A stretch of DNA of 64,000 nucleotides from an uncultured Christensenellaceae bacterium (GTDB lineage Bacteria; Bacillota; Clostridia; Christensenellales; UBA3700): positions 1-64,000 of the forward strand of contig CALWHF010000001.1 in the NCBI GenBank assembly GCA_944380305.1, in the 5' to 3' direction. Within the stretch, counting starts at the first letter, position 1, and each line of letters opens with the position of its first letter. Positions 1-64,000 of the stretch are shown here, in pieces. The notes beneath the pieces were generated by a model. That model did not search any database and was not told where the DNA came from. It saw nothing but the letters and a program-made list of their open reading frames with translations. Made by a program: the position numbers and the translations under genes.

Positions 1-30
1 CTTCTTTTGCTTTTGCCCTTTTTTTGCCAT
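1..30 (-). CDS. IS3-family transposase OrfA, first 10 codons only (partial)
   Basis: An ATG at 30 on the minus strand is preceded by GGAGG (41-45, minus strand), about 10 nt upstream, and opens a frame reading MAKKGQKQKK to the window edge. The start resembles IS150-group OrfA proteins (M-[ASK]-[KR]-K-G-Q-K-x), which carry the helix-turn-helix that recognises the element ends. Only the basic N-terminus is visible, so the identification rests mainly on the adjacent terminal repeat. Confidence 0.55.
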   Translation of the reverse strand, partial: MAKKGQKQKK

Positions 31-36
31 AAAATA

Positions 37-70
37 TGCACCTCCAAAAGTGTCTAACTTTTGGGGTGCA
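37..70 (-). promoter_or_regulatory. Inverted repeat that would hide the transposase Shine-Dalgarno
   Basis: On the minus strand TGCACCCCAAAAGT (70 to 57) and ACTTTTGGAGGTGCA (51 to 37) are complementary apart from one bulged base, with a 5 nt loop. The 3' arm contains the GGAGG of OrfA. A transcript entering from outside the element would fold and bury the ribosome site. One starting inside the terminal repeat would not. Comparable protection is known for IS10 and IS50; here it is inferred. Confidence 0.5.
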
Positions 71-141
71 CATCAAAGCCGCGAGGGTTTTTTTATTTGT
101 GTTTCCTGTCTTTGTTCCAAACGAAAAGGCATCAAAGCAAA

Positions 142-164
142 ACGGACGTCTTTCCGCCGTCCGT
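142..164 (-). terminator. Terminator-like hairpin at the end of the glycogen operon
   Basis: A 7 bp perfect stem (ACGGACG / CGTCCGT) with a 9 nt loop begins 2 nt after the GH13 stop codon. On the minus strand it is followed by TTTGCTTTG, a modest U-rich tail. Confidence 0.55.
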
Positions 165-166
165 CG

Positions 167-1993
167 TCATTCTTTTGCGGTGCTTTCGAAAATCAGCACT
201 CCGTTGTTTGCGAGTTTACTGCCCTGCCCTACAATCTCTCCCGTAAGCAGATCTTTTACGTCCGCCTTTATGTTCAGCGGTTTTGCCGCTCCAGAAGTAT
301 TTGCGACCACGGTTATCTTGCGTCCTTTTGCCCTGCGTTCGAGATATACGACACCGCCCGACTCGTAGAGATTCGTGCTGCCCGTAACATGACTTCTGTA
401 CTTTTTGCGCAAAGCTCCCAGCTTTCTGTAATGCTCGAGAAGTTCCGTGTCCTGAGAAGCCCAGTTCATGGGTCTTCTGCAAAGAGGATCTTCGTATCCC
501 TGCATTCCGCACTCGTCTCCGTAATATACCGAAGGGATGCCCGGCAGGAAGAATTGCAGGACGGATGCGATTTTCAATCTCGCTTTAGCGATCGCAAGAA
601 CGTCTCCTTCGAGCACCACCTGTGCTCTGCCGAACTTGTCCAGCCCGCTTATATTGTAGTCGCTCAGTCTGTTGAGCACTCTGACCGTATCGTGCGAACC
701 GACCAGCGTCATAGTACAATCGAGCGACTTTTTGGGATAATTTTCTATGATCGTCTTTATGGACTCTACGAAAGCACGCGGTCTGCCGCCTCTCGCATAG
801 TTTATTATCGCGTCCTTGAACGGATAATTCATGACGCCGTCCAGCTCTTTGCCGAGAAGATAGTGTCTCCTCTTGGAATAACTTATCTTGTTTGATGCGT
901 CTTCCCAGACCTCGCCTATTATCATTTTCTTTTCGCTGACCGACTTGACCGCAGTGCGGATCTGTTCTACGAACTCTTCGGGCAATTCGTCCACGACGTC
1001 GAGTCTCCACGCTCCGACGCCCATTCTCGACCATTTGTCTATGACGCCGTCCTTGCCTAAGATAAGTTTGCGGTATCCTTCCGCTTTCTTGTTGACGGTA
1101 GGACATACGGTAACGCCCCACCAGCAGCGGTAATTGTCGGGATAGTCGATAAAATCGTACCACTTATAATACGGCGACTGCTTCGACTGGTACGCGCCGA
1201 GGCTGTCGTAACTTCCGAATTTGTTGAAATAAAGGCTGTCCGCTCCTGTATGGTTGAACACGCCGTCGAGCATTATGTATATGCCCTTTCTCTTCGCCTT
1301 GTCTACAAGCTCCTTGAATTTTTCCTCGTTGCCGAGAAGGGGGTCCAGTTGCAGATAATCGCCCGTATCGTAGCGGTGATTCGACGAGGATCTGAATATC
1401 GGCGACAGATAGATTATCGTGACGCCGAGAGACTTCAGATAGGGCAATTTGTCGATTATGCCCTGAAAATTGCCGCCGTAAAAGTCGTTTGCGCGATAAA
1501 CGCCGTCCGCGTCTTTGAGCGTCAGAGGCTCGTCCCAGTTTTTATATACGGAGTGAGTCGAAGTGTCGACGCCGCTGTCGATGCCTTTGCAGAATCTGTC
1601 TGCGAAAATATGGTAAATGACGCCGCCTTTGAAACGCGCGGGCGTCTCGTAATCTTTTGAATAAACCGTCAGCTGAAAGTCGCTTTTCGTGCGAGGGTTG
1701 ACGTATTCGGATATTCCCTCTTCGCTGTAAATTTCGAATTTATACCAGTAAAGTCCCGCCCTGGGAGCGGTGATCCTGATCCCGAACTTGCTCGTGGTCG
1801 CGTCCGATTTGCCCAGATATTCGAGCGGATAACGGTACAAACGACCCGTAGCGTCGTGGGTCAACGCGAGGACGACGCAGTTTATGAAAACGCCGTCCTG
1901 CGCATATGTGTAAAAATCGAGTTTGGAGCCCTCTTTGACTGCGCCGAAAGGGCGTTTGCAGTCCTTCGAGCGGCTGTCAAAATAGAATTGCAT
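167..1993 (-). CDS. GH13 alpha-amylase-family glucanohydrolase (neopullulanase/cyclomaltodextrinase-like)
   Basis: A 608 aa enzyme that probably hydrolyses alpha-glucosidic bonds in malto-oligosaccharides released from glycogen. Residues 1-110 form an N-terminal beta domain like those of neopullulanases. The barrel starts at VIYHIFADRF (125-134). The four conserved GH13 regions are visible: DGVFNH (243-248), GAWRLDVVDE with nucleophile D332, IIGEVW with acid/base E361, and GSHDT with D435. There is no signal peptide, so it acts in the cytoplasm. Its ATG overlaps the glgP stop by one base (TAATG), which implies translational coupling, and it closes the glg operon. It could equally be called a debranching-type or maltogenic amylase; exact specificity cannot be read from the sequence. 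Confidence 0.87.
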   Translation of the reverse strand: MQFYFDSRSKDCKRPFGAVKEGSKLDFYTYAQDGVFINCVVLALTHDATGRLYRYPLEYLGKSDATTSKFGIRITAPRAGLYWYKFEIYSEEGISEYVNPRTKSDFQLTVYSKDYETPARFKGGVIYHIFADRFCKGIDSGVDTSTHSVYKNWDEPLTLKDADGVYRANDFYGGNFQGIIDKLPYLKSLGVTIIYLSPIFRSSSNHRYDTGDYLQLDPLLGNEEKFKELVDKAKRKGIYIMLDGVFNHTGADSLYFNKFGSYDSLGAYQSKQSPYYKWYDFIDYPDNYRCWWGVTVCPTVNKKAEGYRKLILGKDGVIDKWSRMGVGAWRLDVVDELPEEFVEQIRTAVKSVSEKKMIIGEVWEDASNKISYSKRRHYLLGKELDGVMNYPFKDAIINYARGGRPRAFVESIKTIIENYPKKSLDCTMTLVGSHDTVRVLNRLSDYNISGLDKFGRAQVVLEGDVLAIAKARLKIASVLQFFLPGIPSVYYGDECGMQGYEDPLCRRPMNWASQDTELLEHYRKLGALRKKYRSHVTGSTNLYESGGVVYLERRAKGRKITVVANTSGAAKPLNIKADVKDLLTGEIVGQGSKLANNGVLIFESTAKE

Positions 1994-4449
1994 TATTTGC
2001 CGCTTTTCGCTGTCGTCTTGCTTTCCTTAACGGGTTTGAGGTTCCATATTCTGGTAGCGTACTCCTTGACGCTTCTGTCGGACGAGAAGAATCCCGCGTT
2101 TGCGGTGTTCATAAGAGACATTCTTCCCCATCTCTCCCTGTCGCTGTACGCCTTGTCGAGTCTGTCGTGCGCGTCGCAGTAGGACTGGAAGTCGGCAAGC
2201 ACCTTGTAGTGGTCCGCGTTGCCGCCGCCGCCCACGGTCAGGCTGTCGGCTATCTCGTCGAAGTTGACGCCCGCGATACCGCCGCGGAGACCATCGATGA
2301 CCGCCTTTATGCGCGCATTGTTGTTGTAGTATCTGGTAGGCTCGTAACCGTTCCTGCACAGCTCTTCGATCTCGCTTGCGAGCAGACCGAATATGAAGAT
2401 GTTTTCGTCTCCTACTCTCTCGTGTATCTCGATGTTCGCGCCGTCCATCGTACCGATGGTGACCGCGCCGTTTATCATGAACTTCATGTTGCCGGTACCG
2501 GACGCCTCTTTACCCGCTATCGAGATCTGTTCCGACACGTCGGATGCAGGCATGATCTTCTCTGCGAGCGTAACGCGGTAGTTCTCGAGGAATATGACCT
2601 TTATCTTGTCGTTCACCTGAGGATCGTTGTTGATCAGGTTGCCGAGCGAATATATCAGGCGGATTATCTGTTTCGCCATATAATAGCTGGATGCCGCCTT
2701 CGCGCCGAATATGAACGTCCTCGGGTTCATCTGAATGCCGGGGTTGTTCTTGATCGTGTAGTACAGATCGAGGATATGCAGCGCGTTGAGGAGCTGTCTC
2801 TTATACTCGTGCAATCTCTTGACCTGGACGTCGAAGATAGAATCGGGATCTATAGAAACGCCCGTCGTCTCTTTGACGAAGTTGGAGAAATCGACCTTGT
2901 TCTCGCGCTTGATCTGCAACCACTTGTCGAGCACGTCTCTCTTTCCCTTGAACTGCTCGAGCTTCTTGAGCTGATCCGCATCCTTCAGGAAGGAATCGCC
3001 TATAAGCTCGGTGATGTACGCCGAAAGCCTCGGGTTCGCCTGGCACAGCCATCTGCGGTAGGTGATACCGTTGGTGACGTTGGTGAATACGGTCGGGTTC
3101 ATCTTGTAATAGTCGTTGAACACGTCGTTTTTGAGGATCTCGCTGTGCAGCTCCGAAACGCCGTTGACGGTATGCGACGCAGCTAAGCAGAGGTTTGCCA
3201 TCTTGATCTGGTTGTGAGAAAGTATAGCGTTGTACGCGACCTTGTTCCAGTCGTTGGGATAGAACTCCCACAGCTTGTTGCAGAATCTCTGATTGATCTC
3301 GCCGATGATCTGATAGATACGCGGAAGGAGCTGTCTGAACAGGTTTTCGGGCCACTTCTCGAGAGCTTCCGCCATGACTGTATGGTTGGTGTACGAAATG
3401 GTACGCGTGACAATATCCCACGCCTTTTCCCACGAATAGCCGTACTCGTCGAGGAGCAGACGCATAAGTTCGGGAATACACAGAGTCGGGTGCGTATCGT
3501 TGATGTGGATCGCGACTTTGTCGGGCAGCGAATCCAGCGTGCCGTAGTCTCTGAGATGAGTCTTGAAAATGGACTGAATAGACGCCGAAACGAAGAAATA
3601 CTGCTGTTTGAGTCTCAGCATCTTACCTTCGGTGTGGTGGTCTGCGGGATAAAGCACCTTTGTGATGCTCTCAGCGAGAGCCTTGTTCTCGAGCGACTTG
3701 ACGTATTCGCCCTGAGCGAACAGCTGCATATCGAAATCTACGGGAGCTTTAGCCGTCCACAGGCGCAGTTTGTTGACCGCGTCCACGTTGTAGCCGCTTA
3801 TATTCATATCGTACGGCACCGCCTGAATGGTGTCGCAGTCATGATAATCGATGTAGAGTCTGCCGTTGTCCCAGCGTTGGCTTACGCTGCCGCCGAATCT
3901 GACTTCAAAAGTGTCCTCCACTCTCGGAGAGAGCCATACGTCGCCCTCGTTGAGCCATTCGTCGGGCATTTCGAGCTGCCAGCCGTCGGAGATCTTCTGC
4001 TTGAAAATGCCGTAATCATATCTGATCGAGAAACCGCTCGCAACGTAATTGAGGTTGGTCAGCGATTCCATATACGCCGCGGCAAGTCTGCCGAGGCCGC
4101 CGTTGCCGAGACCGGCATCCGGCTCGATCGCATACAGATCGTTCATATTGAAACCGTAATGTTCTACCGCTTTGGTGAACACGTCTGTCATGCCCAGATT
4201 GAAAAGATGGTTTTTGAGCGATCTTCCGAGCAAAAATTCCATCGACATATAATAGACCTGCTTGGTCTTCTGTTCTTTTCTTCTTCTTTTGAAGTCCAGT
4301 CTTTTTTCGGTCAATATATCTCTTACCGTCATACATACTGCGCGGTAAGCCTGCGCGGGACTCGCGTCCGCGAGCGGTTTGCCGAAATAGGTCTGAGACT
4401 TCATTTCTAAAATCTCTTCGATTCTCTTGGTATTGAGTTTTTGTTCCAT
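1993..4449 (-). CDS. glgP: Glycogen/alpha-glucan phosphorylase
   Basis: At 818 aa this is the usual length for GT35 phosphorylases, which release glucose-1-phosphate from glycogen ends using pyridoxal phosphate. The PLP lysine is K656 in GTGNMKFMING, and MDGANIEI follows it. N-terminal landmarks include YYMSMEFLLGRSL and DAGLGNGGLGRLAA. The start ATG has GGAGA about 6 nt upstream. A hairpin and a possible internal promoter lie between it and glgA, so it may be expressed partly on its own. Its stop overlaps the start of the GH13 gene. The C-terminus ends in a short Lys-rich tail (VKESKTTAKSGK), like other enzymes of this operon. Confidence 0.96.
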   Translation of the reverse strand: MEQKLNTKRIEEILEMKSQTYFGKPLADASPAQAYRAVCMTVRDILTEKRLDFKRRRKEQKTKQVYYMSMEFLLGRSLKNHLFNLGMTDVFTKAVEHYGFNMNDLYAIEPDAGLGNGGLGRLAAAYMESLTNLNYVASGFSIRYDYGIFKQKISDGWQLEMPDEWLNEGDVWLSPRVEDTFEVRFGGSVSQRWDNGRLYIDYHDCDTIQAVPYDMNISGYNVDAVNKLRLWTAKAPVDFDMQLFAQGEYVKSLENKALAESITKVLYPADHHTEGKMLRLKQQYFFVSASIQSIFKTHLRDYGTLDSLPDKVAIHINDTHPTLCIPELMRLLLDEYGYSWEKAWDIVTRTISYTNHTVMAEALEKWPENLFRQLLPRIYQIIGEINQRFCNKLWEFYPNDWNKVAYNAILSHNQIKMANLCLAASHTVNGVSELHSEILKNDVFNDYYKMNPTVFTNVTNGITYRRWLCQANPRLSAYITELIGDSFLKDADQLKKLEQFKGKRDVLDKWLQIKRENKVDFSNFVKETTGVSIDPDSIFDVQVKRLHEYKRQLLNALHILDLYYTIKNNPGIQMNPRTFIFGAKAASSYYMAKQIIRLIYSLGNLINNDPQVNDKIKVIFLENYRVTLAEKIMPASDVSEQISIAGKEASGTGNMKFMINGAVTIGTMDGANIEIHERVGDENIFIFGLLASEIEELCRNGYEPTRYYNNNARIKAVIDGLRGGIAGVNFDEIADSLTVGGGGNADHYKVLADFQSYCDAHDRLDKAYSDRERWGRMSLMNTANAGFFSSDRSVKEYATRIWNLKPVKESKTTAKSGK

Positions 4450-4473
4450 ATATTCTCCGTTAAAAAACTTTGT

Positions 4474-4501
4474 AAAGGCTTGTCATCCAAGACAAGCCTT
4501 T
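4474..4501 (-). terminator. Hairpin between glgA and glgP (terminator or attenuator)
   Basis: A perfect 11 bp stem (AAAGGCTTGTC / GACAAGCCTTT) with a 6 nt loop lies 73 nt after the glgA stop. On the minus strand it is followed by ACAAAG and then six T (4467 to 4462). It may end glgB-C-D-A transcripts or partly attenuate entry into glgP, whose Shine-Dalgarno follows directly. Confidence 0.6.
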
Positions 4502-4518
4502 ATTTATCTCACAAGTGT

Positions 4519-4524
4519 ATTATA
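4519..4524 (-). promoter_or_regulatory. Possible internal promoter (-10) ahead of glgP
   Basis: TATAAT reads on the minus strand at 4524-4519, with no good -35 at 16-18 bp. If used, transcription would start near 4512, so the 4474-4501 hairpin would form the 5' leader of a glgP-GH13 mRNA. Confidence 0.35.
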
Positions 4525-4574
4525 AACTAAATTTTGCCTTTTGTATAGCAATTGATACCTTTTGACGGCTTGTT

Positions 4575-6446
4575 TTACAGATTTTCGTACAGCGCGATAT
4601 ACTGCTTGCAGATGTTGTTCCAGGAGAAATCCTGACTCATCGCGTTCTGTACGAGCTGTTTCCAGTCGTCCTTGTAATCGTAGTACAATCCCACCGCTCT
4701 TTCGATCGCGTACAGCATGTCGTGCGCGTTGTACGAATAGAACGTGAAGCCCGTACCCTGCTTGGTCACTCCGTTATACGGCACTACGGTATCCTTGAGA
4801 CCGCCCGTCTCTCTGACGACGGGGATCGTGCCGTATCTCATCGAGATCATCTGGCTGAGTCCGCACGGCTCGAATTTGCTGGGCATCAGGAAAATATCCG
4901 CGCCCGCGTAGATCTTGCTCGCGAGATCGCCCGAGAAACCGAGCACAGCGCGCAGTTTGTCGGGGAAACGCTTTTGCATGTCCTTGAGCAGGGATTCGTA
5001 CTTCCAGTCGCCGCTGCCGAGCACCACCATCTGAATGCCCTTGGAAAGTATCTCCTCGAATACGTTTGCGATCAGCTCCATACCCTTCTGTTCGGTGAGA
5101 CGGGTGACCATGCCAATGATCGGCACGTTGGGATTCTGGTCGAGATTGAGCATCTGCTGGAGTCCCTTCTTGTTTGCAGCCTTGTCCGCGACGGTATTCT
5201 TGTCGTAGTTCTTGAAAAGTGCCTTGTCGGTCGCGGGATCGTTGGTCTCGACGTCTATGCCGTTTATGATACCGCACAGCTTGTATTTTCTCGCGCCCAG
5301 GATGTCCTGCAAGCCGAAACTGTAATAGCTGTTGAGTATCTCGTTGGCATAGGTCGGCGACACGGTCGTGACCTTGTTTGAACATTCGATCGCGCCCTTC
5401 ATGAAATTGACGCAGTTCTGATACTGGACGAGCGACTTCTTGTCCGCGGGCAGTCCCAGTATGTCGTCGCATATCTCGTTGCCGTACTTGCCCTGGAACT
5501 GAATGTTGTGTATCGTGAACACGGTACGCGCGTTCTTGCAGTTGGGCGAATTGCGGTAATACACGTCGAGATATACGGGAGTCAGACCGGTATGCCAGTC
5601 GTGGCAATGTATGATGTCGGGCGTAAAGTCCATGATCGGCAACGCCTCGAGCGCGGCTTTGGAGAAGAATGCGAATCTCTCCGCGTCGTCGTAGTGTCCG
5701 TAAATGCCGTTCCTCTTGAAATAATATTCGTTGTCGAGGAAATAATAGGTCACGCCGTCGTATTTCTGAGTGAATACGCCGCAATACTGGTATCTCCATG
5801 CCAGCGAGACGTAGCAGCAACCGAGATACTGCATCGTCGTCCTGAACTTGTCAGGGATATTAAAGTAAAGAGGCATGACCACTCTGACGTCGTAGTCCTC
5901 TTTGAGCAGTGCCTTGGGAAGAGCCGCCGCAACGTCTCCGAGGCCGCCCGTCTTGACGTACGGCAGAGCCTCTGCCGCGACGAACAGAACCTTTTTCCTG
6001 TATTTCTTTTCAACGGGCTTCGGATCGATCTTTACGACCTCGGTCTTCTTGTCGATCTTTTCTTCAGCCGCTTTGACGACCTTTTCCGCCTTTTGCGCGA
6101 TCTCGGTCTTCTCAGCCTTCTCGGCGATCTTTTCGGCCTTCTTTGCCATTTTTTCGACGGCATCTTCGACTTTTGCTGCTGTCTCCTTGACCGCCTCTTT
6201 CGCCTTTTCGACCGTCTCGTTCTTTTTGGCGGGCTTCTTTGCCGCTTTCTTTACCGCGGGAGCGATCTTCTCTTCCGCTTTGGCGACGACCTTTTCGATC
6301 TCTTTCTGAGCCTTTTCAGCCACGGCGACCGCCTTCGCCTTCTGTTCCGCCGCCTTGACGACGGGTTTCTTCTCGCTCTTTACGGGAGCTGCGGGTTTCT
6401 TTTCTTCGATTGCCGCGGGCTTTTGAGTCTGAGCTTTCTTTGCCAT
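4575..6446 (-). CDS. glgA: Glycogen synthase (ADP-glucose) with a 150-residue Lys/Ala-rich N-terminal extension
   Basis: The 623 aa protein has its GT5 synthase domain at about 151-623. It opens KKVLFVAAEALPYVKTGGLGD, where KTGGLGD is the ADP-glucose-binding signature, and has EPCGLSQM and ETGGLKDT near the C-terminus. It transfers glucose from ADP-glucose to glycogen. Bacterial GlgA normally starts at the KV(L)F strand and is about 470-490 aa, so residues 1-150 are extra. They are almost entirely K, A, E, V and P, with repeats such as KAEKIAEKAEK, and resemble a histone-H1-like tail or a charged single helix. The ATG has AGGAGAG upstream, 19 nt after glgD, so the extension is part of the gene. 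The tail's function is unknown. Confidence 0.95.
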   Translation of the reverse strand: MAKKAQTQKPAAIEEKKPAAPVKSEKKPVVKAAEQKAKAVAVAEKAQKEIEKVVAKAEEKIAPAVKKAAKKPAKKNETVEKAKEAVKETAAKVEDAVEKMAKKAEKIAEKAEKTEIAQKAEKVVKAAEEKIDKKTEVVKIDPKPVEKKYRKKVLFVAAEALPYVKTGGLGDVAAALPKALLKEDYDVRVVMPLYFNIPDKFRTTMQYLGCCYVSLAWRYQYCGVFTQKYDGVTYYFLDNEYYFKRNGIYGHYDDAERFAFFSKAALEALPIMDFTPDIIHCHDWHTGLTPVYLDVYYRNSPNCKNARTVFTIHNIQFQGKYGNEICDDILGLPADKKSLVQYQNCVNFMKGAIECSNKVTTVSPTYANEILNSYYSFGLQDILGARKYKLCGIINGIDVETNDPATDKALFKNYDKNTVADKAANKKGLQQMLNLDQNPNVPIIGMVTRLTEQKGMELIANVFEEILSKGIQMVVLGSGDWKYESLLKDMQKRFPDKLRAVLGFSGDLASKIYAGADIFLMPSKFEPCGLSQMISMRYGTIPVVRETGGLKDTVVPYNGVTKQGTGFTFYSYNAHDMLYAIERAVGLYYDYKDDWKQLVQNAMSQDFSWNNICKQYIALYENL

Positions 6447-6465
6447 TATTCTCTCTCCTGTAATA

Positions 6466-7581
6466 TCATACTACTTTGTTCTTGACGATGACGACAGGGT
6501 AATTCTGCGAGCCGCTTATCGTCTTGTCTTCGGTAACGGTCACGTCTTTGTCCGTTATCGTATATTTTAGTTCGGAATACTTCATGATATGACCGTTTTC
6601 CATAACTATCGAATTGGAGATCACCGCGCCTTCGTCTACAACGACGCCACGGAACAGGATGCTGTTTTCCACTTTTCCCGCAATGTCGCAACCGTCGGCG
6701 ATCAGTGAGTTCTTGACTTCCGCGCCTTCTCTGTACAGGGTCGGGACGGAGTCTTTGACCTTTGTGAATATCTTGCCGCAGCGGTAGAACAGATCGTTTC
6801 TTATCGCAGGCTCGAGTATCCTCATGCTCTCGGTGTAATACGACTTTACGTCGTCGATTATCGCCGCGTAGCCGTCAACGTGATAGCTGTATATCGACAG
6901 CGAATCCACTTTCTGCTGAATAATGTTCTTTTCGAAATCGAGATTGCCTCTCTCGTACGAATCGGTGATCAGCGACATCAGCAGGGTTTTCTTGATGAGG
7001 TAGATATTGAGCCCCACTTCTGCCTGCTCGTCCGAATTGTTTGCAGTAAGCCTGACTCCCGTGACCTTGCCCGTGAAGTCCTTGTCCACGAGGACTCTCT
7101 TCGAAGAAGTCGGATGCGAAGTGTAGGTCAGCATCGTGATGTCTGCGCCGTTGTTGACGTGTTCGTTGTACACATCCTCGAAATCTATGTTCGCGGCGAT
7201 GTTGCTGTTTGTGATCACGACGTATTCCTCGCTCGCCCTCTCCATATAGTCTAGTATGCCGTAAAGAGCCTCTATCTTGCCCTTAAACATACTGCGCGAC
7301 GTATTGGACGCATACGGCGGGAATACCGCGAGACCGCTGTTCTTGCGGTTGAGGTCCCAGTCACGACCCATTCTGAGATGATCCATCAGGGACGAATAGT
7401 TGCTTCTCGTAACGATACCTATAGTCGTGATATTGCTGTTGACGAGGTTTGACAGCGTGAAGTCGATAAAACGGTATCTGCCGCAGAACGGGAGCGATGC
7501 CGTCGTTCTGTGTATCGTGAGCTCGTTGAGTTTTGTTTCGTTATCGCTTGCGAAAACTATGCTCATTATCAGATTATTCAT
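6466..7581 (-). CDS. glgD: ADP-glucose pyrophosphorylase, GlgD subunit
   Basis: This 371 aa protein is a nucleotidyltransferase followed by a left-handed beta-helix. It shows the GlgD form of the family: the nucleotide-binding GGxGTRL loop of GlgC is absent (N-terminus MSIVFASDNETKLNELT), while CGRYRFIDFTLSN and the DWDLNRKNSGLAVFPPY segment remain. In Bacillota GlgD pairs with GlgC and modulates the heteromeric enzyme that makes ADP-glucose. It lies 17 nt after glgC, with GGGGAGG before its ATG. Loss of the catalytic loop suggests a mainly regulatory subunit, consistent with what is known for the family. Confidence 0.93.
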   Translation of the reverse strand: MNNLIMSIVFASDNETKLNELTIHRTTASLPFCGRYRFIDFTLSNLVNSNITTIGIVTRSNYSSLMDHLRMGRDWDLNRKNSGLAVFPPYASNTSRSMFKGKIEALYGILDYMERASEEYVVITNSNIAANIDFEDVYNEHVNNGADITMLTYTSHPTSSKRVLVDKDFTGKVTGVRLTANNSDEQAEVGLNIYLIKKTLLMSLITDSYERGNLDFEKNIIQQKVDSLSIYSYHVDGYAAIIDDVKSYYTESMRILEPAIRNDLFYRCGKIFTKVKDSVPTLYREGAEVKNSLIADGCDIAGKVENSILFRGVVVDEGAVISNSIVMENGHIMKYSELKYTITDKDVTVTEDKTISGSQNYPVVIVKNKVV

Positions 7582-7598
7582 ACTTGTCTTGCCTCCCC

Positions 7599-8792
7599 TT
7601 AATCAAACATTGCTTTTACGGGAACTATCTGACCCGCTTTTACGACCGCGCCAGGTCCGACGACGGTGATCTGCCATTCGCCCTTGACCATGCCCGTCTG
7701 CGTATCGCCGACCTTCGCGTTCTCTCCGATGACCGCTCCGTCGCCGACAATCGCGTATCTGACGACCGCGCCCGACTTGATGACCGCGCCCGGCATTATC
7801 GTGCTGTCCTCCACTATCGCGCCTTCCTCGATCTTGACGCAGGAGGAGATGACGCTGTTCCTGATCGTACCGTCGATCTCGCAACCTTCGGTGACGAGAG
7901 AATTGACGACGACCGCGTGATCGCCCATATAGTGAGGCGGCTCGGCGGCGTTTCTTGCGTATATCTTCCAACTGCTGTCGTCGAGACGCAGACCGCTCTT
8001 CTTGTCGAGGAGGTCCATATTCGCCTCCCACAGACTGGAGATCGTGCCGACGTCTTTCCAGTATCCGTCGAATCTGTAAGCGAACAGCTTTTGTCCGTCG
8101 TTGAGCATATTGGGGATTATATTCTTGCCGAAGTCGTTGCTGCTCTTCTCGTCAGCCTCGTCCTCGATCAGGTATTTCTTCAACTCTTTCCATGTGAAGA
8201 TGTATATGCCCATCGACGCGTTGGTGCTCTTGGGTTGCTTGGGTTTTTCTTCGAATTCGTATACCGAACCGTCGGGATTGGTGTTCATGATGCCGAATCT
8301 CGACGCCTCTTCTATGCTGACGTTGATGACCGCTATCGTGCACGCCGCGCCCTTCTTCTTGTGGAAATCGAGCATGTCCGAATAGTCCATCTTATATATA
8401 TGGTCGCCCGAAAGCACGAGGACGTATTCGGGAGAGAACTTGTCGATGAACTCTATATTCTGGAAAATGGCGTTCGCGGTGCCTTTATACCAGTCGGATT
8501 TCGCGCTCTTCATATAGGGCGGCAGAACGAATACGCCGCCGTTGAGTCTGTCGAGGTCCCACGGCTGACCGTTGCCGATATACTGGTTGAGAGCGAAAGG
8601 TCTGTACTGAGTCAGCACGCCTATCGTGTCAATGTTCGAATTGATGCAGTTTGAAAGCGGAAAATCGATGATCTTGTACTTACCGCCGAATGATACCGCC
8701 GGCTTTGCGAGATTCGCGGTCAGGCTGTAAAGTCTCGTACCCTGTCCGCCCGCCAGAAGCATGGCTACACACTCTTTTTTGTTGGAATACAT
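7599..8792 (-). CDS. glgC: Glucose-1-phosphate adenylyltransferase, catalytic subunit
   Basis: A 397 aa enzyme of the usual length that forms ADP-glucose from ATP and glucose-1-phosphate, the committed step of glycogen synthesis. The nucleotide loop AGGQGTRL is at 14-21, followed by [19 protein letters not shown]. The substrate and metal site [10 protein letters not shown] and a C-terminal hexapeptide beta-helix are present. The ATG follows GGAGGAG closely. It lies 48 nt after glgB and 17 nt before glgD, forming the usual clostridial glgB-C-D-A arrangement. Confidence 0.96.
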
Positions 8793-8840
8793 ATTCTCCT
8801 CCTCATCAATATGTTGCGGGAAACCCGCCGTATATTATTT

Positions 8841-10763
8841 TCATTTTGCGGTCTTTTCGACCTTTTTCTTTCTTTTTTTAGCCTTGCCCGCCTTGAGATA
8901 GACGACGCTGTTCGGCGCGACGTCCACGCTGATGTACTGCTCGAAACCGTGCATCTGACCTTCGAACGGTTCGTATTTAAGCACCGTGGAATTGCCGCCG
9001 TATTTGGGAGCGTTGCTGTCGAGCGTTACGTCGTAATACTTGAACTCGGGCACGCCGAGGCAGTAATTCTGCCGTCTGACGGGGCTGAAGTTGACGATCG
9101 CGACCGTGTAGTCTCCGTTCTTCGCCTCGCGCTTGAACGCGACGATGTTCTGCGTATTGTCGTCTACGCATATCCACTTGAAACCGTCGTAGCTGCAATC
9201 CTCTTCGTACATTTCTTTATGCGACAGATAGTACGCGTTAAGGTCCTTGACGAAGTTGTGCAGATTGCGGTGACTGTCGTAATCGAGCAAAAACCAGTCG
9301 AGCTGCTTTTTGTAGTCCCATTCGATGAACTGACCGAACTCGCTGCCCATAAACAGCAGTTTCTTGCCGGGGTGCGCCATCATATAACCGAGGAATGCCT
9401 TGTCTCCGTCGAATTTTTCGTTGTACTCGCCGGGCATCTTGTTGAGAAGAGACCTCTTGCCGTGCACGACCTCGTCGTGAGAGATCGGCAGCACATAGTT
9501 CTCCGAAAACGCGTAGGTTATCGAGAATGTGATCTTGTCGTGCATGTCCTTGCGGAAGAACGGATTTGCCGACACATAACAAAGTATGTCGTTCATCCAG
9601 CCCATATTCCATTTGAAATTGTAGCCGAGACCGCCGTCGTACGCGGGTTTCGTGACCATCGGGAACGCGGTGGATTCTTCGGCTATCATGAGAAGTCCGG
9701 GATGCTTTGTGAGAAGCTCTGTGTTGAGCTGTTTGATGAAATCTATCGCCTCGAGATTGTAGTTGCCCCCGAAAGCGTTGGCGCGCCACGCGCCGTCTCT
9801 CCTGCCGTAATCGAGATACAGCATGCTTGCGACGGCATCCATTCTTATGCCGTCAACGTGGAACTCGTTGACCCAGTAGCTCGCCGAAGAAATGAGGAAA
9901 CTCCTGACTTCCGTCCTGCCGTAATCGAACACGCGGGTGCCCCACTCCTTATGCTCTTTCTTCAGCTCGTCCGAATATTCGTAAAGAGGCTCGCCGTCGA
10001 ATTCGTACAGACCGTGCGCGTCCTTGGGGAAGTGCGCAACTACCCAATCGAGTATGACGCCGATGCCGCTCTTGTGCATCTTGTCGACGAAGTATCTGAA
10101 ATCGTCGGGCGTGCCGTAACGCGACGTGGGCGCGAACATACCCGTCACCTGATAGCCCCAGCTGCCGTCGAAAGGATATTCGGTCACGGGAAGGATCTCA
10201 ACGTGAGTATATCCCATCTCTTTCGCGTACGCGCTCAGCTCGTCGGCTATCTTGCGGTAGTTGTAGATATTGCCGTCCTCGTATCTGCGCCAGCTGCCGA
10301 GGTGTACCTCGTATATGTTCACCGGCGAATGGTACGGGTCGTATTTCTTCTTGGATTCCTGCCACTTCGCGTCGCCCCAGACATATGTCGACTCGAAAAG
10401 TTTGGAGGCATTGGCGGGAGCGGTCTCCGTATGCGTTGCGTACGGGTCGCACTTCATCAGAATATCCCCGCTCTTGGTCTGCAGACTGAATTTATATGTG
10501 CTGTAATTATCCAGTCCCTCGATCCTGCACTCCCAGATGTCTCCGTCGCGCGTCATAGGATTCACGTCCCTGTCCCACTTGTTGAAATCTCCGACGACGC
10601 TTACGCTCTTGGCATGAGGTGCCCAGACCCTGAAAGTCCAGACCTTGCTTTTGCCCAGTCTTTCGCATGACGGGCAAAACAGCTTGTACGCCTCGTAATT
10701 CGTTCCTTCGTGGAACAGATATACGGGCAGGTTGAGTTCTTTCTTCTTGGATTTTTCAGCCAT
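8841..10763 (-). CDS. glgB: 1,4-alpha-glucan branching enzyme
   Basis: The 640 aa GH13 branching enzyme makes alpha-1,6 branches in glycogen. It has an N-terminal CBM48-type domain (VWTFRVWAPHAKSVSVVGDF, 41-60), a barrel with nucleophile D309 (GIRMDAV), acid/base E362 (IAEEST) and SHDEVVHG around D431, and a C-terminal beta domain. Two oddities: a CPSC pair at 30-33 ahead of the CBM48 strand, and a very basic C-terminal tail (KAKKRKKKVEKTAK). It is the first gene of the glycogen operon, with an AGGGG ribosome site and an extended -10 promoter just upstream. Confidence 0.95.
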   Translation of the reverse strand: MAEKSKKKELNLPVYLFHEGTNYEAYKLFCPSCERLGKSKVWTFRVWAPHAKSVSVVGDFNKWDRDVNPMTRDGDIWECRIEGLDNYSTYKFSLQTKSGDILMKCDPYATHTETAPANASKLFESTYVWGDAKWQESKKKYDPYHSPVNIYEVHLGSWRRYEDGNIYNYRKIADELSAYAKEMGYTHVEILPVTEYPFDGSWGYQVTGMFAPTSRYGTPDDFRYFVDKMHKSGIGVILDWVVAHFPKDAHGLYEFDGEPLYEYSDELKKEHKEWGTRVFDYGRTEVRSFLISSASYWVNEFHVDGIRMDAVASMLYLDYGRRDGAWRANAFGGNYNLEAIDFIKQLNTELLTKHPGLLMIAEESTAFPMVTKPAYDGGLGYNFKWNMGWMNDILCYVSANPFFRKDMHDKITFSITYAFSENYVLPISHDEVVHGKRSLLNKMPGEYNEKFDGDKAFLGYMMAHPGKKLLFMGSEFGQFIEWDYKKQLDWFLLDYDSHRNLHNFVKDLNAYYLSHKEMYEEDCSYDGFKWICVDDNTQNIVAFKREAKNGDYTVAIVNFSPVRRQNYCLGVPEFKYYDVTLDSNAPKYGGNSTVLKYEPFEGQMHGFEQYISVDVAPNSVVYLKAGKAKKRKKKVEKTAK

Positions 10764-10794
10764 ACAGACTTCCCCTCGTATTTTACTTGTAATT

Positions 10795-10824
10795 ATTATA
10801 ACATATAAAGTCGCGGCTTTTCAA
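10795..10824 (-). promoter_or_regulatory. Promoter of the glycogen operon
   Basis: On the minus strand TTGAAA (10824-10819), an 18 bp spacer and TATAAT (10800-10795) are preceded by TG, giving the extended -10 TGTTATAAT. The predicted start is near 10788, leaving a 25 nt leader that contains AGGGG before the glgB ATG. Confidence 0.75.
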
Positions 10825-10914
10825 TATGCAATCTGCAATTTTTTGTCCGATTTTTCCGATTCCTTACCCTTTTCCCCGAGCATTGCGACTACCGTCGCCG
10901 AAAGCCCGTATATG

Positions 10915-11901
10915 TCAGGTGCTTTCAATGCTTTCGGGATACGCGAGACCGATTTGTTTTCTGCATTCGTCCATCATTTTCATCACCTCCACGGTGTCTT
11001 CGGCGGTCATGAATCTGCTCTCCGTTTCTCCCCTCCGCACGCTGTCGGCAAGCGCGTCGAATTCGTAGACGTATCCCCTGTTGCCGTTTATAACACGCTT
11101 TTTCCTGCCTTTTTCGTCAAAAACAACCGCCTTCTTCGGGCGAGTGTAGTTAGGCATTACTATCTTTCCCCGCTCTCCTTCTATCACGCCTGTGAAACTC
11201 TCGAGCCCTTTCAGAGTACATCTGAGCTCGCATACCGCACCGCCGTCGTAGTGCAACGTCATCTCGTCGCGGTAATCTATCCCGTCGGCAAGCTCGGCGC
11301 GACATTCCAGACGATCGGGAACGCCCAGCAACATATGCGCGAAAGACAAAGGATACACTCCGACGTCGAGCAACGCTCCTCCCGCATACTCCGGTTTGAA
11401 AAGCCTGTCCGACAAAAACCGCCTTGCCCACGTCGCGGGAGTGGAAAAACCTCCCGTGAACCGTTTTACCGCCCCTATCTCACCGTTCTCTATCGCGTCG
11501 ACTACTTCGAGCACGACGGGCTGAAAACGCGTCCACATCGCCTCTGTGACGCATACTCCCTTTTCTTTGGCTAACGCGAACACTCTTTCCGCCTGCGCCG
11601 CATTGACGGTAAACGCCTTTTCGACAAGCACGGGTTTGCCCGCCTCTATGCACTCGAGCGCGTTGGCGTAATGCGACGAATGCGGAGTCGCGACGTATAC
11701 TGCGTCCACGTTGCAATCCCCGAGCATTTCTTTCAGCGTCGTATAACACTTCGCCCCGTATTTTCCCGCGAACTTCAGCGCACGGTCGTATGTGCGCGAA
11801 TATACCGCGACTATCTCGTGCCTTCCGCTCTTTGCCACCTGCGCGCAAGCGGCTTTCGCTATCATTCCCGCGCCAATGACGCCCCACCTGAATCTACCCA
11901 T
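10915..11901 (-). CDS. Gfo/Idh/MocA-family NAD(P)-dependent oxidoreductase
   Basis: A 328 aa protein with an N-terminal Rossmann fold (GVIGAGMIAKAAC, 7-19), the family motif EKAFT (normally EKP, catalytic lysine) and a C-terminal substrate domain with GGALLDVGVYPLSF. These enzymes oxidise or reduce cyclic polyols, sugars or sugar derivatives. The sequence is closest in style to the dihydrodiol or glucose-fructose dehydrogenase branch, but the substrate is unknown. AAGGAG precedes the ATG. It is monocistronic, between the glg operon and a divergent ABC-F gene. Confidence 0.85.
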   Translation of the reverse strand: MGRFRWGVIGAGMIAKAACAQVAKSGRHEIVAVYSRTYDRALKFAGKYGAKCYTTLKEMLGDCNVDAVYVATPHSSHYANALECIEAGKPVLVEKAFTVNAAQAERVFALAKEKGVCVTEAMWTRFQPVVLEVVDAIENGEIGAVKRFTGGFSTPATWARRFLSDRLFKPEYAGGALLDVGVYPLSFAHMLLGVPDRLECRAELADGIDYRDEMTLHYDGGAVCELRCTLKGLESFTGVIEGERGKIVMPNYTRPKKAVVFDEKGRKKRVINGNRGYVYEFDALADSVRRGETESRFMTAEDTVEVMKMMDECRKQIGLAYPESIEST

Positions 11902-11919
11902 ATTTTCTCCTTTTTTATA

Positions 11920-11948
11920 ATTTTAACATCTGCGAGCCCCTCTTTCAA
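11920..11948 (-). promoter_or_regulatory. Promoter of the Gfo/Idh gene
   Basis: TTGAAA (11948-11943), a 17 bp spacer and TAAAAT (11925-11920) read on the minus strand. The start near 11913 gives a 12 nt leader holding AAGGAG. Confidence 0.7.
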
Positions 11949-11965
11949 TACCGACGGCAAAAAAG

Positions 11966-11994
11966 TTGACTGTTTTGAGCTCTTATTGTAAAAT
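11966..11994 (+). promoter_or_regulatory. Promoter of the ABC-F gene, giving a nearly leaderless mRNA
   Basis: TTGACT (11966-11971), a 17 bp spacer and TAAAAT (11989-11994). The expected start at about 12001 lies 3 nt before the ATG at 12004, and there is no Shine-Dalgarno sequence. It is back-to-back with the Gfo/Idh promoter, with 17 bp between the two -35 boxes. Confidence 0.7.
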
Positions 11995-12003
11995 ATTCGT
12001 GCT

Positions 12004-13566
12004 ATGAGTATACTTTCGATAAAGGGTCTGACCCACGTCTTTGACAACAAAGTCCTTTTCGACAACGCAGATCTCACCGTCAACAACGGTGAACACATCG
12101 GCGTAGTCGGGCTCAACGGCGCGGGCAAATCCACATTCATGAATATAATTTCCGGCAGACTGTCTCAGGATGCGGGAGAGATAAAATGGCTCTCCGGCAT
12201 ACGTTTCGGCTACCTCGATCAGCACGCGAACATCGACCGTTCTCAGACGGTGATGCAATACCTCGAAGGTTCATTCCGTCACCTGTTCACTTTGAACGAA
12301 GCTCTCGAAAATCTCTATGCCGCAATGGGCGAAGAGACCGATCCCGACAAGCTGGACGCCATGATAACGAAAAGCAGCCGTATGCAGGAACAGCTCGAAG
12401 CCGAAAATTTCTACGACCTCGAATCGCAGATAAAAAAGGTCGCGGGAGGCCTAGGCATAAGTGCGTTCGGCTACGACACCGTCATATCGAAACTGAGCGG
12501 CGGTCAGAGAGCGAAACTCATGCTCGCAAAACTTCTGCTCGAGAATCTCGACGTAATGCTCCTCGACGAGCCGACCAACTTCCTCGACCTCGAGCATATC
12601 GAATGGCTGAGAAAATTCCTCGACTCCTACAAAGGCACCTTCATACTCATATCGCACGATACCGTATTTCTCAACGACGTGTGCAAGATAATCGTCAACA
12701 TAGAAAACGGTCAGATCAAGAAATACTGGGGCAATTACGACGAATACCTCGTCCAGCACGAACAGAACGCCAAACAGTACGCCGACAACTACGAACGTCA
12801 GCAACGCGAGATAAAGCGCATGGAAGACTATATTGCGCGCAATAAGGCACGCGCCGCGACCGCGGGCATGGCGAACAGCCGCAAGAAGATGCTCGACCGC
12901 ATCGAAGTCATGCAAAAGCCCGTAAACGTCGAAAAACCGTCTTTCAATTTCCCCTACACTCTCGTCGTCACCAAAAAGCTGCTCGAAGTCAGAGATCTCG
13001 AAGTGGGTTACGACGGAAAAGCGATACTCCCGCCCGTCTCTTTCACCTTGGGCAGCGATACGAAACTGTGGATACGCGGAACGAACGGTATAGGCAAGAC
13101 TACCCTGCTAAAGACGATAATGGGCAAACTGAAACCCGTTTCGGGCAATTTCTCGTACAATCCCAACGCCAAGGTGAATTATATCGAGCAGGATCTTATC
13201 TTCAGAACGTACGGCTACAACGCGGTATCCTTCATGAACGAGACTTTCCCCAAAATGTCCGCAAAAGATATACGCACAAAGCTCGCGGGCGTCGGCATAA
13301 AAGGCGATCTTGCGACAAAGGCGATAGGCAACCTGAGCGGCGGAGAGCAGGTCAAGATCAAGCTTTGCGCTCTCATGCAGAGGGAAAGCAATCTGCTCGT
13401 ACTCGACGAGCCGACGAACCATCTGGACGTAAACGCGAAAGAAGCACTTTTCGAAGCACTCGCGGCATACGAAGGAGCGGTCATACTGGTCAGCCACGAG
13501 CCGCTTTACGCCGAAAAACTTTGCGACAAGGTATTCGACGTGGAAAACGTGAAACTGGGTCTCTGA
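12004..13566 (+). CDS. ABC-F family ATPase (ribosome-associated type)
   Basis: A 520 aa soluble protein with two ABC ATPase domains and no membrane segments. Domain 1 has Walker A GLNGAGKST (36-44), LSGGQRAKL and LLDEPTNFLD. Domain 2 has GTNGIGKTT, LSGGEQVKI and LDEPTNHLD. A charged linker between them (QHEQNAKQYADNYERQQREI) is the P-site tRNA-interaction region typical of ABC-F factors. Such proteins act on the ribosomal E site, relieving stalls or giving resistance to ribosome-targeting drugs. The conserved body resembles the YkpA/YbiT housekeeping type rather than a known resistance type, but that is a judgement. No Shine-Dalgarno precedes the ATG. Confidence 0.92.
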   Translation: MSILSIKGLTHVFDNKVLFDNADLTVNNGEHIGVVGLNGAGKSTFMNIISGRLSQDAGEIKWLSGIRFGYLDQHANIDRSQTVMQYLEGSFRHLFTLNEALENLYAAMGEETDPDKLDAMITKSSRMQEQLEAENFYDLESQIKKVAGGLGISAFGYDTVISKLSGGQRAKLMLAKLLLENLDVMLLDEPTNFLDLEHIEWLRKFLDSYKGTFILISHDTVFLNDVCKIIVNIENGQIKKYWGNYDEYLVQHEQNAKQYADNYERQQREIKRMEDYIARNKARAATAGMANSRKKMLDRIEVMQKPVNVEKPSFNFPYTLVVTKKLLEVRDLEVGYDGKAILPPVSFTLGSDTKLWIRGTNGIGKTTLLKTIMGKLKPVSGNFSYNPNAKVNYIEQDLIFRTYGYNAVSFMNETFPKMSAKDIRTKLAGVGIKGDLATKAIGNLSGGEQVKIKLCALMQRESNLLVLDEPTNHLDVNAKEALFEALAAYEGAVILVSHEPLYAEKLCDKVFDVENVKLGL

Positions 13567-13588
13567 TCCCCGTTTCAGGACGATACTC

Positions 13589-13615
13589 AAGCCCCCCGAC
13601 GGGGGCTTTTGTTTT
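13589..13615 (+). terminator. Rho-independent terminator of the ABC-F gene
   Basis: AAGCCCCC (13589-13596), CGAC loop, GGGGGCTT (13601-13608), then TTGTTTT. Confidence 0.9.
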
Positions 13616-13622
13616 GAAAATG

Positions 13623-13651
13623 TTGAAACAGAGCGACAGGTATTTTATAAT
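13623..13651 (+). promoter_or_regulatory. Promoter of the Rsm22-like gene
   Basis: TTGAAA (13623-13628), a 17 bp spacer and TATAAT (13646-13651). The predicted start near 13658 gives a 24 nt leader containing GAGAGGTG ahead of the ATG. Confidence 0.8.
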
Positions 13652-13681
13652 ATAGACGAAACGATACCTGAGAGGTGTGAT

Positions 13682-14644
13682 ATGCAACTACCCGTTTTTA
13701 TCCGGGAAACGGCTGAAAAACTCGCGGCGGATTACAGACCGACGGAGCTGAAAAAGATCTCGGCGGCGATCTCCGACGCGTACCTGAACAATAAACGCGA
13801 CGGCTCGAGACTGATCTCGTCCTACGTTCAGGCTACGGTGTATTCTCTCGTACGAATGCCCGCAACATTCGCGGCGATATTCTCCGCACTCGAATCCGCC
13901 ACGGGCGGCGAAGGAAATTTCCAAAGCATGCTTGACGCGGGAGCAGGCACGGGCGCGGCATATTTCGCCGCCAGCGAGCTCTTCGGCATAACTTCGGCTA
14001 CCCTCGTAGAACGCGAAAACAGCATGCTGTCCGTCGCAAAGGAATTCTGCAAAGCGGGCGACCTCTCGCCTGAGTTCGTGAAAAGCGACCTGTCTTCTTT
14101 CGTGCCCGACAGAAAATACGATCTCGTCACCGCGTCGTACGCGACGAACGAGATGGATAAAGTCTCCCGCGAACAACTGCTCGACAAGCTGCTATCCGCT
14201 ACGGGAAAACTTCTGCTCATCGTAGAGCCTGGCACTCCCGACGCTTTCGCTCTTCAGAAAGAAATACGGCAATACATGACAAAAAAAGGCGCAACGCTCG
14301 TCGCCCCCTGCCCTTGCGACGCTAAATGCCCTCTGCCCGAAAACGACTGGTGTCACTTCTCATGCCGCGTGGAAAGAAGCCGTCTGCACAAATTCCTGAA
14401 AGGCGGCGACGCGCCGTACGAAGACGAGAAATTCACATATTCCGCATTCTGCACCGACGGCTCTCTGTCCCCCTGCAAAGCGCGCGTACTGCGCCATCCC
14501 GTCACCGAAAAAGGCAGGATAACGCTGTCTGTCTGCACGGGCGACGGCACGGACGAACTCGTACTGCGCAAAGGCGACGACGGTTACAAACAAGCGCGCA
14601 AACTGGGCGCGGGCGACGCCTTTGACCGATCGTTAGACGCCTGA
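13682..14644 (+). CDS. Rsm22-family SAM-dependent methyltransferase-like protein with a cysteine cluster
   Basis: A 320 aa protein with the SAM-binding motif LDAGAGTG (84-91) in a Rossmann methyltransferase fold. It has a cysteine-rich insert, C210-P-C212-x3-C216 with C224 and C228 (CPCDAKCP...CHFSC). This pattern is characteristic of the Rsm22/METTL17 family, whose mitochondrial members bind an iron-sulfur cluster and assist small-subunit ribosome assembly. Bacterial members are usually annotated as putative rRNA methyltransferases. It has its own promoter and ribosome site and lies between two strong terminators, so it is monocistronic. Activity is not established here. Confidence 0.82.
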   Translation: MQLPVFIRETAEKLAADYRPTELKKISAAISDAYLNNKRDGSRLISSYVQATVYSLVRMPATFAAIFSALESATGGEGNFQSMLDAGAGTGAAYFAASELFGITSATLVERENSMLSVAKEFCKAGDLSPEFVKSDLSSFVPDRKYDLVTASYATNEMDKVSREQLLDKLLSATGKLLLIVEPGTPDAFALQKEIRQYMTKKGATLVAPCPCDAKCPLPENDWCHFSCRVERSRLHKFLKGGDAPYEDEKFTYSAFCTDGSLSPCKARVLRHPVTEKGRITLSVCTGDGTDELVLRKGDDGYKQARKLGAGDAFDRSLDA

Positions 14645-14695
14645 AAAACGCGACCCGCCCGAACCCCTTTCCTCGGATCGCTGCCGACAAAAACG

Positions 14696-14720
14696 AAAAC
14701 CCGACTCGTCGTCGGGTTTT
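14696..14720. terminator. Bidirectional terminator between the Rsm22-like gene and the GLUG lipoprotein
   Basis: A perfect stem AAAACCCGAC / GTCGGGTTTT with a 5 nt loop. The A-run and T-run at its ends let it serve the convergent genes on both strands. Confidence 0.9.
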
Positions 14721-14734
14721 ATCTTTCGGTCGTA

Positions 14735-15838
14735 TCACTTGACGTATCCGTACATCGGCATGCCGGTGTAACCTTCTTCTTCGAAAGAACATTCTTTTAC
14801 GAAATCGACGCCCCATATCGTCCCCGCGATACCTCCTGCGCGCTTTTCTGCCATGACCACACACGTCGCCCGACAGCCGATCATACCCCATGTGTTCTGA
14901 CCCATGTCGTAAGGTATTCCGCAATACCCGACTATACCGCCCGCACATACGGACTCGCTGTCGTTGAAATTCTCATCCGTTCTGCCGACGTTAGACACCG
15001 TGCCGTCGAATTCGCATCCTTCGATACATCCCCAGCTCATCGAGCCTATTATTCCGCCCGTACTTCCCGTGGCGGCAACGTCTCCGCTGACTATGCAATC
15101 CTTTATGTAACAGGAAAGCGTGCTGGCAGCAATGACTCCCGCCGAAGAATTGCCCTTTCCCGTGAAATCGCCCAGATTTATCTGCGCGTTCTCGACTATG
15201 ACGCCGTACACGAGCGCGCCGTCCAGATCGCCGAACAGACCTCCGAGACATCCGCCGTAAGGTCCTTGCGGAACGTTTGCCGACGAATTTATCGTCAGAT
15301 TGGAGATCTTATATCCGTCGGGATTGACGAATATTCCTTTGAAGCTGTTTGTCGCGGGCAGATTTCCTATCGGCTGCCAGTCTTTGACCGAAGACAGATC
15401 TATGTCTGCGGTCTGTATATACGCGCCGTTCATATCCTTTATCGACGCAAGCTCCTGTGCGGTCGATACGGGCGTCATATCCTTTCTGTCATAGGAATAC
15501 AGAGTGCCGAGAGAACACATGTATCTGCACCCCTCGGATTTGACGTAAAGCGACACCGTGATCGGACATCTGCCCGTCCCTTTCGCGGTTATCTTATTGC
15601 CGTCGACCGTATAAAAATCGCCTTTGTCTATTTCGTATTTCGTGACGTTCAGCCCGCTGTTTTTGAAAATCTTTTCGAGATCGAACTCGTGAGACTTCCC
15701 GCTTTCGAGCACGACGTTTTCCGTCGAGTAATTTTTGACTACGTTTGAAATATTGTTGTAATTCGTACACGAAACGACGGTGAACAATGCCGTACACACG
15801 AGCACGAGCAGAACGAGTAAAACGATGATTTTTTTCAC
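14735..15838 (-). CDS. Exported lipoprotein with GLUG-like repeats
   Basis: A 367 aa protein starting at a GTG with AGGAGG 8 nt upstream. Residues 1-24 are a lipoprotein signal ending VVSC (C24). Residues 40-110 look like a small beta domain. The rest contains GLUG-type motifs: DLSSVKDWQPIGNLPATNSF, a KGIF...GYKISNLTI segment, GGLFGDLDGALVYGVIV, and repeated GxIG steps. GLUG repeats occur in adhesins and IgA-peptidase-like surface proteins of gut bacteria. The same type of repeat appears near the N-termini of the giant proteins at 24946-38034. The ligand is unknown. Confidence 0.75.
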   Translation of the reverse strand: MKKIIVLLVLLVLVCTALFTVVSCTNYNNISNVVKNYSTENVVLESGKSHEFDLEKIFKNSGLNVTKYEIDKGDFYTVDGNKITAKGTGRCPITVSLYVKSEGCRYMCSLGTLYSYDRKDMTPVSTAQELASIKDMNGAYIQTADIDLSSVKDWQPIGNLPATNSFKGIFVNPDGYKISNLTINSSANVPQGPYGGCLGGLFGDLDGALVYGVIVENAQINLGDFTGKGNSSAGVIAASTLSCYIKDCIVSGDVAATGSTGGIIGSMSWGCIEGCEFDGTVSNVGRTDENFNDSESVCAGGIVGYCGIPYDMGQNTWGMIGCRATCVVMAEKRAGGIAGTIWGVDFVKECSFEEEGYTGMPMYGYVK

Positions 15839-16025
15839 AAATCAACCTCCTAAAATTATCGGATCGAAAGGTATAACAAGATATAGGATCTTCTCTTCGG
15901 AACAAAGATCGGAGTCGGGCGCAGATAAAATCATATTTACAACCGAGCATCACCGAAAAACGCATTAACGTCGCGCCCCGGAGTATACAGGCATTACTCC
16001 CGGTCAGGCATGCGGCGACAGAATC

Positions 16026-17588
16026 CTATCTGATCATACCGAGTATATAATCGTAGGTCTTTTCCACGTCCTCGGTATTCGCCTTTATCACTATCACGTC
16101 TCCGACCTCGAGTCTCATCTCTCCGTCCGCGATCAGACTTTCGTCGTTTCTTATGACTTTGGTCACGAGACAGTTCGCAGGCCAAAGCACGTCGTTTATG
16201 CTCTTTCCCGCGAGGAAACTGCCCAGTTCTATCTCGACCTCGAGACGGACATCCTTTGTCGGCTCTTTCTTTCTCCTGTCGAGAGTGCGCTCGAGCATCT
16301 CGTCGTACAGCGGTCTGTTGCCGAAGAGTTCCGCAACGAGGAACGCGGTGAAGATCGCTATCGACGCAGGCAGAAATCCCGCGTTGTATCCCGTGATCTC
16401 CACGATCAGCACTACCGCGGTCAACGGCGCGCGTACGCTCGCGCCGAAGAAGGTCGTCATCGATACGCATACGATCAGTTTGTAACAGTCGGGATCCATT
16501 CCCCACAGCATGAACAGCTTGCCGAATATGCCTCCTGCCAGCGCGCCTATCGCGAGCATAGGAATGAACATGCCGCCCGTCGCGCCGCTGTTGAAGCATA
16601 TCACTATCATCAGCATCTTGACGACGAGGATCAGCAAAAGCATCTGTATCGTGAAATCCTGCTCGGCTATCTTTTCGATAAGTCCGTGACCGCCCGTATT
16701 TGCGTCGGTAAGCAGAAGTCCCACGACGCCGGTCAGCAGGAACGCCACCAGCAATCTCGCCCAGTACGGTGTCTTCTTTTCTATCTTGTCGGTCGCTCTC
16801 TGCGAGCGGTTGAGCGCGAAATTGAAGAATATCGCACAAACGCCGCAGCCGAGCCCGAGCAGGAACAGCATCCAGAGCTGGTTTATCGGCAACATCTCGA
16901 GCACGCCCAGCTCGAACAGCATATTGTCCGCACCGCCCCACAGCTGAGCCACGAGTCTGTACGTTATCGTCGCGAATATGACCGACGACGATGCCGACAG
17001 GAGCAGCATGGGAGTGACTCTCCTGTGCCCTTCTTCGATAGCGAAAAGAATACCCGTAAGCGGCGCGTTGAACGCTACCGCGAGACCCGCGCTTCCGCCG
17101 CCCGTGACGACGTATCTCTGCCACGCCGCGCGCGCCTTCATGAGTTTCGCCGCGCCCTGTGCGGTAGTCGCGCCTATCTGCACGCTGGGTCCTTCGCTGC
17201 CAAGAGAAAGCCCCGCGAAAAAGCTGATAAAACTGCCTATGCAGGTAGAGATCAGCACCCTCAGCCATCTGAACGTCAGAAGACCTCTCATCACGCCCTC
17301 TGTCTGCGGGATTCCGCTTCCTCTGACCTCGGGGGTAAATTTGTGTATAAGCCACATTATTCCCGCCAGCGCGGCAAGTCCGACGAAGAGCAGCGGGATA
17401 TACGCGGGATTGTGCTTGAACCAGTCGTAGAGCTGATTCGACGTCTCCGTCAGCAGATTTGCCGCACGGTTGAAGAACGCGACGGTAAGTCCCGCAAGTA
17501 TGCCCGCCAATCCGCAATAGAATATGACGGGTATCACTATATTCTTGATTTTGTACGCATACGCGCTTCTTCTGTCTTTTGCAGTCAT
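16026..17588 (-). CDS. ClC-type H+/Cl- exchange transporter with a C-terminal RCK_C domain
   Basis: The 520 aa membrane protein has the ClC core at 15-435 and a TrkA-C/RCK_C-like domain at about 440-520 (VTKVIRNDESLIADGE...GDVIVIKA). Chloride-site motifs are present: GSGIP (90-94), GSEGPSV with gating glutamate E132, and RPLY with the conserved tyrosine. The internal proton glutamate is also present (FNAPLTGILFAIEE, E186), so coupled antiport is more likely than a channel. It probably serves acid or ion homeostasis. It has its own promoter and an AAAGGA ribosome site. Confidence 0.92.
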   Translation of the reverse strand: MTAKDRRSAYAYKIKNIVIPVIFYCGLAGILAGLTVAFFNRAANLLTETSNQLYDWFKHNPAYIPLLFVGLAALAGIMWLIHKFTPEVRGSGIPQTEGVMRGLLTFRWLRVLISTCIGSFISFFAGLSLGSEGPSVQIGATTAQGAAKLMKARAAWQRYVVTGGGSAGLAVAFNAPLTGILFAIEEGHRRVTPMLLLSASSSVIFATITYRLVAQLWGGADNMLFELGVLEMLPINQLWMLFLLGLGCGVCAIFFNFALNRSQRATDKIEKKTPYWARLLVAFLLTGVVGLLLTDANTGGHGLIEKIAEQDFTIQMLLLILVVKMLMIVICFNSGATGGMFIPMLAIGALAGGIFGKLFMLWGMDPDCYKLIVCVSMTTFFGASVRAPLTAVVLIVEITGYNAGFLPASIAIFTAFLVAELFGNRPLYDEMLERTLDRRKKEPTKDVRLEVEIELGSFLAGKSINDVLWPANCLVTKVIRNDESLIADGEMRLEVGDVIVIKANTEDVEKTYDYILGMIR

Positions 17589-17608
17589 TGTAAATCCTTT
17601 ACTTAACT

Positions 17609-17637
17609 ATTTTACTCACAAATTCCCGCATTGTCAA
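17609..17637 (-). promoter_or_regulatory. Promoter of the ClC gene
   Basis: Consensus TTGACA (17637-17632), a 17 bp spacer and TAAAAT (17614-17609) on the minus strand. The start near 17602 gives a 14 nt leader with AAAGGA. Confidence 0.8.
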
Positions 17638-17963
17638 CGCTTATTTTCGCGCGCGCTATGCGCGTACGCGTAAAAGCGCAAAATAATTCCCCTTTTACCG
17701 CCTTTTTATCTGTGTTTTATCCGCTTTTAAGGTCTTATGAACCGACCGTCGCTTCTAAAACATCGGTAACGGAAAAAACACGATTTTGCGCTAATTTTTT
17801 CGCGTTTTATTCGTACTGTCGGGCGCGAAACGCCTGCTACCCAAAACCGCCTTTCAGTCCGCGGCACGTTTCCTCTCCTCTCAGCGCGTATATCCGCTCT
17901 CTTTGAGCGATGCCCCGTATCTCTCAGCAAAGTCGCAGCCTCAAAAAGAAAGTCAACAAACAA
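17638..17963. other. Intergenic stretch with no recognised gene
   Basis: Short frames exist on both strands (about 80-90 codons) but lack ribosome sites and family features. A GC-rich palindromic patch lies near 17647-17672 (cgcgcgctatgcgcg type). I see no RNA gene. Confidence 0.5.
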
Positions 17964-17987
17964 AAAGCCGCCCTTGCGGACGGCTTT
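17964..17987 (-). terminator. Terminator of the small membrane protein gene
   Basis: On the minus strand AAAGCCGTCC, a GCAA tetraloop and GGGCGGCTTT form a 10 bp stem with one G-U pair, followed by TTGTTTG. Confidence 0.88.
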
Positions 17988-18005
17988 TGCTTATCATTGG
18001 TTTTC

Positions 18006-18308
18006 TCAGAAAATAATGTTGCCGCAGATCGCGAGTACGAAATAAAGTACCAGCAATATGATGCAGACTATTCTCCAACCCTTGCCCTTAGCGCAAGCGT
18101 AGGACCATGCGGGGAACGCGATAGCGATACCAAGCATGAGAGCCGCAATGATCGTAAAGATATTCTTGAGCGAGCCCATATCCGCGCCGACGGCGTTGAG
18201 GATGAGCTGAACCACGAACAAAACACTCGCAATCAGAAGTGCCCAGAATGCACACAGTTTTGCAAGGTCTCTCTTTGCCGCACCTTCTGTTCTCTGTTTC
18301 TTTGCCAT
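18006..18308 (-). CDS. Small three-helix membrane protein, function unknown
   Basis: A 100 aa protein with a basic, polar N-terminus (MAKKQRTEGAAKRD) and three hydrophobic segments at roughly 17-38, 48-70 and 78-99. GGAGGAAGG lies just upstream of the ATG. It follows the GAPDH gene on the same strand, separated by a strong hairpin, and ends at its own terminator. I do not recognise a family. Confidence 0.7.
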   Translation of the reverse strand: MAKKQRTEGAAKRDLAKLCAFWALLIASVLFVVQLILNAVGADMGSLKNIFTIIAALMLGIAIAFPAWSYACAKGKGWRIVCIILLVLYFVLAICGNIIF

Positions 18309-18337
18309 AATCCTTCCTCCGATTATTTTTTTATAAG

Positions 18338-18370
18338 TTCGCCCCGCGGCAGATACTGCCGAGGGGCGAA
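18338..18370 (-). terminator. Long hairpin after the GAPDH gene
   Basis: TTCGCCCC and CGGCAG arms pair with CTGCCG and GGGGCGAA across one mismatch and a 3 nt loop (14 bp). On the minus strand no U-run follows (CTTATAAAAAAA), so it may act as a 3'-end stabiliser or processing site rather than a full terminator. Confidence 0.55.
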
Positions 18371-18404
18371 AGTTTCGTTAGATTATACGGAATCCCGCCC
18401 GCGA

Positions 18405-19463
18405 TTACTTCAGCTCAGCGAAGTACTTGATGGTTCTGACCATCTGGCTGGTGTAGGAGTTCTCGTTGTCATACCAGGAAACGACCTGAACCTGATAGGT
18501 GTCGTCGTCGATCTTGGAAACCATGGTCTGAGTAGCGTCGAACAGCGAGCCGTAGGTCATGCCGATAACGTCGGAAGAAACGATCTCGTCGGTGTTGTAA
18601 CCGAAAGACTCGGTAGCTTCAGCCTTCATAGCGGCATTGATGCCCTCTTTGGTAACGTCCTTGCCCTTGACAACCGCGACGAGGATGGTCGTGGAACCGG
18701 TAGCGGTAGGAACGCGCTGTGCGGAACCGATCAGCTTGCCGTTGAGCTCGGGGATAACGAGACCGATAGCCTTAGCTGCGCCGGTGCTGTTGGGAACGAT
18801 GTTCTGTGCGCCTGCTCTGGATCTTCTGAGGTCGCCCTTTCTCTGCGGACCGTCGAGGATCATCTGGTCGCCGGTGTATGCGTGAACGGTGGTCATGATA
18901 CCGCTGACGATGGGTGCGTAATCGTTGAGAGCCTTAGCCATGGGAGCGAGGCAGTTGGTCGTGCAGGAAGCCGCGCTGATGATGTTGTCTTCCTTGGTCA
19001 GGGTCTTGTGGTTTACGTTGTAAACGATGGTCGGCAGGTCGTTGCCCGCAGGAGCGGAGATAACGACTTTCTTCGCGCCGGCATTGACGTGAGCCATAGC
19101 CTTTGCCTTGCTGGTGTAGAAGCCGGTGCACTCGAGCACAACGTCGACCTTCAGATCGCCCCAGGGGAGCTCAGCCGCGTTAGCCTTTGCGTAGATCGTG
19201 ATTTCCTTACCGTCGACGATGATGGAACCGGGAACCTTAACGGTCTTGCCGTCCTCTTCCATAACGGCGTCCTTATAGGTAACCTCGTGATTTCTCGCGT
19301 AGTTGCCCTGCATGGTGTCGTACTTGAGAAGATGAGCCAGCATCTTGGGGCTGGTGAGGTCGTTGATAGCGACTACTTCGTAGCCCTTCGCGCCGAACAT
19401 TTGTCTGAATGCCAATCTACCGATACGGCCGAAACCGTTGATAGCGACTCTAACATTTGCCAT
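18405..19463 (-). CDS. gap: Glyceraldehyde-3-phosphate dehydrogenase (NAD-dependent, type I)
   Basis: A 352 aa glycolytic enzyme that oxidises glyceraldehyde-3-phosphate to 1,3-bisphosphoglycerate. NAD site NGFGRIGR (10-17) and D35 (AINDL) indicate NAD preference. The catalytic pair is C167 (SAASCTTNC) and H194 (TVHAYTGDQ). The start is taken at the ATG at 19463, which gives [12 protein letters not shown] and follows GGAGG by 11 nt. An upstream TTG in frame lies inside that ribosome site and is rejected. A perfect palindrome sits in the leader. Confidence 0.97.
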
Positions 19464-19486
19464 AATATATAAATCCTCCAAAAAAT

Positions 19487-19498
19487 ATATTCGAATAT
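19487..19498. promoter_or_regulatory. Palindrome ATATTCGAATAT in the gap leader
   Basis: A perfect 12 bp palindrome between the predicted gap start site (about 19513) and the ribosome site. It could be a repressor operator. No regulator is assigned. Confidence 0.35.
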
Positions 19499-19519
19499 GC
19501 GTCTTTCGACATCGCTATA

Positions 19520-19548
19520 ATTTTAACAATTATTGCGTATTTTTGCAA
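19520..19548 (-). promoter_or_regulatory. Promoter of gap
   Basis: TTGCAA (19548-19543), a 17 bp spacer and TAAAAT (19525-19520) on the minus strand. The start near 19513 gives a leader of about 50 nt. Confidence 0.6.
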
Positions 19549-19616
19549 CTGATTATATGTAAAATTATACTTTCTTTTTGCGTGTTTTTTACTCAAAACC
19601 GCGAATTCGGAAAATA

Positions 19617-19643
19617 TTGCCGACCCCGATCAGAAGTCGGCAA
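19617..19643 (-). terminator. Hairpin after the LRR protein gene
   Basis: TTGCCGAC / GTCGGCAA, 8 bp, with an 11 nt loop. On the minus strand it is followed by TATTTTCC, a weak U-tract. Confidence 0.55.
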
Positions 19644-19654
19644 GCGTTGCTGCG

Positions 19655-21271
19655 TCAATCCGGCCAGTCGACGCCGACGTAGAATTTTATATCGTTGTTG
19701 CCTTTCTCGTTGAGATCGTCGACGAATTCTTTTATCGTGCCTTCTTTGAAACTGTATACGCGAAGTTCGCCGCTTATGCCGTCAAACGCTTTCTCGTCCA
19801 ACGTGCAGTCTCCGTTCTCGAAATAAACGGTCTTGACGTTGCCAGAAGCGATAAAGTTCTTCCCTATCTCGCCGACGGTTACGGGTATGCACAGCTTATC
19901 CGCCTTGAGTCCCGAGAATGCATATCCGTCTATCTTTTTCAGCGTCTTTGCAATGTCGGCAGAAAGCAGGAAATCGAACGAGTCGGAAGTCTTATTATCC
20001 TTGTCGTTTATGCAGTCCGAGCTGTCGAACTTGCCGATATATGCAAGTATCTCGCTCTTGTCGGCGTTCATCAGAAGATAGTGCGATCTTGCCGTCGTAG
20101 ACGTCTTATCCGAATTAAACTCGTAATAATCGTCGAGTTTTACTATAGCGAAATTCTTATTGCCGTCCTCTATTTTATAAGAGATCGTCGAAGAATCGCC
20201 GTAGTTGCCCGCGCCGCCGAACGCGCCCTCTCCTATCGTCTCGATATTCGCGCCTATCGTAAAGTTAACGAGTCTTGTGCAGCCGTTGAATGCGAGCGAC
20301 GGGATCTCGGTCAGCGTAGCGGGAAGAGTTATCGAAGTAAGGTATGCGCAATCTTTGAAAATACCCTCTCCTATCTTCTTTATCGCGCTGCCCTCTGCAA
20401 AAGTGACAGTCTTGAGGTATGTGCAACCGCTGAATGCGTATTCGTCGATCTGCGTCACGCTTGCGGGAACCGTCAGCGAAGTAAATGAGCTGGAAGTATC
20501 CTTTGCAAACGCATAAGCATCGATCGTCAGAAGTGTATCGGGAAGCTTGAAACCGTTGAGTCTCGTATTGTAGAAAGCCTTTTCTTGTATTCTCGAAACC
20601 GCGCTTTCGTCGCCGAAAGTGATCTTGGAAAGGCTCGTGCAGCCTTCAAACGCGCTCTTGGAAATTATCTGCAGCTTGTCTCCCACGACGAGCGAAGAGA
20701 TCTTGGTGCACTCCTTGAACGCCTCTTCGCCGAGCGAAGTCAGCTCAGAAGGCAGCGTGACGACCTTGTTCTCGCTGTCGTTGCCTGTATAGGACAGCGA
20801 ACTGCAGCCCTCGAACGCATTGTTGCCTATCTTCGTAACGCCTGCGGGAAGAACTATATGCCCGAGTGCGGTGCAATCCTCGAAACAGCTCGCAGGGATC
20901 TCTTTCAGAGCCGAAGGCAATTCGACGTAAGTTATCGTCGTCTGACCCTTGAAACACTCTTCATCGAGAGTTATCTGCGAAATATCCGCATCGAACACGA
21001 TGCTGGTGGCTTTGGACGAAGAAAACGCGCCTTTCGCTATCTTCGCGACGCGTCTGCCGCCTATCTTTGCGGGCACGGTGACCGTTGTGTCGCTGCCCGT
21101 ATAGGCGGTTATAGTCACGGTCTTACCCTCTACTTCGTAGGTGAAACCGCCGCTTGTTCTCGCCCCGCTTGCGGACGAATATACGGCGATAAAATATCCG
21201 CCCACCGCGACGAGGATCACCGCGACCGCGACGAGAACGGATATAAGTACGATTTTCTGTTTAGAAGTCAT
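19655..21271 (-). CDS. BspA-type leucine-rich-repeat surface protein
   Basis: A 538 aa protein. The start is taken at the ATG opening MTSKQKIVLIS, which has AAAGG upstream and leads straight into a single membrane helix (6-30), probably a signal anchor. The body is a series of LRR_5 (BspA/TpLRR) repeats, with motifs such as SFEDCTALGHIVLP, AFEGCSSLSY and AFSGCTYLKTVTF, followed by a repeat-poor stretch and two more repeats near the C-terminus. Such proteins occur in adhesion and host or matrix binding. No anchoring motif is seen at the C-terminus (ends VGVDWPD), so it is tethered by its N-terminus. Confidence 0.85.
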   Translation of the reverse strand: MTSKQKIVLISVLVAVAVILVAVGGYFIAVYSSASGARTSGGFTYEVEGKTVTITAYTGSDTTVTVPAKIGGRRVAKIAKGAFSSSKATSIVFDADISQITLDEECFKGQTTITYVELPSALKEIPASCFEDCTALGHIVLPAGVTKIGNNAFEGCSSLSYTGNDSENKVVTLPSELTSLGEEAFKECTKISSLVVGDKLQIISKSAFEGCTSLSKITFGDESAVSRIQEKAFYNTRLNGFKLPDTLLTIDAYAFAKDTSSSFTSLTVPASVTQIDEYAFSGCTYLKTVTFAEGSAIKKIGEGIFKDCAYLTSITLPATLTEIPSLAFNGCTRLVNFTIGANIETIGEGAFGGAGNYGDSSTISYKIEDGNKNFAIVKLDDYYEFNSDKTSTTARSHYLLMNADKSEILAYIGKFDSSDCINDKDNKTSDSFDFLLSADIAKTLKKIDGYAFSGLKADKLCIPVTVGEIGKNFIASGNVKTVYFENGDCTLDEKAFDGISGELRVYSFKEGTIKEFVDDLNEKGNNDIKFYVGVDWPD

Positions 21272-21472
21272 ATCTTTTACCTTTGCGATTTTTGTTAGTA
21301 TTAATAAACGAGAACGTATTATTCGTATGCGCTCGCGCAAAAAAACGTCCTCACCCGCTATTATAACACAGCGACCCATTACAATCAATTAAAAATTTTA
21401 ATATCGGACATTTTTTGAAAAAACGCGACGTTATGATGCCGAAACGGACGTATTTTTTGCGTTTTATCTGTT

Positions 21473-23065
21473 TTATACACGCGTTTTAAGCCGTTTAAGA
21501 CAGTTGAAAGCGCATTTTATGCCGTCTGCCGCCGCCGACGTGATGCCGCCTGCATAACCCGCACCCTCCCCGCACGGCATGATACCGTCCACGGAGCTCT
21601 GACCGTCATCGTCTCTGACTATCCTGACGGGAGAACTCGATCTCGTCTCCACGCCCGTCAGCAAAGCGTCGGCGCAAGCAAAACCTCTTATCTTGTTTTC
21701 GAACTGAGGCAACGCCTCTCTGAGCCCTCCGCACACGAACGACGGCAGACAGTCGTCCAGCTTTTCAAGCGCGACTCCCCTCGGGTAGGACGGCTTTACT
21801 TCTCCGAAACGCGAACTCGCCCTTTTTGCGAGAAAATCCTCGACTCTCTGGCATACCGCTTTCCCCGCGCCCGCGGCATACGCCGCCTGCTCGTATCTTC
21901 TCTGGAATCTCACGCCCGCGAGCGGATCTTCCCCGCCGAAATCGGACGGCGAAACGCCCACGAGCAGCGCACTGTTGCAGTTTATTCCGTCTCTCGCGTA
22001 CGCGCTCATGCCGTTGGTCACTATACCGCCTTTTTCGGATTCGGCGGCGACGACGTATCCTCCCGGGCACATACAGAACGAATAACAACCTCTGCCGTCT
22101 TTCGTTTTCGCGACGACCTTGTAATCTGCGGGAGGCAGATCCTTGTATGCAAAGCCGTATCTCGACGCGTTCATCCTGCTCTGGAGATGTTCTATCCTGA
22201 CGCCTATCGCGAAAGGTTTTTGAGTCATGACGAGATGTCTCGAAAGTTTCCCGAATGTATCCCTCGCGCTGTGTCCTATCGCTATCACGCACGCCTCGCA
22301 GGGCAGCTCGTATTCTCCGTCCGAGCATTCGACTCTGACAGAACTCAGTATGCCGTCTTTCACGGCAATATCGCTCAGCTTGTGTCCGAAACGCACCTCT
22401 CCGCCCTCGGCGACGATTGCCTTTCTCATAGCCGCGACTACTCCGACGAGCTTATCCGTGCCAATATGCGGTTTTGAATCGTAAAGTACTTCTTCGGGCG
22501 CGCCGTACTTGACAAATTCAGCAAGCACGACTGACACCAGCGAATCGTTGACGCCCGTATTCAGCTTTCCGTCCGAGAACGTACCTGCTCCGCCCTCGCC
22601 GAACTGCACGTTGCATTCCTCGTCTAGCCCGCCGCCCGCGGCGTACTCCTCCACTTTTTTCGTCCTTTCTTCGACACTGAGTCCGCGTTCGAGGACTATC
22701 GGTCTTATGCCCGCATACGCGAGCGTCAGCGCGCAGAAAAGCCCTGCCGGTCCGCTGCCGACCACGACGACCGGTCTGTCGGGTCTTACCGCTTTTATCT
22801 CAGTCGCAAGCTCTCTGAGAGGTCTCGCCTCCGATACGGGAGAATATTTCTCTCTGCTCTTTTTCAGAAACGCGTTCTCGTCTTTCAGAGAAACGCCTGC
22901 CGAAAGTACGAAAACGGGACGTCTTCCTCTGCAATCGAGAGACTTCCTCAGCAATCTGACTTCTTCTATTTCCGAAACAGGTATTCCCAGAATACGCGCT
23001 ACCTCTTTCATCACGTCGGTCTCGGAAAACCCCTCGGACATCTTTACGTCGTTAAGCCTGAACAT
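21473..23065 (-). CDS. FAD-dependent dehydrogenase of the COG2509 type
   Basis: A 530 aa flavoprotein. Residues 1-90 are a small N-terminal domain of the family. The FAD-binding motif VVVGSGPAGLFCAL is near residue 100, followed by a second GG-rich segment and a C-terminal EGAGYAGGITSAAADG motif that contacts FAD. This is a widespread bacterial family of unknown substrate, distantly related to geranylgeranyl reductases. GGAGG precedes the ATG, which overlaps the end of the upstream flavoprotein gene by 14 nt, so the two are coexpressed. Confidence 0.87.
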   Translation of the reverse strand: MFRLNDVKMSEGFSETDVMKEVARILGIPVSEIEEVRLLRKSLDCRGRRPVFVLSAGVSLKDENAFLKKSREKYSPVSEARPLRELATEIKAVRPDRPVVVVGSGPAGLFCALTLAYAGIRPIVLERGLSVEERTKKVEEYAAGGGLDEECNVQFGEGGAGTFSDGKLNTGVNDSLVSVVLAEFVKYGAPEEVLYDSKPHIGTDKLVGVVAAMRKAIVAEGGEVRFGHKLSDIAVKDGILSSVRVECSDGEYELPCEACVIAIGHSARDTFGKLSRHLVMTQKPFAIGVRIEHLQSRMNASRYGFAYKDLPPADYKVVAKTKDGRGCYSFCMCPGGYVVAAESEKGGIVTNGMSAYARDGINCNSALLVGVSPSDFGGEDPLAGVRFQRRYEQAAYAAGAGKAVCQRVEDFLAKRASSRFGEVKPSYPRGVALEKLDDCLPSFVCGGLREALPQFENKIRGFACADALLTGVETRSSSPVRIVRDDDGQSSVDGIMPCGEGAGYAGGITSAAADGIKCAFNCLKRLKTRV

Positions 23066-24230
23066 CCGCGCCTCCGATTATCGCCTTTGCGACAGCATAC
23101 GCGCTTGCCCATGCCCAGTGCAGATTGAATCCGCCCGAATCTCCGTCCACGTCAAGAGCTTCGCCCGTCACATACAGCCCCTCTGTCTTTTCAGACTCCA
23201 GCGTGACAGGATCGAATCCGTCGAGCGCGAGCCCGCCCGAAACCACCTGCGCGTTCTTCATGTCGGACACTCCGTCGAACGTCACCTCGTAATTCTTCAA
23301 CGCTTTGGCGAGTCTGCGCGCGTCATTTGCCGCCTTGCCAGTCGCACCCGCCGTCTTTGCGACAGCCGCGGCAAGCGACTTGTGCAGGTACGCGCACAGC
23401 GCGGTCTCGCAATCGCAGCCGCATTGCGAGAGAAAACGCGTTATCTCTTCTTCACTCCTTTCGGGCACGAAATCTATAAAGCCTATGCATTTTTGTTCTT
23501 TTCTCAAAGCGCGGACGTAATACGACGACGCCTCGAACGCCAGTATCCCGCTGAGCGCGTTGTCTTTGAAGAGCAATTCTCCCCTCTTATCGAAAACGCA
23601 GTCGCGTCCCGCTAACAGTTTCAGTCCCGCCCGTGCCCTTACGCCCGACGCGCCTTTGACGGACTTTGACGGGATATGCGAGATCGCGGGGTATCTCTCC
23701 GTCACGGTGTGACCGAAATGCGCGAGCATAGACAGACAGTCTGTACCGCTGGTAGCGTTCTGCCCTGCGGCGAACACGAGTTTTTCGCAATAATAAACCC
23801 CTTTATCGGTAGTCACGGCAAAATATTTGCCGTCACGGACGACTTTTTCCGCTTTTTCCCCGCACTTTATCTCCGCACCCGCGTCTGCCGCGCCTCGCAC
23901 GAGAGCGTTGACAACGTTTGTCGCGCTCAAACTGTACGGATATATCCTGCCATCCTCCTCGGTCAGCTCGAGCCCCAGCGAATTGAAAAAAGGTTCCGTC
24001 TTGCCGCTGAAAGCCCGCAAGACCGGTCCGACGAAATCGGGCGCGTTGTAACGTGACGCATCTACGGCGACGTTGGACAGGTTGCACCTGCCGTTGCCCG
24101 ATGCGAGCACTTTTTTCAGCACTCTGTCCTTTGCCTCTATTACCGCGGTCTTTTTGCCGTCCCGAGCGAGCATGATCGCGCACGCAATTCCCGACGCGCC
24201 GCCGCCTATGATTATCACGTCGTATTTCAT
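23052..24230 (-). CDS. HI0933-like NAD(P)/FAD-dependent oxidoreductase
   Basis: A 392 aa flavoprotein that begins MKYDVIIIGGGASGIACA, the canonical dinucleotide-binding start. Further family marks are GNGRCNLSN near residue 55 and GEALDVDGDSGGFNLHWAWASA at the C-terminus. Members bind FAD, and the substrate is not settled; some are annotated as aminoacetone oxidases. The frame is open upstream, but MKYDV is the natural start. There is no Shine-Dalgarno, and a near-consensus promoter places +1 on the A of this ATG. It overlaps the following COG2509 gene by 14 nt. Confidence 0.88.
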   Translation of the reverse strand: MKYDVIIIGGGASGIACAIMLARDGKKTAVIEAKDRVLKKVLASGNGRCNLSNVAVDASRYNAPDFVGPVLRAFSGKTEPFFNSLGLELTEEDGRIYPYSLSATNVVNALVRGAADAGAEIKCGEKAEKVVRDGKYFAVTTDKGVYYCEKLVFAAGQNATSGTDCLSMLAHFGHTVTERYPAISHIPSKSVKGASGVRARAGLKLLAGRDCVFDKRGELLFKDNALSGILAFEASSYYVRALRKEQKCIGFIDFVPERSEEEITRFLSQCGCDCETALCAYLHKSLAAAVAKTAGATGKAANDARRLAKALKNYEVTFDGVSDMKNAQVVSGGLALDGFDPVTLESEKTEGLYVTGEALDVDGDSGGFNLHWAWASAYAVAKAIIGGADVQA

Positions 24231-24236
24231 GTTTCC

Positions 24237-24265
24237 ATTATAACCTATCGCCGCCCGATTATCAA
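24237..24265 (-). promoter_or_regulatory. Promoter predicting a leaderless flavoprotein mRNA
   Basis: TTGATA (24265-24260), a 17 bp spacer and TATAAT (24242-24237) on the minus strand. Counting the last -10 base as -7 puts +1 at 24230, the A of the ATG. Only GGAAAC lies between the -10 and the ATG. Confidence 0.75.
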
Positions 24266-24318
24266 GCGCGCGACCCCTCAAAAACCATACCTTCGCAACT
24301 ATAAAAGAGTACAAAAAA

Positions 24319-24348
24319 GCTCTGCGAATTGCAGGCAAAACGCAGAGC
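24319..24348 (-). terminator. Terminator of the giant surface-protein operon
   Basis: On the minus strand GCTCTGCG, a 14 nt loop and CGCAGAGC are followed by TTTTTTG. It lies 68 nt after the small lipoprotein stop. Confidence 0.88.
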
Positions 24349-24415
24349 CTCCGTTTTTCTTCACGCTCCGCCCGCTACGAAGGGAGTACGGGCGATAAGC
24401 GAAATCTTTACAGCC

Positions 24416-24931
24416 TCAGGCGTAGTACGGAGTTACCGTGATGACTACGCTGCTGCCGTTGGTGCCGACGTATTCGATATACGTCGATACCAGTTTCTTT
24501 GTCTCGTTGTTGACTTTGATCGCGATCTTTGCGTTCTTCGCATCCGCAATGTCGAGGACGGCAGCCGTATTCTGAATGTCTGCGGTATAAGTTGCGATCT
24601 CGTCTTCGAAACTAGTCTTCTCGTTGGCGAGATAGTCTGCCGACAGACTGAGAGATACGCCGTCCTTCGAGAGGTCGAGCGCGGGAGCTTCTATGCCTTC
24701 GCGTTTGAAGTCTACCGTAACGTCTCCGTTTTCGGTCTTGTATTCGTAGAAAGTGATGCCTTCTTTACTGACCTTTATATAGACGTCTCTGCCCGTTTCG
24801 CCGCTCGAAGTCTTGAAAGTGGCGAGGTTCCAGATCTCGTCAGTCGTGATCTTGACTTTACAACCCGCGATCGAGAACGCAAGCGCGATTACGGTCAATA
24901 CAATGATAAAAGCCGTTATAGATTTTTTCAT
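24416..24931 (-). CDS. Small lipoprotein, function unknown (last gene of the surface operon)
   Basis: A 171 aa protein with a lipoprotein signal (MKKSITAFIIVLTVIALAF) and lipobox SIAGC, cysteine at 24. The mature part is mostly beta and charged, ending VVITVTPYYA. I do not recognise a domain. GAGGTG precedes the ATG. It lies 14 nt after the 2237 aa protein and just before a strong terminator. The tight spacing suggests it works with the giant proteins, for example as a membrane-side partner; that is inference. Confidence 0.75.
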   Translation of the reverse strand: MKKSITAFIIVLTVIALAFSIAGCKVKITTDEIWNLATFKTSSGETGRDVYIKVSKEGITFYEYKTENGDVTVDFKREGIEAPALDLSKDGVSLSLSADYLANEKTSFEDEIATYTADIQNTAAVLDIADAKNAKIAIKVNNETKKLVSTYIEYVGTNGSSVVITVTPYYA

Positions 24932-24945
24932 AATTATTTCACCTC

Positions 24946-27900
24946 TCAGAATACAAACTTTTTCTTTGCGACGATAGCCGCGATGACTACCGCGAGCACG
25001 CTCGCAGCCGCAGCCGCAACACCCTTGCCTGCCGCTTTCTTCGCGACGTTCTGAGCCGCGATGACGTCGCCGTTGACCTCTGCGATCAGAGCGTTGTAAG
25101 AAGTCGTCAACTTGTCGAGTTTGGTCTTGTCTACGTTCGCCTTATCGCCGTCCGCGAGTCCTTCGTAAGCTTCCATCATCTTATCGTAGTTGTCGAGATC
25201 TGCCGCCGTGACAGTATCGCCAAGCGCGTTGAACGCGTCGTTGAAAGCAGCGGGATCGTTGCCTGTCGTCAGCTTGACGGTCACTACGTTGGATTCGCCC
25301 TGGGTATCGCTTTCTTTGATTTTGACGGATACGCTGTACTCGGTGCCCGCCTTGAGTCCGCTGAGCGTATTGCCGTCCTGCCACTTCTTGCCGCCGTCGG
25401 AGCTGTACGCGAACGAGCCTTCGCCCTTTACGGTCACTACGATCTTGTTATAGTAAACGGTATAGGTAACGTCGGACGGATCGAGAGTCGCAGCGAGTTT
25501 CTTACCCGTGGTAATTCCCGTGGAAAGAACGCCGGACTCGACATAGTTCGCGTCGCCCTCGAATTTGACGTATACGGTGTACTCCGTCTCGGGTTTGAGT
25601 CCGCTGACGGAATTCGTCGCATTGCTCCAGTCGCTGTCGTCGAGAGTGACGAGGACGCTGAATTTGCCGTTCTTGTCGGTCACGGTAAATCCGTTCCATA
25701 CAGCAGTAACGGTGATGTCCTGAAGAGTCGGCGTGGGGATCTGAGCCTTGTTGACGACATAAGTCATCCCCTCGACCGTGCCGACATAGTTGGAATTCTC
25801 TCCAGCCGTAGCCGTAACGGCATATGTGCCCGCGTTTCTGATCTCGGTGACGACCTCGCCGTTAAGCGTGATCGTGAAGATCACTTCGCCGTACTTAGGA
25901 TCGACCGCGAGAACGACCGCGTTGCCGTCGTAGACCGAGTTGTCGGCGGTCAATACTCCGTCGAAGACCGCCTTGTCTACCGTATAGGTCAGCGTCGCGC
26001 TGCCCGTATAGTTGGTATTTCCTGCCGCGGGCGTGACGGTAAAGGTATACGTTCCCGCATTTCTGATCTCGGTGACGGTCTCTCCGTCGAGAGTGATCGC
26101 AACGCTGACTTCAGCCGTCTTGACGCCGTTTACGGTTACCGTCTTGGACGTACCGTCGTAGACAGAAGAGAGCTCGGAAAGCGATGCAACGTCTGCAAGA
26201 TCTGCCGCGTTTACGGTCAGTTTCGCATTGCCCGCGAACGTGTAATCATAATTGCTTACCGCCGCGCCGTTAAAGCCGAGCGTGAGCGTATTAGCATATT
26301 CGCCGAGAGCGAGCGAATCAACGCTGCCGCTACCGATATAGCTGTAATACGGCTGCACGTCCTCTGCGTCGAACAATGCACTGTCAGAAGTGAAGTATGT
26401 CCCGTTTGCGGGAACTATGTCGCCCGTACCGTATGCGCTGACGCCGTCAAGCACGGTTATCGTAACGCTTATCTTGCTGATCTTAACGGTGTTGTCTCCC
26501 GTCACGGTGCCGACGCTGTAATTCGGCGAAGAGAATCCGACTACCGTAGCAACGTATTCGCCTACGTTGACGGGATCGCCCTCGTCTATACCCGTATAGC
26601 TTATGACCGCGGTAACGCCTTCGTCACCCGTGATCAGCCCGTCTATAGAGTAACCGATCGGATGCGCCGCTGCGTCGTATTCTACTTCAACGGGAGTGAA
26701 CGTCACGTTGACCGCCTTCTTGTTTACGGTGAACTTATTGCCTTCGGTCACGACGAGCGTGTAATTGTCGTTGCCCGCCTCCGCGCCGATAGCGTATTCG
26801 CCTGCCGCAAGATTGACGGCATCGTAATGCTCCGCTCCTTCCGCGTCAGTCAGAACGTATTTCACTTCAAGTTCGTCTGTAACGTCGGTCTCGACTATCG
26901 TGTAATCCGTATCCTTCATGACGGAAAGAATTTCGTCACCGTAATACTTGCCTCTGTCCGTAAACGTGATATGGATCTCTCTTCTGACTCTCGTCGCCGT
27001 ACCGTTATTGCATACGAAATCGTAGTTGCCCGCAGCATCCTGATGTTCGGCAACGGCAGCCACCGATACGTTGACGTTAGCGGTAGTTCCGATCTCGCTG
27101 CCGAGTTCGCTCTCGAGCGATACGGTGTATGTGAACCAATCGCGTTCTCCTTCGACGAATTCTCCGTCGAAAATCGCGCCGTTGTCGGCGAATTCTTTGC
27201 CGTATTCTACTTCGACGTCGTTTGGCGTCACGTTTATCGTGCGCTTGTCGACCGTGAATTTAACGGTAAACAAGCCGTCTGCCTGACCGAGTCCCGACAG
27301 ATCCTCATGTATATAATAAACCTTGTTTGCTTCGTCACTCAAAGCGAATGTGACTTCTTTGCTGTCGACATTGTTCCTGAAAACAAAGCTGGCACTATCC
27401 GCTTTCCACTCTACTGCGGGATTGCCTTCGATATAATTTGTCGCCCTGAGGGTGACGGTGTAGTCGCCGCCGTTGTAAAGCGCGCTCGTCTCGTAGTATT
27501 TGCCGTCAGCGATCGGATTAACTTCGATCGCGTTGCCGTCTTTATCCGTAACGACTACCTCGACTTCCAGTTCGAGACCCGTAACGGTGAAGAACGCATG
27601 ATCTCCCGTTTCATAGCTGAACGTGATGTCGTAATTCTTAGCGTTTTCGTTCAAGAAACTCGGAGCAAACGAGAACGGATAAGTGCCTCTGACGGGATTC
27701 TCGTCAAGCCCCGCTCCTTCCCAGATAAACGTCAGCAACGGCAGATTCTCCTCGTCCTCGGGCAGGAATTGCTCCTCGCTGCCATACTCCCACATGCTTT
27801 CGTAAGTCTCTTCGCTGAGCATGTCGAGATCGGTGCCGTAAGGTATCGTGACGTCTTTCACTACAACGGTGACAGGCTTCTGCCTGACCTCGAGCGTGCC

Positions 27901-30900
27901 GCCCTTGATGTCGTAGTTCACGAAGAGGTCGGGGTTGTTTCCGCTCACGATTTCCGGTACTACGAGATAGCTGCCCGCGTCGCGCACGCCGTAGGTGCCG
28001 ACGGAATAGACTCCTCCCTCAGTATCGTTGAAATACTCTATCGATATAACACCGTCGACGACGTTGAAGCTGTATTTGTTCTTATCGCCGGGAGCCAGCA
28101 GATCGTTGAGGCTGACGTTCCCGTCCTCGAATGCCAGCTTGTGATACTGTCCGTTGTAAACGACCGAATACTTTCCGATCGCTTCGTCATACTCGAGACC
28201 TTCTGTACCCGTAAAGTGCCAGATCAGTTCCTTCTTGGTGATAGAAAACGCGAGTTCTCTCGAACCAGTATTGCTCATATCGTAATTGTCGAGCACGCGA
28301 GAATCGATGTCCTCGTTATACTCGAGTACAGCAAGATAGTTGCCCGCGTCGTGCACTATGGAAACACCTTCCGCACCCTCTTGCTTGACCCACTTGCCCG
28401 ACGCATCATCATAAACTGCGGGATAAGCAACAACGTGGAAATTGAACGCACTGTTGTCAAGCACGCCTATGTTCGAAACAGACGCGATAAAGCTCATATC
28501 TCCGCCGGTATATTCGACAGAATAATTCTCATCGAATTCGCCGTCATAGTTTGGAATGATGCCGAAAGACACGGGAGCCTTGGTTATCTCGATCGAGATC
28601 TCCTCGGTCGTAGTCTGATAGTTCGGATCGCTGCTCGAAGTGACCAGACAGTCGTATTTTCCTACATAATTAATGGATTGCAGATTATATTCGCTTTCTC
28701 CTTCCTTTCTGAAAGACACCTTTATGTTGAGAGTCTGATCGAGGTCTTCGTTCCTGAACATAATACCTTCATCGGTAAGTTTCTGCACGCTCACACTGTA
28801 ACTGTCGTAGATCATGCTGTACGAATCTTCGCCGATATACGTCAGCGGAGCGGGAGTTATCTCAAACGTACCCGTCAATGTACCGCCTAGTTCGTAGTTG
28901 CCCATCGCCTCGTTTTTAAGCGATATGGTCATCTGATAATTGCCCGCATCGGTATTTGTGCTAGGCACACCGTCTTTAACATACGATACCGAATACACGT
29001 TGGAAGGATCTCCCACCACTCTGTCCACGGTAACGGTCGGAGCCTGGGCCTGTTTATTATAAACAAACGAGGTCTGAGAAGTGTCAATGGACGCGGTGAT
29101 CGCTCTCTTCCTTATCGCAAAGTCACATGCCGCAACATTTTCGGAAAGCTGATAGTTGTCATTGTCGAGATCGGTTATCTTCACGCGATAATTGCCCGCA
29201 TTGATCGCACCGAGCGCAGCGGGACTTTCTACATCGCCTATCAAGGTAAACACGCTCAGCGTTGCTTTTACCGAATCTCCGGCATATAATTCGTCGTTGA
29301 AATTCACGTTGTATTCTTTAGCTTCGCCATCGTATTCGAGATCCGCTTCGGGAGTGACCGAAGGGGTGATCGTCTTTGGCGTCACATTATAAATGTAATA
29401 CGTTATCCCTACAGGCGAACCTTCGACCGTATCGGAAGTGACCGTATTATCTGCCTTGTACGCAACGAAATTGCCCTTTGACGTAGATGCATAATAGGCG
29501 TATTTCGCATTAAATTCCTTAGTTTCGGTAACAAGAGCCACATGCCAGCTGTTGACTGCCTTTGTCTCATCAGATCCGACGTCCATACCGTCCCCGATAC
29601 CGTCGATAAATGCTTGCCACTGCGAATTGTCGACAGAAGTTTCGAGCGGAGATCCTTCTTTATCCGCTCTCAGATAAAAATTCACCTGTGGTGCTGTCAA
29701 CGCTGTAGCGTTGTATTCATAATCAGCAGTCTCATATCTTCTTACGACCACTTCTCCTTCCTTTTCGTCGCTGAACGTCTCGCCGGGGTTTGACACGTCG
29801 TAGAAGACCGCCTGTCCCGAGACGAACGCGTATTTCTTATTGCTGCTGCCAGTACCGTCGGTAGAATTTTTAACAGATACCGTCTGCGTCTTTACCGCGG
29901 TATCGAAAGAAGTGACGTCTACTCCGCCGCTCTGTTCCCAGACCGAATATGTTTCGGGATTTCCGCCCGCGATGATGTCGCTGATGCTGTATTCCCAGAC
30001 GATCTTTCTCAGACTCGCTTCGGACGATACATCGAACGTAAGCGTCAGATTTGAGCCTGTTTCGTCGAAGTCTATCGTCGTCTTTCTGTTTCCCGCGCTG
30101 TTTCCGAGCCAGTCCGTGCCGTCTTCGGAGATAGCGATATAAGCATAGTTGAAGTCGGAATACGAATAACCTCCGCCGCTGACGTCCGCAAAGAAGTTGC
30201 TCCTGTAAGACGGAGCGTCACCCGTGCCGTTATACAGGAAGTATATTCCGCTCATATTGCTTGCGCCGGCACCGTTGTTATAGTAAGATCCCGTGATACC
30301 GACGATCGCACCCGTGACTTCCTTTCCGTCGTAGTTGTATATATCGCCGTCGCTGTTGCTGATTGCCGCCGCGCCGTAACCGGTTACTTTTCCGGTCCAA
30401 CTGCTGACCACGTTCTTTATCACCGCGGTACCCGAGCCGTTGACCATATATTCGGGAACGCCGCTGCTGTTCTTGTCGACGACGCAACCTACAAGACCGC
30501 CGCCGAGCCCCAGTCTCGCGCTGCCTTGGGTCATATAATATTTTCCGCTGACGTCACATGTAAACGTTCCCCCTCCGGTCAGATATATATCGCTGACCAG
30601 ACAGTCGTTCTGCAGAATGCCGAACGCGCCGCCTATTATTGCCCTGGGCGTACCTTTGTTGCCGCCAGTACCGCTGCTTGTACCGTGACTGCGCAAAGTT
30701 ATATTCGTATTATTCGAAATTTCCACTTCACTGTTTGTTAATTTGCTGTCGTAACAGTATCCTGCTATGGTACCGAAAGCTACCAGCCCGTGATACGGAC
30801 GACTGACTTTGTCTCGCCCTGCACCCGAGACTGTTTTTTTAACTTCGATGGTTGCTTCGCAATATATTCTGCAATTGTCTATAACAGACCCCGTAGTAGT

Positions 30901-31659
30901 AGGAGAGGATCCGTCTCCTACACTAAGCACTCCGAACAAACCTCCGTAAAGATAGCTGGCATCGTCTGTCTTTTCTTCAGGTCGATTAAGCAAATCTGTT
31001 CCCATTCTCACATAATAATAGCTCTCACTAAGCTTATACTCAAAATTACAATTTGATATGTTAACTCCGAGCGCATAGGTCGCCATACCACCGCTGGCTT
31101 TTATAAATATGCCTTCGTCGGAATCTTTTCTGGGATACGAGTCGAAAAGCGTTCCCGCTCCGTAGCCGCTACCCCCATCTAAATACTGCCCGTAAGGGAG
31201 ATTCAATGCCTGCTGACATGCGCCGAGTTCTTTCAAGTCAGGCTGACTCGTGATCTTTACAGTTGCGCCGCAACCGTCGAGAGTGACCTGATCCCAGTAT
31301 GCCATCGAACTGGTCACCTCGTATGAGTACGCGGGATCGAGCGCGTACTTCTTGCCGGCGATATTCGCTTCGTTTCCGCTCTTGAAAGTATTCTCAAATG
31401 CAGTCTGACCGCTGATTCCCGTATAGCCGCCTTCTGCAGAAGTGAGAGCGTTATAGCGAGCCGTTGCTTCGCTCCCCGAGATCGCGGTATAGATACCGTT
31501 TATCATACCGTCCGCATTGCTGCCCGTAACGGCTACGGTATCGCCCGCGAAAGGCGCGGTATTTCCTGCGTTGCCGAAGATCAGCGCAAAACATACCACG
31601 ACCGCCACTATCGCGACGAACACTGCGGAAGATACTATCTTCTTTTTTGCTTTTTCCAT
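24946..31659 (-). CDS. Giant surface protein (2237 aa) with MBG/YDG and Fn3-like repeats
   Basis: A signal/anchor helix at 8-30 follows MEKAKKK. Residues about 60-480 resemble a GLUG or beta-helix region (VIDNCRIYCEA, GAFGILQNDCLVSDIYLTG). From about 760 to 2000 there are many MBG/YDG-type modules, recognisable by EYDGEAKEY, YDGTSKTVTV and the recurring NAGTYTFTVTPAAGN / NAGTYAVTATAGEN with xNYTG or xNYVG ends. Two fibronectin-III-like modules follow (SGLKPETEYTVYVKF, SGLKAGTEYSVSVKI). A helical stalk leads to a C-terminal membrane helix and KKKFVF. Predicted role is a cell-surface stalk or adhesin. GGAGGG precedes the ATG. Confidence 0.82.
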   Translation of the reverse strand: MEKAKKKIVSSAVFVAIVAVVVCFALIFGNAGNTAPFAGDTVAVTGSNADGMINGIYTAISGSEATARYNALTSAEGGYTGISGQTAFENTFKSGNEANIAGKKYALDPAYSYEVTSSMAYWDQVTLDGCGATVKITSQPDLKELGACQQALNLPYGQYLDGGSGYGAGTLFDSYPRKDSDEGIFIKASGGMATYALGVNISNCNFEYKLSESYYYVRMGTDLLNRPEEKTDDASYLYGGLFGVLSVGDGSSPTTTGSVIDNCRIYCEATIEVKKTVSGAGRDKVSRPYHGLVAFGTIAGYCYDSKLTNSEVEISNNTNITLRSHGTSSGTGGNKGTPRAIIGGAFGILQNDCLVSDIYLTGGGTFTCDVSGKYYMTQGSARLGLGGGLVGCVVDKNSSGVPEYMVNGSGTAVIKNVVSSWTGKVTGYGAAAISNSDGDIYNYDGKEVTGAIVGITGSYYNNGAGASNMSGIYFLYNGTGDAPSYRSNFFADVSGGGYSYSDFNYAYIAISEDGTDWLGNSAGNRKTTIDFDETGSNLTLTFDVSSEASLRKIVWEYSISDIIAGGNPETYSVWEQSGGVDVTSFDTAVKTQTVSVKNSTDGTGSSNKKYAFVSGQAVFYDVSNPGETFSDEKEGEVVVRRYETADYEYNATALTAPQVNFYLRADKEGSPLETSVDNSQWQAFIDGIGDGMDVGSDETKAVNSWHVALVTETKEFNAKYAYYASTSKGNFVAYKADNTVTSDTVEGSPVGITYYIYNVTPKTITPSVTPEADLEYDGEAKEYNVNFNDELYAGDSVKATLSVFTLIGDVESPAALGAINAGNYRVKITDLDNDNYQLSENVAACDFAIRKRAITASIDTSQTSFVYNKQAQAPTVTVDRVVGDPSNVYSVSYVKDGVPSTNTDAGNYQMTISLKNEAMGNYELGGTLTGTFEITPAPLTYIGEDSYSMIYDSYSVSVQKLTDEGIMFRNEDLDQTLNIKVSFRKEGESEYNLQSINYVGKYDCLVTSSSDPNYQTTTEEISIEITKAPVSFGIIPNYDGEFDENYSVEYTGGDMSFIASVSNIGVLDNSAFNFHVVAYPAVYDDASGKWVKQEGAEGVSIVHDAGNYLAVLEYNEDIDSRVLDNYDMSNTGSRELAFSITKKELIWHFTGTEGLEYDEAIGKYSVVYNGQYHKLAFEDGNVSLNDLLAPGDKNKYSFNVVDGVISIEYFNDTEGGVYSVGTYGVRDAGSYLVVPEIVSGNNPDLFVNYDIKGGTLEVRQKPVTVVVKDVTIPYGTDLDMLSEETYESMWEYGSEEQFLPEDEENLPLLTFIWEGAGLDENPVRGTYPFSFAPSFLNENAKNYDITFSYETGDHAFFTVTGLELEVEVVVTDKDGNAIEVNPIADGKYYETSALYNGGDYTVTLRATNYIEGNPAVEWKADSASFVFRNNVDSKEVTFALSDEANKVYYIHEDLSGLGQADGLFTVKFTVDKRTINVTPNDVEVEYGKEFADNGAIFDGEFVEGERDWFTYTVSLESELGSEIGTTANVNVSVAAVAEHQDAAGNYDFVCNNGTATRVRREIHITFTDRGKYYGDEILSVMKDTDYTIVETDVTDELEVKYVLTDAEGAEHYDAVNLAAGEYAIGAEAGNDNYTLVVTEGNKFTVNKKAVNVTFTPVEVEYDAAAHPIGYSIDGLITGDEGVTAVISYTGIDEGDPVNVGEYVATVVGFSSPNYSVGTVTGDNTVKISKISVTITVLDGVSAYGTGDIVPANGTYFTSDSALFDAEDVQPYYSYIGSGSVDSLALGEYANTLTLGFNGAAVSNYDYTFAGNAKLTVNAADLADVASLSELSSVYDGTSKTVTVNGVKTAEVSVAITLDGETVTEIRNAGTYTFTVTPAAGNTNYTGSATLTYTVDKAVFDGVLTADNSVYDGNAVVLAVDPKYGEVIFTITLNGEVVTEIRNAGTYAVTATAGENSNYVGTVEGMTYVVNKAQIPTPTLQDITVTAVWNGFTVTDKNGKFSVLVTLDDSDWSNATNSVSGLKPETEYTVYVKFEGDANYVESGVLSTGITTGKKLAATLDPSDVTYTVYYNKIVVTVKGEGSFAYSSDGGKKWQDGNTLSGLKAGTEYSVSVKIKESDTQGESNVVTVKLTTGNDPAAFNDAFNALGDTVTAADLDNYDKMMEAYEGLADGDKANVDKTKLDKLTTSYNALIAEVNGDVIAAQNVAKKAAGKGVAAAAASVLAVVIAAIVAKKKFVF

Positions 31660-31697
31660 ATATTTCCCTCCGTAAACTGCCCTATGCAGTCACCTTC

Positions 31698-31724
31698 CTC
31701 CGCGGCGGTGTAATTGCCGCGGAG
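31698..31724 (-). other. Intercistronic hairpin between two giant genes
   Basis: CTCCGCGGC / GCCGCGGAG, a perfect 9 bp stem with a 9 nt loop and no U-run, in the 75 nt gap between the 2099 aa and 2237 aa genes. Its 3' arm runs into a GGAGGAAGG that lies too far from the next ATG to be its ribosome site. Possibly an mRNA stability or processing element. Confidence 0.5.
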
Positions 31725-31734
31725 CATCACATTT

Positions 31735-34700
31735 TTATATTATGTTATAGCGATTGTTGTTTTTCTTTTTCCTGGACTTCACTACCGCCGCAACGATGAC
31801 GCCTGCTATTGCCGCTACCACGAGCACAGCACATACCGCTATCACGACATAGACAACTGCATTCGGTGTTTCCTTTGGCTCAGTAGGTTTGCTGCTCATT
31901 GACGCACCGCATTTGTCGCACTTGCCGTCATTGTCTGCATCGACGTGATCGCAGCTCTCTTCGCCGCCCTCCTCGCCTATCTGCTCTCCGCATTCGTCAC
32001 AAACTCCGTCGCCGTTGCTGTCAACATGCTCGTGATCGGGTCTTTCGCCTGAACCCTGCGCAAGGGTCAGCGTGATCTCTCCCACTTCGCTGAGATCGTA
32101 GTTGTCGCCTGCGTCATACGTTATAGTATAAGTTCCTGCCGGCAGACATCCGTATGCATCGGGAATCACTATATTGTCATTCTCGTCCCAGAAAGTAAGT
32201 TCTGCCCGCTCTGTACCGTTTACCCCGACAAAGGTGATTTCTATCTCTGTCAGGTCGGTATCCGAAGTAAATCCCTGCTCCTGCTGTATTTTGTTCAGCG
32301 AAGAGGTATCCACTTCGCTTATCTTCTTGGGCGTGATGGTGAGAGTCGTCTCGTATTCGCCGCTGGCATAATTTGCCATTACTACTAAAATGCTGCCTAC
32401 ATATTCTCCGGCATCTGTCTTCTCTATGTTCGATGCAGTTACGGATATACCCGTGCCGTACTTTTCGGTATTAAGCGTATATTCTATCGAATGCTCTTTA
32501 CCGTCATATTCGAACGTGCGTATCTGACCGCCCGTAAACGTAATGGCGTCATCGGGATGCGGTGCTGTCGTGATTATGACGTACGCGGTAGTTTCAACGG
32601 ACTCGAAATTGTCACAGGTTATCCTCATCCATATCTGGTGTCTTCCCACAATCGTAAATTCGGGTGTATTTTCGCTGTATCCGCCGATCTCCATTCTGGA
32701 ATATTCGATCTTTGCATCTTCTCCGACGATATTGCTGTCTGCGGCAACTGTAGCCTCGAGAGAAAGAGCTTTACCGTCGTAAACTTTCTTTACTCCGAGG
32801 ATGCCCTCTTCTCCGACGTCACCGCCGAATGTCACACCGGTGATCTTCGCCGCATTGATAGTCAGCGTCAGAAGAAGTTCGCAAGCGTTATAATTTTCGT
32901 TGCCGTCATAGACGAGTCTGTAGGAATAAGTGCCCTCGTTCCTGTACTTTCCGTTTGCGGCAGTGCTGTCGTAATCGACGTACTGCTCCTGATCCGCATC
33001 CCAGTACTGCAACCTGACATTCCCGGCGACGTCATTGCCCTTGCTGGCAGACTTGACCTCAGCGTCGGAGAAATCGATTATCTGATCCATCTTATTATAA
33101 GTGGAGATCTGATTCTCTACGCCCGATATTTTCGTGTCCGCCTTAACGACGTTGAACGAAATGTAATTATCTATGCTCCCGGCTCCGTACGTCGCATCCG
33201 CCTTCTCGTAGTTCTTTGCCGCAAATTTTTTCAGATCCGGATCTGTCTGCTTTTCGGGATCGAACGAAACTTTGACGTAGTACTCGCCCACCTCTGTAAC
33301 GGGATAATTCTCGCCGAGAAGTTTGAGTGAATTGCCCAGTTTCTGATAGTAAATAATCGTATATACGATATTCTTTCCCTTTGCGGGAGAATCCTCGGGA
33401 AGATCGGGGATATAAGACACCGTACCGCCGTCGTTATATTGTGCCGTCTTATCGGGTACCAGAACGTCGAGATATGTCGCGATAATGCTGATAGACTGCT
33501 GCGACTGACCTTTGATCTTATAGTTGTTATCCTCGATCACGGCTTTTGCGGTATAGCTGCCTATTTCCTTCACTTCATTGTAGGTCTTGACCTGATCTCC
33601 TTCGTACCAGACGATCTTCGCGTATTGAACCACGCCGTCCACGTCGGTGTAAGCGGCGGTCATTTTGTGTCCCAGACCGTCATAAGGGATCGAATATGAG
33701 AATCTGACCACTTCGTCGAGCGCAAAAGTGACTCTGACTTCTTTCTTCTGCACTTCGATCGGAATGGTTCCCGTGATCGACACAGAATAATTCGCACCTG
33801 CGTCGCCTTCATAGGTTTCACCGTTCTTGACGAGTTCGGCAAAATCATCCATTTGATAAACGGGGCTGTCTATCTTGATAGCGTCTACATACGCCGTATA
33901 GCTGCCGCCGACGTTCATATGTGCAGATCCCTGCTCGAGCCCCATGCTCTTGAATCTGAAATAGAATTCACCGCCGGACGCATCGTTTGCTATCTTGACC
34001 ACAAGACCGTCGAACAAGTCACCGTAAGTCCACTTGAACACCGCCGAACCGCTCGACGTATCCACACTGCCCGCGCTCATGGTGATGTCCGTGCCCTCGG
34101 TAAATATCTGATTGATGTCAAACGCCATGTTGCTCTTCGTGATCCTTGTGCCTATCGCCATGACCTGCTGAACGTTGTTGTTGCCGTAATCGACCGAAAC
34201 GTTCATAGATATAGGGCTGACTTCATCGTCGGTCACTATACTCAGATTGAGTTTGACGTTGTCGCTGGCATTCATATCAGAATATTCGGCTACGAGCTTG
34301 AGCCAGGTTATTCTGAACGAAGACTGATAGGTCGCCGCATTGAATATACCCGTGTAGTGTACGTTGGATCTGAGTTCCGTCTGCTCGTTTACATCAGACG
34401 TGAATCTGAATTCGAGGGTTGGCTTGAGATTGAGCGTTCCGTCGTAAGACTTCGTGAACAGCGAAGCGAGGTTGACCCCCGTATACTGATTGTTTACGAG
34501 ATTATCTAGTCTGTACGCAGTGTCGCTTGTCGAATCGTATATCTCGAGGTATCTTGCATTTATCGCGATATTCGCTCCGTTCAGATCTATCGTGAATTTG
34601 TACATATCTCCGAGTCCGCCGGGATCAGCGTGAATTCGGAATATAACGGGTTCGGCTACTTCGTATCCTTCGACTGCGGACGTGAATTTGACAAACAACG

Positions 34701-37700
34701 CCGCCTTTTCCATATTTTCGGGAATAAACGTATCGACATCCGATCCCGAATTTACGGCCCTGCCGAAGTCATACAGTTTCCACTCAGCGTCAGCAGGTAT
34801 CTTGTCGATGCCGTCCCCATCCTCGAGCAGGGTATTGTTATCGATATAATACCACATATACAATCCCGCTCCGCCGAACGTAGCGTTGAATGATATCTGC
34901 AGTTTAGTATACGCCTTGTCCTCGGCTAAACTGTAATCCAGATAAACCGTTTTCAGGTCGTTGATTGATATAGACGTTTTATCGACGTTTATCCTGCCTC
35001 CGTCGTTTAGACCTATTGTCACGGTATTGAAATTGTTGTCAGTAAGCGTGATCTTGACGTACGGAACGCCCGAGACTCTGACAACGGTTACCGAAGAACC
35101 TCCGGAAATGACGTTGTGGTACCTGCTCTGATCCACAACGATACCGGAATCAGTGCTGTTGACAGCCTCGCTGACGGATACGGTATTTATGCCGCTGCGG
35201 TCTTCGTCGCTCGATTCAACAAATACGAGTATGTCTTCGTTGTACCATCTGCCGCTTTTCACTTCGTCGGCGGAAAGAGCTGTGAATTTCGACGGATCGG
35301 CTTTCCATGCGTCATACATAGCCTCGAGAGTCGCGTCTTCGCCGAGTTGAGCTTTCGAAAGTATTTCGGAAACTGTATAATACGTCTCTCCCGATAATAC
35401 CGGAGCCGTTGCGTCGATTTTTACCGTAACAGTCTTTTCGGATGCACTCGCACGCGAAGTATCGGCAACCGCAACGTACGATCCGTCATCCTTTTTGACG
35501 TACGCCGTTACGTTATATATCGTTCTGCCGTTCTTAGGCGTGGATACGCTTTCTATAAAGCTGAACGAGTTGTTGGCATTGACGTTTTCGAGATCGACTA
35601 TGCCGCTCATCGTCCCGCCCTGATACGAATATGCAGAGATCATCTTCGACGAAGGAGTCACTCCGTTCGACGTCATCGATACGTTGATCTCAGCCGCTGA
35701 GACCCAGGTGTCGGCATAGTCGTAGCGCAACGACAAAGTAGCTTTCGAAACGACTACCATAGAACGCTCAGTCGAATCGCTGACCGCGAGAGTTCTCTGC
35801 GTCTCGTCGTAATATGCATAGCCGCTGTTCATCTCTTCGTCAACGATCGCGTACGGCTGCATGTAATATGTGTCGGGATAGATCGACTGTTCTCTGACAA
35901 TTGACTGACCCGTGCTTGCCGCCACGATGTTCCATTTGTACTTACCGCCCGACTCGAAAACTTCGAACGTCGAGTTGTCCTTGTTCTGCAATATGAGCTT
36001 AGGCATCATATCTGCGGTTATAGGCTTGTTGTTGTACTGTTTCGAAGTCGTGCTGTTATTCTGTATGCTGTACGCATAGGTCGCGCCGAACTTGACGACG
36101 TAACTGCCCTTCGACATATTGCTCGAATAATAACGCACGAACGATCCCGTCTGATCGGTGGGTTTGATCGCATTTGCCGAAGAGATCTGAGTTTCGGGAT
36201 CGATATTCTTTCCCAGCGTGTAAATATCCATCGACCATACGAAGTTTCCTCTGTATGTATTATCGTATTTCAGCGAATATCCGTTGGGGTATTGCGCTCT
36301 CGTTACGTCTTCGAGACTGCTTTCCTGTGTGTTCATGAATATGTCGGATTTCGCCTGAACGCGCAAGTAGTTGCCTTCGAACGTCAGCGAAACTTCCGAT
36401 TCGTCATACGAGCCGTGCTTCCAGCTGTAAACGTCTACCCAGTTGCCGTACATCTTTGCCGGAAGCGAGAAGTTCTGAACTTCCGACTCCTCGTTGGGAG
36501 CTTTGTCCAGCCCTTCGTGCGACATATCGAGAGTCGAAGAGTTGGTCGTCGCCTTGTAGTTGAACGGGAATATGATCATATCCTGCTTGTCGGTACCCTG
36601 GTCTGCGGAATACAACATATCGAACGGCATACCTTTCGCCGTTCTCTTCGACGTACCTATTCCCTCTTTGCCGAGATAACTCGTATTGCCGTAGGAGTCG
36701 CGTCTGGTACCCGTCCAGTTGCTTATGATACCCTTGACCTGGTTCGCGCCCATAGGTCTCGCTACGCCGTAATAGTTGTTGTCTTCTACATAGAACACGA
36801 TCTTGCCCGCCGTAACGCCGCCTGCATAAGCGAGCGACCACGCCTTATTGGCCTCGTATGTAAGAGCGACTTTCGTCCTGCCTCTCATAGCCCATGCGTT
36901 GATACCTCCGTCTCCGTCAACGTAGCTGTAGGTAAGCTGTGCGTTGTCGCCCCTGATAAGACCGACAAGACCTCCGGCAAACGCGGACGAAAATCTCGCC
37001 GAAGAAGAACCTCCGCTCACAGAGCCGTCTGCCTGCGCCCACAGGTCGTTGCCGAGGAAAACGTAGCAGTTCGTGATATTGCCGTAACCCATATTGACGC
37101 CGGCAACGCCGCCTACCGCAGAGAAGTTCCTGTACGGAGTTGCGGGGTTCCACAGACCCGAACCGTCGTTTCTCGCTTTGGTGTTGCCGTTGAATATCGC
37201 CTGCTGATTGACGTAGACGTTATTGATTGTACCGATATTGACGCCCGTCACGATACCGTACGCATACGGATTGTCGGGGTCCTGCGCGGAGTCGAGCGAT
37301 TTGCTGTCAGCCATATCGCCCGAGCCGTCGGTGGTGGCAGGCTGCATCGCGCCGTCCATGGCGGTATAATTGATCGTAAGATTGGTTATCGTGCCCGCAT
37401 TGACGCCGACGACGAGTCCCATGCCGTGTACGCCCGTGCCGTTATCAGCACCGTTGTTATCCTTGTCTTTCTCGTTAGGAAAGTTGCCCGACGACTCGCC
37501 GACGTCGCTCGCCGTTACGGTGTAATAATCGCCGTTGCTGCCCTTCGCCGTTCCGCCGTTTTCGGCAGGCGCGGTGAAGTAGATATTGAGATCGTAACCG
37601 TTACCGTCGAGGATACCGACGAACTTCTGCGTGCCGACGTCCTCGTTGATAACGTCCTGCCTCCAGTCGACCTTGTTGCTGAATATGAGGATCTTATTCG

Positions 37701-38034
37701 CTCCTGCGTTGGCTTTCGCGCCCGAAGCCGTCTCGAGGTTCTCTTTGAGTTTAGCTTCGCTGTCTATCCATACCACCTGATAGTTGCTGCCGACGCCGTG
37801 TCTTTCTCTGACTTTGGTCTCGGCGTTGGGATCGTCGGGAGAGATCTGCTCCGAGACCTCTCCGACTCCGTGATTGCCTATCTTCGCGTTTACCACGTTT
37901 GCGTTCAGCGTATAAGCGAGAGTATCGTTGGATTCGCGGTTGAACCATATCCCGCAGATCGTCGCGGCAAGCAACGCGATAAGAACCAGAAGCCCGACGG
38001 TGATAGTTACTTTCTTATTCATTTTTCTTTCCAT
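31735..38034 (-). CDS. Giant surface protein (2099 aa) with GLUG, MBG-like repeats and a Cys-pair tail
   Basis: An N-terminal membrane helix (MNKKVTITVGLLVLIALLAA) is followed at about 100-480 by GLUG-like segments (GTITNLTINYTAMDG, GVAGVNMGYGNITNCYVF). Long beta-rich regions and MBG-type modules follow (YDGKALSLEA, FEYDGKEHSIEY). Near the C-terminus two DxxxDGxCDxCG units (SNGDGVCDECGE, ADNDGKCDKCGA) could bind metal. A membrane helix at about 2058-2085 ends in KSRKKK. The first ATG (38034) lies 1 nt after the upstream stop, with GGAGGG before it; a second ATG four codons later has GGAAAG. Probably a cell-surface fibre or adhesin. Confidence 0.82.
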   Translation of the reverse strand: MERKMNKKVTITVGLLVLIALLAATICGIWFNRESNDTLAYTLNANVVNAKIGNHGVGEVSEQISPDDPNAETKVRERHGVGSNYQVVWIDSEAKLKENLETASGAKANAGANKILIFSNKVDWRQDVINEDVGTQKFVGILDGNGYDLNIYFTAPAENGGTAKGSNGDYYTVTASDVGESSGNFPNEKDKDNNGADNGTGVHGMGLVVGVNAGTITNLTINYTAMDGAMQPATTDGSGDMADSKSLDSAQDPDNPYAYGIVTGVNIGTINNVYVNQQAIFNGNTKARNDGSGLWNPATPYRNFSAVGGVAGVNMGYGNITNCYVFLGNDLWAQADGSVSGGSSSARFSSAFAGGLVGLIRGDNAQLTYSYVDGDGGINAWAMRGRTKVALTYEANKAWSLAYAGGVTAGKIVFYVEDNNYYGVARPMGANQVKGIISNWTGTRRDSYGNTSYLGKEGIGTSKRTAKGMPFDMLYSADQGTDKQDMIIFPFNYKATTNSSTLDMSHEGLDKAPNEESEVQNFSLPAKMYGNWVDVYSWKHGSYDESEVSLTFEGNYLRVQAKSDIFMNTQESSLEDVTRAQYPNGYSLKYDNTYRGNFVWSMDIYTLGKNIDPETQISSANAIKPTDQTGSFVRYYSSNMSKGSYVVKFGATYAYSIQNNSTTSKQYNNKPITADMMPKLILQNKDNSTFEVFESGGKYKWNIVAASTGQSIVREQSIYPDTYYMQPYAIVDEEMNSGYAYYDETQRTLAVSDSTERSMVVVSKATLSLRYDYADTWVSAAEINVSMTSNGVTPSSKMISAYSYQGGTMSGIVDLENVNANNSFSFIESVSTPKNGRTIYNVTAYVKKDDGSYVAVADTSRASASEKTVTVKIDATAPVLSGETYYTVSEILSKAQLGEDATLEAMYDAWKADPSKFTALSADEVKSGRWYNEDILVFVESSDEDRSGINTVSVSEAVNSTDSGIVVDQSRYHNVISGGSSVTVVRVSGVPYVKITLTDNNFNTVTIGLNDGGRINVDKTSISINDLKTVYLDYSLAEDKAYTKLQISFNATFGGAGLYMWYYIDNNTLLEDGDGIDKIPADAEWKLYDFGRAVNSGSDVDTFIPENMEKAALFVKFTSAVEGYEVAEPVIFRIHADPGGLGDMYKFTIDLNGANIAINARYLEIYDSTSDTAYRLDNLVNNQYTGVNLASLFTKSYDGTLNLKPTLEFRFTSDVNEQTELRSNVHYTGIFNAATYQSSFRITWLKLVAEYSDMNASDNVKLNLSIVTDDEVSPISMNVSVDYGNNNVQQVMAIGTRITKSNMAFDINQIFTEGTDITMSAGSVDTSSGSAVFKWTYGDLFDGLVVKIANDASGGEFYFRFKSMGLEQGSAHMNVGGSYTAYVDAIKIDSPVYQMDDFAELVKNGETYEGDAGANYSVSITGTIPIEVQKKEVRVTFALDEVVRFSYSIPYDGLGHKMTAAYTDVDGVVQYAKIVWYEGDQVKTYNEVKEIGSYTAKAVIEDNNYKIKGQSQQSISIIATYLDVLVPDKTAQYNDGGTVSYIPDLPEDSPAKGKNIVYTIIYYQKLGNSLKLLGENYPVTEVGEYYVKVSFDPEKQTDPDLKKFAAKNYEKADATYGAGSIDNYISFNVVKADTKISGVENQISTYNKMDQIIDFSDAEVKSASKGNDVAGNVRLQYWDADQEQYVDYDSTAANGKYRNEGTYSYRLVYDGNENYNACELLLTLTINAAKITGVTFGGDVGEEGILGVKKVYDGKALSLEATVAADSNIVGEDAKIEYSRMEIGGYSENTPEFTIVGRHQIWMRITCDNFESVETTAYVIITTAPHPDDAITFTGGQIRTFEYDGKEHSIEYTLNTEKYGTGISVTASNIEKTDAGEYVGSILVVMANYASGEYETTLTITPKKISEVDTSSLNKIQQEQGFTSDTDLTEIEITFVGVNGTERAELTFWDENDNIVIPDAYGCLPAGTYTITYDAGDNYDLSEVGEITLTLAQGSGERPDHEHVDSNGDGVCDECGEQIGEEGGEESCDHVDADNDGKCDKCGASMSSKPTEPKETPNAVVYVVIAVCAVLVVAAIAGVIVAAVVKSRKKKNNNRYNII

Positions 38035-38035
38035 A

Positions 38036-41000
38036 TCAGTTGCCCTCCGTGGTCATACCGTATTCGGGAGATACACCCATAACGCATACTTTACCTTGCA
38101 TTGTATGACCATAGCTCCTGCCGCCGCAATCCGAGAAGGTAATTTCCACCTCGTACGTTGTAGAAGCACTGTTTGCCACACTGTCGGCAGGCTCGTCGAG
38201 ATAGTAATATTTAACTCTCGGGTCTGTCGCTGTCTGCGGCATTTTATCGAATATCGCGGTGACGCTGATCGAACGCGTCGTGTATACCTTGAGATAGTTC
38301 TTGCCGTCTCTGACCACTATCTCGTCCGCGATGTCGTCGGTGACTTCGCCCTCGTAGAGTTCGACGTCCTCTTCGCACCAGTAGGTGATAGTGAGATCGG
38401 TTTCGGCTATCCTGTTCAGCTCGACGTCATCCGCAAAGTTAGCGAAATACTTGCCCGAATCGGTATCGTAGAGTACCGCGATGAAGTCGTTGCCGAAATA
38501 CTGATAATCTATTTCGAGGAATCCGTCCTCTCTCGCTGCGACAGTCTTCATTCTGACGGGAACTCTGATCGGCTGGGTCGTGTAACCGTCGACAGTCTTG
38601 ACTCTTATATTCGCTATCGCGTAACCGTCGTTACCCGAAGACAGCGTGATGTTCGCAAGATCCCAGCTTTCGACCGTAACACTGTATATCTCGTTCTCAA
38701 GCGGCATTATATCGTCAATCGAAGGTGTATCCGTTCTTTCGAACCTGACGTCCAGTTTATCCCCGAATTCTTTGAACTCGTTGACAGTCTGCCCGTTTTT
38801 GACTGTGGTAACGTATCCGAACGGATCGAGTACCAACTCGCCGTAAGCATAAACAGGATCTTCTTTAGCAACGACTTTATATCTTACGGTGTAGTTGTTG
38901 AGATTGTCGGCTGTCAGCATGACCTGTATCTCTCTGACTTCGCTGCCGTCCATAGTCACGTCGATGTTCTCGTCTCCTACCCAGTCGTAAACGCCGATCT
39001 TGGCGGTCGAACCGTCGGTATAGGTGACTTCGATCTCGGACGGGAACGGAGCCTTGTCGAGATAGAGCACGTCTATCGGGTTGACTTCAAAATAGTCGTC
39101 GCCTTCGCCTGCCCCCGGGATATTGAGAGACTCGATCGCCATACCGTCGACGAACACGCCGACGTTAGCTCTCTGCATGAATCTGCTCTGCAAATTCTCG
39201 GCAGTCAGACCGTTAGCGATAGCGTTCGTTTCGTACTCACCCGTGACGAAACCTATCTCGATCATCCACTGCTCGCTGTAACTGTAGTATTCGGGGACGT
39301 AATTCTCGCCGACAAACAATTCGGGTTCGCCGTTGTCGTTCCAGTTATACCAGCGGATCGGCATCTTGATTACCGCGTTGGACGCAAATTTGATATATGC
39401 CGTGGTCGGGAAGTATGCGTTCTTCTGCTCTGCCGTAAGAGCATTGAATTCGTACGGATGTACCGTGAACGTCTCCTCGGTCAGATCTTCGTCAAAGTAT
39501 ACCGCTACTATCCTGTTGCTGACAATATTGATGTCGATCTCCTCAGTCCATCCGAAATATCCGACTTCGAGAGAGTCGTATCCCTCTGTTTCAGGATCAA
39601 CTCCCATTTTGTCTCCGTACTTGGATTTATCAAGACTGACCGTACCTTTATAATTGTTGATCAGGTCGTATCTGAGAAGATCCTCGCTGAAATTGTTGCC
39701 CTGACTGTCGGCCGTGAAAGCAATTTCCACGTTGACCTGTTCGTTGTACGACTGACCTGTCGCCTCTTCGTAATAGTAAGCCATCGCAACGTCGGGTATT
39801 ATCTCGTCTTTGCTGTATCCTATTACTCTGAGGAAATAGGTGTACGGATTGATCTCGAGAGTGTCGAGAGTCGCTCCGATACCGAGCGCGCTGATCGTCT
39901 TTGTCTTTACGCTGACCTTAAGATCGACCGTCTGTGCAGCCTCTGTACCCTGAGCTATCAAAGCCTGTACAGGAGCATTGATCGAGGTCATATCGTCAGC
40001 TGCCTTGCTTTCGATCGCATTAGCCGTCTCTGTCGGAACAACCCATTGATCGACAAATATCCTGGACGTCGCCCCGTCCGCATATTTGATATACAGATAT
40101 TCGGGCGTAAAGCGGTCAACTTTTCTGTTGTTTTCGGTAAACGCATACATGTCGATCTCGAACGTATTGGGTTCGTTTCCGCTACCGACTATATCCACTA
40201 CGGTACTGTCAAGGAAGTGAACCGTCATAGGTACGGTCACGCTGTTCTTGAACGTTACGTTCACCGTTTTATCATGCGCCGTATAAGTGCTTGCCTCATA
40301 TGCGAACGTAGTCATCTCCTCCGTACGGATGTTGCGGCTTTCTCCCGAGGTCAGATTTATCGTGATCTCGTCGACGAGAGCGTCGTACGCATGCACCTCG
40401 ATCGGCTCGATAGACCTTATCTCGGTAGCGGGATAGATATTGACTGCGATTCTAAGAGTCTTTACATCTCCGCCGAACTTTGCCTTTGCGTTGACGTAAA
40501 CCACCGTCGGCTCTTTCGCCGTCGACGGCATATCCTTTGAGATCTGCCCCACGTTCAGCTTATCCATAGTGCCGGAAGTGAGCACCGTGCCGTCATCAAG
40601 GGAGAATTCCACGTTCGTCTTCTTGACCGTCGTATTAAACTGATAGCGCGCGGTCTTATTAGCGAAATACTTATTGTAAAGCATGCTGTACGCTTCCGCA
40701 TTGTCCGCAGGATATTCGTAAGGCTCGAAATTGACCGACAACGTAATGTCTCCCCAGTCTACGACGCCCGCGGAAGACTCGCCGCTGACCGTGTTATCTT
40801 CCTGTCCTACGCTAGCCGACTTATTGAACAGATAGATCTCCGTCTTGTGATTCGAATTTCTGCTATTTGCGTAGTAATACGTCGTTCTCGGGCTTTCGTA
40901 ATATGTCGTCTGAGAAAGTACCGTGCCTTCGTCGTTGACGACCGCCTGGTTGTCGTCGTAACCCTTGATGTACAAATTGGAGAACGTACCGTCGAGAGTC

Positions 41001-44000
41001 GTCAGACCTACGTTAAGTCTGTTGAATACCGGGAACGGCAACAGTCTCATCAGTATGTCGTGTATCTCCTCGTAAGTATTGTTGAGCAGAGCATCCGTGA
41101 TCAACGGCGACAGCGCGCTGCTGACGAGATTGCCGACAACCTCTTTGAGGAGCGGGGTCAGCTGTGCCTTTAGCGTCTGCCAGAAGCCCTGGCTGTCGTT
41201 GTTGACTCTGTCCCAGTTTACCTTTGCTAGGTAGTTGGTGCTGAAGTAATCGGGCGCGAGTTCTGCAAGATTGAGTATCGTATTCGGTCCGAATACCAGG
41301 GACATCACGCCGTCGATCATCTTGTTGATCTCGTACGGATCGAACGCAACGTCTACGTTGAATACGCCAGTGGAAGTCAGTCTGACGTCGATACCGCCGC
41401 CGAGCAACTTGAATATGTCGAGATCAGCAAACAGCGCAGTGAACGGACTCTCCTCTTCTGCCGTCGCATCTCCGTCCGCAAGTGCGAGCGGCTCGTTCAC
41501 GCTCGCCTCTTCGACTACGATTCCCTGAGCCTCGAGCGCGGCTTTGTCGAGATCCGCGAGCAATCCGTTGAACAGCTCTCCGAGAGTTCCCACCAGATCG
41601 AGATCGAAACTGATGTCGAGCTTGACGCCGAGATCTATTACCATATCGAGCAAGGAAATATTGCCCTTTACGAGATATACCGACATCTTTCCTATGTTGT
41701 AATCGAGTGCGAGATACGCTATCGACTTGGTGTTCGAAGTCACATCGGTGTCGTTGAAGTCGCCTTCCGCGTTGACCTTCGCTATCGTCACGAGGAAGGA
41801 GTTTGCCGCTACGGTAGGCGTGTTAGGCACGTCGTTCAGCGTCCTCTGCGATTTGAGTTTTTCGACCGAAAGCCTCAGATATTTGTTGTTGCCGCCCGTG
41901 TCTACGTTGTTGCTGAGCACGTCTATCGACAAAGCAATGTCAAGGCTGTCGAGCATGCTCTTAGCCATCGTATAGCCGTCGGAAGTATCTATATCGCTCA
42001 CCGTGGTATCGATGAATATCTCTTCGTCGAGAGCACCTACCTGGAGTTTCAGAGTCGCGTCGAGCGTTACTACGTCGCTGAGTCCGAGTCCGAGTTCGAT
42101 CTCGCCGTTGAGCATATCCAGTTTCAGATCGACGTTGACGTCGAAACCGAGACCTATGCCGAGCAACAACTTGAAAATGTAGTCGATCGTTTCGGATGTA
42201 ATGTCGACGAACAGGTTCACGTTCTCGGCTCTGACGCCGGAAAGGATCTTGACGATAAGGTCCGTCGTGATGTCTTCTTCCTCGCCGTCCGCCATATTCA
42301 GTCCCGCAGCAATCTCACCCGCTACTTCGTCGACCTGCAGATCCTCTTCGGGATTCAGCAGACCGTTGATTATGTCTGACAGATTCAGATCGCCTATATC
42401 CGCGATCATCTGATCGACGTAACCCATGATCAGGTTGACCAGGCTGCTGTTTGTCAATTTGAACGAGAACAGTCCGAGACCCGAGAGGTCGAGCACTATC
42501 TCGCCGCCCGTAATGCCGATGCTGAGAATATCCTTTTGTCCGTACTTGAACTCGATCAGAAGTTTTGAATTGGTTATGATCTCAAGGTCGAGATCCCACT
42601 TCAGCGATACCGAAGAGACGCTCGCCCAGTCGTCAAGATACAGATCTATCGGCAGGTCGAGATACTGTCCCTGCGAAATCATTATATTATTGATAATCTT
42701 AGTAAAGTCGATATGACTGTCGAAAGTCTCCATGTCGAGCGTAATATCGAGCGACAACACGCCTACGGTGTCGATGATCGCCTTTTTAAGATCGTCGGTG
42801 TACTCGTCCACTTCGGCCTCGACCCTCTGCTTCGTCTGATTGAGTTTGTCGCGTACATAGCCGACCGTCAGCGGATATTCGGGAGTACCTATCTCCGCCT
42901 CCATCACGAAATTCTGCTCCTGATTCTCGTCTTCGGGCATCAGGAAGTTACCGCTCGCGCTCAGCGTCCATCCTTCCGTACGCGTAATATCCATATTTAC
43001 CGCGAGGTCGATTGCTCCCAAATCGAAACCGCCGAGATCCACACCGACCTTGGTCAGAAGATCCGCGATAGCCGCCACAGTCAGCGACGCGTATATCTTC
43101 TCTGCATTGAGACCGAAGATTATGCCTCCGAAATCGGAAAGTTCGGTGCCTGCCGCGGTGCCGTCGCTTTCAGCAAACAGTGCGCTGGTCGCAGCCTCTC
43201 CGGAACCTGAAGATCCGCTGTCGGAATTGAGCAGGGACATAATATCGAATTCCAGATCGAAATCGCTGATCAGCTGATCTCCTATCTTTATGCTGTCGAA
43301 CAGATCGAGCAACGTCTGAACAAAATCGAATTCCAGACTGATCTTCGGCAGCGTGATATTCATAATCTTTATATTGGTAAGATCGAGCAGTATGTGCGGC
43401 GTCCATGTCGCGCTGGAAGCATCCTGGCTGTAGAACCCGTACACGCCCAGCATGACCGTACCCTTATCCATACCGAGAGCACCGCCGACGCTTATGTCGT
43501 CTAGAGCGGTTACCTCTATCGCAAACATCGAGTTTGAACGCGTGTTCCTGTCAATAGACATCATGATCGACAGTTCAACGTCCATAAGGAAGTCATCGCT
43601 AAATGTCCATTCTAGCGGAACGCCTGCAAGCACGTCGAGTCCGAATCCTTCGAGGAATTTACCTATCGCGTATCTGCCCTTATTGAACGTGATCTTCGCT
43701 CTCGCATTGAGATCCACGCCCTTGAGTACGGATTCGAGCAGCGCGCCGACGTTGCTTTCGTATGTAGTCTGCGAAAGTTTTTCCGCGATATAACCGTCGA
43801 GCGTCGTCGCTTCGCTATCCATAAATTCGTTCTGCGTGAAACCTAACATGAAGTTGTGCATCTTGAGCCCTACTTCAATGGGATCACTCGTGACGAGGCT
43901 GCCGTTTTCGTCCTTTACGACGTTTCCTTCGGCATCCTTATCGGGAACGCCCGCCGTAGCGGTGATCTCGATGCTTTCGATGCCTTCGTCGAAGATATTG

Positions 44001-46306
44001 AGAGCAAGCTTGCCGTCCAAAGCAACGGGGAGCTCTATCGGGCTGTCCATAAACTGATTGATCGCGTTGAACAGCTTATGATTGACTTCGATGACTATCT
44101 GGTCATCGGTAGCGTAGACGGCTTCCTGGAAACCTACAACGCTTGCGACAGCCGTGATCAGCGACTGGATAGTCGGGCTCACATAAACAACTTCTTCTCC
44201 GCTGGTCTCGTCGTCGGCTATCGTGATAACGTCTCTGCCCGACTGTGAAAGACTGAGGGCCTGAGCCGACGTGCCGCCGTGTTCTTCCCAACTGGTGCCG
44301 AAGTATTCGTCTATAGCAGTCGTAATCATCTCAACGAGATATGACACGACTCCCTTGAGATTGATACCGTCTACCTTGATATTGTTCGCCTTCCAGTAAT
44401 TGGGCATCATGCTGTTGAGGGAAACGTACAGCGAGCCCTGTCTGTAATATATACCGAGCAGCATCGGAACTTTATCGTTGTTGATTATGTTGCCGTTCTG
44501 GTCTATCGCGTATATTTCAAGTGCTATGAGATTGTTGTCCTCGGGACCGTTATCGTAATTCAGATCGAGGTCTATATTCGCCTTGAGTCTGTATCCGAAT
44601 TCGGACTGAAGAATAAGAGTGTTTTCGGGCAAGCCGAGATCGGGTGCAAACAAATTTACGAGTTTTGCAACGTCGAGGCCGTCTTCGTCCGAATAAAGCT
44701 GCAGATCGATGTCAAACTGCAGATTGGACAACGAGAAATCTCTCGTCTCCTCTATCGTCGGGAATACGATGAGTCCATCTTCGTTACCGGGTCTTATATC
44801 CGCCTCAACTACTCTCCAGCTGAAAATCTCGTCTCCCGTCCCTTCTTCCGCATTGTCTTCCGCGGTCAGCAACATGCTGTCGACAAGAGTCTCCTTTGCG
44901 GTCTCGTCGTACGACAGATCGGCGTAGAAATAAACTTTAAGCTGCGGAATGATTCCGTTAAGCCAGTTAAATATTGTGGTGAGATTCAGATCGATTCCTA
45001 CGAGTTCTTTCAGATCGACCATACCGATAAGATCGCTGATCTCGCTGACCAGAGTGTTGAGCTTGATTTCAAACTGATAAGTCTCAGTTAAAGTGATCTG
45101 CGTTTCGTTCTTGATAGTAGCCGTATAGTAAGGAGAGTTGAACAACAGGTTCACGAGAACGCCTGCGATGTCTATGCCTCCCAGCTTGCCGGAAAGCTCG
45201 TCGAGCAGTTCTCCGAGATCCATATCGACAAGGAAACCTCCGAGGAACGATATGAGATAATCGGGTTTGATGTCAGAGAAATGTATGATCGGAAGACCGT
45301 CGCCTGCATCCATGTAGATATCGTTGCCGATAAAATAGATTGCAAACGTCGTATTCTTGATTACTTCGCCGTTGTCCGTATCCAGACTCGGCACTGCGAC
45401 TCTGAACATAAATTCGTTCTGACCGCCGACGTTGAAGTTTCCCTGCATATCGATGTATGCCGTCCCTTCGGGAGTCTCCATTATCGTCTGCAGATCGAGT
45501 ACCGCAGTATTCTGACGGTCGGGCAGCTTGCCGAATATCTGGCTGAGCGACGCAAATGCGTTTCTGTATTCGCTGATGTAAGTGTATTCGCCCGACTCCT
45601 GCGCATCCTCTTCCCATTTCGCATAAAGAGTCGTTTCTTTTGTGATCTTCAGCGGGAACCTTGCCGCCGCACCCGACAAAGAGCTTCTCGTATACCAACC
45701 TGCGAATATGTAGCCCTCTCTTGTCGTCACGGGAGACGTTTTGATCTCCGTACCTTTGAAGTCGGCAATCGGAGTGCCTCCGTTCGTCACGAATTTGACC
45801 GTGTAAGTAGCCTCTTCTATTGAAGACCACTTGGCGTAGAAAGTCGTGTCCGCCTCCAGCGTGTACGGATAGACAACCGCCGTCTCGAATTCTTCATCGA
45901 GATACCAGCCTCCGAACAGATAGCCTTCGCGCGATTCGACCGACGGAGCCAGCTTGAGTCTTGCGACAGTCTGAGTCACGTCGTCTGAGCCTTCGCTGAC
46001 GAGCGTCAGCGTGAACAATTGCAGATACTTGGCATAGAGCGTCAGATTAGACTTGAGCTCCATCGGGAAAACCGCCTTGTTCTGCAATTCGGCATCGGTG
46101 TACCAATCTTCGAATTCGTAGCCGTTTTTCGAAGGTGCTACGGGCGCGACTTCCAGATCCGACAACTGCCAGACTTCAGTCGAATCGCCGAGATTCAACG
46201 TAACGGAATAGGTCTTTTCTTCGGGAGTACAACCTATGACCGTGACGAGTACCAATGCCAGGATAACAATTAAAACAGATGTTACCAGCAATGCTTTTTT
46301 TCTCAT
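38036..46306 (-). CDS. Giant lipoprotein (2756 aa) with InlB-type repeats and Ig-like C-terminal modules
   Basis: The start is taken at MRKKALLVTS (46306), which has GGGAGAAAG upstream; an earlier in-frame ATG lacks a ribosome site. The lipobox is TVIGC (C26). Three InlB B-repeats (Listeria-Bacteroides repeat) lie at 33-94, 98-160 and 168-231, each ending in TLYAKY/W. Residues about 240-1750 form a long region of alternating amphipathic beta strands and hydrophobic helices (for example LDLEIITNSKLLIEFKY, SLVNLIMGYVDQMIADIG) that I cannot assign. The C-terminal third has Big_4-like steps such as EIEVTYTDGSTAKIGVYDW. It is the first and largest gene of the operon. Confidence 0.8.
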   Translation of the reverse strand: MRKKALLVTSVLIVILALVLVTVIGCTPEEKTYSVTLNLGDSTEVWQLSDLEVAPVAPSKNGYEFEDWYTDAELQNKAVFPMELKSNLTLYAKYLQLFTLTLVSEGSDDVTQTVARLKLAPSVESREGYLFGGWYLDEEFETAVVYPYTLEADTTFYAKWSSIEEATYTVKFVTNGGTPIADFKGTEIKTSPVTTREGYIFAGWYTRSSLSGAAARFPLKITKETTLYAKWEEDAQESGEYTYISEYRNAFASLSQIFGKLPDRQNTAVLDLQTIMETPEGTAYIDMQGNFNVGGQNEFMFRVAVPSLDTDNGEVIKNTTFAIYFIGNDIYMDAGDGLPIIHFSDIKPDYLISFLGGFLVDMDLGELLDELSGKLGGIDIAGVLVNLLFNSPYYTATIKNETQITLTETYQFEIKLNTLVSEISDLIGMVDLKELVGIDLNLTTIFNWLNGIIPQLKVYFYADLSYDETAKETLVDSMLLTAEDNAEEGTGDEIFSWRVVEADIRPGNEDGLIVFPTIEETRDFSLSNLQFDIDLQLYSDEDGLDVAKLVNLFAPDLGLPENTLILQSEFGYRLKANIDLDLNYDNGPEDNNLIALEIYAIDQNGNIINNDKVPMLLGIYYRQGSLYVSLNSMMPNYWKANNIKVDGINLKGVVSYLVEMITTAIDEYFGTSWEEHGGTSAQALSLSQSGRDVITIADDETSGEEVVYVSPTIQSLITAVASVVGFQEAVYATDDQIVIEVNHKLFNAINQFMDSPIELPVALDGKLALNIFDEGIESIEITATAGVPDKDAEGNVVKDENGSLVTSDPIEVGLKMHNFMLGFTQNEFMDSEATTLDGYIAEKLSQTTYESNVGALLESVLKGVDLNARAKITFNKGRYAIGKFLEGFGLDVLAGVPLEWTFSDDFLMDVELSIMMSIDRNTRSNSMFAIEVTALDDISVGGALGMDKGTVMLGVYGFYSQDASSATWTPHILLDLTNIKIMNITLPKISLEFDFVQTLLDLFDSIKIGDQLISDFDLEFDIMSLLNSDSGSSGSGEAATSALFAESDGTAAGTELSDFGGIIFGLNAEKIYASLTVAAIADLLTKVGVDLGGFDLGAIDLAVNMDITRTEGWTLSASGNFLMPEDENQEQNFVMEAEIGTPEYPLTVGYVRDKLNQTKQRVEAEVDEYTDDLKKAIIDTVGVLSLDITLDMETFDSHIDFTKIINNIMISQGQYLDLPIDLYLDDWASVSSVSLKWDLDLEIITNSKLLIEFKYGQKDILSIGITGGEIVLDLSGLGLFSFKLTNSSLVNLIMGYVDQMIADIGDLNLSDIINGLLNPEEDLQVDEVAGEIAAGLNMADGEEEDITTDLIVKILSGVRAENVNLFVDITSETIDYIFKLLLGIGLGFDVNVDLKLDMLNGEIELGLGLSDVVTLDATLKLQVGALDEEIFIDTTVSDIDTSDGYTMAKSMLDSLDIALSIDVLSNNVDTGGNNKYLRLSVEKLKSQRTLNDVPNTPTVAANSFLVTIAKVNAEGDFNDTDVTSNTKSIAYLALDYNIGKMSVYLVKGNISLLDMVIDLGVKLDISFDLDLVGTLGELFNGLLADLDKAALEAQGIVVEEASVNEPLALADGDATAEEESPFTALFADLDIFKLLGGGIDVRLTSTGVFNVDVAFDPYEINKMIDGVMSLVFGPNTILNLAELAPDYFSTNYLAKVNWDRVNNDSQGFWQTLKAQLTPLLKEVVGNLVSSALSPLITDALLNNTYEEIHDILMRLLPFPVFNRLNVGLTTLDGTFSNLYIKGYDDNQAVVNDEGTVLSQTTYYESPRTTYYYANSRNSNHKTEIYLFNKSASVGQEDNTVSGESSAGVVDWGDITLSVNFEPYEYPADNAEAYSMLYNKYFANKTARYQFNTTVKKTNVEFSLDDGTVLTSGTMDKLNVGQISKDMPSTAKEPTVVYVNAKAKFGGDVKTLRIAVNIYPATEIRSIEPIEVHAYDALVDEITINLTSGESRNIRTEEMTTFAYEASTYTAHDKTVNVTFKNSVTVPMTVHFLDSTVVDIVGSGNEPNTFEIDMYAFTENNRKVDRFTPEYLYIKYADGATSRIFVDQWVVPTETANAIESKAADDMTSINAPVQALIAQGTEAAQTVDLKVSVKTKTISALGIGATLDTLEINPYTYFLRVIGYSKDEIIPDVAMAYYYEEATGQSYNEQVNVEIAFTADSQGNNFSEDLLRYDLINNYKGTVSLDKSKYGDKMGVDPETEGYDSLEVGYFGWTEEIDINIVSNRIVAVYFDEDLTEETFTVHPYEFNALTAEQKNAYFPTTAYIKFASNAVIKMPIRWYNWNDNGEPELFVGENYVPEYYSYSEQWMIEIGFVTGEYETNAIANGLTAENLQSRFMQRANVGVFVDGMAIESLNIPGAGEGDDYFEVNPIDVLYLDKAPFPSEIEVTYTDGSTAKIGVYDWVGDENIDVTMDGSEVREIQVMLTADNLNNYTVRYKVVAKEDPVYAYGELVLDPFGYVTTVKNGQTVNEFKEFGDKLDVRFERTDTPSIDDIMPLENEIYSVTVESWDLANITLSSGNDGYAIANIRVKTVDGYTTQPIRVPVRMKTVAAREDGFLEIDYQYFGNDFIAVLYDTDSGKYFANFADDVELNRIAETDLTITYWCEEDVELYEGEVTDDIADEIVVRDGKNYLKVYTTRSISVTAIFDKMPQTATDPRVKYYYLDEPADSVANSASTTYEVEITFSDCGGRSYGHTMQGKVCVMGVSPEYGMTTEGN

Positions 46307-46672
46307 AACACTTTCTCCCTTTTTTATTGTGCACGCATATCCCCACACGCGTACACTTCTTAACTTTTATGATGCTGATACGCGCTTAAAAATTCCTTAA
46401 CGTGTTTTAGGGTATTTATATAAATCTGCCCTCAAAAAGTCGGTTTATAAACACATTTTAATGTTTTTTTAACGAAAGCCTGAAATTATATTTTACACAA
46501 ATTTTACATATTGCCGAGGGCGTTTTTTGCCTTCTTCCGCATTTTTTAGACGTATTACGACTATTTTTGCATTTTGCATTTTCGTTTTAAGCCTCGGACT
46601 CAATAATGTTTTTTTACTCATCATAATTCTGAAATACGATTAAAAAACATGTTCTCGATACGATGTCGTCCT
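46307..46672 (-). promoter_or_regulatory. AT-rich control region of the giant surface operon
   Basis: A 366 bp AT-rich stretch between the kinase terminator and the first giant gene, with no gene. A possible promoter on the minus strand is TTAAAA, 17 bp, TATAAA (roughly 46470-46442). It contains the direct repeat listed separately and further TTAA-rich elements. Confidence 0.5.
46492..46508. promoter_or_regulatory. Direct repeat TTTACA-N5-TTTACA, candidate OmpR/PhoP-type operator
   Basis: TTTACA at 46492-46497 and again at 46503-46508, an 11 bp period. This fits the TTHACA-N5-TTHACA form known for PhoP-type regulators of Bacillota. It lies about 185 bp upstream of the giant lipoprotein start. 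Assignment to the adjacent response regulator is inferred. Confidence 0.5.
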
Positions 46673-46702
46673 AAAAAAAGCAACGCCTTTACGGACGTCG
46701 CC
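46673..46702 (-). terminator. Terminator after the sensor kinase
   Basis: On the minus strand GGCGACG pairs with CGTTGC(T), including G-U pairs, across a loop of about 10 nt and is followed by seven T. It separates the kinase mRNA from the surface operon, which therefore needs its own promoter. Confidence 0.65.
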
Positions 46703-46748
46703 GATACATTTCGGATCGATAGAAAAAATTACTTCGCGTACTCTTTAT

Positions 46749-48014
46749 CTATTGCTTTTTCGATTTTATCGCGAATTCGGTCTCAACGACGAAACCGTGC
46801 GGCGTATTGTTTCTGACATATATCCTTCCGCCAAGAGAATTGACGATTTCTTTGACTATTGCGAGCCCCAGCCCCGAACCGCCGGTTTTTCCGTTTCTCG
46901 ACTCGTCGCTGCGATAAAAACGGTCGAATATTTTTTTCATCTCGCTCTCCTCCACGCCTTTTCCCGTATCTTTAACCGAAAGCTGCACTTTGTTTTCGGT
47001 TTTGATCAGATATACGCCGACCGTTTCTCCCGGAACGGTGTATTTGAGCGCATTGTCCAGCAGAGCGATAAGCAGCTGACGATACTTATCCCTGTCCATA
47101 TCCATATAAATATCGTCGGTTATGCCGTCCTCGAAATCCTTGCCGTCCATCTCGCACATCATAGCAAAAGGCTCCACGACCTCTCTCGTAAGACTGCTGA
47201 CATCGATATATTCAACATTGAGTATCGCGCGGTTGGCATCCATGGAAGACAAAATCAACATCTCTTTTATCATTCTTTTCAGCCTCTGCGTTTCGTTCAC
47301 CGCGTTTACCAGCGAATCCGAAACGTCCTCGACCTTCTTGTCCGGATTTGCCAGGACTTTGGAAATATTTGTATTTATTATCGCAAGCGGCGTATTGAAT
47401 TCGTGCGAAATATCCGAAATCAGCATCGAATTTCGCTCCAGTGCCTTCATCAGCGGCTTCGTCTGCGTCTTGACTGCAAATATTCCCAGTACACTCTGCG
47501 CAATATAGGCGAATGCGATCATCAACGAGCATATCAGAAGTATGCTGTTTTTCATCGTGTCGGACGCCTGCATATTGACGTACACCCTGACGTAGACTGC
47601 TTTTTCATTGAAAGGTTCGCTCATAGTATGCGTAGCGGCAAGATAAGACGTCCCTTCGATCTCCATAGTTACGAGTCCGTAATAATCAGACGGCAAAGAG
47701 TACGATACGCCCTTGTATTCGTAATTCCCGTATCCTTCCTCCGTGATCAGTCTTTTATCTATATCGTAATAAACCACGATATACTCGGGGTAAACTCTTT
47801 CCAACGCTTCTTTAGACTTGACCTCGCTTTGAGACAGACGGAGTGCCGCGGCTTCGACATCGTTTGCGTTGAACGAATAAAAGACGTAATTGACGCCGAT
47901 TATCAGCGACAATATCACTACTATGACCATGAGAAAAGGCAGAAAAACATCCGTAAGGACCAGCATTCCGACCTGAGTATTCAACAGTTTTTTATCCGAT
48001 CTCTTTCCGCTCAT
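46749..48014 (-). CDS. Membrane sensor histidine kinase
   Basis: A 421 aa kinase with transmembrane helices at about 23-47 and 157-180 enclosing an extracytoplasmic sensor of about 110 aa. The H-box is SDISHEFNTPLAII, phospho-acceptor H204. The ATPase domain shows the N-box LLIALLDNALKYT, DTGKGVEESEMKKIFDRFYR and SGLGLAIVKEI. There is no clear HAMP domain, since the second helix runs almost directly into the H-box. It lies 195 nt downstream of the OmpR-family regulator, presumably its partner. The weak ribosome site is AGGCG. The ligand is unknown; the downstream surface operon is a plausible target of the pair. Confidence 0.92.
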   Translation of the reverse strand: MSGKRSDKKLLNTQVGMLVLTDVFLPFLMVIVVILSLIIGVNYVFYSFNANDVEAAALRLSQSEVKSKEALERVYPEYIVVYYDIDKRLITEEGYGNYEYKGVSYSLPSDYYGLVTMEIEGTSYLAATHTMSEPFNEKAVYVRVYVNMQASDTMKNSILLICSLMIAFAYIAQSVLGIFAVKTQTKPLMKALERNSMLISDISHEFNTPLAIINTNISKVLANPDKKVEDVSDSLVNAVNETQRLKRMIKEMLILSSMDANRAILNVEYIDVSSLTREVVEPFAMMCEMDGKDFEDGITDDIYMDMDRDKYRQLLIALLDNALKYTVPGETVGVYLIKTENKVQLSVKDTGKGVEESEMKKIFDRFYRSDESRNGKTGGSGLGLAIVKEIVNSLGGRIYVRNNTPHGFVVETEFAIKSKKQ

Positions 48015-48209
48015 ATAGTTTTCGCCTAATGCGAAATCCCTCCGCTTTTATTTCAAAACGAATATACTCTTTCAAAAGAATGTTCGAGTCTTATTTCCAT
48101 TGCCCTTTATCGTCATACCTCGGAGAGGAGAAGAAACCCCGTCGAATGCAATGTCGATAAAAGACGGTTTAGCGAATCAACCTGAATTCCGACGGCTATC
48201 GGTGCGACT

Positions 48210-48884
48210 TTATTCCTCAGGATGTTCGCTCCACATATATCCGACGTTCTTGACCGTCTTAAGATGATTGCTTTCCCCGTATTTTGCAAGCAGTTTACGC
48301 AAATTGCTTATATAGACTTCAGTCACCGTAATTATGGTATCGCTGTCAAAGCCCCATATCCTGTTGAAAAGCTGCTCTTTTGGAATAATGATGTTGCGGT
48401 TCCTGATCAGATACTCGAGAATATCGTACATCTTACCCGACACCTTGACATACTGACCGTTGATTTTGAACATTTTGCCCGCGAAATCCAGCTCGATATT
48501 GCCGCAGGTATAATTTGTCTTGAAGTTGTTGTTGTGTCTTCGAAGTATCGCCTCGACACGGGCAAGAAATTCGTCGCGTTCGAACGGTTTTGTCATATAA
48601 TCGTCGGCACCGAGCTTAAGCCCCTCGATCTTCTTCTGCACGTTGTCGACAGCCGTAAGGATAAGGAGAGGACAATTATTCGTCTTTCTGAGCTGCTTGA
48701 GAAGTTCCAGCCCGCTCATCTTAGGCAACATCAGATCGAGCACGATCAGATCGTAGCTTTTCGTACCCGCCATAAAAAATCCTTCTTCACCGTCGTATGC
48801 GCTGTCGCTTCTGCCCATAGACGACAATATCTCGACGATCGCTTTATTCAACGACTCATTATCTTCGATAACCAAAAATTTCAT
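48210..48884 (-). CDS. OmpR/PhoB-family response regulator
   Basis: A 224 aa regulator. The receiver domain is at 1-115, with acidic residues E7 and D8, phospho-acceptor D50 (LIVLDLMLP), T77 in LILTAVD and K99 (MTKPF). The winged-helix DNA-binding domain at about 128-222 ends KTVKNVGYMW. This class binds direct repeats with an 11 bp period, and such a repeat lies at 46492-46508. GGAGG is 14 nt upstream of the ATG, with a nearer GGA. It precedes the sensor kinase. An imperfect but credible promoter with a palindrome in its spacer lies upstream, suggesting autoregulation or another regulator. Confidence 0.94.
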   Translation of the reverse strand: MKFLVIEDNESLNKAIVEILSSMGRSDSAYDGEEGFFMAGTKSYDLIVLDLMLPKMSGLELLKQLRKTNNCPLLILTAVDNVQKKIEGLKLGADDYMTKPFERDEFLARVEAILRRHNNNFKTNYTCGNIELDFAGKMFKINGQYVKVSGKMYDILEYLIRNRNIIIPKEQLFNRIWGFDSDTIITVTEVYISNLRKLLAKYGESNHLKTVKNVGYMWSEHPEE

Positions 48885-48932
48885 AAAATTCCAGTAGACC
48901 TCCGCATCTTCCCATTGTTTGCTTTTGCATTA

Positions 48933-48961
48933 ATTATACCACTTGCGCAAGCAAAAAACAA
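48933..48961 (-). promoter_or_regulatory. Response-regulator promoter with palindrome CTTGCGCAAG in the spacer
   Basis: TTGTTT (48961-48956), a 17 bp spacer and TATAAT (48938-48933) on the minus strand. The 10 bp palindrome CTTGCGCAAG (48942-48951) lies inside the spacer, where a bound protein would block or reshape the promoter. Confidence 0.6.
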
Positions 48962-49494
48962 CAATAATAACACGCCGCTTTGCCCACCCGTTTCACGACG
49001 TTTTCCGCATTTTATAACCGTTGCGACATTGATAATAATTAATAATACTGAAAATTCCCGCGCAAAGCCGTTTCACGGCAAATAATTTCGACGCACATTT
49101 CCTCGTCTTTGCGCTTTTTCGCATCCCAGCTCGTTTCAGACGCGTTTTGCAGCGTTTATAACCCTATAAACATAAATAATAATTGATATTACTATAAACG
49201 AGTGCGATTTCATCTTGTTATTCATAGCACTCTGAGCTTAAACTTTCAATGACAGCTTTTCTTTCAATTGCAGCATAAGCAAAAACCGAATAGTGCAGCA
49301 TATTCAGTCGAATCCGCCAACAACAATAATTATCTTAAACACGTCTGTAAACAAACTGCGGCGACTATCTCCCGCATTCCTTATTGTATAAAAACACATC
49401 CGTCAATACGACCGTTCGCATCATGACATCTGTTGCGATAACGGCAAATTCCGCACCATAGTCGACAGTTTGTATTTATAATGTAGCTTTGATT
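48962..49494. other. Gene-free AT-rich stretch
   Basis: No frame with a ribosome site or family feature is seen on either strand. The sequence is visibly richer in A/T than the flanking genes and contains short TAATAATAATT-type runs. It may be the eroded part of an element inserted at ssrA. Confidence 0.45.
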
Positions 49495-50229
49495 TTATAT
49501 TTCTACGGTCAAACATCCTTCTTTGCCGGACGGGATCTCTTTCTCGATTTTTCCGCCGAAAAACAACGCCGCCCCTCCCTTAGCGATCTCTGCATCGTCA
49601 TTATCCATGCAAAAAGAATTGACGCATAATATCGGACCGTTCAGCTTGTTCGCCTGTTCTGCATATTTATATTTTTCGATTTTATTCCAACGCTCGGAAT
49701 TATAGTCGACATAAATCGGTCACAATACCATGTCGTATTCCGGACTTAAAATTTCGTCAATGTTTTTTTCGCACCACAGATCGCCGCATAGACCGACGGT
49801 AAACTTTCTTTCGTTCCGATCGCAGGAAGAAAAGCAAGAGCCCTCTTTGTAGTGATGATCGGCGAGCTTGATTTTCCAGCCGACAGATTTTCTCCGATAG
49901 CTATGAATTATCGTTCCGCTCTTATCGATTACCAGCTGGCTGCTGTAAATCTTTTTTCCGTCAAGTTCAAAATAACCGAAACTGACCGCAACGTTGTTTT
50001 TCGCAGCACATAACGCAATTTCTTCTATAACGTCACCCGTCCGTGCAATCGCAATATCCCTATCGTGTTCGAAATTCCAATCAAGAGAATCGAACCCCTG
50101 CAAAAATCCTTCTCCGAATAAAATCAAATCCGTGTGTTTTGCGTATTCGGCAATAGCATTCATTATTTGTTTTTTATTGAATTCAGTGTCGCCGTTCCTG
50201 AATCCTATTGCTGCCATCGCAACGAGCAT
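49495..50229 (-). pseudogene. Carbon-nitrogen hydrolase (nitrilase superfamily) interrupted by an in-frame TGA
   Basis: The frame starts at an ATG with GAGG 8 nt upstream and reads MLVAMAAIGF. It carries the Glu-Lys-Cys triad: E40 (LFGEGFLQG), K114 (SYRRKSVG) and C148 (GLCGDLW). After EYDMVL a TGA occurs at 49722-49720, but the same frame continues as PIYVDYNSERWNK and ends at TAA 49497-49495, with 74 further residues that look like the family C-terminus. In relatives I would expect a Trp at the stop (VLWPxYVDY), so a TGG to TGA change is likely. Read through, the protein would be about 244 aa. It may be inactive, or expressed as a 169 aa fragment. Confidence 0.72.
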
Positions 50230-50259
50230 AATCTTATCCTCAGAATTATTCGGTTTCAC

Positions 50260-50577
50260 TTTATTTCATGCAAAATCCGATCAAAACAATTATAACTCTT
50301 AAATTATTATTTAACAATAACATTCAAAATCCCGTTTGTTTCGCTTCAAGACATTAACTATATTATCGCCTTTGAAACGATTGTAAAATTGCGTGAAACC
50401 TTATAAACACCCAACGAAAAAATTTTATTTCCGATTTTTGATACAACGATCAAATCTTCACGCTTATCCAAACCAACAACCGACGTATCAAGCAAAACGA
50501 ATTTCCAAACAAAGCGCAGGCACGCCACTATTCGACTATGCGCGACTATAATCACAGCTAATATCGATTTTTAATAA
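50260..50577. other. AT-rich stretch with no recognised gene
   Basis: Only short frames without ribosome sites are seen. On the minus strand about 65 codons are open at 50555-50358, but the translation matches no family I know. It probably contains degraded N-terminal parts of the integrase relic that follows. Confidence 0.4.
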
Positions 50578-50922
50578 TTTAGCAAGACTTCCAACACAAG
50601 ACGAGTTCCCATCTTCGAGCCGTTCAAACCTTACGCCGAACGATACCGCGGAACGTCAACGTCTCCATGCCTAGGGAAAGTAAACAAGCATACTGCCGTA
50701 AAAGAGTATAACGAGATCCAACAAAAGATCGGCTTAACAAAAAGCATGTACAGTCTGAGACACACATTTGCAACACGTTGCGAAGAGGCCGGCATATCAA
50801 TTAAACAAACTGCCCTATGGCTTGGTCACTCTGATATAGAAACGACGAGCAAACATTAAGTAGGCATATTCAGCGACTTCGAGCAACAGAACGTAATTAA
50901 AAAGGATTTGCACCAATCCTGA
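50578..50922 (+). pseudogene. Tyrosine recombinase (phage/ICE integrase) C-terminal relic
   Basis: The frame reads SKTSNTRRVPIFEPF, then MYSLRHTFATRCEEAG, then TALWLGHSDIETTSKH, a TAA at 50857-50859, then VGIFSDFEQQN and a final stop. The catalytic boxes LRH and LGHS of the tyrosine recombinase core are intact. The TAA stands ten positions after the LGH histidine, exactly where the nucleophilic tyrosine is expected. No N-terminal half is recognisable, since stops precede 50578. It points toward ssrA and ends about 100 nt from the tmRNA 3' end, the usual place for the integrase of an ssrA-inserted element. Confidence 0.82.
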
Positions 50923-51022
50923 CACAAATTTTGACACAAATTCTTCAAAATTTTTGCAAAAAAAGGCTCCAAAAACGCCTCTAAATCAATAAATAACGAC
51001 GTTTTCAGAGCATTTTTTAAGT

Positions 51023-51366
51023 TGGTGGAGCTGAGGAGAGTCGAACTCCTGTCCAAACGAATTCGCGTAACACTTTCTACATACTTATCGGATAATTAAA
51101 GTCCCTGATACCCTCTGTCCGCAAAGAATATGTCGGCAAGTCCCTGAATGGCGCGACGCAGAGCGGGACGCTTCTGCGAAGCCCTGTTCCACTTTCCGAT
51201 GCCGGGTGCGGGGTCGTGGAGCCCCCGTCCGACAGCCGAGTGCGATTACGCAGCTACAGCGATTTGCTTATTGTTAGCGTTTAATTTTAATTTCCGTTTT
51301 TACGAAGCCGAGCCTTCGGTATGCTTATGTTACCCTCTGTCCGCCTGTCGAATCCGGGACAGCCCC
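51023..51366 (-). ncRNA. ssrA: tmRNA (transfer-messenger RNA)
   Basis: About 344 nt. The 5' end GGGGCTGTCCCGGATTCGAC (from 51366) and the 3' end with GTTCGACTCTCC and encoded CCA (51023) form the tRNA-Ala-like domain. The acceptor stem GGGGCUG / CAGCUCC has the G3-U70 pair used by alanyl-tRNA synthetase. The resume frame (51278-51246) reads ANNKQIAVAA followed by TAA, so with the charged Ala the tag is AANNKQIAVAA. It rescues stalled ribosomes and marks the products for proteolysis. A strong promoter lies directly upstream, and its 3' end adjoins an integrase relic. Confidence 0.97.
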
Positions 51367-51376
51367 ATGGGTCTAT

Positions 51377-51405
51377 ATTGTATTATGTTTGCAAAGTTTT
51401 GTCAA
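51377..51405 (-). promoter_or_regulatory. Promoter of ssrA
   Basis: Consensus TTGACA (51405-51400), a 17 bp spacer and TACAAT (51382-51377) on the minus strand. The start near 51370 is about 4 nt before the mature 5' end. Confidence 0.88.
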
Positions 51406-51455
51406 CACCGACGCAACGAATACGTCTTGCAAATTTTGTAAAATCGTCCGCGCTC

Positions 51456-52586
51456 TTATTTTTCGTTCAGATTTACGGTTATTTTCAGCACGATCTCGTC
51501 CAGATAGTATTCCCCCGCTAAACTTTTCCATTCCTCGCCGTACATGCGGTAAAGTTCTTCGCCCAGATGAAACACGTCTGCATAATAATATTTGCACACT
51601 TCGAAACAATCCGCGACCGCCGAGACGATTTTGGCGCGTATCTGTTCCTGCTCGGATTCGCTTATCCCGCCTGCCGAACCGTCTCGCGAAACGAAATATT
51701 TTTCTGCAGGACGAACCGAAAAGTCGAGTTTGATCTCAACCTCGCGTTCCGAAAGAGCGCGCTTGTTGCAATCGGTCCTCAGTATCACCGCCTCTTTTAT
51801 ATACCCGTCGTCTCCGGTATACGATATGCTGCCGGCGTTGAGTTTTTGAGTCGTATAGCTGAGCGCGGCACTCTGTCTCCTGCCGAGCCTGACAAGATAA
51901 CCTTCTCTGTTCGTAACGACGACGTGAGAGACGTCGAGAAGCTTCGTCTTTTCTCCTCCCGCCTTTTCTCCGAGCAATCCGAATTCGCTCTCTCTTAGGA
52001 ATACGAGAGGAAGACACGCCGTCTCTCCCACCTTGTATATGTCCTCGAAATAGTCCTTAAGCGTAGACGGATTCTGCCCCGCCTCCTTGCGGTTCGACTG
52101 CAATATTTCGGTAAGGTGATACGATGCGACCTCGTTAATTGGCATGGATACCGCGAGTATGTCTTTTGCGTCTCCCGCGCCTGCGACGAGCAGCGTATTG
52201 TCCGTGACCAGATCACCCGACACCAGGAACTCGATCACGTCGGTACGCCCGCTTTTCAAAAAACTTTCGCCGAGCACTATCACGTTGGTATGAGCGAACG
52301 ACGCTTTCAGCCCTACCGAATACGAAAGATTCTCGACAGCTTCCTGCACGGTTTCCCCTCGGGCAGAATACACTACGAAGTCGTTGCCCTGAGACGCAGA
52401 CGAGCTGTTTTTAGGAATTATCGCCTGAGCCGAAAGCGACAGCTCACCGTCAACGTAATCTATCCCCATACCTACGACGATCGCCCTGTCGAGCAGATTT
52501 ATGTTGGAAGACAGCCCGTCAAGAGCGGCGACGGCGACCACGACGACTACGAGGAGGATCCATTTGGAATTAACGCGACGTTTCAT
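51456..52586 (-). CDS. Ger(x)C-type spore germination protein without a lipobox
   Basis: A 376 aa third subunit of a GerA-type germinant receptor. After a hydrophobic N-terminus (WILLVVVVVAVAALDG) it shows the family landmarks LLDRAIVVGMGIDY, SFAHTNVIVLGESF, TLLVAGAGDAKDIL and a C-terminal half with GDDGYIKEAVI and a tail ending LKITVNLNEK. GerC proteins usually carry a lipobox (GCWD or similar). Here there is no cysteine in the first 40 residues, so the protein is probably held by an uncleaved N-terminal helix. It overlaps the permease subunit gene by 17 nt and is the last gene of the operon. Confidence 0.9.
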   Translation of the reverse strand: MKRRVNSKWILLVVVVVAVAALDGLSSNINLLDRAIVVGMGIDYVDGELSLSAQAIIPKNSSSASQGNDFVVYSARGETVQEAVENLSYSVGLKASFAHTNVIVLGESFLKSGRTDVIEFLVSGDLVTDNTLLVAGAGDAKDILAVSMPINEVASYHLTEILQSNRKEAGQNPSTLKDYFEDIYKVGETACLPLVFLRESEFGLLGEKAGGEKTKLLDVSHVVVTNREGYLVRLGRRQSAALSYTTQKLNAGSISYTGDDGYIKEAVILRTDCNKRALSEREVEIKLDFSVRPAEKYFVSRDGSAGGISESEQEQIRAKIVSAVADCFEVCKYYYADVFHLGEELYRMYGEEWKSLAGEYYLDEIVLKITVNLNEK

Positions 52587-53664
52587 ACAGCACCCCCGAA
52601 GCTTCGTCCTTTCTTTTGCCGAACGCTTTTACGCACGCTAACGCGACGAACGGAACGGCGTAATCGGCAGCTATCGTCATATATCTGACGTAACCCGTCA
52701 TCGCGTTGTATACGGTCTGCTGATTGCCCACCGCAAAAAACGTGACGATGCCGAGCACTCCGCATACCAATACGGACAATACGGTTCTGCCGCCTGTAAA
52801 GCAATAAATGCTTTCGACCACGGCGGAAGACAGCAAAGCAAGCTTTATCACGGCAAGCAACAGCCATGCGCACACCACGGTGAAATCGACGGTACCGAGC
52901 AACGTGGACAGCTTGTTGAATATCGCGAGTTTGTTGAACGCGTTTGCCACAAGCACTCCTCCGCCCCCGTAAACAGCGGTAAAAGCAAGCATCACTCCAA
53001 CCGTGCATACGAATATTATTATATACGAAATCAACACGGGCATGATATTTTTTTTCTTTTTTCCTGTTACCGAATAAAACAACAACGGGGAAAAATCCCC
53101 GAACCATGCCAGATATTTGTCGCACGCAAACACGACCTTCGCGTCATAACTTATCGGGAGCACGTTCTTTATCGAACCCGTATTTTCAGCAAAAACGACG
53201 TTGAGGATCACTACCGCAGCGACGAACCATACTACGATCTGTGCCGTACGCGCAAGTACATTGCCGCCCTTCGCCGTCAGATACACGAGAGTCGGCACGA
53301 GTCCCGCGAGTATAAGTCTCCACAACCCTTCGTCGAACAGCGTCGTAGAGCAATATGCCGTCGTTTCGCCCGTGAACAATACGAGCTTTGCAAAACAAGT
53401 CAGCCCGACTATAACGATCATAAGTCTTTTGAGAGGTACAGGCGCAGGCAAAGCGCGCAGATCGGTGCGTGAAGTAACGGCATATACGCAAAACAACGCC
53501 GCCCCGTCGGCAAGAACGAGCGTCATCATGGCGAGCCATGCGTTCCTGCCTGCGATAGCCGTAAGGTACTGCGGCAGCATCACGACCTTGAAACACACCG
53601 ACGATATGAACGCGAGTATCGCGAACTGTCCCGTATATATCTTGTTCGAAATCTTGTCTCTCAC
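52570..53664 (-). CDS. GerAB-type spore germination permease subunit
   Basis: A 364 aa protein with about ten membrane segments, the APC-superfamily-like subunit that binds the germinant (amino acid or sugar) in the spore inner membrane. It starts MRDKISNKIYTGQFAILAFI, with typical features such as YLTAIAGRNAWLAM and GGGVLVANAFNKLAIFNKLS. It overlaps the upstream subunit gene by 4 nt (ATGA) and the downstream one by 17 nt, so translation is coupled. The ligand cannot be read from the sequence. Expression in the forespore would be expected from known gerA operons. Confidence 0.9.
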   Translation of the reverse strand: MRDKISNKIYTGQFAILAFISSVCFKVVMLPQYLTAIAGRNAWLAMMTLVLADGAALFCVYAVTSRTDLRALPAPVPLKRLMIVIVGLTCFAKLVLFTGETTAYCSTTLFDEGLWRLILAGLVPTLVYLTAKGGNVLARTAQIVVWFVAAVVILNVVFAENTGSIKNVLPISYDAKVVFACDKYLAWFGDFSPLLFYSVTGKKKKNIMPVLISYIIIFVCTVGVMLAFTAVYGGGGVLVANAFNKLAIFNKLSTLLGTVDFTVVCAWLLLAVIKLALLSSAVVESIYCFTGGRTVLSVLVCGVLGIVTFFAVGNQQTVYNAMTGYVRYMTIAADYAVPFVALACVKAFGKRKDEASGVLYETSR

Positions 53665-55103
53665 CGTTTGAGCCTCTTTCTGTTGATATTTGGTATACTG
53701 TACGGTCTGTCGTACATTTCGTCCACGCTAGCCTTGAATACCGCGTCGTTCCAGTCCTTGCCCAGCGCGGGAGCATAAGGAGCGAGGTACGAAGTGCCGT
53801 AGCTCCTCATATTGACGAGATACGCCGTCAGGATCATGCCGCCGAGGATTATCCCGAACAGCCCGAGCACTCCCGCCACAGCCACAAAGATCAGCCTCAG
53901 AACGCTGCCCGTATTCGCTTCGTCGGGCACGCAATACAGACCGATCGTGGACACGGATATAATGAGTATCGTCGGCGTGGACAGAAGTCCCGCCTTGACT
54001 GCAGTCTCTCCCAGCACGATCGCTCCGACGATGGACAATGCCATGCCGACATACCTCGGCATACGGACGCTCGCCTCGCTCAGTATTTCGAATATCAGAA
54101 GTACGAGCAGCATTTCGAACATCGGCGAAAGCGGTATGCCATAGACCGAATTCATTATCGTGACCAGAAATTTGAGCGGAAACATCTGGTACTGAAACTC
54201 CTGCAATGCGACGTATGCCGCAGGAAGAAGGACGGCTATGAGCAAAGCCATTATCCTTATCGATCTTATCAGCGTCGCGCGGAAACTCTTGACGTAATAG
54301 TCTTCGCTCGCCTGGAGATGCTCGAGAAGTATGAACGGCAGAGTCAGCACGACGGGCGAACCGTCCACGATAACGGCGACCCTGCCCTCGAGCAATTTGG
54401 CGCATACTATGTCGGGTTTTTCGGACGTGCCTACGCGGTCGAAAAGCGACTGACTTCCGTCCTCGAGAAATGCGGCGACATAGGAGGATTCGACGACCCC
54501 GTCTATATCTATCGCTTTTATCTTGCGGCATATCTCGTCAACGACACATTTATCAGCGACGTTGGAAAGATATGCCACGGAAACCGCCGTATTGGTAAGC
54601 CTGCCCACCTTGAAGTTGAGAAATCTGAGCTTTGGCGTACGCAGACGCCTTCGTATCATCACGCAATTTGCTTTGAAATCCTCGATAAAACCCTCGCGCG
54701 GCCCCCTGAGCACGTTGGATACGGGAGGCTCCTGTATCCCCCTGATCTGGTATTTGCGTTCCGAGAACACAAACGCCGCCTCTCCGCCGTCGATTATCAG
54801 CACTATGTCTCCGTCGGCGACAGTCTGTGCCGCTTCTTCGGGCGAGTGATTGAGTTTGATCGCAGTGGTCGGACGGGTGACGGCATTCAGCCTGCCGACA
54901 TACGGATACGAGAGCCGCGGAAGAGCCTTCAGAGGCGCGAAGATGTTGAGTTCGCAAAGCTCCTTGTCTATCACGCCATCTATAAAGAACACGCTCGCGC
55001 TTTTGCCCGCAACGCGGAAATCCATTCTGACGAGATCTTCGCCCTCTCCGAAAGCATTCTGCACGGCATCCGAAAACAGTCCGTAGTCCACCCTTTTTTC
55101 CAT
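53661..55103 (-). CDS. GerAA-type spore germination protein
   Basis: A 480 aa protein, the first gene of the receptor operon. The large soluble N-terminal domain carries the family signatures EPPVSNVLRGPREGF, RVGTSEKPDIVCAKLLEGRVA and VDGSPVVLTLPF. About five membrane segments follow (from 270), with YGIPLSPMFEML and PDEANTGSVLRL. Recent work on the family describes this subunit as an oligomeric ion channel opened by germinant binding. There is no clear Shine-Dalgarno before the ATG (sequence CAACAGAAAT). It is divergent from spoIIE. Confidence 0.93.
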   Translation of the reverse strand: MEKRVDYGLFSDAVQNAFGEGEDLVRMDFRVAGKSASVFFIDGVIDKELCELNIFAPLKALPRLSYPYVGRLNAVTRPTTAIKLNHSPEEAAQTVADGDIVLIIDGGEAAFVFSERKYQIRGIQEPPVSNVLRGPREGFIEDFKANCVMIRRRLRTPKLRFLNFKVGRLTNTAVSVAYLSNVADKCVVDEICRKIKAIDIDGVVESSYVAAFLEDGSQSLFDRVGTSEKPDIVCAKLLEGRVAVIVDGSPVVLTLPFILLEHLQASEDYYVKSFRATLIRSIRIMALLIAVLLPAAYVALQEFQYQMFPLKFLVTIMNSVYGIPLSPMFEMLLVLLIFEILSEASVRMPRYVGMALSIVGAIVLGETAVKAGLLSTPTILIISVSTIGLYCVPDEANTGSVLRLIFVAVAGVLGLFGIILGGMILTAYLVNMRSYGTSYLAPYAPALGKDWNDAVFKASVDEMYDRPYSIPNINRKRLKR

Positions 55104-55135
55104 ATTTCTGTTGTGCGGATAATTTGAAAAAATAT

Positions 55136-55212
55136 ACAGTGCGACGAAAGCAAAAAATACGACAAAATGCGACTCTGACGGAAGTTTTGCGACAATGCCC
55201 TCCGCCTATACT
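55136..55212 (+). promoter_or_regulatory. Divergent gerA-spoIIE control region with possible Spo0A boxes
   Basis: The 115 bp between the genes holds several TGTCG-type elements: TTTTGTCGTA (minus strand, around 55165-55156), ATTGTCGCAA (minus, around 55196-55187) and GCGACGAAAG. They are close to the 0A box TTTGTCRAA. TATACT at 55207-55212 could be the spoIIE -10; if so, +1 falls on the ATG at 55219. Confidence 0.35.
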
Positions 55213-55218
55213 TGTCTT

Positions 55219-57483
55219 ATGAAAAAACTCAGCAATTACCGCGACGGAGATATATTTCTGTATCTCCTTTCAGTCGTTCCTTTCTTTTTGTGCGCAAACG
55301 CGCGGATAGACGAAAACGTGCTCGGGCTGGCTCTAGGGCTGTACGTCGCGCTGATCTATTGCCGTTGCAATTTCTTCCTGATCTCACCGATGTACGTTGC
55401 GGGCTGCGCGCTCGCGGACGCGTCTGTCGTGGGACTGATCTACGCATTGTCTCCCGTTTTTTTCCTGGGAACGGCAAAGGTCTTGCACTACGCCTTTGCA
55501 AAACCCATGAACATGCTCAGCGCGAACGTGTTTGCCTGCATGAGCCTGTTGCCCGTATTCGTATTCGACCTCGGGGTGCACGAACTGCCGTACGTCATCG
55601 CGTCCGTCGCACTGAACCAGGTATTCTGCTACTGCGCGACCGTCGTCTGTTACGCTCTCGTTGTACGCGGGGTGCGCAATAAGCTGTCTGCGGACGAAAT
55701 ACTCGGCGGAGCGATATTTCTCGCTATTGCGTCGCTCGGGCTTTACCGTGCGGACGTATTCGGTTTTATGCCCTATTTCCTTATCGTAGGCTGGGCGGTC
55801 ATGGCGTGCACGCACAGTTTCTCTCTGAGCGCGGGAACTCTTATATGTTTCGCGATAGGTGCGGGCGGTGCGGCGGCGGAAACAGATCTCGGCGTATGCG
55901 CGGCAGTCATCGCGATGTTCGCGGCTGCAAGCGGTTTCAGAAAACTAGGCATATGGTTTTCGTTCGCGGCGGTATTGCTTACCGATCTACTCTGCGGCGT
56001 ATTCTTCAATGCCTACGAATACGATCTGTTGCATCCGATAGCCGTGGCTGCGGGAGCTTTCGCTTTTGCGGTACTTCCCTCCAAAGTGCGGGCGAAAATG
56101 CCGGTCTACATCACTGATAACGGGCTGTCTTCGGCAAAACAGATGGTCAAGCACAACCGAAACGAGGTATTCTCTAGACTTACGGGCGTAGCGAAAGTGT
56201 TTTACGAAATGGGCGACTGTTTCGGCTACCGTCCGTCCCGGGCATTTGCGGACAAAAGCCCGGCCCAGGTAGTATCGCGCGAAGTAATGTTGCGTACTTG
56301 CGCAAATTGCCCTACAAGAGCGGCGTGCCAGGCAGCACTCGGCAGCGATACGGGGATACTGTTCGAAGGCGTCGCGTCGGTAGCCCTCGGCGGAGGCAGG
56401 ATAACGGCATCCGATCTGCCGACGTTCGTCAATGCAAGATGCACCAATATACCCGCGGTGCTTGCCAGTTGCGTCGAAAGCGTAAGCGACTACAACGCAC
56501 GCAAAGAAAACGAAAAACAATACGAGCTGTCTCAACAGATCGTGGCAGAACAGATGTACGGCGTAGGCAAACTCATAAGCAATCTCGCCGACGACGTAAA
56601 CCGCGGCGTCACCTTCGATTCCACTCTCGAACGCAGACTCGAAGAAGAACTCAGCTACTGCAACATAGTCTGCACCGAGGCGGTCATGTACTCGAAAGAA
56701 GGCGACTTCTTTCTTAATCTGACGGTAAGGACAGACGATGTTCAGAAACACGCGCTCGACGAGATCGTCTGCAAAGTCCTGGGGTGCAAGATGCGCAGAA
56801 ACGGCGTTCCTCAACCCGTCGGAAGCGGCAAAACTTCGCTTTCTTTCTGTGCAGAACCGCGTTACGGAGCGGTATACGGAGAAGCAACCGCCCGCAAAGA
56901 CGGATCGGACGGCAACGGCGACGTGAAGAGCGTGCAGAAGATAGGCGGCGACAAGATCTTCTTTGCTATCTGCGACGGAATGGGAAGCGGTACAGACGCG
57001 AGAGAAAACAGCGACGCTACTCTGAACATGGTGGAAAATTTCTACAAAGCTGGTTTCGAAGGCGAAAACGTGCTGAACATGGTAAACCGTCTTCTTATGC
57101 TGAGAAGCAAGGACAGTTTTTCCGCACTCGACCTTTGCGTGATAGACCTGAGACGCGCGATCGCACATTTCGTGAAACTGGGAGGCGTGCAGAGTTTCAT
57201 CAAACGCGCAGACAACGTGGAGATAGTCAATTCCTCAGCCCTTCCCATAGGAATAGTCGAGGAGGCTATACCTTTTACCGACAACAAACTCCTGTCTTCG
57301 GGAGACGTCGTCATGCTGGTATCAGACGGAATCGCAGACTCTCTCGGAGCAGACGGAATATCCCTTATACTCTCTCGTGCCGAGACCGACTGCCCCGAGG
57401 AGCTTTGCAACATTGTTCTCGCACAGGCAACCAGGCACGGGGCAAAAGACGACTCCACCGCGATAGCCGTGCGGATAGTCTGA
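55219..57483 (+). CDS. spoIIE: Stage II sporulation protein E (SpoIIE phosphatase)
   Basis: A 754 aa protein from the ATG at 55219 (MKKLSNYRDGD). An in-frame ATG eight codons earlier is possible but would put a likely -10 inside the gene. The N-terminal 300 residues hold about ten membrane helices. A cytoplasmic linker with a CANCPTRAAC segment follows. The C-terminal PP2C phosphatase has metal residues in CDGMGSGTDA, SDGIAD and DDSTA. SpoIIE dephosphorylates SpoIIAA to release sigma-F and localises at the asymmetric septum. Neither candidate start has a good Shine-Dalgarno; GGAAG lies 10 nt before the upstream ATG. Confidence 0.94.
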   Translation: MKKLSNYRDGDIFLYLLSVVPFFLCANARIDENVLGLALGLYVALIYCRCNFFLISPMYVAGCALADASVVGLIYALSPVFFLGTAKVLHYAFAKPMNMLSANVFACMSLLPVFVFDLGVHELPYVIASVALNQVFCYCATVVCYALVVRGVRNKLSADEILGGAIFLAIASLGLYRADVFGFMPYFLIVGWAVMACTHSFSLSAGTLICFAIGAGGAAAETDLGVCAAVIAMFAAASGFRKLGIWFSFAAVLLTDLLCGVFFNAYEYDLLHPIAVAAGAFAFAVLPSKVRAKMPVYITDNGLSSAKQMVKHNRNEVFSRLTGVAKVFYEMGDCFGYRPSRAFADKSPAQVVSREVMLRTCANCPTRAACQAALGSDTGILFEGVASVALGGGRITASDLPTFVNARCTNIPAVLASCVESVSDYNARKENEKQYELSQQIVAEQMYGVGKLISNLADDVNRGVTFDSTLERRLEEELSYCNIVCTEAVMYSKEGDFFLNLTVRTDDVQKHALDEIVCKVLGCKMRRNGVPQPVGSGKTSLSFCAEPRYGAVYGEATARKDGSDGNGDVKSVQKIGGDKIFFAICDGMGSGTDARENSDATLNMVENFYKAGFEGENVLNMVNRLLMLRSKDSFSALDLCVIDLRRAIAHFVKLGGVQSFIKRADNVEIVNSSALPIGIVEEAIPFTDNKLLSSGDVVMLVSDGIADSLGADGISLILSRAETDCPEELCNIVLAQATRHGAKDDSTAIAVRIV

Positions 57484-57502
57484 CGTATCCAGCTTTACCG
57501 TT

Positions 57503-57539
57503 TGCGTCTTCCGCAGTCGGACAGACGCATTTCTCTCTT
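57503..57539 (+). terminator. Terminator of spoIIE
   Basis: TGCGTCTTCCG and CGGA-C-AGACGCA form an 11 bp stem with one bulged C and a CAGT loop, followed by TTTCTCTCTT. Confidence 0.8.
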
Positions 57540-57566
57540 GACATTTTGCCCGTAAAATGAGACAAT
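57538..57566 (+). promoter_or_regulatory. Possible promoter upstream of the beta-helix gene
   Basis: TTGACA (57538-57543), a 17 bp spacer and GACAAT (57561-57566). It would give a leader of about 160 nt. A second TATAAT at 57715-57720 has no matching -35. Confidence 0.4.
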
Positions 57567-57733
57567 ATTTGTTGCGGGATTTGTCTCTTTTACTGCCCGA
57601 AACATAGCGTGCGGTGCTTTTCGTGCGCGTCGCGATCTGAAAATTTTTCAGGTCATCGACGGGCTTCCATGAGACGACTCGATATAAATTTTCGTACCCG
57701 TGTAGATAAAACAATATAATTCAAAGGACGTAT

Positions 57734-59359
57734 ATGCAAAAGAACTACACTTTCGGATCATTCTCGGTATTTTCTCAGCTCGCCGACGACGGCTGCTACA
57801 CGTCGCAAAGCAGGTATCTTTTCACGCTTAAAGCCGAAAACCTCAAGAGCGTCACAAGCTATACGGCAAACTCCTCCCCTCATACGAAAAACGAACAGAC
57901 GAGACGGTTTGCCATCGTCATGAAGGATCTGAAGAACGTGACCGTGGACGGAAACGGCTCGCGCATACTCCTCAAAGACAAGGGCTCTTTCGCTTACTTG
58001 GAAAATTGCGAAAACGTAACGATAAAGAACTTTACTTTCGACGTCGAGACCCCGTGCTGTCCCGAATTTACGGTAATAAAAACGGGTCTCACCTCTGCCA
58101 ACGTGAAATTCGCACCCAATACGAGAGCGGAAAAAATAGACGATTCGACTTTCGACATCCTTTGCGGAAACACGAAAATCCCCGTAGACGGCAAAGGCGT
58201 GACCTTTATGAGAGAGGTCGACAAGGACCGCAACGCGATATTCACGATCGGTAAAGAACCTGCCGACGTCTTTTCCAGAGTTTCCAAACTCGAGATACTG
58301 GACGACGACGGAACGAATCAGTCCGTCAAGCTGTCTTTCAAATCGCTCTGTCCTCTCAAAAACGGCTGCTCGTATTCGTATCGCACCAACGTGCGCGACG
58401 AAGCGGGGTTCATACTTGACAAATGCAAGAACGTGACGATAGAAAACGTATCGGTAAAATATATGCATACTCAAGGTGTGGTTGCTCAGTTCTGCGAAAA
58501 CGTGACCGTCGACAAAATGGACGTGCGCCCGAAGACGGGTCAAAGCGTCGCGTGCACGGGCAACGTATTCGACTTTTACGCCTGCACGGGCAAGGTGACC
58601 GTCAGGAACAGCTATTTCTGCGGCTGCCTCGGAGAGATAATAAACATCAGCGCGCAGTACGTCAAGGTCAACGGAAAGCTCGACGACCACACTCTCGCAT
58701 GCGCTTACGCAAACCCTAAATATTACGGGATCCCGTTCTGCAAAGAAGGAGACGTCGTCGCTCTGACCGAGCCTGCCGATCTCGTATCCGTGGGAAGATT
58801 CCTTGCAAAAAAATGCACGGTTGACAAGATAAATCCCGATCTGTTCAACGTCGTCTTCTCCGACGAAGCACCCGCTGACGCGGTAGGCAAAGTGCTCGAA
58901 AACACGTCGGTCAATACCGCAGATCTGATATTCGAAAACAACACTCTTTACGACGTCCCGGGAAGAGCCGTGATCGTCAATTCGGCGGGAAAGCACCGCA
59001 TATACGGCAACAATTTCAAAAAGGTGACAAAAAGCGCGATATTCATTGGCGGCGATGCGTCGGGCGAATACATTTGCGGGCGCGTGGGAGAAGCGAAAAT
59101 CGAGAACAACCGTTTCTCGGACTGTAATTCTCCGATAATACGCGTTACCCCGTCGGTAGGCGAAAACGTCGGCGATTTCGCTGAGCTTATCGAGATCTCG
59201 GACAACGAATTTTCGGAAAGCGAGAAAAACCTCTACGACATAAGACACGTCCGCTCGTTCGTATTCGACGACAAGAACGTCTGCGACGACGAGAAATACG
59301 CGGGCACGACTTCATTCTGTCTGTCCGTAGATGCAGACGAATACGAAATAAGATATTAA
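57734..59359 (+). CDS. Parallel beta-helix protein, GH110/polygalacturonase-like
   Basis: A 541 aa protein with AAAGGA before the ATG and no signal peptide. Right-handed beta-helix repeats are clear: NVTVDGNGSRI, NVTIKNFTFDVE, NVTIENVSVKYMHTQG, NVTVDKMDVRPK and KVTVRNSYFCGC. The order of segments (QGVVAQFCENVTVDKMDV, then a C-x-G-x-V-x-V-x-N strand) recalls GH110 alpha-1,3-galactosidases. In those enzymes, as I remember them, the next turn carries an Asp pair followed by a conserved Asn; here it reads GEIIN. It may therefore be a divergent or non-catalytic relative. Being cytoplasmic by sequence is also unusual for the group. Monocistronic. Confidence 0.65.
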   Translation: MQKNYTFGSFSVFSQLADDGCYTSQSRYLFTLKAENLKSVTSYTANSSPHTKNEQTRRFAIVMKDLKNVTVDGNGSRILLKDKGSFAYLENCENVTIKNFTFDVETPCCPEFTVIKTGLTSANVKFAPNTRAEKIDDSTFDILCGNTKIPVDGKGVTFMREVDKDRNAIFTIGKEPADVFSRVSKLEILDDDGTNQSVKLSFKSLCPLKNGCSYSYRTNVRDEAGFILDKCKNVTIENVSVKYMHTQGVVAQFCENVTVDKMDVRPKTGQSVACTGNVFDFYACTGKVTVRNSYFCGCLGEIINISAQYVKVNGKLDDHTLACAYANPKYYGIPFCKEGDVVALTEPADLVSVGRFLAKKCTVDKINPDLFNVVFSDEAPADAVGKVLENTSVNTADLIFENNTLYDVPGRAVIVNSAGKHRIYGNNFKKVTKSAIFIGGDASGEYICGRVGEAKIENNRFSDCNSPIIRVTPSVGENVGDFAELIEISDNEFSESEKNLYDIRHVRSFVFDDKNVCDDEKYAGTTSFCLSVDADEYEIRY

Positions 59360-59409
59360 GGTTTTTTTCGCAATACTTGTTCATCAAAATAAACTTGCAC
59401 GATAAAAAT

Positions 59410-59440
59410 ATCCCGACCACTAAGGGTCGGGATGTTTGTT
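59410..59440. terminator. Bidirectional terminator between the beta-helix gene and the iol operon
   Basis: ATCCCGACC / GGTCGGGAT, a perfect 9 bp stem with a 6 nt loop. It is followed by GTTTGTTTTG on the plus strand and by ATTTTTATC on the minus strand, so it can serve both convergent units. Confidence 0.88.
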
Positions 59441-59442
59441 TT

Positions 59443-59457
59443 GCGCGCAATGCGCGC
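59443..59457 (-). other. GCGCGC hairpin after iolG
   Basis: GCGCGC-AAT-GCGCGC, a 6 bp GC stem with a 3 nt loop, 21 nt after the iolG stop and ahead of the U-tailed terminator. Possibly an accessory 3'-end structure. Confidence 0.35.
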
Positions 59458-59477
59458 TCAACGTTGATTATCCTTTT

Positions 59478-60491
59478 TCAAGCCTTTATCTCGCTGAGCT
59501 TTACGGGTCTGCCCTCTTCGAGCGATTTCTTTGCGGCAACGCCGATCACGACCGCCTGAAGTCCGTCCTCGATGCCGACGGCGACGGGCTTGTCGTTGAC
59601 AATGCTGTCGATAAAGCAGTTTACCTCGTTGACGTACGCCTGCATATATCTCTCGAGGAAGAACAGGAGCGGTTTCTCCCCGCATACGCCGTTTGCGTCC
59701 GAGATGACCGCGTTAGACGCGCAGTCGTTAGAGATGGCGACCTGTCCCAGCTCACCGAAAGCCTCCGCTCTCTGGTCGTAGCCGTAGCTGGCGCGGCGGC
59801 AATTGTCGATGACCGCGAGCGCGCCGCTCTTCATACGCATCGTGATGACCGCGGTATCTATGTCGCCCGCTTTGCCAATCTCGGGATCCACCATTACGCC
59901 GCCCATAGCGAACACGCTCTCGACTTCGTCTCCCGAAAGGAATCTGACCATATCGAAATCGTGTATAGTCATGTCGAGGAAAATGCCTCCGCTTACCTTG
60001 ATATAGGATACGGGAGGAGCCGCGGGATCGCGGGAGCAGATCTTGAGCACGTTGAGCGCGCCTATCTTGCCCGCCTTGACCGCCTCTCTGACAGCAGCGA
60101 AATTGTGATCGAAACGACGGTTGAAACCTACCTGGTATTTCACTTTGCTGCCCTCTAAAGCTTTCTTGACCTCGAGTATCTTCGCAATGTCGTGATCTAC
60201 GGGCTTTTCGCAGAAGACGTGCTTGCCTGCCTTGATAGCCTCTATGGATATAGGCGAATGCGTGTCCGTCGAGGAGCAGATCAGCACGGCGTCTATCTCT
60301 TTGTCCGCGAGTATCTCCTTGTAATCCTTGGTCGTGTTTTCAACGCCCATATTCTTGAGCCATGCGGCGGTATCGTCGTTCATGAACGGGTCCGCAACGG
60401 TCTTGACCGTCGCGCCTTTGACATAGCACATAATGGATTCGCAGTGGACTTTGCCTATTCTGCCTGCACCGATTATACCTATTTTCAACAT
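59478..60491 (-). CDS. iolG: Inositol 2-dehydrogenase
   Basis: A 337 aa Gfo/Idh/MocA enzyme that oxidises myo-inositol to scyllo-inosose with NAD. The Rossmann motif GIIGAGRIG is at 5-13. The catalytic residues align with those known for IolG: K96 (CEKPVDHD), D173 and H177 (GGIFLDMTIHDFD). DPAAPPVSYIKVSGG is also typical. GAGGTAAAATT precedes the ATG. It is the last gene of the iolD-E-A-G operon, 28 nt after iolA. A related polyol specificity is possible, but the context argues for inositol. Confidence 0.93.
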   Translation of the reverse strand: MLKIGIIGAGRIGKVHCESIMCYVKGATVKTVADPFMNDDTAAWLKNMGVENTTKDYKEILADKEIDAVLICSSTDTHSPISIEAIKAGKHVFCEKPVDHDIAKILEVKKALEGSKVKYQVGFNRRFDHNFAAVREAVKAGKIGALNVLKICSRDPAAPPVSYIKVSGGIFLDMTIHDFDMVRFLSGDEVESVFAMGGVMVDPEIGKAGDIDTAVITMRMKSGALAVIDNCRRASYGYDQRAEAFGELGQVAISNDCASNAVISDANGVCGEKPLLFFLERYMQAYVNEVNCFIDSIVNDKPVAVGIEDGLQAVVIGVAAKKSLEEGRPVKLSEIKA

Positions 60492-60519
60492 AATTTTACC
60501 TCTTTTCAGTTGGATTTTA

Positions 60520-62028
60520 TCAGATCGTTCCGTCCCATGTAGAAACGCTTGTCTGTTTCATTTCGTGTTCGTCGAACCAGTGAGTCGTCACCGTCTTGCT
60601 GTCGGTAAAGAATTTGAAGCTGTCTCTGCCGAGGCAGTGCAGGTCGCCGAAGAAGGACTGCTTGTGACCCGTAAAGGAGAAGAATCCTACCGGCACGGGG
60701 ATACCCACGTTGACGCCTACCATGCCGCCGTCCGTATAGCGAACGAACTCGCGTGCGTAGTAACCGTTCTGCGTGTAGATGACCGATCCGTTCGCGAACG
60801 GGTTAGCGTTCATCACCGCGAGACCTTCTTCGAAAGTCTTAACTCTCTTCACGCAGAGAACGGGGCCGAAGATCTCCCTCTGTCCCACCGTCATCTCGGG
60901 GGTCACGTTGTCGAGGATGGTAGGTCCGAGGTAGAAGCCTTTTTCATAGCCCTTCACCTTGACGTCTCTGCCGTCGAGGACGAGTTTCGCGCCCTCGTCG
61001 ATACCCTTCTGTATCCAGTCGCATACGCTCTTCTTGTGTTCCGCGCTATATACGGGACCGAGTTTGGTCTCCTTGTCGTACGCGGGGCCGACCTTGACTT
61101 TCTTCGCAAGTTCGACGAGTTTCGCGACGAGTTTGTCCGCGATGCTCTCCTGCACCACGACTACGGGCAGAGCCATGCATCTTTCGCCCGCGCAGCCGTA
61201 AGTCGCGTTGATTATACCCGCAGCCGTTCTGTCGAGAGCCGCGTCCTCGAGCACGAGCGCGTGGTTCTTTGCCTCGCACAGGCACTGCACTCTCTTGCCG
61301 TATTTCGCCGCGGTCTCGTATATGTATCTGCCGACCTTGGTCGAACCGACGAAGGATACGCCGACTATCTTGTCGTTGGAGATAAGCTCCTGAGTATCGT
61401 TTCTGTCACAGCTGACGATGTTGAGCACGCCGTCGGGGAGACCCGCCTCGCGGTAAAGCTCCGCTATTCTGAGCGAAGTCATCGGAGTCGCGCCCGCCAC
61501 TTTGAGCACTATCGTGTTGCCGCACGCTATGCAGACAGGGGTCATCCAGCCCATGGGTATCATAGCGGGGAAATTGAACGGAGAAATGCCTGCGAATACG
61601 CCGAGAGGCATGCGGTAAAGCACCGTATCGTAGCCGCTTGACGCGTCCATCAGGCTCTCTCCCTGAAGAAGAGACGGCATCGAGCACGCAAGCTCCGTAC
61701 CCTCTTTCGCCTTGAGGATGTCGCCCTTGCTCTCGTCGAGGTTCTTGCCGTGCTCGGTAGCGCACAGCTCGGTCAGCTCGTCCATGTGCTCTATCAGAAG
61801 TTCTCTGACCTTGTAGAGTATCTGGACTCGCTTTATAACGGGTACGCGGGACCATTTCTTGTACGCCTCATGCGCGTTGTCGATGACCTTTGCGACCTCT
61901 GCAGTCGTGCAACGGGGCATCTGAGCTATCTGCTCTCCCGTAGACGGATTGTAGACGGGATAGAACTTGTCGGTCGTAGACTGTACGAACTCGTTGTTGG
62001 TGAAGTAACCAAGTGTCTTGATTGCCAT
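60520..62028 (-). CDS. iolA: Methylmalonate/malonate-semialdehyde dehydrogenase (CoA-acylating)
   Basis: The 502 aa enzyme (MmsA/IolA) converts malonate semialdehyde to acetyl-CoA and CO2, the end of inositol breakdown. Marks of the family are GISPFNFPAMIPMGWM, FVGSTKVGRYIYETA, LCEAKNHALVLEDA and catalytic C284 in GCAGERCMAL. The Glu found at this site in other aldehyde dehydrogenases is replaced, as expected in this CoA-dependent group. AAGGAG precedes the ATG. It lies between iolE (29 nt) and iolG (28 nt). Confidence 0.94.
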   Translation of the reverse strand: MAIKTLGYFTNNEFVQSTTDKFYPVYNPSTGEQIAQMPRCTTAEVAKVIDNAHEAYKKWSRVPVIKRVQILYKVRELLIEHMDELTELCATEHGKNLDESKGDILKAKEGTELACSMPSLLQGESLMDASSGYDTVLYRMPLGVFAGISPFNFPAMIPMGWMTPVCIACGNTIVLKVAGATPMTSLRIAELYREAGLPDGVLNIVSCDRNDTQELISNDKIVGVSFVGSTKVGRYIYETAAKYGKRVQCLCEAKNHALVLEDAALDRTAAGIINATYGCAGERCMALPVVVVQESIADKLVAKLVELAKKVKVGPAYDKETKLGPVYSAEHKKSVCDWIQKGIDEGAKLVLDGRDVKVKGYEKGFYLGPTILDNVTPEMTVGQREIFGPVLCVKRVKTFEEGLAVMNANPFANGSVIYTQNGYYAREFVRYTDGGMVGVNVGIPVPVGFFSFTGHKQSFFGDLHCLGRDSFKFFTDSKTVTTHWFDEHEMKQTSVSTWDGTI

Positions 62029-62057
62029 AATATTCTCCTTGTTATCGTATATTTATA

Positions 62058-62951
62058 TCAGATATTTGCGGTTTTTCTGATGTAGTTTCTTGCTTTTATC
62101 GCGTATTCGAGAGGATTTGCCTTTGCGGGATCCTGTTCCGCCTCGACTATCATCCAGCCTTTATATCCCGCCTCGTCGAGCGTTTCGAATATCGGCGCGA
62201 AGTCTATGCAGCCGTCTCCCGGCACGGTAAACGCACCCAGCCTTACGCCCTGTAGGAAGGACAGCTTTTCGTCTTTGACCTTCCTGACCACGTCGGGTCT
62301 TATATCCTTGAGGTGGACGTGTTTTACTCTGCCGACGTGCTTTTTCAGCACGGCGAGATAATCCTGCCCGCAGTACGCAAGGTGTCCGCTGTCGAACAGC
62401 AGCGAGAACTTGTCGGCGTCAGTCATCTCCATCATTCTGTCAACCTCTTCCGCCGTCTGCACCACCGTGCCCATATGATGGTGGAAGACGAGTTTCATGC
62501 CGAGCTTGTTTGCTATTTCGCCCAGTCTGTTCATGCCTTTTGCGAAACGATCCCATTCAGCGTCGTTCATGACGTACTTGCAGTCGAACACGGGGGTGTT
62601 CATCTGACCCTGTATGCTGTAACTCTGCTCCGACGCGCCTATCGTGTCCGCTCCGACCGCTTTCAGGAAGTTGCACTGAGCGACGAATTGCTCTTCGACT
62701 TCCTCCATCGGCCTTGTCAGCACGAAAGAAGAAAACCATTGATTCGCTATCCTCATACCCCTGAGATCGAGAGCGGCTTTGAGTGCCGCGGGATCTTTGG
62801 GATACTTGTTGCCCACTTCGCAACCCGTAAAACCTGCGAGAGCCATTTCGCTGACGCATTGTTCGAAAGTGTTTTCAGCTCCGAGATCGGGCATATCGTC
62901 GTTTGTCCAGGCGATAGGAGCTATGCCGAGTCTGACGTTTTCTTTGTTCAT
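62058..62951 (-). CDS. iolE: Inosose dehydratase (IolE-like TIM barrel)
   Basis: A 297 aa xylose-isomerase-like TIM barrel. The start is taken at MNKENVRLGIAPIAW, which has AGAGGAAA just upstream; an earlier in-frame ATG would overlap the iolD stop region without a ribosome site. RLGIAPIAWTNDDMPDLG is the IolE N-terminal signature, and metal-site segments KLVFHHHMGT, LLFDSGHLAY and VHLKDIR are present. It dehydrates scyllo-inosose to the trihydroxycyclohexanedione that IolD hydrolyses. It starts 13 nt after iolD. Confidence 0.92.
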   Translation of the reverse strand: MNKENVRLGIAPIAWTNDDMPDLGAENTFEQCVSEMALAGFTGCEVGNKYPKDPAALKAALDLRGMRIANQWFSSFVLTRPMEEVEEQFVAQCNFLKAVGADTIGASEQSYSIQGQMNTPVFDCKYVMNDAEWDRFAKGMNRLGEIANKLGMKLVFHHHMGTVVQTAEEVDRMMEMTDADKFSLLFDSGHLAYCGQDYLAVLKKHVGRVKHVHLKDIRPDVVRKVKDEKLSFLQGVRLGAFTVPGDGCIDFAPIFETLDEAGYKGWMIVEAEQDPAKANPLEYAIKARNYIRKTANI

Positions 62952-62964
62952 AAATTTCCTCTTA

Positions 62965-64000
62965 TCAGTATTTTCTCGCTTTTTCAAGCATCTTTTTGCG
63001 GTTTTCGCGAGCCTTCTCGCTCTTTTCGCTGTGCGGATTGTCGGTCACTCCGACGTGCCACCAGCTGTCGTAACCGTGCGTCATCGACTTGGGCGCGACC
63101 TTTATGTCTATAAGCGTCGGACGCGTCTGTTTCAGGCTGTCGGCGATTGCCGCCCTGAGTTCTTCCTCGTTCTTCGCCGTATACGCGACGAAACCGTACG
63201 AGCGCGCGTTCATCGCAAAGTCGATGTTCATGAACTTGCCCTCTCTTATCGGCTTGTTGCCCTTGCGGTAACGCAGTTCCGTGCAAAGGCTGTCGACGCC
63301 CTGTTCCATCTGCAGATTGTTGATGCAGCCGAACGACGCGTTATCGAAAACCAGCACGTTCATCTTGAGCCCTTCCTGCACCGCGGTGACCATCTCAGTA
63401 TGCAGCATCAGATAACTCCCGTCGCCGACCATCGCGTATACTTCGCGCTCGGGATTGGCGATCTTCGCGCCCAGCGTGCCCGCGATCTCGTAACCCATGC
63501 AGGAATAACCGTATTCCATATTGTAGCTGTCCACGCAGTCCGTCGTCCACATCCTCTGGAGATCTCCGGGAAGACTTCCCGAAGAGCCTACGACTATCGA
63601 GTCTGCGGGGATACATTCCCTTATTATGCCTATCGCCGTAGTCTGCGCCATCGCTCCGCCGTGCGCCTTAATGTACGCATCCACCGCGTCGGGAGTATGA
63701 GAATCTATCTCGGGCTTATAGCCGTCGCCTATCTTTATGCCCGTCAGCCTCTTCATCTCCTTTTCCCACGCCGCTTTCGCCGCCGCGATCTCGCCGCCGT
63801 AAGAGCTCGCGTATCCTTCGAGCAGCTTTCCGAGAGCGACTATGCCGCTCTTCGCGTCGCCGACCGCCTTTATCGAATCCAGCTTGTTTGCGTGGAAGTC
63901 GGACGCATTCAGAGTGATCACCTGCGCTTTCGCGAAAAGCGATTTGGACGCCGTGGTGAAATCAGTGAACCTGGTGCCTACCGCGATTATCACGTCGGCT
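62965..64000 (-). CDS. iolD: Trihydroxycyclohexane-1,2-dione acylhydrolase, C-terminal part (cut by window edge)
   Basis: At least 344 codons of a thiamine-diphosphate enzyme; the complete protein is normally about 640 aa, so roughly the C-terminal half is present. The frame runs open through 64000 (ADVIIAVGTRF), so the GTG at 63993 is internal and not a start. Residues up to about 60 belong to the central domain. The C-terminal domain shows the TPP motif VGDGSYLM through FDNASFGCINN, and the tail TPTLIDIKVAPK-like segment. It opens the inositol ring product. It is upstream of iolE, iolA and iolG in the same operon. Confidence 0.93.
   Translation of the reverse strand, partial: ADVIIAVGTRFTDFTTASKSLFAKAQVITLNASDFHANKLDSIKAVGDAKSGIVALGKLLEGYASSYGGEIAAAKAAWEKEMKRLTGIKIGDGYKPEIDSHTPDAVDAYIKAHGGAMAQTTAIGIIRECIPADSIVVGSSGSLPGDLQRMWTTDCVDSYNMEYGYSCMGYEIAGTLGAKIANPEREVYAMVGDGSYLMLHTEMVTAVQEGLKMNVLVFDNASFGCINNLQMEQGVDSLCTELRYRKGNKPIREGKFMNIDFAMNARSYGFVAYTAKNEEELRAAIADSLKQTRPTLIDIKVAPKSMTHGYDSWWHVGVTDNPHSEKSEKARENRKKMLEKARKY

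Follow-up and report, generated by a model that had tools for sequence, protein, structure and literature searches.

A conserved four-gene block of gut Christensenellales, encoding three giant surface proteins and one small lipoprotein: a candidate cell-surface complex

The genome of a gut-dwelling member of the Christensenellales has, on the minus strand, a 22-kb block that encodes three giant surface proteins and one small lipoprotein. The locus raises the question of whether these proteins only share their expression, or act together as one structure of the cell surface. It was analysed in a window of 64,000 nucleotides, to which all coordinates refer; every feature given with coordinates below lies on the minus strand. 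The genes of the block are called A, B, C and D in 5′ to 3′ order, and RR and HK stand for response regulator and histidine kinase.

Layout of the block and its neighbouring regulator

The open reading frames of the window bear out the outline given in an earlier note on this DNA: four genes of 2756, 2099, 2237 and 171 amino acids (aa), A (38036..46306), B (31735..38034), C (24946..31659) and D (24416..24931), separated by 1 nt (A-B), 75 nt (B-C) and 14 nt (C-D). The single terminator that had been placed at the end of the block was found 3′ of D, as a strong hairpin followed by T6 (24313..24348). The proposal of one control region ahead of the block agrees with A to D running from a single upstream region, which is preceded by the HK gene's own terminator, at the HK 3′ end (46679..46702). 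Since the genes are compact, lie on the same strand and share the end terminator, a single A-D transcript is likely, as judged from spacing and terminators. The spacing from HK to A is about 440 nt, and the one sigma-70-like promoter site found 5′ of A (46517-46490, 9/12) does not stand out from chance, as the region contains 7 promoter-like sites with 6.5 expected.

The B-C gap contains two hairpins (31724-31698 and 31690-31676, within 31676..31724), located ahead of the GGAGGG of C. They lack a U tract and hence are unlikely to act as a terminator. In genus g1, 8/8 genomes read have two hairpins 5′ of the C ribosome-binding site, one of them strong and GC-rich, with sequences that differ between genomes and z values from −2.9 to −4.8. 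In genus g4, the gaps of six genomes are longer and contain hairpins, and those of eight genomes measure 14-15 nt and have none. Neither the B-C hairpins nor the A leader match a known RNA family, tmRNA alone being matched in Rfam. The hairpin pair might separate A-B expression from that of C-D; that it stabilises or processes the A-B part of the transcript is a guess.

Upstream of A lie the HK gene (46749..48014) and a gene for an OmpR-type RR (48210..48884), both conserved with the operon. In genera g1, g2, g4, g5 and g6 an RR gene precedes A in the same orientation, the HK gene is beside A in g1, g4, g5 and g6, and the gene order RR-HK-A-B-C-D can be read at loci of several genera. This conserved two-component system, absent from the earlier note, is a new finding of the present analysis, and it probably controls the adjacent A-D unit. 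Past the terminator of D, HI0933-like and FAD-dependent genes (21473..24230) are conserved neighbours that probably lie outside the operon; together with LRR genes, they are often conserved at other loci too.

Architecture and anchoring of the four proteins

Protein A is a giant lipoprotein with the lipobox VIGC, the Cys of which (residue 26, 46229..46231) does not vary among the genome's three A paralogues. Its orthologues in six congeners are 66-69% identical to it, and identity to A proteins of other genera and to paralogues is about 31-37%. Three Flg_new/InlB B-repeat domains follow (about residues 29-234, 45605..46222; Pfam E 4e-32, TIGR02543 E 4.5e-18), the scores being above cut-off both for Flg_new (110.5 versus 27 bits, Pfam) and for List_Bact_rpt, the InlB B-repeat (65.3 versus 20.95 bits, NCBIfam). 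Of the lipid-anchored InlB/Ig-like architecture first attributed to A, the lipobox and the InlB repeats stand, but not the Ig-like character of the large core, whose first part models as LolA-like; the C-terminal repeats (38039..40756) show at best a weak resemblance to Ig-like domains (Big_4 E 0.0075, below cut-off).

The core of A was modelled with AlphaFold2 (AF2) over residues 240-1140 from 18 homologues, and the mean pLDDT of 66 makes it a weak model. Foldseek matches included LolB 9tpm (probability 1.00, E 7e-4) and the LolA-superfamily proteins NE2245, LprF and MucB. When residues 246-526 (44729..45571; mean pLDDT 66) were aligned with VIA-align, nearly all matches were LolA, LolB, RseB/MucB, LprF/LprG or ependymin-like, with Z values of 8.5 (2yzy), 8.2 (4mxt, LolA), 7.7 (RseB) and 7.6 (LprF), which are near the usual background, a Z of 7 to 9 being possible by chance. 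This weak to moderate model suggests that the unit is LolA-like. The A profile had no match at E ≤ 1 among PDB sequences. The remaining core (residues 527-1850, 40757..44728) contains internal repeats, detected as self-profile matches of residues 529-1071 with 1184-1634 (E 1e-6) and, including part of the modelled unit, of 254-380 with 1201-1325 (E 0.009); because of these repeats further LolA-like units are possible. Barrel-like matches of model residues 616-901 (OmpG, CymA) had an rmsd of about 7-11 Å and were not taken as real.

Protein D is a lipoprotein with the lipobox IAGC, for which AF2 gave, from three sequences, a weak model (pLDDT 62) with an LppX/LprG/LolA-like fold. Its first eight Foldseek matches were LolA-family chains, the top LolA chains with probabilities of 0.97-0.99, and VIA-align gave a Z of 9.3 over 124 residues for LppX, 7.5 for LprG and 7.4 for LprF, values that are again close to background. 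Searches by sequence gave no match in the PDB at E ≤ 1 and no Pfam family common to more than 2 of 26 D members. D may be a domain of the LppX/LolA superfold, a half-barrel of antiparallel strands with an N-terminal helix, again on a weak to moderate model. Two separate weak models, from opposite ends of the operon, point to the same superfold, and the predicted LolA/LppX-like folds of A and D are a new element with respect to what had been read from this DNA before. A shared origin of the A and D units is not proposed, as a profile comparison of D with A was without similarity.

Proteins B and C each begin with a signal segment and end in a hydrophobic span followed by Lys/Arg, a predicted C-terminal membrane span. 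From the description of B as a GLUG/MBG protein with a Cys-pair tail, the Cys pairs are real, although seen only within the genus of the window; GLUG scores just below threshold (20.1 versus 20.5 bits, Pfam) and MBG had no Pfam match at E ≤ 1 in residues 1400-2000, the stretch scanned. The MBG/Fn3 assignment of C was upheld, since MBG_3 (36.4 bits) and fn3 (25.5 bits) exceed the Pfam cut-off of 25 bits.

Anchoring of the A-D proteins by lipids and helices is in keeping with the presence of Lgt and the lack of a sortase match in the genome, the latter being the ground on which sortase anchoring is rejected. LspA is absent from this assembly, most likely owing to an assembly gap, as 12/12 congeners have it. 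The genome, 92% complete, gave no Omp85 match either, so that the envelope bridge suggested earlier, if meant to reach an outer membrane, is unlikely.

Conservation of the gene set and fusion of C with D

A search with A over 79 genomes gave 45 positives, four of them outside the family and matching in the N-terminal repeats alone; A relatives are thus found in 41/46 genomes of one Christensenellales family. In 32 of the 41, D follows A on the same strand of the same contig, mostly 11-16 kb away; the distance falls to 5-7 kb where the locus is of the A-C-D type, and reaches 32 kb in genome G027. The exceptions comprise three contig ends (G004, G008, G026), a D that was below threshold and was found by reading the locus (G022), an A″ paralogue alone (G003) and a fragment (G045); the remaining exception is genus g5, whose loci keep A-B only, without C and D (G016, G021, G025). 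A-B-C-D loci were read in g1 (G010, G005, G001, G002), g2 (G013, G018), g4 (G015, G024, with D fused) and g6 (G017, G022, G031, the last with A open at the contig start), and A-C′-D loci in g3 (G014, G034). In G005 and G001, D was located at the same place by a D profile search and is missing from the longest-ORF listing. The A and C genes of G027 and G019 are very large. At the loci of several genera where the gene order was read, BLAST hardly recognises B and C. Genome G012 (8 contigs) has no A-type orthologue of the A-D operon, which is hence dispensable. Relatives that bear names are uncultured Christensenellaceae, Clostridia and Candidatus Ornithoclostridium faecavium.

The genome of the window contains two further sets: A′-C′-D′ on contig 5, adjoining another giant with a D-like lipoprotein of its own, and A″-B″ on contig 11. 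These paralogous sets again combine an A-type lipoprotein and a giant that is anchored in the membrane, and congeners keep both types. In a tree of A built by a quick method, five of six genera form fully supported groups (the placement of G016 is unsure), A′ branches inside g1 and A″ groups with g3.

A single reading frame joins C and D in 13 genomes that were checked; 12 belong to g4, and the other, G027, to g3. Past the membrane span of C, this frame continues over a basic loop into the signal segment of D, and the lipobox Cys of D, now placed after the membrane span of C, is kept in 13/13 fusions. Since some of the 13 genomes, but not the others, have a start codon and a Shine-Dalgarno-like stretch between the spans, translation as a polyprotein and translation with partial internal initiation are both conceivable; whichever way it is translated, the fusion ties C to D evolutionarily. 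A literature search on internal lipoboxes and Christensenellales adhesins found nothing to the point.

The earlier note had named conservation of the gene set as a unit among the checks of its proposal, and independent occurrence of the genes without linkage as the contrary outcome. The 32/41 A-D linkage, the order kept in several genera and the C-D fusions agree with the first, and the linkage within the family contradicts the second. That this linkage reflects slow rearrangement of an ordinary chromosomal neighbourhood is very improbable: the HI0933-like, FAD-dependent and LRR genes past the terminator, being often conserved, would fit it, but the CN-hydrolase and GerAC genes of the window were not found at the other loci read, within their limited flanks, and neither the repeated pairing in paralogous copies elsewhere in the genome nor the C-D gene fusion is explained by it.

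Given the conserved linkage, the gene order and the C-D fusions, joint action of the four proteins is well supported. Linkage and fusion indicate functional association rather than contact, and the genes could still encode independent adhesins under a shared promoter, kept together for use at the same time and place, as in colonisation, and forming no complex. Each giant having its own membrane anchor fits such independence, as do the A-B pair retained alone by g5 and the A″-B″ paralogue on contig 11; fusion of C and D in two genera, and the combination, repeated in three paralogous sets, of an A-type lipoprotein and a helix-anchored giant, exceed what shared regulation would produce, and we regard independent adhesins as rather unlikely.

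The proposed complex and its relation to known systems

We consider it probable, with some reserve, that the genes A to D form one transcription unit, carried by a monoderm family of the Clostridia, and that this unit encodes a cell-surface complex inherited as a whole; physical assembly of its products is inferred. In the proposed complex, the N-terminal lipid of A would fix it to the membrane, with the InlB-type repeats leading to the large core with its putative LolA-like first unit and then to the further repeats. B and C would use their C-terminal helices as anchors from which these long, repeat-built proteins reach outwards, and D would form a lipid-anchored LppX/LolA-like half-barrel, as modelled, at the base of C. 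Expression is probably under the OmpR-type two-component system. A and D would supply hydrophobic or protein-docking pockets. Adhesion, or the binding of a ligand or lipid, may be expected of the A-D proteins, surface ligand binding or adhesion being the likely job of the complex. Giant surface ORFs that were anonymous, from gut Christensenellales that are common and for the most part uncultured, would thereby become a defined module with a conserved regulator and a minimal core of A plus one helix-anchored giant, in which the natural C-D fusion predicts touching partners.

A known counterpart in logic is provided by the csc (cscA-D) or WxL-DUF916 clusters of lactobacilli, enterococci and Listeria, in which about four families, all of surface proteins, occur in several paralogous clusters per genome that evolved as units, and for which a surface complex has been proposed (PMC1534035). 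The A-D block is likewise a cluster of surface proteins only, of about four families, inherited and duplicated as a unit with several paralogous sets per genome, and a C-terminal membrane anchor exists in one csc family. However, no WxL domain was found in A-D (Pfam, E ≤ 0.1) and no DUF916 by Pfam, despite the C-terminal spans of B and C; D is a lipoprotein ending without LPXTG, in a genome without a sortase match; and the A-D set comprises a giant lipoprotein with a LolA-like core and an LppX-like small lipoprotein, both folds being modelled, besides MBG/GLUG giants, and is adjoined by a two-component system. Comparison of the domains hence indicates that A-D, built of other families and with the defining domains absent, is comparable to csc/WxL but not a member.

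The models raise a different function, namely lipid or lipoglycan handling, with A (one LolA-like unit, perhaps several) and D carrying a lipidic ligand outward and B and C as scaffold. LppX and LprG of mycobacteria are proposed to bind a lipidic ligand and pass it outward from the membrane. Both lipoprotein models match the lipid-binding LolA/LppX/LprG/LprF superfold, and the model of D, also a small lipoprotein, aligns with LppX, LprG and LprF; D differs from the mycobacterial proteins in having no match in the PDB sequence search, in its operon context and, in some genera, in its fusion with a giant membrane protein. One unit of A alone has been assigned as LolA-like, no lipid transporter gene was recognised in the block and the genome lacks an Omp85 match, so that we judge lipid handling improbable. 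More speculative still, and a long shot, is a wall-spanning lipid or lipoglycan device of a monoderm, formed by A and the LppX-like D on a B/C scaffold, in which signal peptidase II would, in some genera, cut the internal lipobox of a C-D polyprotein. The in-frame fusions would offer a direct test of such cutting inside a membrane polyprotein, and if A and D are LolA-like, a lipid-binding superfold would enter the giant surface proteins of monoderms.

The LolA fold, moreover, also serves protein binding, which weakens the case for lipid carriage: GerS of Clostridioides difficile is a LolA-like lipoprotein that binds and activates CwlD (PMC8496864). GerS, from a spore-forming member of Clostridia and known to work by binding a protein partner, resembles the modelled D in being a LolA-like lipoprotein. 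The D model matches it weakly (Z 4.4 over 62 residues), and the putative partner of D would be C, not an amidase.

Germination and SpoIIE-like genes

Spore germination genes of the GerA/B/C type, together with a SpoIIE-like gene, occupy positions 51456-57483, close to a tmRNA (51023-51366). Because of this germination and SpoIIE-like gene content, the source bacterium is probably a spore-former.

Relatives and paralogue of the operon genes

Between a D-like gene and A', the paralogue of the giant lipoprotein A on contig 5 of the window's own genome, lies a minus-strand frame for a 143-aa protein (L001:5719-6150 = G000:C5:90719-91150), on the opposite strand. Its product looks like a SleB/CwlJ-type cell-wall hydrolase, and the gene is also kept in the relatives G012 and G007. 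In the relative G027, a 7246-aa A-type lipoprotein is followed by a C-D fusion of 4477 aa (G027:C3:14699-50096; loci L087 and L088 with L086). In another relative, G019, the A-type frame is at least 6896 aa long, and there is a giant of 4443 aa. The tail of the membrane-anchored giant B (31735-32050) contains at least two HVDxxGDGxCDxCG motifs; of the B proteins that were read, just those of g1, the window's genus, have them.

Other features of the window

The minus-strand promoter-like element TTGATA-17-TATAAT (24265-24237; 11 of 12 consensus positions) lies only about 7 nt upstream of the ATG at which the HI0933-like gene likely starts, and would reflect either a leaderless transcript of this gene or a chance match. 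A 179-aa carbon-nitrogen hydrolase frame (49720-50259) is cut by an in-frame stop, past which it continues; the gene is possibly a pseudogene. Pfam and NCBIfam scans gave no match for the 520-aa frame at 17910-19472, and the gene at 12004-13566 encodes an ABC-F ribosomal-protection-like protein (NCBIfam, 394 bits against a cut-off of 380).
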